From Strix aluco (lineage: Eukaryota; Chordata; Aves; Strigiformes; Strigidae): 64,000 nt of DNA. The notes beneath the pieces are model-generated. The model saw only the letters and a list, made by a program, of their open reading frames with translations. It had not been told where the DNA came from and did not search any database. A program made the translations under genes and the position numbers. The stretch spans positions 137,318,841-137,382,840 of the forward strand of contig NC_133932.1 in the NCBI RefSeq assembly GCF_031877795.1. Reading direction: 5' to 3'. Positions 1 to 64,000 of the stretch are shown here, one piece after another. Numbering within the stretch: the first letter of the stretch is position 1; every line of letters begins with the position of its first letter.

Positions 1-1519
<1,519 letters not shown>

Positions 1520-1564
1520 TGAGGGGCGAAAATGTTCACAAAGCCCTTCCCGGCTGTGCCCCCT

Positions 1565-1862
1565 CCCAGCCCCTGCCTGCTGGTGGGAGGGCTCAGCCCC
1601 CCCACCCTGCCCCCCCAAAGCCCCTGCCTGCTGGTGGGAGGGCTCAGCTCCCCTGTCCTGCCCCCCCCAAAGCCCCTGCCTGCTGTCAGGAGGGCCTAGC
1701 CCCCCAATTCTGCTCCCCAGAGCGCCCCCCATCCTGCCCCCCACAACCCCCTTGTCCTGGCTCCCCTAGACCCTGCCTGTTGTCGGGAGGACTCAGCCCC
1801 ACCCCATCTTGCCCCCCCCCAGCCCCTGTCCACTGTTGGGAGGGCTCAGCCCCCCCATCCTG
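1565..1862. repeat. GC-rich minisatellite in RNF121 intron, about 5 units of about 50 bp
   Basis: The phrase CCCCTGCCTGCTGGTGGGAG with a following GGCTCAGCCCC recurs near 1571, 1621, 1673, 1769 and 1822. The first three copies are about 51 bp apart and the last two are more degenerate. The repeat lies wholly inside the last RNF121 intron (1303-2248), so it does not alter the protein. Confidence 0.8.
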
Positions 1863-2111
1863 CCTCCCGTCCCCCTCCCCACACCACAGGGGTGACTCGA
1901 GCCCCAGGTTTTACTTTCCCACCTCCGGCTGCCGGCGCAGGCAGGCGCTGGGTTTGCTCCCGTGCGGGACATGGGTGCCCCAGCCCCGAGGTGGGTCGTG
2001 TCGGTCCCACAGGAGGAGGAAGAGGAGGAGGCGAAGCCAGGCCCCCCCAAATCCCACAGGACACCTGGCTGCACCCCACACCCGCCACCTTGCTGAGATG
2101 CATTGAGTTGA

Positions 2112-2369
<258 letters not shown>

Positions 2370-4700
2370 GGGCAAGCGGCCACCAAGCCACGAGAGGACG
2401 CGTGCCCAGGGCGAGGGGACAGCGCCTGGCCGGGGGGACGTTGGCTTTTCTCCGTCACCTCTCAGGACCTCGGTCGTCCCCCGAGGACGCAGCGGCGACG
2501 GGGAGGACTCAACCCTGGGGCTCCTCCCGTTAGGGTTGGGGGAGTCCCTTTTTTTTCAAAGCGATTTATTTTAATGAGCATATTTAAAACTTTCTATTGC
2601 AGATGAAAAGAGACGCTTCTCCTGTTTCCCTCTGCAGCCCTTCACACGGCCCCCCCCACCCCGCGGGGGGTGTGAATTTTTGTCTGGGGGCTTGTTCTTC
2701 ATCTCCCCTTTCGTGGGGGGGCGAGGGCCGAGGCTCTACCTGCTCTGTCGCCGGCTCTCCGGAGCAGCCGTCGCTGCCCAAGCCAGGGGGGGGCTGGAGC
2801 CCAGCACCCCTAAAATGGGGACTTTTGGCTGCCAGGTCCCCTCCCTGGGGGAGGAACTGAGCCACTTGGCCTCGTGTCACCCTTTTGTACGCTCCCAGCT
2901 TTTCTGCGGCGCTTCCCGGGGGGTTCGGTGACGGTGACGGCAGCCCTAGAACGGGTTGCCCCAGGGCTCGGGGGACGCCTCGCCGGGGATTTTTTTGGCG
3001 CTGTAATAACGGGGACGACGGGGCAAAGGGCGCGGGCAGGCTTGGGCCGGCGTTTTCCTGCCCTGGACCCACCGTCCCTCTCAGCGAGGGGCCTTGAGCT
3101 CGGTTTTTAGCAGCAGGGTGGCTACAGCAGCGTGTGGGGTTCAAGGGCCTCAACCCCGGGGCCAGCTGGGATGTTTTGGGGGTCGCAGGGGGAGGGGGGT
3201 CAGGTTGCGCCATGTCCCCCGAGAGCGCCGGACTTCGGTGCGGGGTGGCAGGGGGCGCAGTGAGGGCACACGAGGCACCGTCACCCCCCCCCGTCCCCAC
3301 CCCGGTCCCGGTGCGTGGGGGGGTTGGGGAAGCGGCGACGGGGAGGGGGGGGCTCAGCTGTGGGGGCTGCGTCACCCAGGGAGGGGTTGGGGCGGGGGGA
3401 GACCCGGCGTGGCTGCACCACGTGCCCCGCCGAGTCCTTTTGGTTTTGTTTCGGGCGAACCCCCGTCACCAATGTTGTGCCAAACAGAGAAATAAGAGTC
3501 CTGGAAACGGAGACGTCGCCCGGGGGTTTTCTTGATCGTCTTTTCTGCTCCGGGATGAGGCCACCGCGGCTCCGGGAGGGCAGGGGGGGGGATGACACAC
3601 AGATGCCATGGGGGGGGTTGGGGACAAAGCCCTTGGCCACGTCTTTCACGTCGTGGCCCCCTGAGCTGGGCTGGGTTGAGCTTTCGTGGGGAGGGGGGAC
3701 GTGGCAGAGGGTGCTGGCAAGCAGCCTCAGGCCCCTCCTTGCCCACTGGACCCCTGGGCCAGCGCTGTGGTGGCCTCGGCATGGCGGGGGGGGGGGAAAG
3801 ACACACAGACATGTGGCACTTGTTGGGGTGGCGGGGAGGGAGGGCTCCGTGATAGCCCCTCTCCCAGCGCTTCTGGGAACTGGTACCAGCTGCTGGGAAT
3901 TTTGCCGGGATTTTAGGGGCTTTTTTCCAGGCGACGTGTTGGGCCGGTGCCGGCCCCGCTGGAGCTGCCAGGCCTGGGGGGGGGGTCCTCCGGTGGCCCC
4001 CCCGTGCCAGGGCCGTGCCCGCGCTGGCTCCTGCCCCGGGGCCCAGGGGTTCCCCCGGTTTTGCAGCCCGATTTCGGTGGGTTCTTTCTCCCTCCTGTGT
4101 TGCTGTCCCCCACCCCCCCCGCCCCGGGCTGCTTATGGGGGGGGCTCTGCCACGGGAAGGGGGGGGAGAGGGGCCAGGGCCTGGCCTGGGGGGCCCACAG
4201 CCCCTCTCTTGGGCTCCTGGCTCCACTCCCGTCATCGAACCCCCGGGGGTTTCTCTCTGTCCCCTGCAGTTGGGGGGCCGGGGTCCTGCCCAGCACCCAG
4301 GGCTCCCCCCACCCCGGGGGGGGGCTTCGCCCACCTCCTGCCACCCCCCCCCGCGCTCCCCCGGGGCTGGCCACGAAACGGGGGGTGCCACAGCGTGACC
4401 CCCCCTGCTGATGCGGTCTGGGCACGCTGCTGCCACCAGCCCCGGGGGACTGTCCCCAAAAAGCACCGGGCTCGGGCCCCCCCCCTCCCCATTTCTGCAT
4501 CCCTGGTGTGCCCGGGGGGACGGGGGGGGGGGCACAGACACGGGGGGACACTGGACACGTGCGGAGGGGGGGAGGTCAGGGAAAGGTGGGAGGGGGTACA
4601 CGGGGCCCGTAGACACGTTGGGGCTGGGGGGGGGTGTCCCGGTACCGGGGGCGGTCATGCCGCCGGGGGGGGCGGGGTTGGGGGGGGGGTGGGCAGGGCT
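2370..4700. other. RNF121 3' UTR and GC-rich intergenic DNA
   Basis: The RNF121 3' UTR must begin at 2370. I do not see a canonical AATAAA; weak A-rich candidates occur near 2570-2590 and 3490. The remainder is G-run and C-run rich, and such composition gives very long open frames on both strands by chance. No exon-like segment with a recognisable family was found. Confidence 0.5.
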
Positions 4701-4708
4701 ACTCCCGG

Positions 4709-4755
4709 TGAGTCACGGCGCGGCCCCCCCCGCCCCCTCAGGCCGCCCCATAAAA
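4709..4755 (+). promoter_or_regulatory. Candidate IL18BP core promoter
   Basis: A consensus AP-1 site TGAGTCA (4709-4715) lies upstream of a TATA-like ATAAAA (4750-4755). The first ATG of IL18BP is at 4785, so a start site about 30 bp past the TATA-like motif would leave a very short leader. Position relative to the gene is the main support. Confidence 0.4.
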
Positions 4756-4784
4756 CACGCCGCCTCCCCGGCAGCCGCTGTCCC

Positions 4785-6146
4785 ATGGCTGCGCTGCGAC
4801 CCCCCCGTACGGGCAGGCGGGGGGCGGGGGTGGTGGTGTGCTGTGTGCACCCGGGGAGGGGGCACCAGGCGGGATTTGGGGGACCCCAAGAGGGGGAACC
4901 AACCTTTGGGGGGGGGCGGGGGGGGGCTGTGATGGGGCTCTGCGGATGCTGGAGGGCAGTGGGGGGATGCTGGGGGGGGCTATGGGCAGCTCTGGGGATG
5001 CTGGGGGGGGGGGGGGCCGTCCCGGGCTCGGGGGAGCAGCCCCAGCGCTGAACCCCCATTATCTGCCCACAGGGCCCCCGGCCCCCCCTGCCCGGCTCCT
5101 CCTGCCCCTGCTCTGCTGGGCCCTGGCCTCCCGCTGCACCGGTAAGTGGGGGGGCTGCGGGGGGGGCTGCGGGGCGGGTGCCGGGAGCAACTCTTGTCTC
5201 TGTACAACCCCCCCCCCCCAGGGTGCCTGTGGGGGGGCTGGGGATGAACCATGGCCCCTCTGCAGGACCCTGCCCCCCACGTCCCACCCCCTCATCCCAG
5301 GGATTTGGGGTGTTTAGGGGTGACTTTGGCCCCCTCCCACCTCACCCTGCTCTGCCCCCCCAGGTGCCATGCCGCTGCAGCCCCCCCGCATCACCGCCCT
5401 GCAGAAGCCAACACAGCCCCCCCGCCCGGGTGAGTGACCCCCCCAGGGGGGTGTGTGTGTACAGCGGGGGGCCTGCGGTTAAGACACCCCCCAAGCCATG
5501 AGGACGCACGTGGGGTGCATCCTCCACCCGCAGCCGAGATTTTGGGATGATAATGCGGTGGGGGGGGCATTTCCCTTTGGTTGGCGGAGGGGGGGCTGTG
5601 CCTGTGGCAGCCTGACCCGGTGTGGGAGGGCACCGGGGCCCCTCAAAGCCCCCCCACCCTTGACCCCCCACGTCCCCTCTGGCTGTAGGTGAGAGCGTGA
5701 GGGTCTGGTGCGAGGCGGCGAGCGGCCTCCCCGAGCTGACGCTGCTCTACTGGCTGGGGAACGGCTCCTTCATCGAGAAGCTGCACCCCGATGGCGCCGT
5801 CTGCGAGGGGACGGTGCTGTGAGTATCGGGGTGCGGGGGGACCCAGCAGCAGCAGGGCTGCCCAGGGCTCTGGGGCTGGCAGGGACGCTGGGTCCCCTAG
5901 CCCCTGGGTGGGGGGGTGTCACGGAGCCGGGCGCTGATGGGTGCCCCCTCCCTCCCGGATCGCAGAGAGGAGCCGCGGGGTTCAGGGGTGACGTTGCGCC
6001 GTGACCTGCGCTTCAGCTCCTTCGGCGCCCGGCACCTCCACACCAATTTCACCTGCGTGGTGCTCAGCCCCCTCGGCGTCGACACCCGGGAGGTGCAGTG
6101 GCAGACCCCGACCCCCACCCCTGCCCAGAGCGGCGGACTGGGCTGA
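4785..6146 (+). CDS. IL18BP: Interleukin-18 binding protein, five coding exons, 155 aa
   Basis: IL18BP is a secreted single-Ig-domain decoy that binds and neutralises interleukin-18. Exons by splice sites and frame: 4785-4806, 5073-5141, 5364-5429, 5689-5818, 5966-6146. The first three introns are phase 1 and the fourth is phase 2, and all junctions keep one frame to a TGA at 6144. Exons 1-2 encode a leader whose core is ARLLLPLLCWALASRC. Exon 4 holds the family hallmark YWLGNGSFIEKL with its Ig Cys (VWCEAA) and Trp; exon 5 has the partner Cys in NFTCVV. NGS and NFT are N-glycosylation sequons. Position next to RNF121 matches mammals. The first exon is the least certain part because only seven residues precede its donor. 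Confidence 0.88.
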
Positions 6147-6392
6147 GACTGGGCAGCAACTCGTGACGGGTGAACACCTGCCCACCTGCTGCGGTGCGGG
6201 TCCCCGCGGGGACGTGATGCCTCCGTGGAGGCCCGTCTCCGTGCCCCGCCGTGCGTGGGGTCTGCGGGGCTCCTACCTCTGCTGGCCCCGCTGTGCATGG
6301 GGGTCTCGGTCCCCCGCTTTGACCCGAGCCGGGAGCGCTGCCCCGGCCAGCCCCGGGAGCTGCCCACAGCCAGCTGTGGGACCCCAGGGTTT

Positions 6393-6398
6393 ATTAAA
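6393..6398 (+). terminator. IL18BP polyadenylation signal (ATTAAA)
   Basis: ATTAAA lies about 250 bp after the IL18BP stop and is followed by a GT-rich stretch (cacctggtgtcacccgtgtc), the usual downstream element. The intervening 6147-6392 is 3' UTR. Confidence 0.7.
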
Positions 6399-6864
6399 GC
6401 TCATCGAGGCCACCTGGTGTCACCCGTGTCCTGGGGACGGGGGCGCCCGTGGGGGCAGGAGGCACCCAGGGGGTGAGGGGAGGGAGAGGAGGTGGCTCCG
6501 GTGCCTGCGGAGGGCATTATCTGTCCCTGACCCCCCCGCCACCCAGAGAGCCAGGGACAGGCCCGGGCACAGGGACCCCCGGGGAGCCGGGCCCATCACC
6601 TCCCCCTTTGCTCCCTCGGGTGCTGGGGGCGGGGACTGTGACCCCCCCCGGGGTTGCAGGCAGCCACGGGACAAACCCCGGGAGCAGTTTCCCTCCCTCC
6701 CCAGGGACCCCTCGAGCAGGATCCAGGGTGCCGGCATCGCTCTGCGGGATGCTCTGGATGGGGGGGGGGCTGGAGAAGACCCCAGGTACAGCCCCCCCCA
6801 CGTGCTGCCCCCAGCCCAGGCAACCGCAGGAACCCCTCGGGACACCCCGCACCCACAATAAGTC

Positions 6865-6870
6865 TTTATT
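6865..6870 (-). terminator. Polyadenylation signal of the ADP-ribosyltransferase gene (AATAAA on minus)
   Basis: TTTATT on the plus strand is AATAAA on the minus strand, about 255 bp beyond the stop codon at 7126. The IL18BP and ART genes converge here, leaving about 470 bp (6399-6864) in which I see no gene. Confidence 0.75.
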
Positions 6871-7125
6871 CCTTTGGGGACCAGCGAAAAGCTGGGCAGG
6901 GACACCCCCAAATCAGCCCTGCCACTGCGTGTCCCCCCCCTGCGTCCCCATCGGCACCAAGCCCCATTCCCGATTCTGCTGAAGGCCTCATCCGGGCTCT
7001 GCGGGTCCCCGTGGGGACACACCGTCCCCGTGTCCCCAGCCCCCCCATCCCGCTGCTGTCGCCGTCAAGCCAGTGGGTCCCGGTCGCGACCCCGTTTCCT
7101 CACTGTGGTTCGGTGGCCTCGTGGC

Positions 7126-8590
7126 TCATGGGCGACTGGCCACTGCCAGGGCCGTGGCTGCCAGGAGGAGCCCCCTGAATCGCGGGGGGTCTCTGAGGAC
7201 GCTCCTGCCTGGGGGTGTCACAGAGGGGGAGTCAGGGGCAGCCGGGGGTGGGGGGGGTCTGGCCGGGGGCTGCCCGCCCCGGCTGCAGCAGGTCTCTGGG
7301 CTCACCTGCGCTGAAGACGCACGCCCGGCTCTGGCATCTCTTCTCTGCCGAAACAACCAACCGTCTGCACGGGCCCCGCGCTGCTCCTCCCCGTGCCGTG
7401 CCGTGTTGTACCACGCCATGCTGTGCTGTCCTGCGCCGTCCTCCTCATGCCATGCTGCGCTGTGCCACGCCGTGCCGTGCCGTGCCACGTTACGCCCTGA
7501 CATGCCGTGTCATATCACGCCATGCTGTGTTGCACCATGCCATGCCATTCAGTGCCGTGCCGTGCTGCACCGTGCCGTGCCATGCCGTGCCGTGCCGTGC
7601 CGTGCCGTGCCATGCCACACTTCACTGCCAATCGCCCCCACTGCAAACCCCGGGGCAGAGCAGCCGGGAGACGTGCAAGGACGCACGCCCGAAGGCAAAC
7701 TCCCCCCGTCCCCCTCCCCACGAGCAAGACCCCCCTTTCCCGGCAGAGCTGGTGGGAAGGGGCCACCCCCCCGTCCCCCCCCACCCCGCAGCGGGGGCGT
7801 CACCTTTCACCAGCTCGCAGTTGTAGGTGCTGCGCGCGTCCTGGGAGCGGAGCTGGATGAGGGCTCTGTTCCCATCGCGGGCGACGTCGGTGACCTCGAA
7901 GCTCTCGAAGGGCGGGATGAGGACCTCCTCCTCCCCGGGGAAGGAGGAGAAGTTGCTGATGCGGGCGCCGTAGCAGGTCTCCACCAAGAAGATGGTGTCC
8001 TGGCCAAAGAGCTGGCTGGTCTTGTTCTGGAGGGAGGTGGAGGTGAAGTGGCCGAAGCGGACGGACTGGTGCTGCTGGGCGCTGAAGCGGATGCCCTGGA
8101 CGCCCCGGTAGACGCGGTGGCAGCGGCGGGGCTGGGCGTCGCGCAGGACACGCAGGGCCTCGGTCAGGAGGAAATGCAGCGTCTTGAAGCAGAAGGCGCC
8201 CAGATATTTCTCACGGGAGCGCCCGGCCTCGCGCACGGCCGCGTTGAACTCCCGGTACAGGGGTTCCTGCAGCGTGTATGCCAGGAGGGCGACCGCGTGC
8301 TCCGGCCGCAGCGCCGGCGGCTGGGGGATGTGGCCCTGCCGGTTCCGCCATTCGGCGGCGGCGAGGGTCCAGGCCTCGGCGTAGACCCTGTTGCAGGTGA
8401 ACTCAGTGCGGTTGAGCTCCTCCAGCTCCTCCTCCATCATGCGGCCACAGCCCCGGTACTGGTCGTCGAAGGAGTTGGGGGCCATGTCCAGTGCCACCTC
8501 CTGGAGGGGGTCAAGGTCTCGCCGGCGCGGGGGGCTGCTGGTGGCAAGGGTCCCGGCCAGCAGCACCAAACCCAGCGCCAGATGCCCCAT
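7126..8590 (-). CDS. Arginine-specific ecto-ADP-ribosyltransferase, three coding exons, 302 aa, probable GPI anchor
   Basis: It transfers ADP-ribose from NAD+ to arginines of extracellular or surface proteins. Exons on minus: 8590-7804, 7344-7306, 7208-7126, both introns phase 1 with GT/AG ends and one frame throughout. A signal peptide core (LALGLVLLAGTLA) starts at residue 4. The R-S-E triad is visible: R162 in YRGVQG, S184 in FTSTSLQ, and the arginine-type ExE at 220-222 (EEEVLIPP). The last exon ends in a hydrophobic tail (GLLLAATALAVA, then SRP), as expected for a GPI signal. The start ATG at 8590 was chosen because the signal peptide begins there; the frame continues upstream only as unspliced leader. 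It is most like the vertebrate ART1/ART5/avian ART group; the exact orthologue is not decided, so no symbol is given. Confidence 0.88.
7384..7616. repeat. Pentanucleotide (GCCGT)n-like microsatellite in ART intron
   Basis: GCCGT, GCCAT and related pentamers repeat across about 230 bp, purest near 7555-7610. The tract lies in the intron between ART exons 1 and 2 (7345-7803). Confidence 0.85.
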
Positions 8591-8830
8591 GATGGGCAGA
8601 GCCACCCCGGGGGAAGCCCCCGTCTGCCGCGGGGCCGGGAAGCGCTGGATCCTCCGCAAGTGGAGGTGGGGGAGCGAGAGCAGGGGCGGTGTGGGAAGTG
8701 GGGAGCAGGCTGTGGAGAGAGCAGGGCAGGCTGGGAGAAAGCACCCCCAGTTGTATCCCCAGCCAGGGGACCCTCCCAGCACCGCCGAGAGCCCGACCCT
8801 GTTACCGGAGACCCAGCTAGAAGCGTTACC

Positions 8831-8922
8831 TGCTCCCCACGGCAGGTGTGGGGCTGGGGTGCTGCTCCCCAGCTTCCACCGTCAGCAGGGGAGGTGAGAA
8901 GCAGCCGCTCTTTCTTTTTATA
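8831..8922 (-). promoter_or_regulatory. ART promoter TATA box and noncoding first exon
   Basis: On the minus strand TATAAAAA occurs at 8922-8915. A good donor (gagcag|gtaacg) lies at 8831/8830, so a short noncoding exon would run from about 8890 to 8831. An acceptor ending ggcag near 8626 would then lead into the exon with the ATG at 8590. Confidence 0.5.
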
Positions 8923-8996
8923 GCAGCCCCGGCCGGGATCGCTTGGGCCCAGATCCAGCCCCCACCTCCATCCTCCCGGTTATTTTTATCGTCCCC

Positions 8997-10089
8997 TGTC
9001 GTGGTTTGAGCCCAGAGGGCAACTGAGCCCCACGCAGCCGCTCACTCCCCCCCTTCCCCCCCGCAGTGCTGGGAAGGAGAAAATGAAACCAAAGGCTCAG
9101 GAATGGAGATAAGGACAGGGAGGGGTGACTCGCTGTAACGGTTTAGCCCCTGCTGGGGTCTGAGACCACGCGGCCGCTGCCCCTCCCCCACAAAGGAAGT
9201 GAAATATAAAGCCCTGATCTGAGATAAGGACAGGTTTAATACGACAGTGCAACAGCAACACAACAAACAACAACAATAACAATAAAAGTAACACTGATAA
9301 CAATGAACAGAGCAAGATATCTGCCAATACAGCAGTGAGAGGATCGGTTGTACAAAACCACGCGCCCCGCGCTCCCGCGCCAGGATGTGACGTCCACATG
9401 GTATCTGAATAACCCGGCTAGAGCTCCCCCCCACTGCTGGGGAAACTTAACCCTATCCTGGCTAAACCAGGACACTCACCCATTACTGTTATGTTTGGGG
9501 AAGGAAAAACCCCTCTGCTTTAATTCAAACACAAAACCAACACTTCACAGTCAGACTGGGACAGTGAGAAGCGATACCCTATCTTAAAACACCTCCCCCC
9601 ACCCCTCCCTTCTTCCCGGGCTCAGTTTTGATCCCCAAATCTCCACCTCCTCCCCCAGCAGGGCAAGGACAGGGGATGGGGGGGTGCAGTCAGTCACCAC
9701 TTCTTCCCCCAAGGTGGGGGGGAAACAGTGAGAACTGCAGAACCCCCCCACCCCCCCCGCTCCACAGCCACTACATGTCCTGTCCCTCTCACGGCAGACA
9801 GTTCCCCCCCCCTCCAGGACACCTCCCGCCCTTCCTCCTGCTCCTTCCTCCCACTGACCTGGGTGTTCCCAGAGGTGTCTTCCTCATAACTCCGTCTCAA
9901 AGCCCCCCAACCCCCTCCCACGTTCCCCTTCTTAAATTCGTTATCGCAGCGGTGCAGCCACCGACACTAATTGGCCCAGCCTTGGCCAGAGCCGGGTCCG
10001 ACCTGGAGCCGGGGGAGTTTGAAGAAGCTTCAGCCACTGCAGTAGCCCCTGCCCTGCTACCAAAACCCCCTCCACACCCACAAACCCAA
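8997..10089. mobile_element. Old ERV LTR (split by a second LTR)
   Basis: It begins TGTCGTGGTTTGAGCCC and ends near CTACCAAAACCCCC before a poly-C run (10090-10110). The segments resemble an LTR family I recall as very common in neoavian genomes, including the stretch CTTAAATTCGTTATCGCAG near 9930. It is interrupted at 9134-9474. Family identity is from recognition and needs a repeat-library search. No coding remains. Confidence 0.65.
9134..9474. mobile_element. Nested 341-bp solo LTR with 5-bp target duplication
   Basis: The segment starts TGTAACGGTTTAG and ends AACCAGGACA, the TG...CA ends of an LTR. It is flanked by CTCGC (9129-9133) and CTCAC (9475-9479), a 5-bp duplication with one mismatch. 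Removing it restores continuity of the surrounding old LTR. Confidence 0.6.
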
Positions 10090-10351
10090 CCCCCCCCCCC
10101 CCCCCCCCCCGAAGAGGAAACCCCCGGGGGATAAATTGCAGGGTGCAAGATCCCGCCAGGGGCTCGGCCCTTTCCTGCAGGACCTGACGCCAGATCCGGC
10201 CCCGCTGAGCTGGCACTGACCCCCGCCCTGCAGAGCTGGCACTGACCCCCCACCCCACCGCCGTCACGCTGCTGAGGACAGGGCAGGTTGTGGCATGGGT
10301 GGTGCTGGCGGGGGGCATCCCCGTGGGGCCGGGCCCCACCTGCAGCACCCA

Positions 10352-10954
10352 GGCTCTGGAGGGGTCAGGAGGCAGGGTGCAGGCAGGCACAGTCCCTGCC
10401 TGCTCTGGCAGGAGCAGCTCTGGGCCAAGAAAACGTCTGGGGACAAGATCAGAAGGAAGAACGTGGCAGCAGACGAAGTGGGGCTGCGCCCGGCTCTGGC
10501 AGTGTCTCAAGGCCTGCTGGCAATGGTGCTTACAGTCCTGCTGCTGCTATTGCTTCCCCAAGCCCCCAAGGTGACAGCACTGGTCCCAGAGGAGCAACGG
10601 GCACCCCGGAGACAGCAGACGGGGGTGTAAGGCTGGGAAACTCCCTGATATCGTAAAAAATTAAATGATCTTTTCTCCATCCCTGGTGCCGTGGTTCTTC
10701 CACCCAGCCCTTGATGCGCCTTCTCCCCCGTCCCTTTGCCAAACCTCCCCTTTGGGTCCCTTGCTGACCCCGCCCTCCTCTGCCGGGTCTCCCCCAGGTC
10801 CTGGCTCCGAGCTCCCCCGGGCTTTGTCACCTCCGTCCGGCCCTGCGTCCGTAAGCACCACGACGGGGACGTTTTCTTGGCCCAGAGCTGCTCCTGCCAG
10901 AGCAGGCAGGGACTGTGCCTGCCTTCACCCTGCCTCCTGACCCCCTCCAGAGCC
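10352..10954. repeat. Inverted repeat, arms about 86 bp (10352-10437 and 10868-10954)
   Basis: The left arm is close to the reverse complement of the right arm; both contain the block reading CCTGCCTGCTCTGGCAGGAG on one strand. The arms are about 430 bp apart. The right arm belongs to the 3' flank of the array unit, so the left arm is an inverted partial copy. Confidence 0.8.
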
Positions 10955-11311
10955 CAGGGGCTGCGGGGCACCAACTGCAGTAACAGGGTGATTGGACAGG
11001 TCAGCTCATTGGCTCTTTTCACTGAAAATCCAATCCCCTGAAGGCGCACAGCTGACTTCTCCATCCTCCTGCATTACCCACCAAGGGCACCCGGGCCCTG
11101 GGACAAAAGCAATCCCACGCATGGCTTTACCTTTCCCGATGCACGAATAACCCAGACTGTCTGCCCCAGCACAGCTTTAACGCCCACTGCGGGGACTTTA
11201 TCCCCATCTACAGTACGTCGGGGGGTTGGTGGAGCGGGGCCACCCTGCTTGGCAGATCCTCTGCCATTGACTCACCAGGGGGCTTTTGCTAAATGCACCT
11301 CCCAGGGTTTG
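10436..11311 (+). pseudogene. Decayed 3' fragment of the array gene and its 3' flank
   Basis: From 10436 the sequence follows the end of exon 3 of the array gene (ctggcagtgtctcaaggcct, then the Cys-cluster codons), its polyA region and its downstream spacer up to gtttgttcccag. Extra bases near 10470-10490 shift the frame before the Cys cluster, so this piece cannot make the normal C-terminus. Exons 1 and 2 and most of exon 3 are absent. Unlike the intact units it lacks the AT-rich insert after gttcccag. Confidence 0.85.
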
Positions 11312-12023
11312 TTCCCAGGGTTTGATGCCCAGGTTGTGATCCAAGGCCTAGTTCTGGTTTTTGGTTAGGAACTTGGAGGAATAGATGACTTTGGCATCCT
11401 GCCTGGCCACGGGGATCCCTATGGACGATCCAGACTTGGATGACAACGTGGTGGAGAATGAATCTTGTGCAATTGGCAGCGTTCAGAAGAATGTGAAAGT
11501 GGCAAGAGACTTGAGGGGACAGTTGCTATATTAAGCATTAATTGGTTACCTGGATATGTTTGAATTGTCCTTGTTAGAAGGGTTAATCAGCTGCCTTGAA
11601 TTTTGATTGTAATACATTGTATGGTTGGGGGTTTTTTAAGATTTGATTGTGTAACAATCTAGGGTTGACAATCCACAACGAGCATAGACACTCACTGGGA
11701 CCGCACTCCCTTTTAACCTTGGAGGCAAGAGGTGACTGCACCACCACTTCAAGGAAACCAGCCAAATCACGGCTGTGGTCATGGGGTGGATTGTGTGGAA
11801 GGTGCCCCCCCCCCCTGCCCCCCGCCCCAATGAAAATCGGGTTTCTTGGCTGCTGAAGCGGAGCACCTCCTGACTGCCTTTGCTCTCGGGGCTTCCCGGC
11901 CGTTGGGGCCTTTGGCCAATGGAGCCGCTACAGAGCACAGATCAGATTGGGCCTGGGTGTCAACAGAGTCCCCTGGAGTGGCCATTTTAAGATCGTGCCC
12001 TCAGGCAGCCATTTTGAGGAGGG
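11312..12023. other. Unassigned spacer
   Basis: No recognised gene. A 49-codon open frame runs 11385-11534 but matches nothing I know. Two GCCATTTT motifs (near 11980 and 12008) resemble YY1 sites. The sequence is not similar by eye to the array unit. Confidence 0.4.
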
Positions 12024-12119
12024 GGGGGGTGTGGGGGGGGCTGTGGTGTGGGTCCACGAGCTGCTCCCGTCTCACCCAGCTATTGCGTCCTGCAGAGGAT
12101 GAGGAAGAAGGTGAAACGT
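12024..12119 (+). pseudogene. Fragment of array gene: end of intron 1 and start of exon 2
   Basis: The run gtctcacccagct...tcctgcag, then aggatgaggaagaaggtgaaacgtt, parallels the intron 1 acceptor and first codons of exon 2 in the intact units. It stops where a minus-strand LTR begins at 12120. The matching 3' part of an edge copy resumes at 19403, on the far side of the retroviral insertions. Confidence 0.8.
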
Positions 12120-12781
12120 TGTGACTTGCGGAAACACGACCCCACAACCTGTAAGGTTATAAAGTAGGTATGTTTATTCAGCGCTGAGACGCACAGGGCA
12201 TCCCACAACCGTGCGCACCTCTCGTGGCACCTTGTCTTGGCTTTATACTACAAAGCATCACATATTCACAATACGCCTATACATATGCATGACCTATCCC
12301 CGCTTCGCATTATATATAATGAGCCTGAAAGTCTTTTTCACATGTTCCGTCCCAGTCTCCTCCCAGTCGCGTCTGCGCAGCGTGTCCCGGTGGTCATGGG
12401 CTGGGGTCGCAGAGATGAAGTAGCTCCTCTTCCTCACTGTTGAACTTTTTACCTCCCTACCTTGCGCAGTCTCTGTCGCCTCCTGGACTCAGGCCGGACC
12501 ATAGGGTTGCTTTTGACCAGTTTTTAGGGCCGTCTTCCTATTCCATCAGCAAGCGTTCCCTCACAGCTTCCATTAATCAAGGTTTCCATATTGTTCTGAT
12601 CTCCGGCCCATCGACTATGATCTATTATCCTATTTAATCTTAGTTATCTTTTAACTAATGGGCCTCTAGCCCCCAGCCTGATCTCTAAGTCTTCCATCCT
12701 TATCTCTAAACTAAGTTATACCTCCGTTTCTTGAGTGCCTAATTTCTATATCCTATTTTCATTTCCTAGCTTCTCATCTCA
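12120..12781 (-). mobile_element. 3' LTR of an older minus-strand endogenous retrovirus
   Basis: On the minus strand this reads from TGAGATGAGAAGCTAGG after a polypurine tract (agaaaaggggggaa, about 12783-12797) to an AATAAA (plus 12173-12178) and an end in GTCACA. The adjoining minus-strand coding tail ends at a TAG a few codons inside the LTR, a common retroviral arrangement. About 660 bp. The other LTR and most of the internal region are missing. Confidence 0.7.
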
Positions 12782-12806
12782 ATTCCCCCCTTTTCTAAGA
12801 CATCAG
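12782..12806 (-). pseudogene. Remnant coding tail of the older ERV, downstream part
   Basis: Minus-strand codons here continue those at 19302-19402 and read ...TDVLEKGGIEMRS then stop, running across the polypurine tract into the LTR. It is probably the C-terminal tail of the older virus's envelope or a late gene; the protein is too short to assign. The young provirus splits it. Confidence 0.6.
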
Positions 12807-13141
12807 TGTGGAGCAGTTTGCTAACAACTGGCTACGTGAGAAAGGGCACAGCACCGAGGAACTGCTGACAACGGCAACGTGATGGGAGAATACCGAAAAG
12901 TATCAAAGAAGAACAAAGAACAGAAGCAGGACTATGTAGAAGGCCTTGCAGAAATCATAAAGGGAGAGATTGGTATTTAACCTTAGCAACCAATGTATCT
13001 AACCTTAGCAACCTATAAGGAGCTTGCTTTTTGCAATATGTATGAACTAATTATTGTGGATATAAAAGAAGTGTGAGTACTAATAAAGTTGAGCCTTTGT
13101 GCATTATATGATGGCTGGGCTCCCTCTGCGTTCTTTCAACA
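12807..13141 (+). repeat. 5' LTR of the young provirus
   Basis: 335 bp, TG...CA ends. TATAAAAG at 13061-13068 and AATAAA at 13082-13087 mark the U3/R region. The first ~75 bp also encode the end of the env frame when read in the 3' copy. Confidence 0.93.
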
Positions 13142-13143
13142 AG

Positions 13144-13161
13144 TGGTGACCCCGACGTGAT
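13144..13161 (+). other. Primer binding site, tRNA-Trp type
   Basis: TGGTGACCCCGACGTGAT begins two bases after the 5' LTR. It matches the tRNA-Trp primer site used by avian leukosis-type viruses (established knowledge). 13162-13378 is untranslated leader. Confidence 0.85.
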
Positions 13162-13378
13162 CCGTGCCAAAGGACGTGATCTGCTAACGACGTGATACGT
13201 GCCAAAGGACGTATAGGGCACCACTAAGGATAAAGACCAGAGAAGGTTATTCAGGTCCTTAAGCAGTGAGGACGGCGAAAGGCGACTAAAAGGGCCCGCG
13301 CCCAGGGTGTCATAAGAGGTGAGCCCTGCTGATACGTGCTGCCGAGACCTGGAAAGGCTGCAACGGAAAAATTCAGGT

Positions 13379-15076
13379 ATGGACAGGCAAGCAGCATATG
13401 ATTTATTTGCATCCTGGCTGACACAATGCCGGGTTGAGGGAATAGATGTAAAAAAGGATCTTCAGGGGCTTTTAGCTTATGGGGTAGAGCAAGGTTGTTT
13501 TATTAATCCACATACAGTTCATGAGTTATCGGAATGGCGAAAATTTGGAGATAAGTTATGGGAATTAACATTGAACGATGATAAGACAACAAAAAAGTTG
13601 GGAAAGTTATGGAGGATGGTTCATAATGAATTGCTAAGGTATCAGGCGGAAAAAAGAGCTGCACAGAGCGCAATTGCGGCAAAAGAGAAAAACACCAGAT
13701 ATGGGGAGGAGGAAACTAGGTGGCCATTACCGCCTACGTTTCGTGAGCTTGTTTTACCACCTTTACGTTCTGACGAGAAGGGACAGGAAAGCTCAGAACG
13801 AGTTCTCCCTACCGCTCCCCCCGTTTCCGCCCTGAGTAGCCCTGACGCGTCCAGCCAGACTGTGACGCCGGAAAGCGAGAATTCTACTCCTGGCTCAGAA
13901 GATGGGCTGGGGATAGAGATCGCTAAAGAAAGGTGTCGGGCTTGGAATGCATTGGCACGAGAGGGGTTAGAAAAAGGGGATGAGGAGATGACTCAGATGG
14001 CGACAGCAATGGCTTTTCCAGTTCAGTTTCAGCCGAACCCAGCTGGTGGAATAAATGCTACTGTTACGGCATTAGATTGGAAGCTTTTATCACAATTGCG
14101 CTCTACAGTGAGTTCTTATGGTGTTACTGGTGAACCGGTTCGTCAAATGTTAGATTATCTCTGGAGCACTCAACTTCTTTTGCCTGCAGATTGTCGGGGT
14201 ATAGCAAAGTTAATTTTCTCTCCTAGTCAGTGGTTGTTGTTTAATGCGCATTGGCAAGCGAGAGTGTTAGAATCGGTAGCGGTACAGCGGCAAGCAGGAG
14301 ATCCATTACAAGGGATTACAATGGATGAATTAATGGGGTTAGGACCTTATGCTAGAGTAGAAGCTCAAGCATTGCTTGGTCCGGATAAGGTGAGAGAGGC
14401 AATGAGGTTAGTGAGAGAGGCCATAGAGCAAGTGAAAGAGCCAGGCGGAGTTCCAATGTATATGGGAATTAAGCAAGGGAGAGAAGAAACTTTGGGCAGT
14501 TTTGTAGATAAGTTGGTGAATGCAATTGAAAAAGCAAGAGTACCTAATTTCATGCAGGGTGCTCTCTTAAAACAATGTATTTCACAAAATGGCAATCCTG
14601 CTACAAAGAGTTTGCTGAATACATTAGGGGCAAATTGGACTGTAGAGGAGGCACTTGAAAAGGCGTCATCGATACCCACTGGACCTCAGGCTTTTCTTGT
14701 AGAGGCAATAAAGAAATTAGGGGAAGGAATGAAAGAACAGGCTCAGGCTACTCAAAGTCAGGTTATGGCAGCCCTTGCGCCTCTCCAGACTTCAGCAGCA
14801 ACAGCAGTTAAAGTGCAAACACCTCAAAAGGGGCAGCTGCGGTGTTACCGATGCGGAGCTCCAGGGCATGTACGAAAGAGTTGTACAGCCAGAAATGTAT
14901 GGTGTCAAACTTGCCGATCCAACTCCCATAATGAGGGGGCTTGCAGCAGACGGTCGGGAAACTCCACACGGAGCGCGTTCGCCGGCCGCCGCGCAACGAC
15001 GAAAATTGCAGCCGCAGCGCAGTCCTTCAACCCGCCACCCAGGGAAGTCTCGGGTTGGACCTGGCAGCAGCAGTAG
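13379..15076 (+). CDS. gag: Provirus gag polyprotein, 565 aa, open
   Basis: Gag builds the virus core: matrix, capsid, nucleocapsid. The ATG at 13379 (MDRQAAYDLFASWL) was chosen over an in-frame GTG at 13319, as the matrix begins there. A variable P/S-rich middle precedes the capsid, whose start lies near FPVQFQPNPAGG. The major homology region is around residues 364-383 (IKQGREETLGSFVDKL). Two zinc knuckles of C-x2-C-x4-H-x4-C form start at C489 and C509. No internal stop is present. Length is ordinary for a beta-type Gag. The frame overlaps pro, to which ribosomes would shift at 14956. Confidence 0.92.
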   Translation: MDRQAAYDLFASWLTQCRVEGIDVKKDLQGLLAYGVEQGCFINPHTVHELSEWRKFGDKLWELTLNDDKTTKKLGKLWRMVHNELLRYQAEKRAAQSAIAAKEKNTRYGEEETRWPLPPTFRELVLPPLRSDEKGQESSERVLPTAPPVSALSSPDASSQTVTPESENSTPGSEDGLGIEIAKERCRAWNALAREGLEKGDEEMTQMATAMAFPVQFQPNPAGGINATVTALDWKLLSQLRSTVSSYGVTGEPVRQMLDYLWSTQLLLPADCRGIAKLIFSPSQWLLFNAHWQARVLESVAVQRQAGDPLQGITMDELMGLGPYARVEAQALLGPDKVREAMRLVREAIEQVKEPGGVPMYMGIKQGREETLGSFVDKLVNAIEKARVPNFMQGALLKQCISQNGNPATKSLLNTLGANWTVEEALEKASSIPTGPQAFLVEAIKKLGEGMKEQAQATQSQVMAALAPLQTSAATAVKVQTPQKGQLRCYRCGAPGHVRKSCTARNVWCQTCRSNSHNEGACSRRSGNSTRSAFAGRRATTKIAAAAQSFNPPPREVSGWTWQQQ

Positions 15077-15753
15077 ATGTTATCCTGTTAACAAATAATC
15101 CTCAAACAATATCGACGAATGTACGAGGACCTATCATTATTAATGGGAGAGCCATGGGAGCTTTATTATTAGGAAGATCATCGGCATCGCAATGTGGACT
15201 ATTTGTTTTACCGGGAGTTATCGATGCAGATTATGAAGGTGAAATCTATATTATGGCATATACACTGAATCCACCAGTAAAGATTGCACGGGGACAACGG
15301 ATTGCACAGCTGGTGCCCCTGCCACAAGTGACTCAAACAATACAACCAGTGACTGAAAAGAGTCGCGGAAACAAAGGCTTCGGATCTACAGGAAGCCTGA
15401 CCCTGCTAACACTGAATCTGAGTACGAGACCCAGAAAGACTGTTCATCTGTCATTTCAAGGTAACACAATAACTGTGGAAGGGTTGTTAGACACAGGCGC
15501 AGATTCCAGCGTACTGTCGCCTTCTTCTTGGCCACAAGGCTGGCCGTTACAAGAGCATACCACTACCATTACTGGCGTGGGTGGTTTAACTTTAGCTAAT
15601 CGAACGCCGCCCCTACAATTAACAATTGAAGGACAAACAGTCACAGCGGTGCTTGCTGTAGTGCAATTACCTCCAGGGGTAAACTGTTTAATTGGAAGAG
15701 ATGTGTTAGCACAAATGGGAATAGTTTTGACAAACGATCACCATTTATTCTAA
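14941..15753 (+). CDS. pro: Provirus pro: dUTPase plus aspartic protease
   Basis: Made as a Gag-Pro fusion by frameshift, so the listed start is the edge of the open frame and not an initiation codon. Counting from that edge, residues about 34-151 are a dUTPase: GSLGLDLAA, then GRSSASQCGLFVLPG, and the C-terminal RGNKGFGSTG. The protease follows, with its active site LLDTGADSS (Asp-Thr-Gly at 184-186) and the closing motif LIGRDVLAQMG. Dimeric protease cuts the polyproteins; dUTPase lowers dUTP in non-dividing cells. Both look intact. Confidence 0.9.
   Translation: MQQTVGKLHTERVRRPPRNDENCSRSAVLQPATQGSLGLDLAAAVDVILLTNNPQTISTNVRGPIIINGRAMGALLLGRSSASQCGLFVLPGVIDADYEGEIYIMAYTLNPPVKIARGQRIAQLVPLPQVTQTIQPVTEKSRGNKGFGSTGSLTLLTLNLSTRPRKTVHLSFQGNTITVEGLLDTGADSSVLSPSSWPQGWPLQEHTTTITGVGGLTLANRTPPLQLTIEGQTVTAVLAVVQLPPGVNCLIGRDVLAQMGIVLTNDHHLF
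14956..14962 (+). promoter_or_regulatory. gag-pro -1 frameshift slippery site G GGA AAC
   Basis: In the Gag frame the bases read TCG-GGA-AAC, so the heptamer fits X-XXY-YYZ exactly. The pro frame is -1 relative to gag and is open here, and the site lies just after the second zinc knuckle, the usual place. A downstream pseudoknot was not modelled. Confidence 0.8.
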
Positions 15754-18365
15754 TGGCCATTGCTTGGACTTTCCCGATCCCTATAACTTGGACATCTGAC
15801 GATCCAATATGGGTAAAGCAATGGCCACTAAAAAGGGAAAGTCTTGAGCAAGCACACCTGCTAGTACAAGAACAATATCAGCAAGGACATTTAAGATTAT
15901 CTACTAGTCCTTGGAATACTCCGATATTTGTCATAAAAAAGAAATCAGGCAAATATCGACTTTTGCATGACCTTAGGGAAGTAAACAAACAAATGGAACC
16001 AATGGGGGCTTTACAACCAGGTATGCCAAATCCAGCTATGTTACCTTATGAATGGCCTATATTGATTGTGGACTTAAAAGATTGTTTCTTTACGATTCCG
16101 CTTCATGAAAAGGACATGCGCCGATTTGCTTTCACTTTACCAACAATAAATAGAGAAGGGCCAGATCAACGGTTTGAATGGACAGTTTTACCACAAGGAA
16201 TGAGAAATAGTCCAACTTTATGTCAGATTTTTGTAGATGCAGCCTTACAGCCATTACGTCAAAAATGGACTAATGTTATAATTTATCACTATATGGATGA
16301 TATATTATTTGCACAGAAAGAACCATTTACAGAAACACAGATAAAAGAAATTGTAAACACCCTTGCAGAGCAAAGATTGGTAATTGCACCAGAAAAGATA
16401 CAAAAAACAGCTCCATGGAAGTATTTGGGATTGTCTTTGATGAAACAAATAGTAACACCACAAAAATTGACAATTAATCCTGAAATTTCAACACTGCACG
16501 ATGCTCAGAAGCTATTAGGAGATTTACAATGGCTAAAACCTATAGTGGGCATCCCAAACGAACTTTTACAGCAATTACGACCACTGTTAAAAGGAAATGA
16601 CCCTGCACAGGTGGTGTCTTTATCAGCAGACCAGAAGCGAGTGCTACAACAGATTATGGATCGTATTACTTCTGGACAAGTGCGTCGGAGAGATGCTGAG
16701 CTCCCCCTGGACATACTTGTGTGGATGGGTTCACAGCATTTGCTCGGAGCTATTACGCAGTCTAAAAAGAAAACGGGGGAGACATGGGTGCTAGAATGGA
16801 TCACGCCAGCATTACAACAATCAAAATCTTTACTTCAAAGAATTGAGGCACTAGCAAATTTAGTAAAGAAAGGTCGTGTGCGAGTTATTCAAATAAGTGG
16901 AAGAGAACCTCAATTCATATACTGTCCAATGCAGAAGGAAACCATGCAATGGTACCTGGCAAATAGCACAGCATTGCAGGAAGCCATGTTAAATGGGCCA
17001 ATGATGTTGTCAACTGATCAATTATCTATGGAACCTTTGAGATGGTTAGGACAATTACACTGGATTGAACAGCCAAAAAGACAACAGGCGCCGATTCCGA
17101 ATGCCATCACAGTTTATACAGATGCAGGAAAGAAATCTCGGACAGCAGCTATAACGTGGCAAGAAGATAATACATGGAAACACGAGATATTAAAAGCCAC
17201 AGCACAAGACACACTACAAACTTTGGAACTGTTGGCAGTAGTTTGGGCGATGGTTAAGTTTAATGGACCATTGAATATTGTAACTGATTCTATGTATGTA
17301 GCAGGAATAGTAGCAAGGAGAGAAGATGCAGAAATCAGGGAAGTACAAAATAAGCGTCTCTATGAGTTGTTCTTACAATTACAGAGGGCCATAAAAATAA
17401 GGGAACAACCGTATGCTGTCATCCATGTTAGGAGTCATAAATGGGATATAGGACTTGGGGAAGGTAATGCTCGAGCGGACAAGTTGGTATCCACTGTTGT
17501 ACATGTTCCCATGCCGAAAGACAAATTGGCAAAAGAAGCACATGACATATTCCACCAGAATGCAAAAGGGCTAAAAACACAATTTGGCATCACAATGGCG
17601 GAGGCAACGGCCATAGTAAAAACATGCCCTGTTTGTAGTTTTCACAATAAAGGGGTTGGTATTGGAATAGGAGTCAATCCTAGAGGGACGAAATCTAATG
17701 AAGTATGGCAAATGGATGTGACTCACATACAAAGCTTTGGTAGACTTAAATATGTACATGTTACTATAGATACTTATAGCAAATATATATGGGCCTCTGC
17801 ACAGAGTGGGGAAAAGGCTATACAGGTAATCAGACACTTAACATGTTGTTTTGCAATAATGGGAGTCCCGAATACTATAAAGACAGACAATGGACCAGCA
17901 TATGTCGGAAGTCGAATGCAAAGATTTTTAAACAAGTGGGGAGTGAAGCATGTAACAGGGATACCGCACTCTCCCACAGGACAGGCCATAGTTGAGAGAG
18001 CAAATGGTACCTTGAAACGTTATGTAACAAAATATCAGGAAATACAGGATGTACAAGAAAGATTAGCAAAAACATTATTTGTAATGAATCACTTGTGTAT
18101 ATTTGGAGACGCAGAACAACCACCAGCTATGTTACATTATGAAAAGGCAAAAGTAAGTGAGGGAAGGAAAGAGATATGGGTAAATTATAAGGATCCAAAA
18201 GATGGATTGTGGAAAGGACCAGCTAAAGTAGTAATATGGGGAAGGGGATATCTTTGTGTTTCTACACCAACAGGCACCGTATGGGTTCCAGCGAGATGGG
18301 CGAAACCTGCCGCACCTCCCAATGACACCAGAGGAGAGACAAGCTCATCGACAGCGACTGATTAA
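15753..18365 (+). CDS. pol: Provirus pol: reverse transcriptase, RNase H, integrase
   Basis: Residues are counted from the ATG at 15753; expression is expected as a -1 fusion from pro, and the pol frame is open upstream of that ATG. Reverse transcriptase has its first catalytic Asp at D107 (VDLKD) and YMDD at 180-183. RNase H starts near YTDAG (D457) with TDSMYVAG and NARADKL further on. Integrase shows an HHCC zinc motif ending CPVCSFH and the DDE triad D655, D712 and E748, with exactly 35 residues between the last two, then a C-terminal domain (GPAKVVIWGRG). No stop or frameshift is seen, so this copy is a candidate for activity. Confidence 0.93.
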   Translation: MAIAWTFPIPITWTSDDPIWVKQWPLKRESLEQAHLLVQEQYQQGHLRLSTSPWNTPIFVIKKKSGKYRLLHDLREVNKQMEPMGALQPGMPNPAMLPYEWPILIVDLKDCFFTIPLHEKDMRRFAFTLPTINREGPDQRFEWTVLPQGMRNSPTLCQIFVDAALQPLRQKWTNVIIYHYMDDILFAQKEPFTETQIKEIVNTLAEQRLVIAPEKIQKTAPWKYLGLSLMKQIVTPQKLTINPEISTLHDAQKLLGDLQWLKPIVGIPNELLQQLRPLLKGNDPAQVVSLSADQKRVLQQIMDRITSGQVRRRDAELPLDILVWMGSQHLLGAITQSKKKTGETWVLEWITPALQQSKSLLQRIEALANLVKKGRVRVIQISGREPQFIYCPMQKETMQWYLANSTALQEAMLNGPMMLSTDQLSMEPLRWLGQLHWIEQPKRQQAPIPNAITVYTDAGKKSRTAAITWQEDNTWKHEILKATAQDTLQTLELLAVVWAMVKFNGPLNIVTDSMYVAGIVARREDAEIREVQNKRLYELFLQLQRAIKIREQPYAVIHVRSHKWDIGLGEGNARADKLVSTVVHVPMPKDKLAKEAHDIFHQNAKGLKTQFGITMAEATAIVKTCPVCSFHNKGVGIGIGVNPRGTKSNEVWQMDVTHIQSFGRLKYVHVTIDTYSKYIWASAQSGEKAIQVIRHLTCCFAIMGVPNTIKTDNGPAYVGSRMQRFLNKWGVKHVTGIPHSPTGQAIVERANGTLKRYVTKYQEIQDVQERLAKTLFVMNHLCIFGDAEQPPAMLHYEKAKVSEGRKEIWVNYKDPKDGLWKGPAKVVIWGRGYLCVSTPTGTVWVPARWAKPAAPPNDTRGETSSSTATD

Positions 18366-18398
18366 CCTGGGGCAGGGGTTATGCTTGTGTCTCTACAG

Positions 18399-19036
18399 AT
18401 GCCGGCCTTCGCTGGGTTCCTGCTCGGTGTGTTCGGCCTGTGCTGGAACCTGCATCAGGCTGAAGGATGGGTAGTTCCACAACCCAAGCAGAATATCTGG
18501 GTAACTTTGGTTGGCTTAGCAAACAGACTAACGCTACTTCTTTAGCTTTAAGTGGCCTTTTAACTGATGTTGATAGTGTTAGACATGCTACTTTACAGAA
18601 TAGAGCAGCTATAGATTTTTTGCTTTTAGCACAAGGCCATGGATGTGAGGAATTTGAAGGAATGTGTTGCATGAATTTGTCTGACCACTCAGAATCTATT
18701 TTTAAAAGCATACAACAGCTAAAGGATGGTGTCAAACATTTAACAGAAGAAGATGGATTAGATTGGTTAACAAGGATGTTTAAAGGATGGGGACTTTCAG
18801 GATGGTTAATATCTCTGATCAAGTCTATAGGGGTCATGATCTTGGTAATTGTGACTGTGCTTTTGATGTTGCCATGTATTGTCAGTCTTCTGCAAAGGGC
18901 CCTGCAGAAGACTGCCTCTGCAATATTTTTAGCACAAGTGCAAAAAGAAAACGGGGGAGATGTGGAGCAGTTTGCTAACAACTGGCTACGTGAGAAAGGG
19001 CACAGCACCGAGGAACTGCTGACAACGGCAACGTGA
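18399..19036 (+). pseudogene. env: Provirus env, surface subunit largely deleted and out of frame
   Basis: A leader frame starts at 18399 right after a splice-acceptor-like tctctacag. It shows a signal peptide core (FAGFLLGVFGLCW) and the first residues of a surface subunit, then stops at 18543. In a different frame (18467-19036) lies the ectodomain, membrane span (SIGVMILVIVTVLLMLPC) and tail of a transmembrane subunit, including a CX6CC-type motif (CEEFEGMCC) after a heptad-like region. The two parts meet near 18500-18530 without the receptor-binding region, cleavage site or fusion peptide. The tail ends 76 bp inside the 3' LTR. No functional envelope can come from this copy. Confidence 0.85.
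18942..18960 (+). other. Polypurine tract
   Basis: A purine-rich run ending GGGGGAGA abuts the 3' LTR and would prime plus-strand DNA synthesis. It lies inside the env tail frame. Confidence 0.8.
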
Positions 19037-19295
19037 TGGGAGAATACCGAAAAGTATCAAAGAAGAACAAAGAACAGAAGCAGGACTATGTAGAAGGCCT
19101 TGCAGAAATCATAAAGGGAGAGATTGGTATTTAACCTTAGCAACCAATGTATCTAACCTTAGCAACCTATAAGGAGCTTGCTTTTTGCAATATGTATGAA
19201 CTAATTATTGTGGATATAAAAGAAGTGTGAGTACTAATAAAGTTGAGCCTTTGTGCATTATATGATGGCTGGGCTCCCTCTGCGTTCTTTCAACA
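18961..19295 (+). repeat. 3' LTR of the young provirus
   Basis: 335 bp, no difference seen from 12807-13141. It is followed directly by the CATCAG duplication. Confidence 0.93.
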
Positions 19296-19301
19296 CATCA
19301 G

Positions 19302-19402
19302 TAAATTCTTTTACTGCCTTTAAATAAATTGACTCCTGATCTAACACTTTACAAAAGTACTTCTTTGATTCCAGCCTATGCCTAAGCTGATTCTTTTTCT
19401 TT
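19302..19402 (-). pseudogene. Remnant coding tail of the older ERV, upstream part
   Basis: On the minus strand an open frame reads QLRHRLESKKYFCKVL and then LDQESIYLKAVKEF, continuing at 12806 once the provirus and one copy of its duplication are set aside. This places the target of the young provirus inside the older virus. The fragment is too short to name the protein. Confidence 0.6.
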
Positions 19403-20160
19403 GCGCGAAGGTGCCAAGCATGGAGGACCTGTGGCAGCTGCCTGAGATAGACTCCGTGGGAAACCTCTCGTCAAGAGTCTCCGTTTCCTCGGGGAGTTCG
19501 TAGTATGTCGACACACCGGAGGACCGCCTACAGATGCCCAAGATACGCTCTCTGGGCTACCTGCCGTCTACATGCTCCAACTCCCCAAACAGTTTTTATT
19601 ATGTTGACACCCCGGAGGGCGTTTTTCCACTGCCTAAGATACACTCTGTGAGCCCCCCCTTGTCAAGCAGCTCCAGATCCACAGACACCCTCCCGGAGCG
19701 CGGGCCTGCTGCCATGGCGGAGCTGGTGGCACAAAAGCGCTCGGGAGCTGCCCAGTCCCCCGAGGATGATCAGGGGCTGGTCGCAACAGTGGGCTGGGGT
19801 GGGTGGGGAACAGCACCCCAAGGTGCCCTACCAGCCCCCCACCTGCAGGGAGGTGGAGGTGAAGCTGGGGCAGCCGGGAGGCAAAATGTGACTCAATGGG
19901 CAGAGAATGGAGCTGCAACAGGGGCTCCTGGACACAGACAAGGCTGTGGATGGGGACAAGATCAGCAGCAACAATGTGGCACCAGACAGGAGTGCCCGGC
20001 TCTGGGGGTGGCTCAAGGCCTCCTGGCAACGGTGCTTATGGTACTGCTGGTGCTTCCCCAAGCCCACGAGGTGACAGCGCTGGTCCCAGAGGAGCAACGG
20101 GCACGCCGCAGACAGCAGACAGGGGTGACACGGTCTCAAAACACGAAAAAATTAAAATGA
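19403..20160 (+). pseudogene. Edge copy of the array gene, exon 3 only, with stop and frameshift
   Basis: Homology to exon 3 begins at gcgcgaagg and includes ATGGAGGACCTGTGGCAG (19420). In that frame TAG at 19501 replaces the first Tyr codon of the 32-aa repeat. Beyond EDDQGLVAT the frame shifts, so the conserved C-terminal half is lost. Its divergence from the twelve intact copies is clearly larger than theirs from each other. Exons 1 and 2 are missing on this side; part of exon 2 lies at 12024-12119. Confidence 0.85.
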
Positions 20161-20810
20161 TCTTTTCTCCACCCCTGGTGCCGTGGTTCTTCCACCCAGC
20201 CCTTGATGCGCCTTCTCCCCCGTCCCTTTGCCAAACCTCCCCTTTGGGTCCCTTGCTGACCCCGCCCTCCTCTGCCGGGTCTCCCCCAGGTCCTGGCTCC
20301 GAGCTCCCCCGGGCTTTGTCACCTCCGTCCGGCCCTGCGTCCGTAAGCACCACGACGGGGACGTTTGCTTGGCCCAGAGCTGCTCCTGCCAGAGCAGGCA
20401 GGGACTGTGCCTGCCTTCACCCTGCCTCCTGACCCCCTCCAGAGCCCAGGGGCTGTGGGGCACCAACTGCAGTAACAGGGTGATTGGACAGGTCAGCTCA
20501 TTGGCTCTTTTCACCGAAAATCCAATCCCCTGAAGGCGCACAGCTGACTTCTCCATCCTCCTGCATTACCCACCAAGGGCACCCGGGCCCTGGGACAAAA
20601 GCAATCCCACGCATGGCTTTACCTTTCCCGATGCACGAATAACCCAGACTGTCTGCCCCAGCACAGCTTTAATGCCCACTGCGGGGACTTTATCCCCATC
20701 TACAGTACGTCGGGGGGTTGGTGGAGCGGGGCCACCCTGCTTGGCAGATCCTCTGCCATTGACTCACCAGGGGGCTTTTGCTAAATGCACCTCCCAGGGT
20801 TTGTTCCCAG

Positions 20811-21283
20811 TTCCTCGGTGAGAGAGGTCAGCTTTTGGGGAGCTCAGTCAGAGAGCTCGGTGAGAGAGCTCGGTGAAGGTGGATCTGCGTAGGCCCGCAG
20901 AGGCCTGGAGAAGCGGCAAGGCTTGGAGGAGAAGCAGGCCTTGGAAGAGAGATACGAAGCCGTGCTAGTGTGAAGAAGATGGCAGCACCGAGACTGCCTG
21001 CGTGGTATGGAACTGTTTGTGGGGTAAGAGTATTGATGACTGTCTAGTTGCTGATTTGCGTATTATGAAGTAAGAGCTTGGATGAGAGCAAAAGTATGTA
21101 TTATTGTATGAGTATGTATTAATGTAAGAAGAGAGAAAAAGAGATATTAAAGAACATAAACAGCCCCTGCCCTGCAGAAAGAAAGAAGAACATTGTGACG
21201 TGTGAATTATTTTGGCCGCTACAAGTTAATACAACTTACTACAACTCAGTAGAATTTAAAGCAACTTATTACATTTAATACAG
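20811..21283. repeat. AT-rich insert present in every unit spacer (first copy)
   Basis: About 470 bp from ttcctcggtgagag to tttaatacag stands out as AT-rich in GC-rich DNA. Further copies start at 24551, 28098, 31645 and correspondingly in each later unit. The part tgtgaagaagatggc...ggccgctaca (20970-21225) has TG/CA ends and an ATTAAA and could be an LTR remnant, but no clear target duplication was found. The decayed copy at 11311 lacks it. Confidence 0.5.
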
Positions 21284-22248
21284 GGCGGCAGGCAGAGGGG
21301 CTGGTCCCCGCTGTGCTGGAGGGGGCTGCAGGGATACCCCAGCCCAGAGCTCACGGCAGGCTGGGGAGGAAGGGGGGGTGCTCCCTGAGCCCAGCACCCA
21401 CCCTGCAGCACAGCACCCAACCCCCAGTCCAGCATCTAGCCCCGCCTAACATCTGCACCCCCACCCCCAAATCCAGCCCCACAATCCAGCTGCCACCCCC
21501 TGGCTCTGGTGGGTGCTCCCCAGCACCAGGATCGGGCCCCACCCAAGGAGCAAGACCCCAGCCCCACTATCGGGACTCCACCCCAGTGACAGAACCCCAG
21601 GCCCAGTATGGAGACCCCAGGCCCAGTATCAAGACCCATCAGAGCTGCAAAAATGACGTCCTTGGGCACAATCCTGTCCGAGGCCCCTCACAGCAATGAG
21701 CACCAACTGCTGGCAGCCATCGGCTAGCAGGCATGCGCTCCCCCCTTTTCTTGAGACTTTGGGCTCACAAATCCAAGCTTTCAGCACTCAACACCCAAAC
21801 CTCAGTTTGCGGCAGAAAAAGAGCCGCCGTCGCTGTGGCACAAGAGTCAGAGGTCCCTCAGCTGGAGCGGATGCGGTCGTTCCTTTGGCCAGTGCTGATC
21901 AGTAAATGGCAAGTATGGAAGCACAGAGGGATCGGCGGGCAACGCCCCGCTACTCGCTACCCCCCCATTGGGACGGGACACAAAGATGGTCCCGTGAAGG
22001 TTCCTACGTGGATCTCGGGCGTTACACGCAGGCAGGCAGAAAGCGCCACGTCCCAACGCGCCGGGGCCTGGCCTCAGCTACGGGGTCTCTCAGCTACGTT
22101 GGCCCCGGGGACCTGAGCGGTTTGGCTCTGAGCCTCCAAGCATGCCGTGCCGCGCCGTGCCGACACAGGGGTCCCTGATTTCGAGGGGGACACCCCAGCC
22201 CCTCCTGAGCCCCTCGCAGGGGGAAGGGCATGGCAGGGGGGGGCTGCC
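21284..22248. other. 5' spacer of array unit, nothing recognised
   Basis: Nearly the same sequence precedes every unit. It has C-rich runs with repeated agccccac/ccccag phrases and several open frames on both strands that I could not support as genes. Confidence 0.5.
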
Positions 22249-22473
22249 GGGTGTCACAAAGGAGGCTCTGCCCGCCCTGTGATGTCACAAAGGGGGCTCT
22301 GCCCGCCCTGTGACGTCACAAAGGGGGCTCTGCCCGCCCTGTGGTATCACAAAGGGGGCTCTGCCTGCCTTGTGATGTCACAAAGCGGGGCTTGGCCACC
22401 CTGCGACGTCACTAAGGGGGGTCCACCCGCCTGCCCCAATATAGAAGGCCGCAGCCGCACTGGGCCCACAGAC
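22249..22473 (+). promoter_or_regulatory. Unit 1 promoter: six CRE-like sites at 31-bp spacing and a TATA-like motif
   Basis: Eight-base CRE-like sites start at 22249 (GGGTGTCA), 22280 (TGATGTCA), 22311 (TGACGTCA, full consensus), 22342 (TGGTATCA), 22373 (TGATGTCA) and 22404 (CGACGTCA). The spacing is exactly 31 bp. AATATAGAA with TATA at 22440 follows, 34 bp before the ATG. CREB/CREM-family factors bind TGACGTCA (established knowledge); use here is inferred. Confidence 0.7.
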
Positions 22474-23806
22474 ATGGCGCGTGGCAACGGGCCCACCCTG
22501 GCCCAGAGGCTCCCGCTACTGATGCTCAACCTGCTGCTCTTCCTGACCAACACGTCGAGGGCCAAGAGCTTCTGGGTAGGTGATGCTGCACCGCGCTGTG
22601 CCGGGGGGGTGGGATGCTGTGGGGTGGTGTGGTGGAGGCTGTGGTGTGGGGGCTGTGGGGGGCTGTGGCCTTGGCCCGCGAGCCGCTCGCGTCTCACCCA
22701 GCTCTTGGGGTCCTGCAGGGGATGAGGAAGAAGGCGAAACGTTCCCGAAGGAGAGCCAAGGGCCAGACGGAGAAGCCGAGTGCTGAGCAGTCCCGGCCCC
22801 GAGCACCCTGCAAACGGCTGACACCCCACGGCAGCCCTGAGCTCACTCCGTCTACTTCCTGGGCGGCTTCTCCACCAACAGAGAGAGGAATGAAGGAGCC
22901 CGCACCGACCCTGGAGACATGGTGAGTGCTGGGGGAGACCCCCAGATCCTGCCCCAGCCCCTCAGCCCGTGCCCTGCCCGTCCCGCCGGAGGGGCCGGGG
23001 TGCAGAACGTTCACTTCCCTCTGCTCTGCAGTGCCAGCGCGAAGGCGCCAAGCATGGAGGACCTGTGGCAGCTGCCTGACATAGACTCTGTGGGAACCCA
23101 CTCGTCAAGTGTCTCTGTTTCCTCGGGGAGTTCTTATTATATTGACACCCCGGAGGGCCGCATACGGATGCCCAAGGTATGCTCTGTGGGCTCCCCGTCA
23201 TCAAGAGGCTCTGTTTCATCGGGAAGTTCCTATTATATTGACACCCCGGAGGGCCGCATACGGATGCCCAAGGTATGCTCTGTGGGCTCCCCGTCATCAA
23301 GAGGCTCTGCTTCATCGGGAAGTTCCTATTATATCGACACCCCGGAGGGCCGCATACAGATGCCGAAGATATGCTCTCCGGGCCCCTTCTTGTCGAGCAG
23401 CTCTAGATCCACAGACACCCTCCTGGAGCGCAGGCTTGCTGCCATGTCGGAGCAGGTGGCGGCACAAGAGCGCTCGGGACCCGCCCAGTCCCCCGAGGAT
23501 GATCAGGGGCTGGTCGCAAGAGCGGGCGGCAATGAGACCCTCCCCAAGGAGCGCCCCCAGCCCCCCACCTGCAGGGAGGTGGAGGCGAAGCTGCGGCAGC
23601 CGGGAGACAAAATGTGGCTCAATGGGCAGAGAGTGGAGCTGCCACGGGGGCTCCTGGACACAGACGAGGCTGTGGATGGGGACCAGATCAGGAGGAACAA
23701 TGTGGCCCCGGACAGGAGTGCCCGGCTCTGGCAGTGTCTCAAGGCCTGCTGGCAATGGTGCTTACAGTCCTGCTGCTGCTATTGCTTCCCCAAGCCCCCC
23801 AGGTGA
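22474..23806 (+). CDS. Array gene copy 1: unknown secreted or membrane protein, 359 aa
   Basis: I do not recognise this family. Exons 22474-22575, 22719-22921 and 23032-23806; introns of 143 and 110 bp, GT/AG, phases 0 and 2. Residues 1-30 look like a signal peptide (core LPLLMLNLLLFL, 13-24). Exon 2 opens with GMRKKAKRSRRRAK, where RSRR (42-45) fits a furin-type site. Exon 3 starts at C102 and has an acidic SMEDLWQLPDIDSVG segment, then 32-aa repeats from 135 built on SSYYIDTPEGRIRMPKVCS (three here). The end has seven Cys in 23 residues (C337 to C353), possibly palmitoylated or disulfide-bonded. A strong Kozak context (gacATGG) supports the start; M17 is the alternative. ATTAAA lies at 23892. 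This copy has Val in the second repeat spacer and GGNE. Confidence 0.65.
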
Positions 23807-23891
23807 CAGCACTGGTCCCAGAGGAGCAACGGGCACCCCGGAGACAGCCGACGGGGGTGTAAGGCTGGGAAACTCCCTGATATCGTAAAAA

Positions 23892-23897
23892 ATTAAA
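23892..23897 (+). terminator. Polyadenylation signal of unit 1 (ATTAAA)
   Basis: It lies 86 bp after the stop, followed by a GT-rich stretch (cctggtgccgtggttctt). The same signal sits at the same distance in all units; positions are given with each gene. Confidence 0.7.
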
Positions 23898-24222
23898 TGA
23901 TCTTTTCTCCATCCCTGGTGCCGTGGTTCTTCCACCCAGCCCTTGATGCGCCTTCTCCCCCGTCCCTTTGCCAAACCTCCCCTTTGGGTCCCTTGCTGAC
24001 CCCGCCCTCCTCTGCCGGGTCTCCCCCAGGTCCTGGCTCCGAGCTCCCCCGGGCTTTGTCACCTCCGTCCGGCCCTGCGTCCGTAAGCACCACGACGGGG
24101 ACGTTTGCTTGGCCCAGAGCTGCTCCTGCCAGAGCAGGCAGGGACTGTGCCTGCCTTCACCCTGCCTCCTGACCCCCTCCAGAGCCCAGGGGCTGTGGGG
24201 CACCAACTGCAGTAACAGGGTG

Positions 24223-24266
24223 ATTGGACAGGTCAGCTCATTGGCTCTTTTCACCGAAAATCCAAT
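24223..24266. promoter_or_regulatory. Cluster of three CCAAT boxes in the 3' flank of unit 1
   Basis: ATTGG at 24223-24227 and 24240-24244, and CCAAT at 24262-24266, spaced 17 and 22 bp. Such spacing is typical of NF-Y bound promoters or enhancers. The cluster is kept in every unit about 417 bp past the stop, and also in the decayed copy near 10990-11035. Its target is unknown. Confidence 0.45.
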
Positions 24267-25987
24267 CCCCTGAAGGCGCACAGCTGACTTCTCCATCCTC
24301 CTGCATTACCCACCAAGGGCACCCGGGCCCTGGGACAAAAGCAATCCCACGCATGGCTTTACCTTTCCCGATGCACGAATAACCCAGACTGTCTGCCCCA
24401 GCACAGCTTTAATGCCCACTGCGGGGACTTTATCCCCATCTACAGTACGTCGGGGGGTTGGTGGAGCGGGGCCACCCTGCTTGGCAGATCCTCTGCCATT
24501 GACTCACCAGGGGGCTTTTGCTAAATGCACCTCCCAGGGTTTGTTCCCAGTTCCTCGGTGAGAGAGGTCAGCTTTTGGGGAGCTCAGTCAGAGAGCTCGG
24601 TGAGAGAGCTCGGTGAAGGTGGATCTGCGTAGACCTGCAGAGGCCTGGAGAAGCAGCAAGGCTTGGAGGAGAAGCAGGCCTTGGAAGAGAGATACGAAGC
24701 CGTGCTAGTGTGAAGAAGATGGCAGCACCGAGACTGCCTGCGTGGTATGGAACTGTTTGTGGGGTAAGAGTATTGATGACTGTCTAGTTGCTGATTTGCG
24801 TATTATGAAGTAAGAGCTTGGATGAGAGCAAAAGTATGTATTATTGTATGAGTATGTATTAATGTAAGAAGAGAGAAAAAGAGATATTAAAGAACATAAA
24901 CAGCCCCTGCCCTGCAGAAAGAAAGAAGAACATTGTGACGTGTGAATTATTTTGGCCGCTACAAGTTAATACAACTTACTACAACTCAGTAGAATTTAAA
25001 GCAACTTATTACATTTAATACAGGGCGGCAGGCAGAGGGGCTGGTCCCCGCTGTGCTGGAGGGGGCTGCAGGGATACCCCAGCCCAGAGCTCACGGCAGG
25101 CTGGGGAGGAAGGGGGGGTGCTCCCTGAGCCCAGCACCCACCCTGCAGCACAGCACCCAACCCCCAGTCCAGCATCTAGCCCCGCCTAACATCTGCACCC
25201 CCACCCCCAAATCCAGCCCCACAATCCAGCTGCCACCCCCTGGCTCTGGTGGGTGCTCCCCAGCACCAGGATCGGGCCCCACCCAAGGAGCAAGACCCCA
25301 GCCCCACTATCGGGACTCCACCCCAGTGACAGAACCCCAGGCCCAGTATGGAGACCCCAGGCCCAGTATCAAGACCCATCAGAGCTGCAAAAATGACGTC
25401 CTTGGGCACAATCCTGTCCGAGGCCCCTCACAGCAATGAGCACCAACTGCTGGCAGCCATCGGCTAGCAGGCATGCGCTCCCCCCTTTTCTTGAGACTTT
25501 GGGCTCACAAATCCAAGCTTTCAGCACTCAACACCCAAACCTCAGTTTGCGGCAGAAAAAGAGCCGCCGTCGCTGTGGCACAAGAGTCAGAGGTCCCTCA
25601 GCTGGAGCGGATGCGGTCGTTCCTTTGGCCAGTGCTGATCAGTAAATGGCAAGTATGGAAGCACAGAGGGATCGGCGGGCAACGCCCCGCTACTCGCTAC
25701 CCCCCCATTGGGACGGGACACAAAGATGGTCCCGTGAAGGTTCCTACGTGGATCTCGGGCGTTACACGCAGGCAGGCAGAAAGCGCCACGTCCCAACGCG
25801 CCGGGGCCTGGCCTCAGCTACGGGGTCTCTCAGCTACGTTGGCCCCGGGGACCTGAGCGGTTTGGCTCTGAGCCTCCAAGCATGCCGTGCCGCGCCGTGC
25901 CGACACAGGGGTCCCTGATTTCGAGGGGGACACCCCAGCCCCTCCTGAGCCCCTCGCAGGGGGAAGGGCATGGCAGGGGGGGCTGCC

Positions 25988-26212
25988 GGGTGTCACAAAG
26001 GAGGCTCTGCCCGCCCTGTGATGTCACAAAGGGGGCTCTGCCCGCCCTGTGACGTCACAAAGGGGGCTCTGCCCGCCCTGTGGTATCACAAAGGGGGCTC
26101 TGCCTGCCTTGTGATGTCACAAAGCGGGGCTTGGCCACCCTGCGACGTCACTAAGGGGGGTCCACCCGCCTGCCCCAATATAGAAGGCCGCAGCCGCACT
26201 GGGCCCACAGAC
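25988..26212 (+). promoter_or_regulatory. Unit 2 promoter, six CRE-like sites
   Basis: Same site order and 31-bp spacing as unit 1. Confidence 0.7.
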
Positions 26213-27353
26213 ATGGCGCGTGGCAACGGGCCCACCCTGGCCCAGAGGCTCCCGCTACTGATGCTCAACCTGCTGCTCTTCCTGACCAACACGTCGAGGG
26301 CCAAGAGCTTCTGGGTAGGTGATGCTGCACCGCGCTGTGCCGGGGGGGTGGGATGCTGTGGGGTGGTGTGGTGGAGGCTGTGGTGTGGGGGCTGTGGGGG
26401 GCTGTGGCCTTGGCCCGCGAGCCGCTCGCGTCTCACCCAGCTCTTGGGGTCCTGCAGGGGATGAGGAAGAAGGCGAAACGTTCCCGAAGGAGAGCCAAGG
26501 GCCAGACGGAGAAGCCGAGTGCTGAGCAGTCCCGGCCCCGAGCACCCTGCAAACGGCTGACACCCCACGGCAGCCCTGAGCTCACTCCGTCTACTTCCTG
26601 GGCGGCTTCTCCACCAACAGAGAGAGGAATGAAGGAGCCCGCACCGACCCTGGAGACATGGTGAGTGCCGGGGGAGACCCCCAGATCCTGCCCCAGCCCC
26701 TCAGCCCGTGCCCTGCCCGTCCCGCCGGAGGGGCCGGGGTGCAGAACGTTCACTTCCCTCTGCTCTGCAGTGCCAGCGCGAAGGCGCCAAGCATGGAGGA
26801 CCTGTGGCAGCTGCCTGACATAGACTCTGTGGGAACCCACTCGTCAAGTGTCTCTGCTTCATCGGGAAGTTCCTATTATATCGACACCCCGGAGGACCGC
26901 ATACAGATGCCGAAGATATGCTCTCCGGGCCCCTTCTTGTCGAGCAGCTCTAGATCCACAGAGACCCTCCTGGAGCGCAGGCTTGCTGCCATGTCGGAGC
27001 AGGTGGCGGCACAAGAGCGCTCGGGACCCGCCCAGTCCCCCGAGGATGATCAGGGGCTGGTCGCAAGAGCGGGCGGCAATGAGACCCTCCCCAAGGAGCG
27101 CCCCCAGCCCCCCACCTGCAGGGAGGTGGAGGCGAAGCTGCGGCAGCCGGGAGACAAAATGTGGCTCAATGGGCAGAGAGTGGAGCTGCCACGGGGGCTC
27201 CTGGACACAGACGAGGCTGTGGATGGGGACCAGATCAGGAGGAACAATGTGGCCCCGGACAGGAGTGCCCGGCTCTGGCAGTGTCTCAAGGCCTGCTGGC
27301 AATGGTGCTTACAGTCCTGCTGCTGCTATTGCTTCCCCAAGCCCCCCAGGTGA
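26213..27353 (+). CDS. Array gene copy 2, 295 aa
   Basis: Exons 26213-26314, 26458-26660, 26771-27353; polyA signal 27439. One 32-aa repeat only, in the form YYIDTPEDRIQMPKIC (Asp where copy 1 has Gly), and STET where copy 1 has STDT. It keeps GGNE like copy 1, suggesting exchange between neighbours. Group A by coding sequence (see the mosaic finding). Confidence 0.65.
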
Positions 27354-29534
27354 CAGCACTGGTCCCAGAGGAGCAACGGGCACCCCGGAGACAGCCGACG
27401 GGGGTGTAAGGCTGGGAAACTCCCTGATATCGTAAAAAATTAAATGATCTTTTCTCCATCCCTGGTGCCGTGGTTCTTCCACCCAGCCCTTGATGCGCCT
27501 TCTCCCCCGTCCCTTTGCCAAACCTCCCCTTTGGGTCCCTTGCTGACCCCGCCCTCCTCTGCCGGGTCTCCCCCAGGTCCTGGCTCCGAGCTCCCCCGGG
27601 CTTTGTCACCTCCGTCCGGCCCTGCGTCCGTAAGCACCACGACGGGGACGTTTTCTTGGCCCAGAGCTGCTCCTGCCAGAGCAGGCAGGGACTGTGCCTG
27701 CCTTCACCCTGCCTCCTGACCCCCTCCAGAGCCCAGGGGCTGTGGGGCACCAACTGCAGTAACAGGGTGATTGGACAGGTCAGCTCATTGGCTCTTTTCA
27801 CCGAAAATCCAATCCCCTGAAGGCGCACAGCTGACTTCTCCATCCTCCTGCATTACCCACCAAGGGCACCCGGGCCCTGGGACAAAAGCAATCCCACGCA
27901 TGGCTTTACCTTTCCCGATGCACGAATAACCCAGACTGTCTGCCCCAGCACAGCTTTAACGCCCACTGCGGGGACTTTATCCCCATCTACAGTACGTCGG
28001 GGGGTTGGTGGAGCGGGGCCACCCTGCTTGGCAGATCCTCTGCCATTGACTCACCAGGGGGCTTTTGCTAAATGCACCTCCCAGGGTTTGTTCCCAGTTC
28101 CTCGGTGAGAGAGGTCAGCTTTTGGGGAGCTCAGTCAGAGAGCTCGGTGAGAGAGCTCGGTGAAGGTGGATCTGCGTAGGCCCGCAGAGGCCTGGAGAAG
28201 CGGCAAGGCTTGGAGGAGAAGCAGGCCTTGGAAGAGAGATACGAAGCCGTGCTAGTGTGAAGAAGATGGCAGCACCGAGACTGCCTGCGTGGTATGGAAC
28301 TGTTTGTGGGGTAAGAGTATTGATGACTGTCTAGTTGCTGATTTGCGTATTATGAAGTAAGAGCTTGGATGAGAGCAAAAGTATGTATTATTGTATGAGT
28401 ATGTATTAATGTAAGAAGAGAGAAAAAGAGATATTAAAGAACATAAACAGCCCCTGCCCTGCAGAAAGAAAGAAGAACATTGTGACGTGTGAATTATTTT
28501 GGCCGCTACAAGTTAATACAACTTACTACAACTCAGTAGAATTTAAAGCAACTTATTACATTTAATACAGGGCGGCAGGCAGAGGGGCTGGTCCCCGCTG
28601 TGCTGGAGGGGGCTGCAGGGATACCCCAGCCCAGAGCTCACGGCAGGCTGGGGAGGAAGGGGGGGTGCTCCCTGAGCCCAGCACCCACCCTGCAGCACAG
28701 CACCCAACCCCCAGTCCAGCATCTAGCCCCGCCTAACATCTGCACCCCCACCCCCAAATCCAGCCCCACAATCCAGCTGCCACCCCCTGGCTCTGGTGGG
28801 TGCTCCCCAGCACCAGGATCGGGCCCCACCCAAGGAGCAAGACCCCAGCCCCACTATCGGGACTCCACCCCAGTGACAGAACCCCAGGCCCAGTATGGAG
28901 ACCCCAGGCCCAGTATCAAGACCCATCAGAGCTGCAAAAATGACGTCCTTGGGCACAATCCTGTCCGAGGCCCCTCACAGCAATGAGCACCAACTGCTGG
29001 CAGCCATCGGCTAGCAGGCATGCGCTCCCCCCTTTTCTTGAGACTTTGGGCTCACAAATCCAAGCTTTCAGCACTCAACACCCAAACCTCAGTTTGCGGC
29101 AGAAAAAGAGCCGCCGTCGCTGTGGCACAAGAGTCAGAGGTCCCTCAGCTGGAGCGGATGCGGTCGTTCCTTTGGCCAGTGCTGATCAGTAAATGGCAAG
29201 TATGGAAGCACAGAGGGATCGGCGGGCAACGCCCCGCTACTCGCTACCCCCCCATTGGGACGGGACACAAAGATGGTCCCGTGAAGGTTCCTACGTGGAT
29301 CTCGGGCGTTACACGCAGGCAGGCAGAAAGCGCCACGTCCCAACGCGCCGGGGCCTGGCCTCAGCTACGGGGTCTCTCAGCTACGTTGGCCCCGGGGACC
29401 TGAGCGGTTTGGCTCTGAGCCTCCAAGCATGCCGTGCCGCGCCGTGCCGACACAGGGGTCCCTGATTTCGAGGGGGACACCCCAGCCCCTCCTGAGCCCC
29501 TCGCAGGGGGAAGGGCATGGCAGGGGGGGCTGCC

Positions 29535-29759
29535 GGGTGTCACAAAGGAGGCTCTGCCCGCCCTGTGATGTCACAAAGGGGGCTCTGCCCGCCCTGTGAC
29601 GTCACAAAGGGGGCTCTGCCCGCCCTGTGGTATCACAAAGGGGGCTCTGCCTGCCTTGTGATGTCACAAAGCGGGGCTTGGCCACCCTGCGACGTCACTA
29701 AGGGGGGTCCACCCGCCTGCCCCAATATAGAAGGCCGCAGCCGCACTGGGCCCACAGAC
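29535..29759 (+). promoter_or_regulatory. Unit 3 promoter, six CRE-like sites
   Basis: The last unit with the six-site form; every unit to the right has five. Confidence 0.7.
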
Positions 29760-30900
29760 ATGGCGCGTGGCAACGGGCCCACCCTGGCCCAGAGGCTCCC
29801 GCTACTGATGCTCAACCTGCTGCTCTTCCTGACCAACACGTCGAGGGCCAAGAGCTTCTGGGTAGGTGATGCTGCACCGCGCTGTGCCGGGGGGGTGGGA
29901 TGCTGTGGGGTGGTGTGGTGGAGGCTGTGGTGTGGGGGCTGTGGGGGGCTGTGGCCTTGGCCCGCGAGCCGCTCGCGTCTCACCCAGCTCTTGGGGTCCT
30001 GCAGGGGATGAGGAAGAAGGCGAAACGTTCCCGAAGGAGAGCCAAGGGCCAGACGGAGAAGCCGAGTGCTGAGCAGTCCCGGCCCCGAGCACCCTGCAAA
30101 CGGCTGACACCCCACGGCAGCCCTGAGCTCACTCCGTCTACTTCCTGGGCGGCTTCTCCACCAACAGAGAGAGGAATGAAGGAGCCCGCACCGACCCTGG
30201 AGACATGGTGAGTGCCGGGGGAGACCCCCAGATCCTGCCCCAGCCCCTCAGCCCGTGCCCTGCCCGTCCCGCCGGAGGGGCCGGGGTGCAGAACGTTCAC
30301 TTCCCTCTGCTCTGCAGTGCCAGCGCGAAGGCGCCAAGCATGGAGGACCTGTGGCAGCTGCCTGACATAGACTCTGTGGGAACCCACTCGTCAAGTGTCT
30401 CTGCTTCATCGGGAAGTTCCTATTATATCGACACCCCGGAGGACCGCATACAGATGCCGAAGATATGCTCTCCGGGCCCCTTCTTGTCGAGCAGCTCTAG
30501 ATCCACAGAGACCCTCCTGGAGCGCAGGCTTGCTGCCATGTCGGAGCAGGTGGCGGCACAAGAGCGCTCGGGACCCGCCCAGTCCCCCGAGGATGATCAG
30601 GGGCTGGTCGCAAGAGCGGGCGGCGATGAGACCCTCCCCAAGGAGCGCCCCCAGCCCCCCACCTGCAGGGAGGTGGAGGCGAAGCTGCGGCAGCCGGGAG
30701 ACAAAATGTGGCTCAATGGGCAGAGAGTGGAGCTGCCACGGGGGCTCCTGGACACAGACGAGGCTGTGGATGGGGACCAGATCAGGAGGAACAATGTGGC
30801 CCCGGACAGGAGTGCCCGGCTCTGGCAGTGTCTCAAGGCCTGCTGGCAATGGTGCTTACAGTCCTGCTGCTGCTATTGCTTCCCCAAGCCCCCCAGGTGA
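29760..30900 (+). CDS. Array gene copy 3, 295 aa
   Basis: Exons 29760-29861, 30005-30207, 30318-30900; polyA signal 30986. Group A, as copy 2 but with GGDE instead of GGNE; all later copies have GGDE. Confidence 0.65.
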
Positions 30901-33076
30901 CAGCACTGGTCCCAGAGGAGCAACGGGCACCCCGGAGACAGCCGACGGGGGTGTAAGGCTGGGAAACTCCCTGATATCGTAAAAAATTAAATGATCTTTT
31001 CTCCATCCCTGGTGCCGTGGTTCTTCCACCCAGCCCTTGATGCGCCTTCTCCCCCGTCCCTTTGCCAAACCTCCCCTTTGGGTCCCTTGCTGACCCCGCC
31101 CTCCTCTGCCGGGTCTCCCCCAGGTCCTGGCTCCGAGCTCCCCCGGGCTTTGTCACCTCCGTCCGGCCCTGCGTCCGTAAGCACCACGACGGGGACGTTT
31201 TCTTGGCCCAGAGCTGCTCCTGCCAGAGCAGGCAGGGACTGTGCCTGCCTTCACCCTGCCTCCTGACCCCCTCCAGAGCCCAGGGGCTGCGGGGCACCAA
31301 CTGCAGTAACAGGGTGATTGGACAGGTCAGCTCATTGGCTCTTTTCACCGAAAATCCAATCCCCTGAAGGCGCACAGCTGACTTCTCCATCCTCCTGCAT
31401 TACCCACCAAGGGCACCCGGGCCCTGGGACAAAAGCAATCCCACGCATGGCTTTACCTTTCCCGATGCACGAATAACCCAGACTGTCTGCCCCAGCACAG
31501 CTTTAATGCCCACTGCGGGGACTTTATCCCCATCTACAGTACGTCGGGGGGTTGGTGGAGCGGGGCCACCCTGCTTGGCAGATCCTCTGCCATTGACTCA
31601 CCAGGGGGCTTTTGCTAAATGCACCTCCCAGGGTTTGTTCCCAGTTCCTCGGTGAGAGAGGTCAGCTTTTGGGGAGCTCAGTCAGAGAGCTCGGTGAGAG
31701 AGCTCGGTGAAGGTGGATCTGCGTAGGCCCGCAGAGGCCTGGAGAAGCGGCAAGGCTTGGAGGAGAAGCAGGCCTTGGAAGAGAGATACGAAGCCGTGCT
31801 AGTGTGAAGAAGATGGCAGCACCGAGACTGCCTGCGTGGTATGGAACTGTTTGTGGGGTAAGAGTATTGATGACTGTCTAGTTGCTGATTTGCGTATTAT
31901 GAAGTAAGAGCTTGGATGAGAGCAAAAGTATGTATTATTGTATGAGTATGTATTAATGTAAGAAGAGAGAAAAAGAGATATTAAAGAACATAAACAGCCC
32001 CTGCCCTGCAGAAAGAAAGAAGAACATTGTGACGTGTGAATTATTTTGGCCGCTACAAGTTAATACAACTTACTACAACTCAGTAGAATTTAAAGCAACT
32101 TATTACATTTAATACAGGGCGGCAGGCAGAGGGGCTGGTCCCCGCTGTGCTGGAGGGGGCTGCAGGGATACCCCAGCCCAGAGCTCACGGCAGGCTGGGG
32201 AGGAAGGGGGGGTGCTCCCTGAGCCCAGCACCCACCCTGCAGCACAGCACCCAACCCCCAGTCCAGCATCTAGCCCCGCCTAACATCTGCACCCCCACCC
32301 CCAAATCCAGCCCCACAATCCAGCTGCCACCCCCTGGCTCTGGTGGGTGCTCCCCAGCACCAGGATCGGGCCCCACCCAAGGAGCAAGACCCCAGCCCCA
32401 CTATCGGGACTCCACCCCAGTGACAGAACCCCAGGCCCAGTATGGAGACCCCAGGCCCAGTATCAAGACCCATCAGAGCTGCAAAAATGACGTCCTTGGG
32501 CACAATCCTGTCCGAGGCCCCTCACAGCAATGAGCACCAACTGCTGGCAGCCATCGGCTAGCAGGCATGCGCTCCCCCCTTTTCTTGAGACTTTGGGCTC
32601 ACAAATCCAAGCTTTCAGCACTCAACACCCAAACCTCAGTTTGCGGCAGAAAAAGAGCCGCCGTCGCTGTGGCACAAGAGTCAGAGGTCCCTCAGCTGGA
32701 GCGGATGCGGTCGTTCCTTTGGCCAGTGCTGATCAGTAAATGGCAAGTATGGAAGCACAGAGGGATCGGCGGGCAACGCCCCGCTACTCGCTACCCCCCC
32801 ATTGGGACGGGACACAAAGATGGTCCCGTGAAGGTTCCTACGTGGATCTCGGGCGTTACACGCAGGCAGGCAGAAAGCGCCACGTCCCAACGCGCCGGGG
32901 CCTGGCCTCAGCTACGGGGTCTCTCAGCTACGTTGGCCCCGGGGACCTGAGCGGTTTGGCTCTGAGCCTCCAAGCGTGCCGCGCCGTGCCGACACAGGGG
33001 TCCCTGATTTCGAGGGGGACACCCCAGCCCCTCCTGAGCCCCTCGCAGGGGGAAGGGCATGGCAGGGGGGGCTGCC

Positions 33077-33270
33077 GGGTGTCACAAAGGAGGCTCTGCC
33101 CGCCCTGTGACGTCACAAAGGGGGCTCTGCCCGCCCTGTGGTATCACAAAGGGGGCTCTGCCTGCCTTGTGATGTCACAAAGCGGGGCTTGGCCACCCTG
33201 CGACGTCACTAAGGGGGGTCCACCCGCCTGCCCCAATATAGAAGGCCGCAGCCGCACTGGGCCCACAGAC
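33077..33270 (+). promoter_or_regulatory. Unit 4 promoter, five CRE-like sites
   Basis: Lacks one 31-bp repeat (the upstream TGATGTCA site) and 5 bp further upstream. The full TGACGTCA is kept at 33108. Confidence 0.7.
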
Positions 33271-34401
33271 ATGGCGCGTGGCAACGGGCCCACCCTGGCC
33301 CAGAGGCTCCCGCTACTGATGCTCAACGTGCTGCTCTTCCTGACCAACACGTCGAGGGCCAAGAGCTTCTGGGTAGGTGATGCTGCACCGCGCTGTGCCG
33401 GGGGGGTGGGATGCTGTGGGGTGGTGTGGTGGAGGCTGTGGTGTGGGGGCTGTGGCCTTGGCCCGCGAGCCGCTCGCGTCTCACCCAGCTCTTGGGGTCC
33501 TGCAGGGGATGAGGAAGAAGGCGAAACGTTCCCGAAGGAGAGCCAAGGGCCAGACGGAGAAGCCGAGTGCTGAGCAGTCCCGGCCCCGAGCACCCTGCAA
33601 ACGGCTGACACCCCACGGCAGCCCTGAGCTCACTCCGTCTACTTCCTGGGCGGCTTCTCCACCAACAGAGAGAGGAATGAAGGAGCCCGCACCGACCCTG
33701 GAGACATGGTGAGTGCCGGGGGAGACCCCCAGATCCTGCCCCAGCCCCTCAGCCCGTGCCCTGCCCGTCCCGCCGGAGGGGCCGGGGTGCAGAACGTTCA
33801 CTTCCCTCTGCTCTGCAGTGCCAGCGCGAAGGCGCCAAGCATGGAGGACCTGTGGCAGCTGCCTGACATAGACTCTGTGGGAACCCACTCGTCAAGTGTC
33901 TCTGCTTCATCGGGAAGTTCCTATTATATCGACACCCCGGAGGACCGCATACAGATGCCGAAGATATGCTCTCCGGGCCCCTTCTTGTCGAGCAGCTCTA
34001 GATCCACAGACACCCTCCTGGAGCGCAGGCTTGCTGCCATGTCGGAGCAGGTGGCGGCACAAGAGCGCTCGGGACCCGCCCAGTCCCCCGAGGATGATCA
34101 GGGGCTGGTTGCAAGAGCGGGCGGCGATGAGACCCTCCCCAAGGAGCGCCCCCAGCCCCCCACCTGCAGGGAGGTGGAGGCGAAGCTGCGGCAGCCGGGA
34201 GACAAAATGTGGCTCAATGGGCAGAGAGTGGAGCTGCCACGGGGGCTCCTGGACACAGACGAGGCTGTGGATGGGGACCAGATCAGGAGGAACAATGTGG
34301 CCCCGGACAGGAGTGCCCGGCTCTGGCAGTGTCTCAAGGCCTGCTGGCAATGGTGCTTACAGTCCTGCTGCTGCTATTGCTTCCCCAAGCCCCCCAGGTG
34401 A
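33271..34401 (+). CDS. Array gene copy 4, 295 aa
   Basis: Exons 33271-33372, 33506-33708, 33819-34401; polyA signal 34487. Group B: L20V inside the leader core, intron 1 shorter by 10 bp (133 bp), STDT, and a silent C-to-T in the Val codon of QGLVA. One 32-aa repeat of the PEDRIQ form. Confidence 0.65.
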
Positions 34402-36577
34402 CAGCACTGGTCCCAGAGGAGCAACGGGCACCCCGGAGACAGCCGACGGGGGTGTAAGGCTGGGAAACTCCCTGATATCGTAAAAAATTAAATGATCTTT
34501 TCTCCATCCCTGGTGCCGTGGTTCTTCCACCCAGCCCTTGATGCGCCTTCTCCCCCGTCCCTTTGCCAAACCTCCCCTTTGGGTCCCTTGCTGACCCCGC
34601 CCTCCTCTGCCGGGTCTCCCCCAGGTCCTGGCTCCGAGCTCCCCCGGGCTTTGTCACCTCCGTCCGGCCCTGCGTCCGTAAGCACCACGACGGGGACGTT
34701 TTCTTGGCCCAGAGCTGCTCCTGCCAGAGCAGGCAGGGACTGTGCCTGCCTTCACCCTGCCTCCTGACCCCCTCCAGAGCCCAGGGGCTGCGGGGCACCA
34801 ACTGCAGTAACAGGGTGATTGGACAGGTCAGCTCATTGGCTCTTTTCACCGAAAATCCAATCCCCTGAAGGCGCACAGCTGACTTCTCCATCCTCCTGCA
34901 TTACCCACCAAGGGCACCCGGGCCCTGGGACAAAAGCAATCCCACGCATGGCTTTACCTTTCCCGATGCACGAATAACCCAGACTGTCTGCCCCAGCACA
35001 GCTTTAATGCCCACTGCGGGGACTTTATCCCCATCTACAGTACGTCGGGGGGTTGGTGGAGCGGGGCCACCCTGCTTGGCAGATCCTCTGCCATTGACTC
35101 ACCAGGGGGCTTTTGCTAAATGCACCTCCCAGGGTTTGTTCCCAGTTCCTCGGTGAGAGAGGTCAGCTTTTGGGGAGCTCAGTCAGAGAGCTCGGTGAGA
35201 GAGCTCGGTGAAGGTGGATCTGCGTAGGCCCGCAGAGGCCTGGAGAAGCGGCAAGGCTTGGAGGAGAAGCAGGCCTTGGAAGAGAGATACGAAGCCGTGC
35301 TAGTGTGAAGAAGATGGCAGCACCGAGACTGCCTGCGTGGTATGGAACTGTTTGTGGGGTAAGAGTATTGATGACTGTCTAGTTGCTGATTTGCGTATTA
35401 TGAAGTAAGAGCTTGGATGAGAGCAAAAGTATGTATTATTGTATGAGTATGTATTAATGTAAGAAGAGAGAAAAAGAGATATTAAAGAACATAAACAGCC
35501 CCTGCCCTGCAGAAAGAAAGAAGAACATTGTGACGTGTGAATTATTTTGGCCGCTACAAGTTAATACAACTTACTACAACTCAGTAGAATTTAAAGCAAC
35601 TTATTACATTTAATACAGGGCGGCAGGCAGAGGGGCTGGTCCCCGCTGTGCTGGAGGGGGCTGCAGGGATACCCCAGCCCAGAGCTCACGGCAGGCTGGG
35701 GAGGAAGGGGGGGTGCTCCCTGAGCCCAGCACCCACCCTGCAGCACAGCACCCAACCCCCAGTCCAGCATCTAGCCCCGCCTAACATCTGCACCCCCACC
35801 CCCAAATCCAGCCCCACAATCCAGCTGCCACCCCCTGGCTCTGGTGGGTGCTCCCCAGCACCAGGATCGGGCCCCACCCAAGGAGCAAGACCCCAGCCCC
35901 ACTATCGGGACTCCACCCCAGTGACAGAACCCCAGGCCCAGTATGGAGACCCCAGGCCCAGTATCAAGACCCATCAGAGCTGCAAAAATGACGTCCTTGG
36001 GCACAATCCTGTCCGAGGCCCCTCACAGCAATGAGCACCAACTGCTGGCAGCCATCGGCTAGCAGGCATGCGCTCCCCCCTTTTCTTGAGACTTTGGGCT
36101 CACAAATCCAAGCTTTCAGCACTCAACACCCAAACCTCAGTTTGCGGCAGAAAAAGAGCCGCCGTCGCTGTGGCACAAGAGTCAGAGGTCCCTCAGCTGG
36201 AGCGGATGCGGTCGTTCCTTTGGCCAGTGCTGATCAGTAAATGGCAAGTATGGAAGCACAGAGGGATCGGCGGGCAACGCCCCGCTACTCGCTACCCCCC
36301 CATTGGGACGGGACACAAAGATGGTCCCGTGAAGGTTCCTACGTGGATCTCGGGCGTTACACGCAGGCAGGCAGAAAGCGCCACGTCCCAACGCGCCGGG
36401 GCCTGGCCTCAGCTACGGGGTCTCTCAGCTACGTTGGCCCCGGGGACCTGAGCGGTTTGGCTCTGAGCCTCCAAGCGTGCCGCGCCGTGCCGACACAGGG
36501 GTCCCTGATTTCGAGGGGGACACCCCAGCCCCTCCTGAGCCCCTCGCAGGGGGAAGGGCATGGCAGGGGGGGCTGCC

Positions 36578-36771
36578 GGGTGTCACAAAGGAGGCTCTGC
36601 CCGCCCTGTGACGTCACAAAGGGGGCTCTGCCCGCCCTGTGGTATCACAAAGGGGGCTCTGCCTGCCTTGTGATGTCACAAAGCGGGGCTTGGCCACCCT
36701 GCGACGTCACTAAGGGGGGTCCACCCGCCTGCCCCAATATAGAAGGCCGCAGCCGCACTGGGCCCACAGAC
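36578..36771 (+). promoter_or_regulatory. Unit 5 promoter, five CRE-like sites
   Basis: Same five-site form as unit 4. Confidence 0.7.
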
Positions 36772-37911
36772 ATGGCGCGTGGCAACGGGCCCACCCTGGC
36801 CCAGAGGCTCCCGCTACTGATGCTCAACCTGCTGCTCTTCCTGACCAACACGTCGAGGGCCAAGAGCTTCTGGGTAGGTGATGCTGCACCGCGCTGTGCC
36901 GGGGGGTGGGATGCTGTGGGGTGGTGTGGTGGAGGCTGTGGTGTGGGGGCTGTGGGGGGCTGTGGCCTTGGCCCGCGAGCCGCTCGCGTCTCACCCAGCT
37001 CTTGGGGTCCTGCAGGGGATGAGGAAGAAGGCGAAACGTTCCCGAAGGAGAGCCAAGGGCCAGACGGAGAAGCCGAGTGCTGAGCAGTCCCGGCCCCGAG
37101 CACCCTGCAAACGGCTGACACCCCACGGCAGCCCTGAGCTCACTCCGTCTACTTCCTGGGCGGCTTCTCCACCAACAGAGAGAGGAATGAAGGAGCCCGC
37201 ACCGACCCTGGAGACATGGTGAGTGCCGGGGGAGACCCCCAGATCCTGCCCCAGCCCCTCAGCCCGTGCCCTGCCCGTCCCGCCGGAGGGGCCGGGGTGC
37301 AGAACGTTCACTTCCCTCTGCTCTGCAGTGCCAGCGCGAAGGCGCCAAGCATGGAGGACCTGTGGCAGCTGCCTGACATAGACTCTGTGGGAACCCACTC
37401 GTCAAGTGTCTCTGCTTCATCGGGAAGTTCCTATTATATCGACACCCCGGAGGACCGCATACAGATGCCGAAGATATGCTCTCCGGGCCCCTTCTTGTCG
37501 AGCAGCTCTAGATCCACAGAGACCCTCCTGGAGCGCAGGCTTGCTGCCATGTCGGAGCAGGTGGCGGCACAAGAGCGCTCGGGACCCGCCCAGTCCCCCG
37601 AGGATGATCAGGGGCTGGTCGCAAGAGCGGGCGGCGATGAGACCCTCCCCAAGGAGCGCCCCCAGCCCCCCACCTGCAGGGAGGTGGAGGCGAAGCTGCG
37701 GCAGCCGGGAGACAAAATGTGGCTCAATGGGCAGAGAGTGGAGCTGCCACGGGGGCTCCTGGACACAGACGAGGCTGTGGATGGGGACCAGATCAGGAGG
37801 AACAATGTGGCCCCGGACAGGAGTGCCCGGCTCTGGCAGTGTCTCAAGGCCTGCTGGCAATGGTGCTTACAGTCCTGCTGCTGCTATTGCTTCCCCAAGC
37901 CCCCCAGGTGA
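36772..37911 (+). CDS. Array gene copy 5, 295 aa
   Basis: Exons 36772-36873, 37016-37218, 37329-37911; polyA signal 37997. Group A coding sequence (L20, STET) with a five-site promoter. Intron 1 is 142 bp through loss of one G in a G-run; this does not touch the coding frame. Confidence 0.65.
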
Positions 37912-40087
37912 CAGCACTGGTCCCAGAGGAGCAACGGGCACCCCGGAGACAGCCGACGGGGGTGTAAGGCTGGGAAACTCCCTGATATCGTAAAAAATTA
38001 AATGATCTTTTCTCCATCCCTGGTGCCGTGGTTCTTCCACCCAGCCCTTGATGCGCCTTCTCCCCCGTCCCTTTGCCAAACCTCCCCTTTGGGTCCCTTG
38101 CTGACCCCGCCCTCCTCTGCCGGGTCTCCCCCAGGTCCTGGCTCCGAGCTCCCCCGGGCTTTGTCACCTCCGTCCGGCCCTGCGTCCGTAAGCACCACGA
38201 CGGGGACGTTTTCTTGGCCCAGAGCTGCTCCTGCCAGAGCAGGCAGGGACTGTGCCTGCCTTCACCCTGCCTCCTGACCCCCTCCAGAGCCCAGGGGCTG
38301 CGGGGCACCAACTGCAGTAACAGGGTGATTGGACAGGTCAGCTCATTGGCTCTTTTCACCGAAAATCCAATCCCCTGAAGGCGCACAGCTGACTTCTCCA
38401 TCCTCCTGCATTACCCACCAAGGGCACCCGGGCCCTGGGACAAAAGCAATCCCACGCATGGCTTTACCTTTCCCGATGCACGAATAACCCAGACTGTCTG
38501 CCCCAGCACAGCTTTAATGCCCACTGCGGGGACTTTATCCCCATCTACAGTACGTCGGGGGGTTGGTGGAGCGGGGCCACCCTGCTTGGCAGATCCTCTG
38601 CCATTGACTCACCAGGGGGCTTTTGCTAAATGCACCTCCCAGGGTTTGTTCCCAGTTCCTCGGTGAGAGAGGTCAGCTTTTGGGGAGCTCAGTCAGAGAG
38701 CTCGGTGAGAGAGCTCGGTGAAGGTGGATCTGCGTAGGCCCGCAGAGGCCTGGAGAAGCGGCAAGGCTTGGAGGAGAAGCAGGCCTTGGAAGAGAGATAC
38801 GAAGCCGTGCTAGTGTGAAGAAGATGGCAGCACCGAGACTGCCTGCGTGGTATGGAACTGTTTGTGGGGTAAGAGTATTGATGACTGTCTAGTTGCTGAT
38901 TTGCGTATTATGAAGTAAGAGCTTGGATGAGAGCAAAAGTATGTATTATTGTATGAGTATGTATTAATGTAAGAAGAGAGAAAAAGAGATATTAAAGAAC
39001 ATAAACAGCCCCTGCCCTGCAGAAAGAAAGAAGAACATTGTGACGTGTGAATTATTTTGGCCGCTACAAGTTAATACAACTTACTACAACTCAGTAGAAT
39101 TTAAAGCAACTTATTACATTTAATACAGGGCGGCAGGCAGAGGGGCTGGTCCCCGCTGTGCTGGAGGGGGCTGCAGGGATACCCCAGCCCAGAGCTCACG
39201 GCAGGCTGGGGAGGAAGGGGGGGTGCTCCCTGAGCCCAGCACCCACCCTGCAGCACAGCACCCAACCCCCAGTCCAGCATCTAGCCCCGCCTAACATCTG
39301 CACCCCCACCCCCAAATCCAGCCCCACAATCCAGCTGCCACCCCCTGGCTCTGGTGGGTGCTCCCCAGCACCAGGATCGGGCCCCACCCAAGGAGCAAGA
39401 CCCCAGCCCCACTATCGGGACTCCACCCCAGTGACAGAACCCCAGGCCCAGTATGGAGACCCCAGGCCCAGTATCAAGACCCATCAGAGCTGCAAAAATG
39501 ACGTCCTTGGGCACAATCCTGTCCGAGGCCCCTCACAGCAATGAGCACCAACTGCTGGCAGCCATCGGCTAGCAGGCATGCGCTCCCCCCTTTTCTTGAG
39601 ACTTTGGGCTCACAAATCCAAGCTTTCAGCACTCAACACCCAAACCTCAGTTTGCGGCAGAAAAAGAGCCGCCGTCGCTGTGGCACAAGAGTCAGAGGTC
39701 CCTCAGCTGGAGCGGATGCGGTCGTTCCTTTGGCCAGTGCTGATCAGTAAATGGCAAGTATGGAAGCACAGAGGGATCGGCGGGCAACGCCCCGCTACTC
39801 GCTACCCCCCCATTGGGACGGGACACAAAGATGGTCCCGTGAAGGTTCCTACGTGGATCTCGGGCGTTACACGCAGGCAGGCAGAAAGCGCCACGTCCCA
39901 ACGCGCCGGGGCCTGGCCTCAGCTACGGGGTCTCTCAGCTACGTTGGCCCCGGGGACCTGAGCGGTTTGGCTCTGAGCCTCCAAGCGTGCCGCGCCGTGC
40001 CGACACAGGGGTCCCTGATTTCGAGGGGGACACCCCAGCCCCTCCTGAGCCCCTCGCAGGGGGAAGGGCATGGCAGGGGGGGCTGCC

Positions 40088-40281
40088 GGGTGTCACAAAG
40101 GAGGCTCTGCCCGCCCTGTGACGTCACAAAGGGGGCTCTGCCCGCCCTGTGGTATCACAAAGGGGGCTCTGCCTGCCTTGTGATGTCACAAAGCGGGGCT
40201 TGGCCACCCTGCGACGTCACTAAGGGGGGTCCACCCGCCTGCCCCAATATAGAAGGCCGCAGCCGCACTGGGCCCACAGAC
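40088..40281 (+). promoter_or_regulatory. Unit 6 promoter, five CRE-like sites
   Basis: Same as unit 4. Confidence 0.7.
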
Positions 40282-41412
40282 ATGGCGCGTGGCAACGGGC
40301 CCACCCTGGCCCAGAGGCTCCCGCTACTGATGCTCAACGTGCTGCTCTTCCTGACCAACACGTCGAGGGCCAAGAGCTTCTGGGTAGGTGATGCTGCACC
40401 GCGCTGTGCCGGGGGGGTGGGATGCTGTGGGGTGGTGTGGTGGAGGCTGTGGTGTGGGGGCTGTGGCCTTGGCCCGCGAGCCGCTCGCGTCTCACCCAGC
40501 TCTTGGGGTCCTGCAGGGGATGAGGAAGAAGGCGAAACGTTCCCGAAGGAGAGCCAAGGGCCAGACGGAGAAGCCGAGTGCTGAGCAGTCCCGGCCCCGA
40601 GCACCCTGCAAACGGCTGACACCCCACGGCAGCCCTGAGCTCACTCCGTCTACTTCCTGGGCGGCTTCTCCACCAACAGAGAGAGGAATGAAGGAGCCCG
40701 CACCGACCCTGGAGACATGGTGAGTGCCGGGGGAGACCCCCAGATCCTGCCCCAGCCCCTCAGCCCGTGCCCTGCCCGTCCCGCCGGAGGGGCCGGGGTG
40801 CAGAACGTTCACTTCCCTCTGCTCTGCAGTGCCAGCGCGAAGGCGCCAAGCATGGAGGACCTGTGGCAGCTGCCTGACATAGACTCTGTGGGAACCCACT
40901 CGTCAAGTGTCTCTGCTTCATCGGGAAGTTCCTATTATATCGACACCCCGGAGGACCGCATACAGATGCCGAAGATATGCTCTCCGGGCCCCTTCTTGTC
41001 GAGCAGCTCTAGATCCACAGACACCCTCCTGGAGCGCAGGCTTGCTGCCATGTCGGAGCAGGTGGCGGCACAAGAGCGCTCGGGACCCGCCCAGTCCCCC
41101 GAGGATGATCAGGGGCTGGTTGCAAGAGCGGGCGGCGATGAGACCCTCCCCAAGGAGCGCCCCCAGCCCCCCACCTGCAGGGAGGTGGAGGCGAAGCTGC
41201 GGCAGCCGGGAGACAAAATGTGGCTCAATGGGCAGAGAGTGGAGCTGCCACGGGGGCTCCTGGACACAGACGAGGCTGTGGATGGGGACCAGATCAGGAG
41301 GAACAATGTGGCCCCGGACAGGAGTGCCCGGCTCTGGCAGTGTCTCAAGGCCTGCTGGCAATGGTGCTTACAGTCCTGCTGCTGCTATTGCTTCCCCAAG
41401 CCCCCCAGGTGA
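40282..41412 (+). CDS. Array gene copy 6, 295 aa
   Basis: Exons 40282-40383, 40517-40719, 40830-41412; polyA signal 41498. Group B. I saw no coding difference from copy 4, which fits duplication of a two-unit block or conversion. Confidence 0.65.
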
Positions 41413-43588
41413 CAGCACTGGTCCCAGAGGAGCAACGGGCACCCCGGAGACAGCCGACGGGGGTGTAAGGCTGGGAAACTCCCTGATATCGTAAAAAATT
41501 AAATGATCTTTTCTCCATCCCTGGTGCCGTGGTTCTTCCACCCAGCCCTTGATGCGCCTTCTCCCCCGTCCCTTTGCCAAACCTCCCCTTTGGGTCCCTT
41601 GCTGACCCCGCCCTCCTCTGCCGGGTCTCCCCCAGGTCCTGGCTCCGAGCTCCCCCGGGCTTTGTCACCTCCGTCCGGCCCTGCGTCCGTAAGCACCACG
41701 ACGGGGACGTTTTCTTGGCCCAGAGCTGCTCCTGCCAGAGCAGGCAGGGACTGTGCCTGCCTTCACCCTGCCTCCTGACCCCCTCCAGAGCCCAGGGGCT
41801 GCGGGGCACCAACTGCAGTAACAGGGTGATTGGACAGGTCAGCTCATTGGCTCTTTTCACCGAAAATCCAATCCCCTGAAGGCGCACAGCTGACTTCTCC
41901 ATCCTCCTGCATTACCCACCAAGGGCACCCGGGCCCTGGGACAAAAGCAATCCCACGCATGGCTTTACCTTTCCCGATGCACGAATAACCCAGACTGTCT
42001 GCCCCAGCACAGCTTTAATGCCCACTGCGGGGACTTTATCCCCATCTACAGTACGTCGGGGGGTTGGTGGAGCGGGGCCACCCTGCTTGGCAGATCCTCT
42101 GCCATTGACTCACCAGGGGGCTTTTGCTAAATGCACCTCCCAGGGTTTGTTCCCAGTTCCTCGGTGAGAGAGGTCAGCTTTTGGGGAGCTCAGTCAGAGA
42201 GCTCGGTGAGAGAGCTCGGTGAAGGTGGATCTGCGTAGGCCCGCAGAGGCCTGGAGAAGCGGCAAGGCTTGGAGGAGAAGCAGGCCTTGGAAGAGAGATA
42301 CGAAGCCGTGCTAGTGTGAAGAAGATGGCAGCACCGAGACTGCCTGCGTGGTATGGAACTGTTTGTGGGGTAAGAGTATTGATGACTGTCTAGTTGCTGA
42401 TTTGCGTATTATGAAGTAAGAGCTTGGATGAGAGCAAAAGTATGTATTATTGTATGAGTATGTATTAATGTAAGAAGAGAGAAAAAGAGATATTAAAGAA
42501 CATAAACAGCCCCTGCCCTGCAGAAAGAAAGAAGAACATTGTGACGTGTGAATTATTTTGGCCGCTACAAGTTAATACAACTTACTACAACTCAGTAGAA
42601 TTTAAAGCAACTTATTACATTTAATACAGGGCGGCAGGCAGAGGGGCTGGTCCCCGCTGTGCTGGAGGGGGCTGCAGGGATACCCCAGCCCAGAGCTCAC
42701 GGCAGGCTGGGGAGGAAGGGGGGGTGCTCCCTGAGCCCAGCACCCACCCTGCAGCACAGCACCCAACCCCCAGTCCAGCATCTAGCCCCGCCTAACATCT
42801 GCACCCCCACCCCCAAATCCAGCCCCACAATCCAGCTGCCACCCCCTGGCTCTGGTGGGTGCTCCCCAGCACCAGGATCGGGCCCCACCCAAGGAGCAAG
42901 ACCCCAGCCCCACTATCGGGACTCCACCCCAGTGACAGAACCCCAGGCCCAGTATGGAGACCCCAGGCCCAGTATCAAGACCCATCAGAGCTGCAAAAAT
43001 GACGTCCTTGGGCACAATCCTGTCCGAGGCCCCTCACAGCAATGAGCACCAACTGCTGGCAGCCATCGGCTAGCAGGCATGCGCTCCCCCCTTTTCTTGA
43101 GACTTTGGGCTCACAAATCCAAGCTTTCAGCACTCAACACCCAAACCTCAGTTTGCGGCAGAAAAAGAGCCGCCGTCGCTGTGGCACAAGAGTCAGAGGT
43201 CCCTCAGCTGGAGCGGATGCGGTCGTTCCTTTGGCCAGTGCTGATCAGTAAATGGCAAGTATGGAAGCACAGAGGGATCGGCGGGCAACGCCCCGCTACT
43301 CGCTACCCCCCCATTGGGACGGGACACAAAGATGGTCCCGTGAAGGTTCCTACGTGGATCTCGGGCGTTACACGCAGGCAGGCAGAAAGCGCCACGTCCC
43401 AACGCGCCGGGGCCTGGCCTCAGCTACGGGGTCTCTCAGCTACGTTGGCCCCGGGGACCTGAGCGGTTTGGCTCTGAGCCTCCAAGCGTGCCGCGCCGTG
43501 CCGACACAGGGGTCCCTGATTTCGAGGGGGACACCCCAGCCCCTCCTGAGCCCCTCGCAGGGGGAAGGGCATGGCAGGGGGGGCTGCC

Positions 43589-43782
43589 GGGTGTCACAAA
43601 GGAGGCTCTGCCCGCCCTGTGACGTCACAAAGGGGGCTCTGCCCGCCCTGTGGTATCACAAAGGGGGCTCTGCCTGCCTTGTGATGTCACAAAGCGGGGC
43701 TTGGCCACCCTGCGACGTCACTAAGGGGGGTCCACCCGCCTGCCCCAATATAGAAGGCCACAGCCGCACTGGGCCCACAGAC
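43589..43782 (+). promoter_or_regulatory. Unit 7 promoter, five CRE-like sites
   Basis: As unit 4, but a G-to-A change follows the TATA-like motif (tagaaggccaca at about 43752). Confidence 0.7.
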
Positions 43783-44913
43783 ATGGCGCGTGGCAACGGG
43801 CCCACCCTGGCCCAGAGGCTCCCGCTACTGATGCTCAACGTGCTGCTCTTCCTGACCAACACGTCGAGGGCCAAGAGCTTCTGGGTAGGTGATGCTGCAC
43901 CGCGCTGTGCCGGGGGGGTGGGATGCTGTGGGGTGGTGTGGTGGAGGCTGTGGTGTGGGGGCTGTGGCCTTGGCCCGCGAGCCGCTCGCGTCTCACCCAG
44001 CTCTTGGGGTCCTGCAGGGGATGAGGAAGAAGGCGAAACGTTCCCGAAGGAGAGCCAAGGGCCAGACGGAGAAGCCGAGTGCTGAGCAGTCCCGGCCCCG
44101 AGCACCCTGCAAACGGCTGACACCCCACGGCAGCCCTGAGCTCACTCCGTCTACTTCCTGGGCGGCTTCTCCACCAACAGAGAGAGGAATGAAGGAGCCC
44201 GCACCGACCCTGGAGACATGGTGAGTGCCGGGGGAGACCCCCAGATCCTGCCCCAGCCCCTCAGCCCGTGCCCTGCCCGTCCCGCCGGAGGGGCCGGGGT
44301 GCAGAACGTTCACTTCCCTCTGCTCTGCAGTGCCAGCGCGAAGGCGCCAAGCATGGAGGACCTGTGGCAGCTGCCTGACATAGACTCTGTGGGAACCCAC
44401 TCGTCAAGTGTCTCTGCTTCATCGGGAAGTTCCTATTATATCGACACCCCGGAGGACCGCATACAGATGCCGAAGATATGCTCTCCGGGCCCCTTCTTGT
44501 CGAGCAGCTCTAGATCCACAGACACCCTCCTGGAGCGCAGGCTTGCTGCCATGTCGGAGCAGGTGGCGGCACAAGAGCGCTCGGGACCCGCCCAGTCCCC
44601 CGAGGATGATCAGGGGCTGGTTGCAAGAGCGGGCGGCGATGAGACCCTCCCCAAGGAGCGCCCCCAGCCCCCCACCTGCAGGGAGGTGGAGGCGAAGCTG
44701 CGGCAGCCGGGAGACAAAATGTGGCTCAATGGGCAGAGAGTGGAGCTGCCACGGGGGCTCCTGGACACAGACGAGGCTGTGGATGGGGACCAGATCAGGA
44801 GGAACAATGTGGCCCCGGACAGGAGTGCCCGGCTCTGGCAGTGTCTCAAGGCCTGCTGGCAATGGTGCTTACAGTCCTGCTGCTGCTATTGCTTCCCCAA
44901 GCCCCCCAGGTGA
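43783..44913 (+). CDS. Array gene copy 7, 295 aa
   Basis: Exons 43783-43884, 44018-44220, 44331-44913; polyA signal 44999. Group B with L20V and the short intron 1. Its 3' flank has a private G-to-A (gacgggaacg near 45205). Confidence 0.65.
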
Positions 44914-47089
44914 CAGCACTGGTCCCAGAGGAGCAACGGGCACCCCGGAGACAGCCGACGGGGGTGTAAGGCTGGGAAACTCCCTGATATCGTAAAAAAT
45001 TAAATGATCTTTTCTCCATCCCTGGTGCCGTGGTTCTTCCACCCAGCCCTTGATGCGCCTTCTCCCCCGTCCCTTTGCCAAACCTCCCCTTTGGGTCCCT
45101 TGCTGACCCCGCCCTCCTCTGCCGGGTCTCCCCCAGGTCCTGGCTCCGAGCTCCCCCGGGCTTTGTCACCTCCGTCCGGCCCTGCGTCCGTAAGCACCAC
45201 GACGGGAACGTTTTCTTGGCCCAGAGCTGCTCCTGCCAGAGCAGGCAGGGACTGTGCCTGCCTTCACCCTGCCTCCTGACCCCCTCCAGAGCCCAGGGGC
45301 TGCGGGGCACCAACTGCAGTAACAGGGTGATTGGACAGGTCAGCTCATTGGCTCTTTTCACCGAAAATCCAATCCCCTGAAGGCGCACAGCTGACTTCTC
45401 CATCCTCCTGCATTACCCACCAAGGGCACCCGGGCCCTGGGACAAAAGCAATCCCACGCATGGCTTTACCTTTCCCGATGCACGAATAACCCAGACTGTC
45501 TGCCCCAGCACAGCTTTAATGCCCACTGCGGGGACTTTATCCCCATCTACAGTACGTCGGGGGGTTGGTGGAGCGGGGCCACCCTGCTTGGCAGATCCTC
45601 TGCCATTGACTCACCAGGGGGCTTTTGCTAAATGCACCTCCCAGGGTTTGTTCCCAGTTCCTCGGTGAGAGAGGTCAGCTTTTGGGGAGCTCAGTCAGAG
45701 AGCTCGGTGAGAGAGCTCGGTGAAGGTGGATCTGCGTAGGCCCGCAGAGGCCTGGAGAAGCGGCAAGGCTTGGAGGAGAAGCAGGCCTTGGAAGAGAGAT
45801 ACGAAGCCGTGCTAGTGTGAAGAAGATGGCAGCACCGAGACTGCCTGCGTGGTATGGAACTGTTTGTGGGGTAAGAGTATTGATGACTGTCTAGTTGCTG
45901 ATTTGCGTATTATGAAGTAAGAGCTTGGATGAGAGCAAAAGTATGTATTATTGTATGAGTATGTATTAATGTAAGAAGAGAGAAAAAGAGATATTAAAGA
46001 ACATAAACAGCCCCTGCCCTGCAGAAAGAAAGAAGAACATTGTGACGTGTGAATTATTTTGGCCGCTACAAGTTAATACAACTTACTACAACTCAGTAGA
46101 ATTTAAAGCAACTTATTACATTTAATACAGGGCGGCAGGCAGAGGGGCTGGTCCCCGCTGTGCTGGAGGGGGCTGCAGGGATACCCCAGCCCAGAGCTCA
46201 CGGCAGGCTGGGGAGGAAGGGGGGGTGCTCCCTGAGCCCAGCACCCACCCTGCAGCACAGCACCCAACCCCCAGTCCAGCATCTAGCCCCGCCTAACATC
46301 TGCACCCCCACCCCCAAATCCAGCCCCACAATCCAGCTGCCACCCCCTGGCTCTGGTGGGTGCTCCCCAGCACCAGGATCGGGCCCCACCCAAGGAGCAA
46401 GACCCCAGCCCCACTATCGGGACTCCACCCCAGTGACAGAACCCCAGGCCCAGTATGGAGACCCCAGGCCCAGTATCAAGACCCATCAGAGCTGCAAAAA
46501 TGACGTCCTTGGGCACAATCCTGTCCGAGGCCCCTCACAGCAATGAGCACCAACTGCTGGCAGCCATCGGCTAGCAGGCATGCGCTCCCCCCTTTTCTTG
46601 AGACTTTGGGCTCACAAATCCAAGCTTTCAGCACTCAACACCCAAACCTCAGTTTGCGGCAGAAAAAGAGCCGCCGTCGCTGTGGCACAAGAGTCAGAGG
46701 TCCCTCAGCTGGAGCGGATGCGGTCGTTCCTTTGGCCAGTGCTGATCAGTAAATGGCAAGTATGGAAGCACAGAGGGATCGGCGGGCAACGCCCCGCTAC
46801 TCGCTACCCCCCCATTGGGACGGGACACAAAGATGGTCCCGTGAAGGTTCCTACGTGGATCTCGGGCGTTACACGCAGGCAGGCAGAAAGCGCCACGTCC
46901 CAACGCGCCGGGGCCTGGCCTCAGCTACGGGGTCTCTCAGCTACGTTGGCCCCGGGGACCTGAGCGGTTTGGCTCTGAGCCTCCAAGCGTGCCGCGCCGT
47001 GCCGACACAGGGGTCCCTGATTTCGAGGGGGACACCCCAGCCCCTCCTGAGCCCCTCGCAGGGGGAAGGGCATGGCAGGGGGGGCTGCC

Positions 47090-47283
47090 GGGTGTCACAA
47101 AGGAGGCTCTGCCCGCCCTGTGACGTCACAAAGGGGGCTCTGCCCGCCCTGTGGTATCACAAAGGGGGCTCTGCCTGCCTTGTGATGTCACAAAGCGGGG
47201 CTTGGCCACCCTGCGACGTCACTAAGGGGGGTCCACCCGCCTGCCCCAATATAGAAGGCCGCAGCCGCACTGGGCCCACAGAC
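47090..47283 (+). promoter_or_regulatory. Unit 8 promoter, five CRE-like sites
   Basis: Same five-site form. Confidence 0.7.
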
Positions 47284-48424
47284 ATGGCGCGTGGCAACGG
47301 GCCCACCCTGGCCCAGAGGCTCCCGCTACTGATGCTCAACCTGCTGCTCTTCCTGACCAACACGTCGAGGGCCAAGAGCTTCTGGGTAGGTGATGCTGCA
47401 CCGCGCTGTGCCGGGGGGGTGGGATGCTGTGGGGTGGTGTGGTGGAGGCTGTGGTGTGGGGGCTGTGGGGGGCTGTGGCCTTGGCCCGCGAGCCGCTCGC
47501 GTCTCACCCAGCTCTTGGGGTCCTGCAGGGGATGAGGAAGAAGGCGAAACGTTCCCGAAGGAGAGCCAAGGGCCAGACGGAGAAGCCGAGTGCTGAGCAG
47601 TCCCGGCCCCGAGCACCCTGCAAACGGCTGACACCCCACGGCAGCCCTGAGCTCACTCCGTCTACTTCCTGGGCGGCTTCTCCACCAACAGAGAGAGGAA
47701 TGAAGGAGCCCGCACCGACCCTGGAGACATGGTGAGTGCCGGGGGAGACCCCCAGATCCTGCCCCAGCCCCTCAGCCCGTGCCCTGCCCGTCCCGCCGGA
47801 GGGGCCGGGGTGCAGAACGTTCACTTCCCTCTGCTCTGCAGTGCCAGCGCGAAGGCGCCAAGCATGGAGGACCTGTGGCAGCTGCCTGACATAGACTCTG
47901 TGGGAACCCACTCGTCAAGTGTCTCTGCTTCATCGGGAAGTTCCTATTATATCGACACCCCGGAGGACCGCATACAGATGCCGAAGATATGCTCTCCGGG
48001 CCCCTTCTTGTCGAGCAGCTCTAGATCCACAGAGACCCTCCTGGAGCGCAGGCTTGCTGCCATGTCGGAGCAGGTGGCGGCACAAGAGCGCTCGGGACCC
48101 GCCCAGTCCCCCGAGGATGATCAGGGGCTGGTCGCAAGAGCGGGCGGCGATGAGACCCTCCCCAAGGAGTGCCCCCAGCCCCCCACCTGCAGGGAGGTGG
48201 AGGCGAAGCTGCGGCAGCCGGGAGACAAAATGTGGCTCAATGGGCAGAGAGTGGAGCTGCCACGGGGGCTCCTGGACACAGACGAGGCTGTGGATGGGGA
48301 CCAGATCAGGAGGAACAATGTGGCCCCGGACAGGAGTGCCCGGCTCTGGCAGTGTCTCAAGGCCTGCTGGCAATGGTGCTTACAGTCCTGCTGCTGCTAT
48401 TGCTTCCCCAAGCCCCCCAGGTGA
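47284..48424 (+). CDS. Array gene copy 8, 295 aa
   Basis: Exons 47284-47385, 47529-47731, 47842-48424; polyA signal 48510. Group A with a private Arg-to-Cys change giving LPKECPQPPT, which adds a Cys to the middle of exon 3. Confidence 0.65.
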
Positions 48425-50600
48425 CAGCACTGGTCCCAGAGGAGCAACGGGCACCCCGGAGACAGCCGACGGGGGTGTAAGGCTGGGAAACTCCCTGATA
48501 TCGTAAAAAATTAAATGATCTTTTCTCCATCCCTGGTGCCGTGGTTCTTCCACCCAGCCCTTGATGCGCCTTCTCCCCCGTCCCTTTGCCAAACCTCCCC
48601 TTTGGGTCCCTTGCTGACCCCGCTCTCCTCTGCCGGGTCTCCCCCAGGTCCTGGCTCCGAGCTCCCCCGGGCTTTGTCACCTCCGTCCGGCCCTGCGTCC
48701 GTAAGCACCACGACGGGGACGTTTTCTTGGCCCAGAGCTGCTCCTGCCAGAGCAGGCAGGGACTGTGCCTGCCTTCACCCTGCCTCCTGACCCCCTCCAG
48801 AGCCCAGGGGCTGCGGGGCACCAACTGCAGTAACAGGGTGATTGGACAGGTCAGCTCATTGGCTCTTTTCACCGAAAATCCAATCCCCTGAAGGCGCACA
48901 GCTGACTTCTCCATCCTCCTGCATTACCCACCAAGGGCACCCGGGCCCTGGGACAAAAGCAATCCCACGCATGGCTTTACCTTTCCCGATGCACGAATAA
49001 CCCAGACTGTCTGCCCCAGCACAGTTTTAATGCCCACTGCGGGGACTTTATCCCCATCTACAGTACGTCGGGGGGTTGGTGGAGCGGGGCCACCCTGCTT
49101 GGCAGATCCTCTGCCATTGACTCACCAGGGGGCTTTTGCTAAATGCACCTCCCAGGGTTTGTTCCCAGTTCCTCGGTGAGAGAGGTCAGCTTTTGGGGAG
49201 CTCAGTCAGAGAGCTCGGTGAGAGAGCTCGGTGAAGGTGGATCTGCGTAGGCCCGCAGAGGCCTGGAGAAGCGGCAAGGCTTGGAGGAGAAGCAGGCCTT
49301 GGAAGAGAGATACGAAGCCGTGCTAGTGTGAAGAAGATGGCAGCACCGAGACTGCCTGCGTGGTATGGAACTGTTTGTGGGGTAAGAGTATTGATGACTG
49401 TCTAGTTGCTGATTTGCGTATTATGAAGTAAGAGCTTGGATGAGAGCAAAAGTATGTATTATTGTATGAGTATGTATTAATGTAAGAAGAGAGAAAAAGA
49501 GATATTAAAGAACATAAACAGCCCCTGCCCTGCAGAAAGAAAGAAGAACATTGTGACGTGTGAATTATTTTGGCCGCTACAAGTTAATACAACTTACTAC
49601 AACTCAGTAGAATTTAAAGCAACTTATTACATTTAATACAGGGCGGCAGGCAGAGGGGCTGGTCCCCGCTGTGCTGGAGGGGGCTGCAGGGATACCCCAG
49701 CCCAGAGCTCACGGCAGGCTGGGGAGGAAGGGGGGGTGCTCCCTGAGCCCAGCACCCACCCTGCAGCACAGCACCCAACCCCCAGTCCAGCATCTAGCCC
49801 CGCCTAACATCTGCACCCCCACCCCCAAATCCAGCCCCACAATCCAGCTGCCACCCCCTGGCTCTGGTGGGTGCTCCCCAGCACCAGGATCGGGCCCCAC
49901 CCAAGGAGCAAGACCCCAGCCCCACTATCGGGACTCCACCCCAGTGACAGAACCCCAGGCCCAGTATGGAGACCCCAGGCCCAGTATCAAGACCCATCAG
50001 AGCTGCAAAAATGACGTCCTTGGGCACAATCCTGTCCGAGGCCCCTCACAGCAATGAGCACCAACTGCTGGCAGCCATCGGCTAGCAGGCATGCGCTCCC
50101 CCCTTTTCTTGAGACTTTGGGCTCACAAATCCAAGCTTTCAGCACTCAACACCCAAACCTCAGTTTGCGGCAGAAAAAGAGCCGCCGTCGCTGTGGCACA
50201 AGAGTCAGAGGTCCCTCAGCTGGAGCGGATGCGGTCGTTCCTTTGGCCAGTGCTGATCAGTAAATGGCAAGTATGGAAGCACAGAGGGATCGGCGGGCAA
50301 CGCCCCGCTACTCGCTACCCCCCCATTGGGACGGGACACAAAGATGGTCCCGTGAAGGTTCCTACGTGGATCTCGGGCGTTACACGCAGGCAGGCAGAAA
50401 GCGCCACGTCCCAACGCGCCGGGGCCTGGCCTCAGCTACGGGGTCTCTCAGCTACGTTGGCCCCGGGGACCTGAGCGGTTTGGCTCTGAGCCTCCAAGCG
50501 TGCCGCGCCGTGCCGACACAGGGGTCCCTGATTTCGAGGGGGACACCCCAGCCCCTCCTGAGCCCCTCGCAGGGGGAAGGGCATGGCAGGGGGGGCTGCC

Positions 50601-50794
50601 GGGTGTCACAAAGGAGGCTCTGCCCGCCCTGTGACGTCACAAAGGGGGCTCTGCCCGCCCTGTGGTATCACAAAGGGGGCTCTGCCTGCCTTGTGATGTC
50701 ACAAAGCGGGGCTTGGCCACCCTGCGACGTCACTAAGGGGGGTCCACCCGCCTGCCCCAATATAGAAGGCCGCAGCCGCACTGGGCCCACAGAC
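50601..50794 (+). promoter_or_regulatory. Unit 9 promoter, five CRE-like sites
   Basis: Same five-site form. Confidence 0.7.
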
Positions 50795-52031
50795 ATGGCG
50801 CGTGGCAACGGGCCCACCCTGGCCCAGAGGCTCCCGCTACTGATGCTCAACCTGCTGCTCTTCCTGACCAACACGTCGAGGGCCAAGAGCTTCTGGGTAG
50901 GTGATGCTGCACCGCGCTGTGCCGGGGGGGTGGGATGCTGTGGGGTGGTGTGGTGGAGGCTGTGGTGTGGGGGCTGTGGGGGGCTGTGGCCTTGGCCCGC
51001 GAGCCGCTCGCGTCTCACCCAGCTCTTGGGGTCCTGCAGGGGATGAGGAAGAAGGCGAAACGTTCCCGAAGGAGAGCCAAGGGCCAGACGGAGAAGCTGA
51101 GTGCTGAGCAGTCCCGGCCCCGAGCACCCTGCAAACGGCTGACACCCCACGGCAGCCCTGAGCTCACTCCGTCTACTTCCTGGGCGGCTTCTCCACCAAC
51201 AGAGAGAGGAATGAAGGAGCCCGCACCGACCCTGGAGACATGGTGAGTGCTGGGGGAGACCCCCAGATCCTGCCCCAGCCCCTCAGCCCGTGCCCTGCCC
51301 GTCCCGCCGGAGGGGCCGGGGTGCAGAACGTTCACTTCCCTCTGCTCTGCAGTGCCAGTGCGAAGGCGCCAAGCATGGAGGACCTGTGGCAGCTGCCTGA
51401 CATAGACTCTGTGGGAACCCACTCGTCAAGTGTCTCTGTTTCCTCGGGGAGTTCTTATTATATTGACACCCCGGAGGGCCGCATACGGATGCCCAAGGTA
51501 TGCTCTGTGGGCTCCCCGTCATCAAGAGGCTCTGCTTCATCGGGAAGTTCCTATTATATCGGCACCCCGGAGGGCCGCATACAGATGCCGAAGATATGCT
51601 CTCCGGGCCCCTTCTTGTCGAGCAGCTCTAGATCCACAGACACCCTCCTGGAGCGCAGGCTTGCTGCCATGTCGGAGCAGGTGGCGGCACAAGAGCGCTC
51701 GGGACCCGCCCAGTCCCCCGAGGATGATCAGGGGCTGGTCGCAAGAGCGGGCGGCGATGAGACCCTCCCCAAGGAGCGCCCCCAGCCCCCCACCTGCAGG
51801 GAGGTGGAGGCGAAGCTGCGGCAGCCGGGAGACAAAATGTGGCTCAATGGGCAGAGAGTGGAGCTGCCACGGGGGCTCCTGGACACAGACGAGGCTGTGG
51901 ATGGGGACCAGATCAGGAGGAACAATGTGGCCCCGGACAGGAGTGCCCGGCTCTGGCAGTGTCTCAAGGCCTGCTGGCAATGGTGCTTACAGTCCTGCTG
52001 CTGCTATTGCTTCCCCAAGCCCCCCAGGTGA
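50795..52031 (+). CDS. Array gene copy 9, 327 aa
   Basis: Exons 50795-50896, 51040-51242, 51353-52031; polyA signal 52117. Group C with two 32-aa repeats. P54L in exon 2 (EKLSAEQ). The second repeat reads YYIGTPEG, replacing the usual Asp with Gly. STDT form. Confidence 0.65.
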
Positions 52032-54231
52032 CAGCACTGGTCCCAGAGGAGCAACGGGCACCCCGGAGACAGCCGACGGGGGTGTAAGGCTGGGAAACTC
52101 CCTGATATCGTAAAAAATTAAATGATCTTTTCTCCATCCCTGGTGCCGTGGTTCTTCCACCCAGCCCTTGATGCGCCTTCTCCCCCGTCCCTTTGCCAAA
52201 CCTCCCCTTTGGGTCCCTTGCTGACCCCGCCCTCCTCTGCCGGGTCTCCCCCAGGTCCTGGCTCCGAGCTCCCCCGGGCTTTGTCACCTCCGTCCGGCCC
52301 TGCGTCCGTAAGCACCACGACGGGGACGTTTTCTTGGCCCAGAGCTGCTCCTGCCAGAGCAGGCAGGGACTGTGCCTGCCTTCACCCTGCCTCCTGACCC
52401 CCTCCAGAGCCCAGGGGCTGTGGGGCACCAACTGCAGTAACAGGGTGATTGGACAGGTCAGCTCATTGGCTCTTTTCACCGAAAATCCAATCCCCTGAAG
52501 GCGCACAGCTGACTTCTCCATCCTCCTGCATTACCCACCAAGGGCACCCGGGCCCTGGGACAAAAGCAATCCCACGCATGGCTTTACCTTTCCCGATGCA
52601 CGAATAACCCAGACTGTCTGCCCCAGCACAGCTTTAACGCCCACTGCGGGGACTTTATCCCCATCTACAGTACGTCGGGGGGTTGGTGGAGCGGGGCCAC
52701 CCTGCTTGGCAGATCCTCTGCCATTGACTCACCAGGGGGCTTTTGCTAAATGCACCTCCCAGGGTTTGTTCCCAGTTCCTCGGTGAGAGAGGTCAGCTTT
52801 TGGGGAGCTCAGTCAGAGAGCTCGGTGAGAGAGCTCGGTGAAGGTGGATCTGCGTAGGCCCGCAGAGGCCTGGAGAAGCGGCAAGGCTTGGAGGAGAAGC
52901 AGGCCTTGGAAGAGAGATACGAAGCCGTGCTAGTGTGAAGAAGATGGCAGCACCGAGACTGCCTGCGTGGTATGGAACTGTTTGTGGGGTAAGAGTATTG
53001 ATGACTGTCTAGTTGCTGATTTGCGTATTATGAAGTAAGAGCTTGGATGAGAGCAAAAGTATGTATTATTGTATGAGTATGTATTAATGTAAGAAGAGAG
53101 AAAAAGAGAGATTAAAGAACATAAACAGCCCCTGCCCTGCAGAAAGAAAGAAGAACATTGTGACGTGTGAATTATTTTGGCCGCTACAAGTTAATACAAC
53201 TTACTCCAACTTAGTACAATTTAAAGCAACTTATTAAATTTAATACAGGGCGGCAGGCAGAGGGGCTGATCCCCGCTGTGCTGGAGGGGGCTGCAGGGAT
53301 ACCCCAGCCCAGAGCTCAAGGCAGGCTGGGGAGGAAGGGGGAGGGGCTCCCTGAGCCCAGCACCCACCCCGCAGCACAGCACCCAACCCCCAGTCCTGGA
53401 GCCCACCCCCCCCAAGTCCAGCATCTAGCCCCCGCTAAAATCTGCACCCCCAACCCCAAATCCAGCCCCACAATCCAGCTGCCACCCCCTGGCTCTGGTG
53501 GGTGCTCCCCAGCACCAGGATCGGGCCCCACCCAAGGAGCAAGACCCCAGCCCCACTATCGGGACTCCACCCCAGTGACAGAACCCCAGGCCCAGTATGG
53601 AGACCCCAGGCCCAGTATCAAGACCCATCAGAGCTGCAAAAATGACGTCCTTGGGCACAATCCTGTCCGAGGCCCCTCACAGCAATGAGCACCAACTGCT
53701 GGCAGCCATCGGCTAGCAGGCATGCGCTCCCCCCTTTTCTTGAGACTTTGGGCTCACAAATCCAAGCTTTCAGCACTCAACACCCAAACCTCAGTTTGCG
53801 GCAGAAAAAGAGCCGCCGTCGCTGTGGCACAAGAGTCAGAGGTCCCTCAGCTGGAGCGGATGCGGTCGTTCCTTTGGCCAGTGCTGATCAGTAAATGGCA
53901 AGTATGGAAGCACAGAGGGATCGGCGGGCAACGCCCCGCTACTCGCTACCCCCCCATTGGGACGGGACACAAAGATGGTCCCGTGAAGGTTCCTACGTGG
54001 ATCTCGGGCGTTACACGCAGGCAGGCAGAAAGCGCCACGTCCCAACGCGCCGGGGCCTGGCCTCAGCTACGGGGTCTCTCAGCTACGTTGGCCCCGGGGA
54101 CCTGAGCGGTTTGGCTCTGAGCCTCCAAGCGTGCCGCGCCGTGCCGACACAGGGGTCCCTGATTTCGAGGGGGACACCCCAGCCCCTCCTGAGCCCCTCG
54201 CAGGGGGAAGGGCATGGCAGGGGGGGCTGCC

Positions 54232-54425
54232 GGGTGTCACAAAGGAGGCTCTGCCCGCCCTGTGACGTCACAAAGGGGGCTCTGCCCGCCCTGTGGTATC
54301 ACAAAGGGGGCTCTGCCTGCCTTGTGATGTCACAAAGCGGGGCTTGGCCACCCTGCGACGTCACTAAGGGGGGTCCACCCGCCTGCCCCAATATAGAAGG
54401 CCGCAGCCGCACTGGGCCCACAGAC
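54232..54425 (+). promoter_or_regulatory. Unit 10 promoter, five CRE-like sites
   Basis: Promoter as in neighbours, but the spacer further upstream (53190-53460) carries a cluster of substitutions and a net 24-bp insertion not seen in other units. Confidence 0.7.
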
Positions 54426-55566
54426 ATGGCGCGTGGCAACGGGCCCACCCTGGCCCAGAGGCTCCCGCTACTGATGCTCAACCTGCTGCTCTTCCTGACC
54501 AACACGTCGAGGGCCAAGAGCTTCTGGGTAGGTGATGCTGCACCGCGCTGTGCCGGGGGGGTGGGATGTTGTGGGGTGGTGTGGTGGAGGCTGTGGTGTG
54601 GGGGCTGTGGGGGGCTGTGGCCTTGGCCCGCGAGCCGCTCGCGTCTCACCCAGCTCTTGGGGTCCTGCAGGGGATGAGGAAGAAGGCGAAACGTTCCCGA
54701 AGGAGAGCCAAGGGCCAGACGGAGAAGCCGAGTGCTGAGCAGTCCCGGCCCCGAGCACCCTGCAAACGGCTGACACCCCACGGCAGCCCTGAGCTCACTC
54801 CGTCTACTTCCTGGGCGGCTTCTCCACCAACAGAGAGAGGAATGAAGGAGCCCGCACCGACCCTGGAGACATGGTGAGTGCCGGGGGAGACCCCCAGATC
54901 CTGCCCCAGCCCCTCAGCCCGTGCCCTGCCCGTCCCGCCGGAGGGGCCGGGGTGCAGAACGTTCACTTCCCTCTGCTCTGCAGTGCCAGCGCGAAGGCGC
55001 CAAGCATGGAGGACCTGTGGCAGCTGCCTGACATAGACTCTGTGGGAACCCACTCGTCAAGTGTCTCTGCTTCATCGGGAAGTTCCTATTATATCGACAC
55101 CCCGGAGGACCGCATACAGATGCCGAAGATATGCTCTCCGGGCCCCTTCTTGTCGAGCAGCTCTAGATCCACAGAGACCCTCCTGGAGCGCAGGCTTGCT
55201 GCCATGTCGGAGCAGGTGGCGGCACAAGAGCGCTCGGGACCCGCCCAGTCCCCCGAGGATGATCAGGGGCTGGTCGCAAGAGCGGGCGGCGATGAGACCC
55301 TCCCCAAGGAGCGCCCCCAGCCCCCCACCTGCAGGGAGGTGGAGGCGAAGCTGCGGCAGCCGGGAGACAAAATGTGGCTCAATGGGCAGAGAGTGGAGCT
55401 GCCACGGGGGCTCCTGGACACAGACGAGGCTGTGGATGGGGACCAGATCAGGAGGAACAATGTGGCCCCGGACAGGAGTGCCCGGCTCTGGCAGCGTCTC
55501 AAGGCCTGCTGGCAATGGTGCTTACAGTCCTGCTGCTGCTATTGCTTCCCCAAGCCCCCCAGGTGA
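54426..55566 (+). CDS. Array gene copy 10, 295 aa
   Basis: Exons 54426-54527, 54671-54873, 54984-55566; polyA signal 55652. Group A (PEDRIQ, STET), but the first Cys of the C-terminal cluster is Arg (LWQRLKACW), a change shared with copies 11 and 12. Confidence 0.65.
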
Positions 55567-57742
55567 CAGCACTGGTCCCAGAGGAGCAACGGGCACCCCG
55601 GAGACAGCCGACGGGGGTGTAAGGCTGGGAAACTCCCTGATATCGTAAAAAATTAAATGATCTTTTCTCCATCCCTGGTGCCGTGGTTCTTCCACCCAGC
55701 CCTTGATGCGCCTTCTCCCCCGTCCCTTTGCCAAACCTCCCCTTTGGGTCCCTTGCTGACCCCCACCTCCTCTGCCGGGTCTCCCCCAGGTCCTGGCTCC
55801 GAGCTCCCCCGGGCTTTGTCACCTCCGTCCGGCCCTGCGTCCGTAAGCACCACGACGGGGACGTTTTCTTGGCCCAGAGCTGCTCCTGCCAGAGCAGGCA
55901 GGGACTGTGCCTGCCTTCACCCTGCCTCCTGACCCCCTCCAGAGCCCAGGGGCTGCGGGGCACCAACTGCAGTAACAGGGTGATTGGACAGGTCAGCTCA
56001 TTGGCTCTTTTCACCGAAAATCCAATCCCCTGAAGGCGCACAGCTGACTTCTCCATCCTCCTGCATTACCCACCAAGGGCACCCGGGCCCTGGGACAAAA
56101 GCAATCCCACGCATGGCTTTACCTTTCCCGATGCACGAATAACCCAGACTGTCTGCCCCAGCACAGTTTTAATGCCCACTGCGGGGACTTTATCCCCATC
56201 TACAGTACGTCGGGGGGTTGGTGGAGCGGGGCCACCCTGCTTGGCAGATCCTCTGCCATTGACTCACCAGGGGGCTTTTGCTAAATGCACCTCCCAGGGT
56301 TTGTTCCCAGTTCCTCGGTGAGAGAGGTCAGCTTTTGGGGAGCTCAGTCAGAGAGCTCGGTGAGAGAGCTCGGTGAAGGTGGATCTGCGTAGGCCCGCAG
56401 AGGCCTGGAGAAGCGGCAAGGCTTGGAGGAGAAGCAGGCCTTGGAAGAGAGATACGAAGCCGTGCTAGTGTGAAGAAGATGGCAGCACCGAGACTGCCTG
56501 CGTGGTATGGAACTGTTTGTGGGGTAAGAGTATTGATGACTGTCTAGTTGCTGATTTGCGTATTATGAAGTAAGAGCTTGGATGAGAGCAAAAGTATGTA
56601 TTATTGTATGAGTATGTATTAATGTAAGAAGAGAGAAAAAGAGATATTAAAGAACATAAACAGCCCCTGCCCTGCAGAAAGAAAGAAGAACATTGTGACG
56701 TGTGAATTATTTTGGCCGCTACAAGTTAATACAACTTACTACAACTCAGTAGAATTTAAAGCAACTTATTACATTTAATACAGGGCGGCAGGCAGAGGGG
56801 CTGGTCCCCGCTGTGCTGGAGGGGGCTGCAGGGATACCCCAGCCCAGAGCTCACGGCAGGCTGGGGAGGAAGGGGGGGTGCTCCCTGAGCCCAGCACCCA
56901 CCCTGCAGCACAGCACCCAACCCCCAGTCCAGCATCTAGCCCCGCCTAACATCTGCACCCCCACCCCCAAATCCAGCCCCACAATCCAGCTGCCACCCCC
57001 TGGCTCTGGTGGGTGCTCCCCAGCACCAGGATCGGGCCCCACCCAAGGAGCAAGACCCCAGCCCCACTATCGGGACTCCACCCCAGTGACAGAACCCCAG
57101 GCCCAGTATGGAGACCCCAGGCCCAGTATCAAGACCCATCAGAGCTGCAAAAATGACGTCCTTGGGCACAATCCTGTCCGAGGCCCCTCACAGCAATGAG
57201 CACCAACTGCTGGCAGCCATCGGCTAGCAGGCATGCGCTCCCCCCTTTTCTTGAGACTTTGGGCTCACAAATCCAAGCTTTCAGCACTCAACACCCAAAC
57301 CTCAGTTTGCGGCAGAAAAAGAGCCGCCGTCGCTGTGGCACAAGAGTCAGAGGTCCCTCAGCTGGAGCGGATGCGGTCGTTCCTTTGGCCAGTGCTGATC
57401 AGTAAATGGCAAGTATGGAAGCACAGAGGGATCGGCGGGCAACGCCCCGCTACTCGCTACCCCCCCATTGGGACGGGACACAAAGATGGTCCCGTGAAGG
57501 TTCCTACGTGGATCTCGGGCGTTACACGCAGGCAGGCAGAAAGCGCCACGTCCCAACGCGCCGGGGCCTGGCCTCAGCTACGGGGTCTCTCAGCTACGTT
57601 GGCCCCGGGGACCTGAGCGGTTTGGCTCTGAGCCTCCAAGCGTGCCGCGCCGTGCCGACACAGGGGTCCCTGATTTCGAGGGGGACACCCCAGCCCCTCC
57701 TGAGCCCCTCGCAGGGGGAAGGGCATGGCAGGGGGGGCTGCC

Positions 57743-57936
57743 GGGTGTCACAAAGGAGGCTCTGCCCGCCCTGTGACGTCACAAAGGGGGCTCTGCCCGC
57801 CCTGTGGTATCACAAAGGGGGCTCTGCCTGCCTTGTGATGTCACAAAGCGGGGCTTGGCCACCCTGCGACGTCACTAAGGGGGGTCCACCCGCCTGCCCC
57901 AATATAGAAGGCCGCAGCCGCACTGGGCCCACAGAC
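57743..57936 (+). promoter_or_regulatory. Unit 11 promoter, five CRE-like sites
   Basis: Same five-site form. Confidence 0.7.
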
Positions 57937-59269
57937 ATGGCGCGTGGCAACGGGCCCACCCTGGCCCAGAGGCTCCCGCTACTGATGCTCAACCTGCTGC
58001 TCTTCCTGACCAACACGTCGAGGGCCAAGAGCTTCTGGGTAGGTGATGCTGCACCGCGCTGTGCCGGGGGGGTGGGATGCTGTGGGGTGGTGTGGTGGAG
58101 GCTGTGGTGTGGGGGCTGTGGGGGGCTGTGGCCTTGGCCCGCGAGCCGCTCGCGTCTCACCCAGCTCTTGGGGTCCTGCAGGGGATGAGGAAGAAGGCGA
58201 AACGTTCCCGAAGGAGAGCCAAGGGCCAGACGGAGAAGCTGAGTGCTGAGCAGTCCCGGCCCCGAGCACCCTGCAAACGGCTGACACCCCACGGCAGCCC
58301 TGAGCTCACTCCGTCTACTTCCTGGGCGGCTTCTCCACCAACAGAGAGAGGAATGAAGGAGCCCGCACCGACCCTGGAGACATGGTGAGTGCTGGGGGAG
58401 ACCCCCAGATCCTGCCCCAGCCCCTCAGCCCGTGCCCTGCCCGTCCCGCCGGAGGGGCCGGGGTGCAGAACGTTCACTTCCCTCTGCTCTGCAGTGCCAG
58501 TGCGAAGGCGCCAAGCATGGAGGACCTGTGGCAGCTGCCTGACATAGACTCTGTGGGAACCCACTCGTCAAGTGTCTCTGTTTCCTCGGGGAGTTCTTAT
58601 TATATTGACACCCCGGAGGGCCGCATACGGATGCCCAAGGTATGCTCTGTGGGCTCCCCGTCATCAAGAGGCTCTGCTTCATCGGGAAGTTCCTATTATA
58701 TTGACACCCCGGAGGGCCGCATACGGATGCCCAAGGTATGCTCTGTGGGCTCCCCGTCATCAAGAGGCTCTGCTTCATCGGGAAGTTCCTATTATATCGA
58801 CACCCCGGAGGGCCGCATACAGATGCCGAAGATATGCTCTCCGGGCCCCTTCTTGTCGAGCAGCTCTAGATCCACAGACACCCTCCTGGAGCGCAGGCTT
58901 GCTGCCATGTCGGAGCAGGTGGCGGCACAAGAGCGCTCGGGACCCGCCCAGTCCCCCGAGGATGATCAGGGGCTGGTCGCAAGAGCGGGCGGCGATGAGA
59001 CCCTCCCCAAGGAGCGCCCCCAGCCCCCCACCTGCAGGGAGGTGGAGGCGAAGCTGCGGCAGCCGGGAGACAAAATGTGGCTCAATGGGCAGAGAGTGGA
59101 GCTGCCACGGGGGCTCCTGGACACAGACGAGGCTGTGGATGGGGACCAGATCAGGAGGAACAATGTGGCCCCGGACAGGAGTGCCCGGCTCTGGCAGCGT
59201 CTCAAGGCCTGCTGGCAATGGTGCTTACAGTCCTGCTGCTGCTATTGCTTCCCCAAGCCCCCCAGGTGA
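57937..59269 (+). CDS. Array gene copy 11, 359 aa
   Basis: Exons 57937-58038, 58182-58384, 58495-59269; polyA signal 59355. Group C with three 32-aa repeats. P54L as in copy 9, and Arg in place of the first cluster Cys (C337R). Confidence 0.65.
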
Positions 59270-61424
59270 CAGCACTGGTCCCAGAGGAGCAACGGGCACC
59301 CCGGAGACAGCCGACGGGGGTGTAAGGCTGGGAAACTCCCTGATATCGTAAAAAATTAAATGATCTTTTCTCCATCCCTGGTGCCGTGGTTCTTCCACCC
59401 AGCCCTTGATGCGCCTTCTCCCCCGTCCCTTTGCCAAACCTCCCCTTTGGGTCCCTTGCTGACCCCGCCCTCCTCTGCCGGGTCTCCCCCAGGTCCTGGC
59501 TCCGAGCTCCCCCGGGCTTTGTCACCTCCGTCCGGCCCTGCGTCCGTAAGCACCACGACGGGGACGTTTTCTTGGCCCAGAGCTGCTCCTGCCAGAGCAG
59601 GCAGGGACTGTGCCTGCCTTCACCCTGCCTCCTGACCCCCTCCAGAGCCCAGGGGCTGCGGGGCACCAACTGCAGTAACAGGGTGATTGGACAGGTCAGC
59701 TCATTGGCTCTTTTCACCGAAAATCCAATCCCCTGAAGGCGCACAGCTGACTTCTCCATCCTCCTGCATTACCCACCAAGGGCACCCGGGCCCTGGGACA
59801 AAAGCAATCCCACGCATGGCTTTACCTTTCCCGATGCACGAATAACCCAGACTGTCTGCCCCAGCACAGTTTTAATGCCCACTGCGGGGACTTTATCCCC
59901 ATCTACAGTACGTCGGGGGGTTGGTGGAGCGGGGCCACCCTGCTTGGCAGATCCTCTGCCATTGACTCACCAGGGGGCTTTTGCTAAATGCACCTCCCAG
60001 GGTTTGTTCCCAGTTCCTCGGTGAGAGAGGTCAGCTTTTGGGGAGCTCAGTCAGAGAGCTCGGTGAGAGAGCTCGGTGAAGGTGGATCTGCGTAGGCCCG
60101 CAGAGGCCTGGAGAAGCGGCAAGGCTTGGAGGAGAAGCAGGCCTTGGAAGAGAGATACGAAGCCGTGCTAGTGTGAAGAAGATGGCAGCACCGAGACTGC
60201 CTGCGTGGTATGGAACTGTTTGTGGGGTAAGAGTATTGATGACTGTCTAGTTGCTGATTTGCGTATTATGAAGTAAGAGCTTGGATGAGAGCAAAAGTAT
60301 GTAATGTAAGAAGAGAGAAAAAGAGAGATTAAAGAACATAAACAGCCCCTGCCCTGCAGAAAGAAAGAAGAACATTGTGACGTGTGAATTATTTTGGCCG
60401 CTACAAGTTAATACAACTTACTACAACTCAGTAGAATTTAAAGCAACTTATTACATTTAATACAGGGCGGCAGGCAGAGGGGCTGGTCCCCGCTGTGCTG
60501 GAGGGGGCTGCAGGGATACCCCAGCCCAGAGCTCACGGCAGGCTGGGGAGGAAGGGGGGGTGCTCCCTGAGCCCAGCACCCACCCTGCAGCACAGCACCC
60601 AACCCCCAGTCCAGCATCTAGCCCCGCCTAACATCTGCACCCCCACCCCCAAATCCAGCCCCACAATCCAGCTGCCACCCCCTGGCTCTGGTGGGTGCTC
60701 CCCAGCACCAGGATCGGGCCCCACCCAAGGAGCAAGACCCCAGCCCCACTATCGGGACTCCACCCCAGTGACAGAACCCCAGGCCCAGTATGGAGACCCC
60801 AGGCCCAGTATCAAGACCCATCAGAGCTGCAAAAATGACGTCCTTGGGCACAATCCTGTCCGAGGCCCCTCACAGCAATGAGCACCAACTGCTGGCAGCC
60901 ATCGGCTAGCAGGCATGCGCTCCCCCCTTTTCTTGAGACTTTGGGCTCACAAATCCAAGCTTTCAGCACTCAACACCCAAACCTCAGTTTGCGGCAGAAA
61001 AAGAGCCGCCGTCGCTGTGGCACAAGAGTCAGAGGTCCCTCAGCTGGAGCGGATGCGGTCGTTCCTTTGGCCAGTGCTGATCAGTAAATGGCAAGTATGG
61101 AAGCACAGAGGGATCGGCGGGCAACGCCCCGCTACTCGCTACCCCCCCATTGGGACGGGACACAAAGATGGTCCCGTGAAGGTTCCTACGTGGATCTCGG
61201 GCGTTACACGCAGGCAGGCAGAAAGCGCCACGTCCCAACGCGCCGGGGCCTGGCCTCAGCTACGGGGTCTCTCAGCTACGTTGGCCCCGGGGACCTGAGC
61301 GGTTTGGCTCTGAGCCTCCAAGCGTGCCGCGCCGTGCCGACACAGGGGTCCCTGATTTCGAGGGGGACACCCCAGCCCCTCCTGAGCCCCTCGCAGGGGG
61401 AAGGGCATGGCAGGGGGGGCTGCC

Positions 61425-61618
61425 GGGTGTCACAAAGGAGGCTCTGCCCGCCCTGTGACGTCACAAAGGGGGCTCTGCCCGCCCTGTGGTATCACAAAGG
61501 GGGCTCTGCCTGCCTTGTGATGTCACAAAGCGGGGCTTGGCCACCCTGCGACGTCACTAAGGGGGGTCCACCCGCCTGCCCCAATATAGAAGGCCGCAGC
61601 CGCACTGGGCCCACAGAC
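61425..61618 (+). promoter_or_regulatory. Unit 12 promoter, five CRE-like sites
   Basis: Same five-site form. The AT-rich insert upstream has lost 21 bp near 60300. Confidence 0.7.
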
Positions 61619-62951
61619 ATGGCGCGTGGCAACGGGCCCACCCTGGCCCAGAGGCTCCCGCTACTGATGCTCAACCTGCTGCTCTTCCTGACCAACACGT
61701 CGAGGGCCAAGAGCTTCTGGGTAGGTGATGCTGCACCGCGCTGTGCCGGGGGGGTGGGATGCTGTGGGGTGGTGTGGTGGAGGCTGTGGTGTGGGAGCTG
61801 TGGGGGGCTGTGGCCTTGGCCCGTGAGCCGCTCGCGTCTCACCCAGCTCCTGGGGTCCTGCAGGGGATGAGGAAGAAGGCGAAACGTTCCCGAAGGAGAG
61901 CCAAGGGCCAGACGGAGAAGCCGAGTGCTGAGCAGTCCCGGCCCCGAGCACCCTGCAAACGGCTGACACCCCACGGCAGCCCTGAGCTCACTCCGTCTAC
62001 TTCCTGGGCGGCTTCTCCACCAACAGAGAGAGGAATGAAGGAGCCCGCACCGACCCTGGAGACATGGTGAGTGCTGGGGGAGACCCCCAGATCCTGCCCC
62101 AGCCCCTCAGCCCGTGCCCTGCCCGTCCCGCCGGAGGGGCCGGGGTGCAGAACGTTCACTTCCCTCTGCTCTGCAGTGCCAGTGCGAAGGCGCCAAGCAT
62201 GGAGGACCTGTGGCAGCTGCCTGACATAGACTCTGTGGGAACCCACTCGTCAAGTGTCTCTGTTTCCTCGGGGAGTTCTTATTATATTGACACCCCGGAG
62301 GGCCGCGTACGGATGCCCAAGGTATGCTCTGTGGGCTCCCCGTCATCAAGAGGCTCTGCTTCATCGGGAAGTTCCTATTATATTGACACCCCGGAGGGCC
62401 GCATACGGATGCCCAAGGTATGCTCTGTGGGCTCCCCGTCATCAAGAGGCTCTGCTTCATCGGGAAGTTCCTATTATATCGACACCCCGGAGGGCCGCAT
62501 ACAGATGCCGAAGATATGCTCTCCGGGCCCCTTCTTGTCGAGCAGCTCTAGATCCACAGACACCCTCCTGGAGCGCAGGCTTGCTGCCATGTCGGAGCAG
62601 GTGGCGGCACAAGAGCGCTCGGGACCCGCCCAGTCCCCCGAGGATGATCAGGGGCTGGTCGCAAGAGCGGGCGGCGATGAGACCCTCCCCAAGGAGCGCC
62701 CCCAGCCCCCCACCTGCAGGGAGGTGGAGGCGAAGCTGCGGCAGCCGGGAGACAAAATGTGGCTCAATGGGCAGAGAGTGGAGCTGCCACGGGGGCTCCT
62801 GGACACAGACGAGGCTGTGGATGGGGACCAGATCAGGAGGAACAATGTGGCCCCGGACAGGAGTGCCCGGCTCTGGCAGCGTCTCAAGGCCTGCTGGCAA
62901 TGGTGCTTACAGTCCTGCTGCTGCTATTGCTTCCCCAAGCCCCCCAGGTGA
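61619..62951 (+). CDS. Array gene copy 12, 359 aa
   Basis: Exons 61619-61720, 61864-62066, 62177-62951; polyA signal 63037. Group C with three repeats. Ile-to-Val in the first repeat (PEGRVRMPK), P54 as in copy 1, C337R as in copies 10 and 11. Intron 1 has private substitutions (gggagctg, cccgtgagcc, gctcctgggg), making it one of the more divergent copies. Confidence 0.65.
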
Positions 62952-64000
62952 CAGCACTGGTCCCAGAGGAGCAACGGGCACCCCGGAGACAGCCGACGGG
63001 GGTGTAAGGCTGGGAAACTCCCTGATATCGTAAAAAATTAAATGATCTTTTCTCCATCCCTGGTGCCGTGGTTCTTCCACCCAGCCCTTGATGCGCCTTC
63101 TCCCCCGTCCCTTTGCCAAACCTCCCCTTTGGGTCCCTTGCTGACCCCGCCCTCCTCTGCCGGGTCTCCCCCAGGTCCTGGCTCCGAGCTCCCCCGGGCT
63201 TTGTCACCTCCGTCCGGCCCTGCGTCCGTAAGCACCACGACGGGGACGTTTTCTTGGCCCAGAGCTGCTCCTGCCAGAGCAGGCAGGGACTGTGCCTGCC
63301 TTCACCCTGCCTCCTGACCCCCTCCAGAGCCCAGGGGCTGTGGGGCACCAACTGCAGTAACAGGGTGATTGGACAGGTCAGCTCATTGGCTCTTTTCACC
63401 GAAAATCCAATCCCCTGAAGGCGCACAGCTGACTTCTCCATCCTCCTGCATTACCCACCAAGGGCACCCGGGCCCTGGGACAAAAGCAATCCCACGCATG
63501 GCTTTACCTTTCCCGATGCACGAATAACCCAGACTGTCTGCCCCAGCACAGTTTTAATGCCCACTGCGGGGACTTTATCCCCATCTACAGTACGTCGGGG
63601 GGTTGGTGGAGCGGGGCCACCCTGCTTGGCAGATCCTCTGCCATTGACTCACCAGGGGGCTTTTGCTAAATGCACCTCCCAGGGTTTGTTCCCAGTTCCT
63701 CGGTGAGAGAGGTCAGCTTTTGGGGAGCTCAGTCAGAGAGCTCGGTGAGAGAGCTCGGTGAAGGTGGATCTGCGTAGGCCTGCAGAGGCCTGGAGAAGCA
63801 GCGCCTTGGAAGAGAGATACGAAGCTGTGCTAGTGTGAAGAAGATGGCAGCACCAAGACTGCCTGCGTGGTATGGAACTGTTTGTGGGGTAAGAGTATTG
63901 ATGACTGTCTAGTTGCTGATTTGCGTATTATGAAGTAAGAGCTTGGATGAGAGCAAAAGTATGTATTATTGTATGAGTATGTATTAATGTAAGAAGAGAG

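Follow-up and report, generated by a model that had tools for sequence, protein, structure and literature searches.

The 64,000-nucleotide stretch of the Strix aluco assembly analysed here (the window) holds twelve head-to-tail units on the forward strand between positions 22474 and 62951, each with an intact three-exon reading frame (Table 1). All twelve follow the same layout: the introns are GT-AG, the splice phases are 0 and 2, and the only stop is the terminal one. The start-to-start spacing ranges from 3501 to 3739 bases over the 11 complete intervals. Exon 3 encodes 32-aa modules that number three in units 1, 11 and 12, two in unit 9 and one in the other eight, and the predicted product is 359 amino acids long in three units, 327 in one and 295 in eight. 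In units 4, 6 and 7 intron 1 is shorter by 10 bases, and in unit 5 by 1 base. Among 20000 first-order Markov sequences matched in composition, a fraction of 0.00025 kept 295 codons open, and Rfam and tRNA scans of the 64-kb window returned no matches. A preliminary description of this DNA had claimed a twelve-copy array of uniform three-exon genes, with matching splice phases, promoter and polyA signal and without stop or frameshift, and all of this is borne out in 12 of 12 units, the twelfth frame ending at 62951 as it said. The 32-aa repeats that it named are repeated in four of the units, the other eight having a single module, and the extent that it gave encloses the twelve intact genes but does not bound the array, since spacer carries on after the twelfth gene to the window end at 64000, and on the left the intact genes are preceded by remnants of additional units. 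An ART gene at 7622-8782 flanks the locus. The copy count is at least twelve, and the array runs off the window end.

Table 1. Features of the array and its left flank (positions in the window; exons and product length given for each gene).
Feature	Position	Strand	Details
Remnant 3' end and downstream spacer of another unit	10438-11318	+	97.6% alike overall; 99.3% over 10581-11318
Remnant of intron 1/exon 2, further unit	12023-12120	+	about 85% alike; cut where other DNA begins
Remnant exon 3	19403-20085	+	two in-frame stops, length changes; then spacer leading into unit 1
Unit 1 proximal promoter	22250-22448	+	31-bp tandem elements; CRE 22311-22318; half-CRE at -67; TATA-like CCAATATAGAA 22436-22446
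Unit 1 gene	22474-23806	+	22474-22575, 22719-22921, 23032-23806; 359 aa
96-bp (32-aa) modules x3, exon 3 of unit 1	23086-23377	+	module number 1, 2 or 3 by unit
Candidate distal first exon in spacer	24719-24763	+	encodes MAAPRLPAWYGTVCG, then GTAAG, phase 0; 1494 bases before unit 2 ATG
Candidate distal first exon, further copies	20979, 28266, 31813, 35314, 38824, 42325, 45826, 49337, 52944, 56479, 60182		
Unit 2 gene	26213-27353	+	26213-26314, 26458-26660, 26771-27353; 295 aa
Unit 3 gene	29760-30900	+	29760-29861, 30005-30207, 30318-30900; 295 aa
Unit 4 gene	33271-34401	+	33271-33372, 33506-33708, 33819-34401; 295 aa
Unit 5 gene	36772-37911	+	36772-36873, 37016-37218, 37329-37911; 295 aa
Unit 6 gene	40282-41412	+	40282-40383, 40517-40719, 40830-41412; 295 aa
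Unit 7 gene	43783-44913	+	43783-43884, 44018-44220, 44331-44913; 295 aa
Unit 8 gene	47284-48424	+	47284-47385, 47529-47731, 47842-48424; 295 aa
Unit 9 gene	50795-52031	+	50795-50896, 51040-51242, 51353-52031; 327 aa
Unit 10 gene	54426-55566	+	54426-54527, 54671-54873, 54984-55566; 295 aa
Unit 11 gene	57937-59269	+	57937-58038, 58182-58384, 58495-59269; 359 aa
Unit 12 gene	61619-62951	+	61619-61720, 61864-62066, 62177-62951; 359 aa

All 12 genes are preceded, at constant distances, by one perfect CRE (TGACGTCA) at -163, a half-CRE and the TATA-like box at -38, and an ATTAAA polyA signal follows 86 bases past the last base of every stop codon. Units 1-3 have 5.8 of the 31-bp promoter elements each, and the remaining units 4.8. 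Twelve CREs are observed in the window against 0.23 expected, all of them inside these promoters, although they represent one duplicated site and not twelve independent events. A TATA box only 38 bases ahead of the ATG would give almost no 5' leader, an observation that counts against the reading we favour below. CREs serve somatic genes too. The motif is bound by CREM, termed a key modulator of germ-cell differentiation (PMC10454534), and one study of promoters bound by CREM found a full CRE in just 180 (11.2%) of them (PMC3285179). The CRE and TATA-like box of each promoter are at most suggestive of testis expression. The spacers also carry a candidate distal first exon, which matches the start of a Strix uralensis gene model (P0002) at 14 of 15 residues.

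Pairwise divergence between the units is 0-0.74% (66 pairs; unit 12 is cut by the window end), and the array, with near-identical, homogenised, several-kb units placed head to tail and a complete gene in each, qualifies as a coding macrosatellite. That the whole array is one copy duplicated by the assembly is mostly rejected, as the units vary in length and in module number and are told apart by 42 SNP columns; assembly duplication could still account for individual pairs, for example units 3 and 5, which have zero SNPs between them. The preliminary description had taken the uniformity and intactness of the array as a sign of selection, and this did not hold up. Because the copies differ so little, the intactness of all twelve says little about selection, and we reject it as proof. 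SNP density is alike in exons and outside them (10/888 versus 32/2623, Fisher p = 1), and the exon SNPs comprise eight replacement and two silent changes against about 7:3 expected by chance, giving no sign of purifying selection among the twelve copies. A comparison with the remnant showed no purifying selection either (dN/dS 0.92, against 1.00 and 0.79 in shifted frames), and disabled remnants lie beside the array, one of them in the unit-derived sequence at 19403-22473. Such a pattern is what would be expected of a neutral macrosatellite, in which a unit holding a once-useful gene was amplified by unequal exchange and now drifts, having little function or none. Against such drift, the exons contain no frame-breaking indel, although the non-coding rate predicts about 2.7 (p = 0.07), and module number changes in whole 96-bp steps only.

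Relatives of the gene bear on the same question. Twelve were found by searches that depend on shared 5-residue words, two of the three having scored about 8000 candidates; all seven named ones are owl proteins (Strix, Athene) and five are unnamed. They include LOC141939850 (Strix uralensis), LOC141974061 and LOC141974046 (Athene noctua) and LOC141921931 and LOC141921929 (Strix aluco), gene models that are about 66% alike to the window protein, or less. Their homology covers exons 2-3, except that LOC141921929 aligns with part of exon 3, and LOC141921931 is homologous in exon 1 as well. LOC141939850 and LOC141921931 represent clusters of 5 and 13 sequences, which may be copies or isoforms. We assign the array gene to a subfamily A, its homology extending over exons 2-3 with a common junction, and the region of the exon 2/3 junction (LETC.SAKAPS) is common to subfamilies A and B, for which read-through products also reveal related intron sequence. 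The relatives P0002, P0003 and P0006 are open at about 66%, 57% and 42-46% likeness, and in 2000 runs of simulated neutral substitution the frame stayed open in 0.75% at 68% identity, in 0.05% at 53% and in none at 48%, a simulation of substitutions only, set against relatives that come from gene models chosen for being open. With that caveat, relatives too diverged to be open by chance argue against a purely neutral array, and an open frame in owl relatives about 42-66% alike is better evidence for a real gene than the uniformity of the array. Other features of the relatives fit neutrality. Between A and B, the translated introns show about the same conservation as the exons (intron 2 20/35, intron 1 16/37, exon 1 18/33, exon 3 74/160). 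In the C-terminus, a frame left unused by the window gene shows a 75% match to Strix uralensis over 40 residues, compared with 61% over 179 for the used frame of exon 3 and 77% over 70 around exon 2. Weighing both sides, we consider a neutral macrosatellite possible but rather unlikely.

The predicted product is basic (pI 9.3), has a mass of about 33 kDa and is for the most part predicted to be disordered. In it, a hydrophobic N-terminal segment is followed by a basic stretch, a Ser-rich region with one to three of the 32-aa modules, a 'WL.G.RVE.P' stretch, which is the more conserved part, and a Trp/Cys-rich C-terminus with 7 Cys among the last 26 residues. An AlphaFold2 model of the owl relative P0006, built with three relatives, had a mean pLDDT of 51 and a pTM of 0.17. 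The profile search of the prediction that had been called for was run in Pfam and found no family; no Pfam model and no PDB chain matched the unit protein (E up to 1), nor did Pfam models match three owl relatives. The claim that the protein fits no family stands for named families, whereas an unnamed family of owl gene models does exist, nameless in the Pfam, PDB and NCBI labels examined. It is not described among the matches listed in open PubMed Central literature on owl tandem gene families, owl genomes, bird testis arrays, macrosatellites and CREM, and the five owl LOC names given above (LOC141955847 and LOC141955560 were left out) appear in no paper there; the available portion of the main text of the Ural owl genome paper (PMC12455985) contains neither 'tandem' nor 'testis'.

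Exon 1 of the window copies is weakly hydrophobic (1.31) and could be a cleaved signal peptide. Its short hydrophobic core, ending SRA-KSFW, together with RSRR at residues 42-45, lends some support to the leader and furin-like stretch of the preliminary description, and would suit a secreted, furin-cleaved precursor such as a defence peptide or one of the seminal fluid, the C-terminus being rich in disulfides. An RX[KR]R motif also occurs in four relatives, P0002, P0003, P0004 and P0006 (in the last downstream of the aligned basic stretch), out of 12, several of the 12 being partial. In P0007 and P0012, however, the two subfamily B proteins that span the region (the other four being partial), RX[KR]R is absent and exon 1 clearly encodes a membrane helix, with Kyte-Doolittle values of 2.7-3.0 over 19 residues. 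The basic residues after it, RKRQETKR, form no furin motif, and the anatomy of leader plus furin site is doubtful. Furthermore, the CCC runs lie in a helix predicted with low confidence and do not form a spaced cysteine pattern, and the Cys-rich C-terminus is lost in P0002, where the frame changes just before the Cys cluster and the C-terminus lies in another frame. Since P0002 also lacks exon 1, having a different first exon, neither end of the protein is strictly kept. A secreted precursor is unlikely in our judgement.

We give roughly even chances to the reading in which a fast-evolving gene restricted to owls has been amplified into a coding macrosatellite, with a membrane-tethered product and expression in the male germ line. 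A unit of ~3.5 kb, consisting of the subfamily A gene, its promoter and spacer, would have been recently amplified by unequal crossing-over and kept alike by unequal crossing-over and gene conversion, a mechanism that we infer because of the near-identity of the units and the changes in module number. The hydrophobic N-terminus may tether the protein to a membrane with the body cytoplasmic, and the C-terminal cysteines may be palmitoylation sites. Germ-line expression is probable, the CRE and TATA-like promoter presumably driving the gene in post-meiotic male germ cells, so that the array could supply a membrane-surface protein of sperm or spermatids at high dose, and some transcripts may begin at the distal exon in the preceding spacer, yielding a form that lacks the hydrophobic segment. 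Recent amplification, rapid divergence between owls and a promoter possibly suited to germ cells would also fit a germ-line conflict or dose-escalation locus (e.g. a meiotic driver or suppressor) in which copy number itself is selected, dose and conflict being the two options that the preliminary description had raised. We consider this improbable; the sequence, one locus of one assembly, points to no target, rival locus or sex linkage. Equally speculative is a combination of these ideas, in which an owl-only family arose in or shortly before the owl lineage and encodes a membrane-tethered spermatid protein, the length of the array being selected in germ-line conflict and a second promoter in each spacer producing a soluble form that lacks the N-terminal anchor.

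As far as is known, coding macrosatellites are best described in primates. A compact bird array that combines a CRE promoter, intact copies next to dead ones and owl relatives of graded divergence would make dose, homogenisation and gene birth open to study in birds. In outline, the array looks like the testis-expressed gene arrays of mammals. Copies of human Y ampliconic genes are >99% alike (PMC6772104), and the human macrosatellite genes TAF11-Like and ZAV are strongly expressed in testis (PMC3018141); these are other genes than the owl array, and the Y families are sex-linked. A close precedent is human PRR20, which the same source places in a macrosatellite at 13q21.1 with five complete units and an ORF without SNPs, with 71-95% amino-acid identity among primates, expression in testis and a copy number polymorphic from 5 to about 20 (PMC3018141). 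In PRR20, testis expression and copy-number polymorphism are established, whereas the owl array is known from the sequence of one assembly. The PRR20 unit, as described there, is 6.6 kb long and encodes a 221-aa proline-rich protein, for which we claim no sequence relation to the owl gene, but both arrays consist of head-to-tail units, each with a complete three-exon gene that encodes a low-complexity protein.

The description that fits the array best is that of a coding macrosatellite, whose gene belongs to a rapidly evolving family so far seen in owls only. Within the window it consists of twelve head-to-tail units of approximately 3.5 kb each, for which the preliminary description had given exact start and end coordinates, and it extends beyond both of these ends, with spacer reaching the window end and remnants on the left. 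All units have a common three-exon gene (exons 1 and 2 of 102 and 203 bases, respectively, exon 3 of 583, 679 or 775 bases), and all twelve frames carry a single terminal stop, giving proteins of 295 aa (8/12), 327 aa (1/12) or 359 aa (3/12). The length classes reflect the copy number (1, 2 or 3) of a 96-bp module in exon 3, so the 32-aa repeats originally proposed hold for some units, but the module is single in the eight shortest. Since a 295-codon frame was open in only a fraction of 0.00025 of 20000 composition-matched random sequences, the gene model is not due to chance.

Positions of the array and of neighbouring features within the window
Feature	Position	Strand	Remarks
Frame with RING-like stretch	929-1522	+	zf-rbx1 sub-threshold match, E = 0.08
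NAD:arginine ADP-ribosyltransferase (ART) open frame	7622-8782	-	Pfam PF01129, E = 4.7e-89
Spacer piece of ~100 bases, inverted	10339-10437 and 10868-10967		immediately left of the unit remnant at 10.4 kb
Intron 1/exon 2 piece of older unit copy	12023-12120		
Retrovirus-like element (endogenous retrovirus)	12807-19295		between halves of old dead unit, amid other DNA
Exon 3 piece of older unit copy	19403-20085		two in-frame stops and length changes
Candidate distal first exon	20979-21023 and 11 other spacers		as in Strix uralensis gene model
Array, units 1-12	22474-62951	+	

The unit protein matched no Pfam family or PDB chain. Protein searches returned twelve relatives (P0001-P0012), and all seven named ones are owl gene models, from Strix uralensis (LOC141939850), S. 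aluco (LOC141921931, LOC141921929) and Athene noctua (LOC141974061, LOC141974046, LOC141955847, LOC141955560). P0004 and P0005 share 100% and 97% identity with the window protein over 23% and 12% of the query, respectively. Our reading of the alignments, rather than a tree, suggests two subfamilies, A (window protein and P0001-P0006) and B (P0007-P0012). The hits P0002 (S. uralensis) and P0007 (S. aluco) each represent a cluster of sequences (5 and 13, respectively) that are 90% alike and on one contig, perhaps further copies in those owls, or isoforms.

Exon 1 (MACGNGPT...) is also present in P0007 and P0012, the two B proteins covering it, and related introns are visible in the read-through products P0012 and P0009, which backs the exon 1 and splice sites initially predicted. 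In P0007 and P0012 the exon 1 product forms a strong membrane helix with basic residues directly after it; the ancestral N-terminus may have been an anchor with a cytoplasmic basic stretch, instead of the leader and furin site first suggested. Exon 1 of the window copies is less hydrophobic (1.31 vs 2.7-3.0) and RSRR is present in the window protein, so N-terminal cleavage could still occur there. The AlphaFold2 model of owl P0006 (mean pLDDT 51, pTM 0.17) gives only a hint of a fold, with a basic N-terminal helix, a C-terminal Cys/Trp helix and two weak hairpins, one aligning near the module and one, preceded by a short helix, at the conserved KIWLYGERVEVP, the remainder having no assigned structure.

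That the protein is real is supported by relatives only ~66%, 57% and 42-46% alike that retain open frames, whereas under simulated neutral substitution the frame stayed open in 0.75% of 2000 runs at 68% identity, 0.05% at 53% and none at 48%; these relatives are gene predictions, a process that itself favours open frames. Against it, conservation between A and B is about as high in translated introns (20/35 and 16/37) as in exons (18/33 and 74/160). The S. uralensis C-terminus also uses another frame instead of the Cys cluster, and this frame, though not used in the window, is 75% alike there over 40 residues, compared with 61% for the frame used in exon 3 (179 residues) and 77% in the region around exon 2 (70 residues). 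Both lines of evidence are consistent with rapid evolution under weak constraint.

Units differ from each other by 0-0.74% (66 pairs; unit 12 is truncated at the window end). Among alignment columns filled in 8 or more of the 12 units, 10/888 exon and 32/2623 non-exon positions vary (Fisher p = 1), and 8 of the 10 exon changes alter the protein, near the random-mutation expectation. No frame-breaking indels were found in exons, where ~2.7 indels were expected from 8 non-exon indels tallied by eye (p = 0.07). Given this near-identity, equal SNP density, random-like protein changes and indel p value, the twelve copies by themselves can neither establish selection nor rule it out, and are simply young or recently homogenised.

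Each unit promoter combines tandem 31-bp elements with one perfect CRE (-163), a half-CRE (-67) and a TATA-like box (-38), and all 12 CREs in the window (0.23 expected) lie in these promoters as duplicates of one site. CREM, reported to be a key modulator in the differentiation of male germ cells, recognises TGACGTCA (PMC10454534). Because the CREs are copies of one site and a full CRE is reported in only 180 (11.2%) of CREM-bound promoters (PMC3285179), we infer germ-line expression of the array genes only tentatively. The TATA-like box is very near the ATG, which would leave a transcript started there with almost no leader. The first exon of the S. uralensis model encodes 15 residues, and its counterpart sits in the window spacers (14/15 residues alike), 1437-1495 bases upstream of each gene, with a GTAAG donor in the correct phase in 12/12 units, making a distal promoter a concrete alternative start for every unit.

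Left of the array lies an older unit copy in two pieces, whose dN/dS against unit 12 (0.92) is not below both shifted frames (1.00 and 0.79). The endogenous retrovirus, presumably a recent insertion, has two identical 335-base LTRs, gag- and pol-like frames that are open (Pfam Gag_p24, RVT_1, rve) and a short stretch resembling env. The inverted spacer piece marks rearrangement at the left array edge. Further left, the ART gene is useful as a synteny marker, and the RING-like frame may resemble RNF121/RNF175.

A close precedent for the owl array is PRR20 of primates, described as a three-exon gene of 5 to about 20 copies with testis expression, an ORF without SNPs among five human units and 71-95% identity among primates (PMC3018141).
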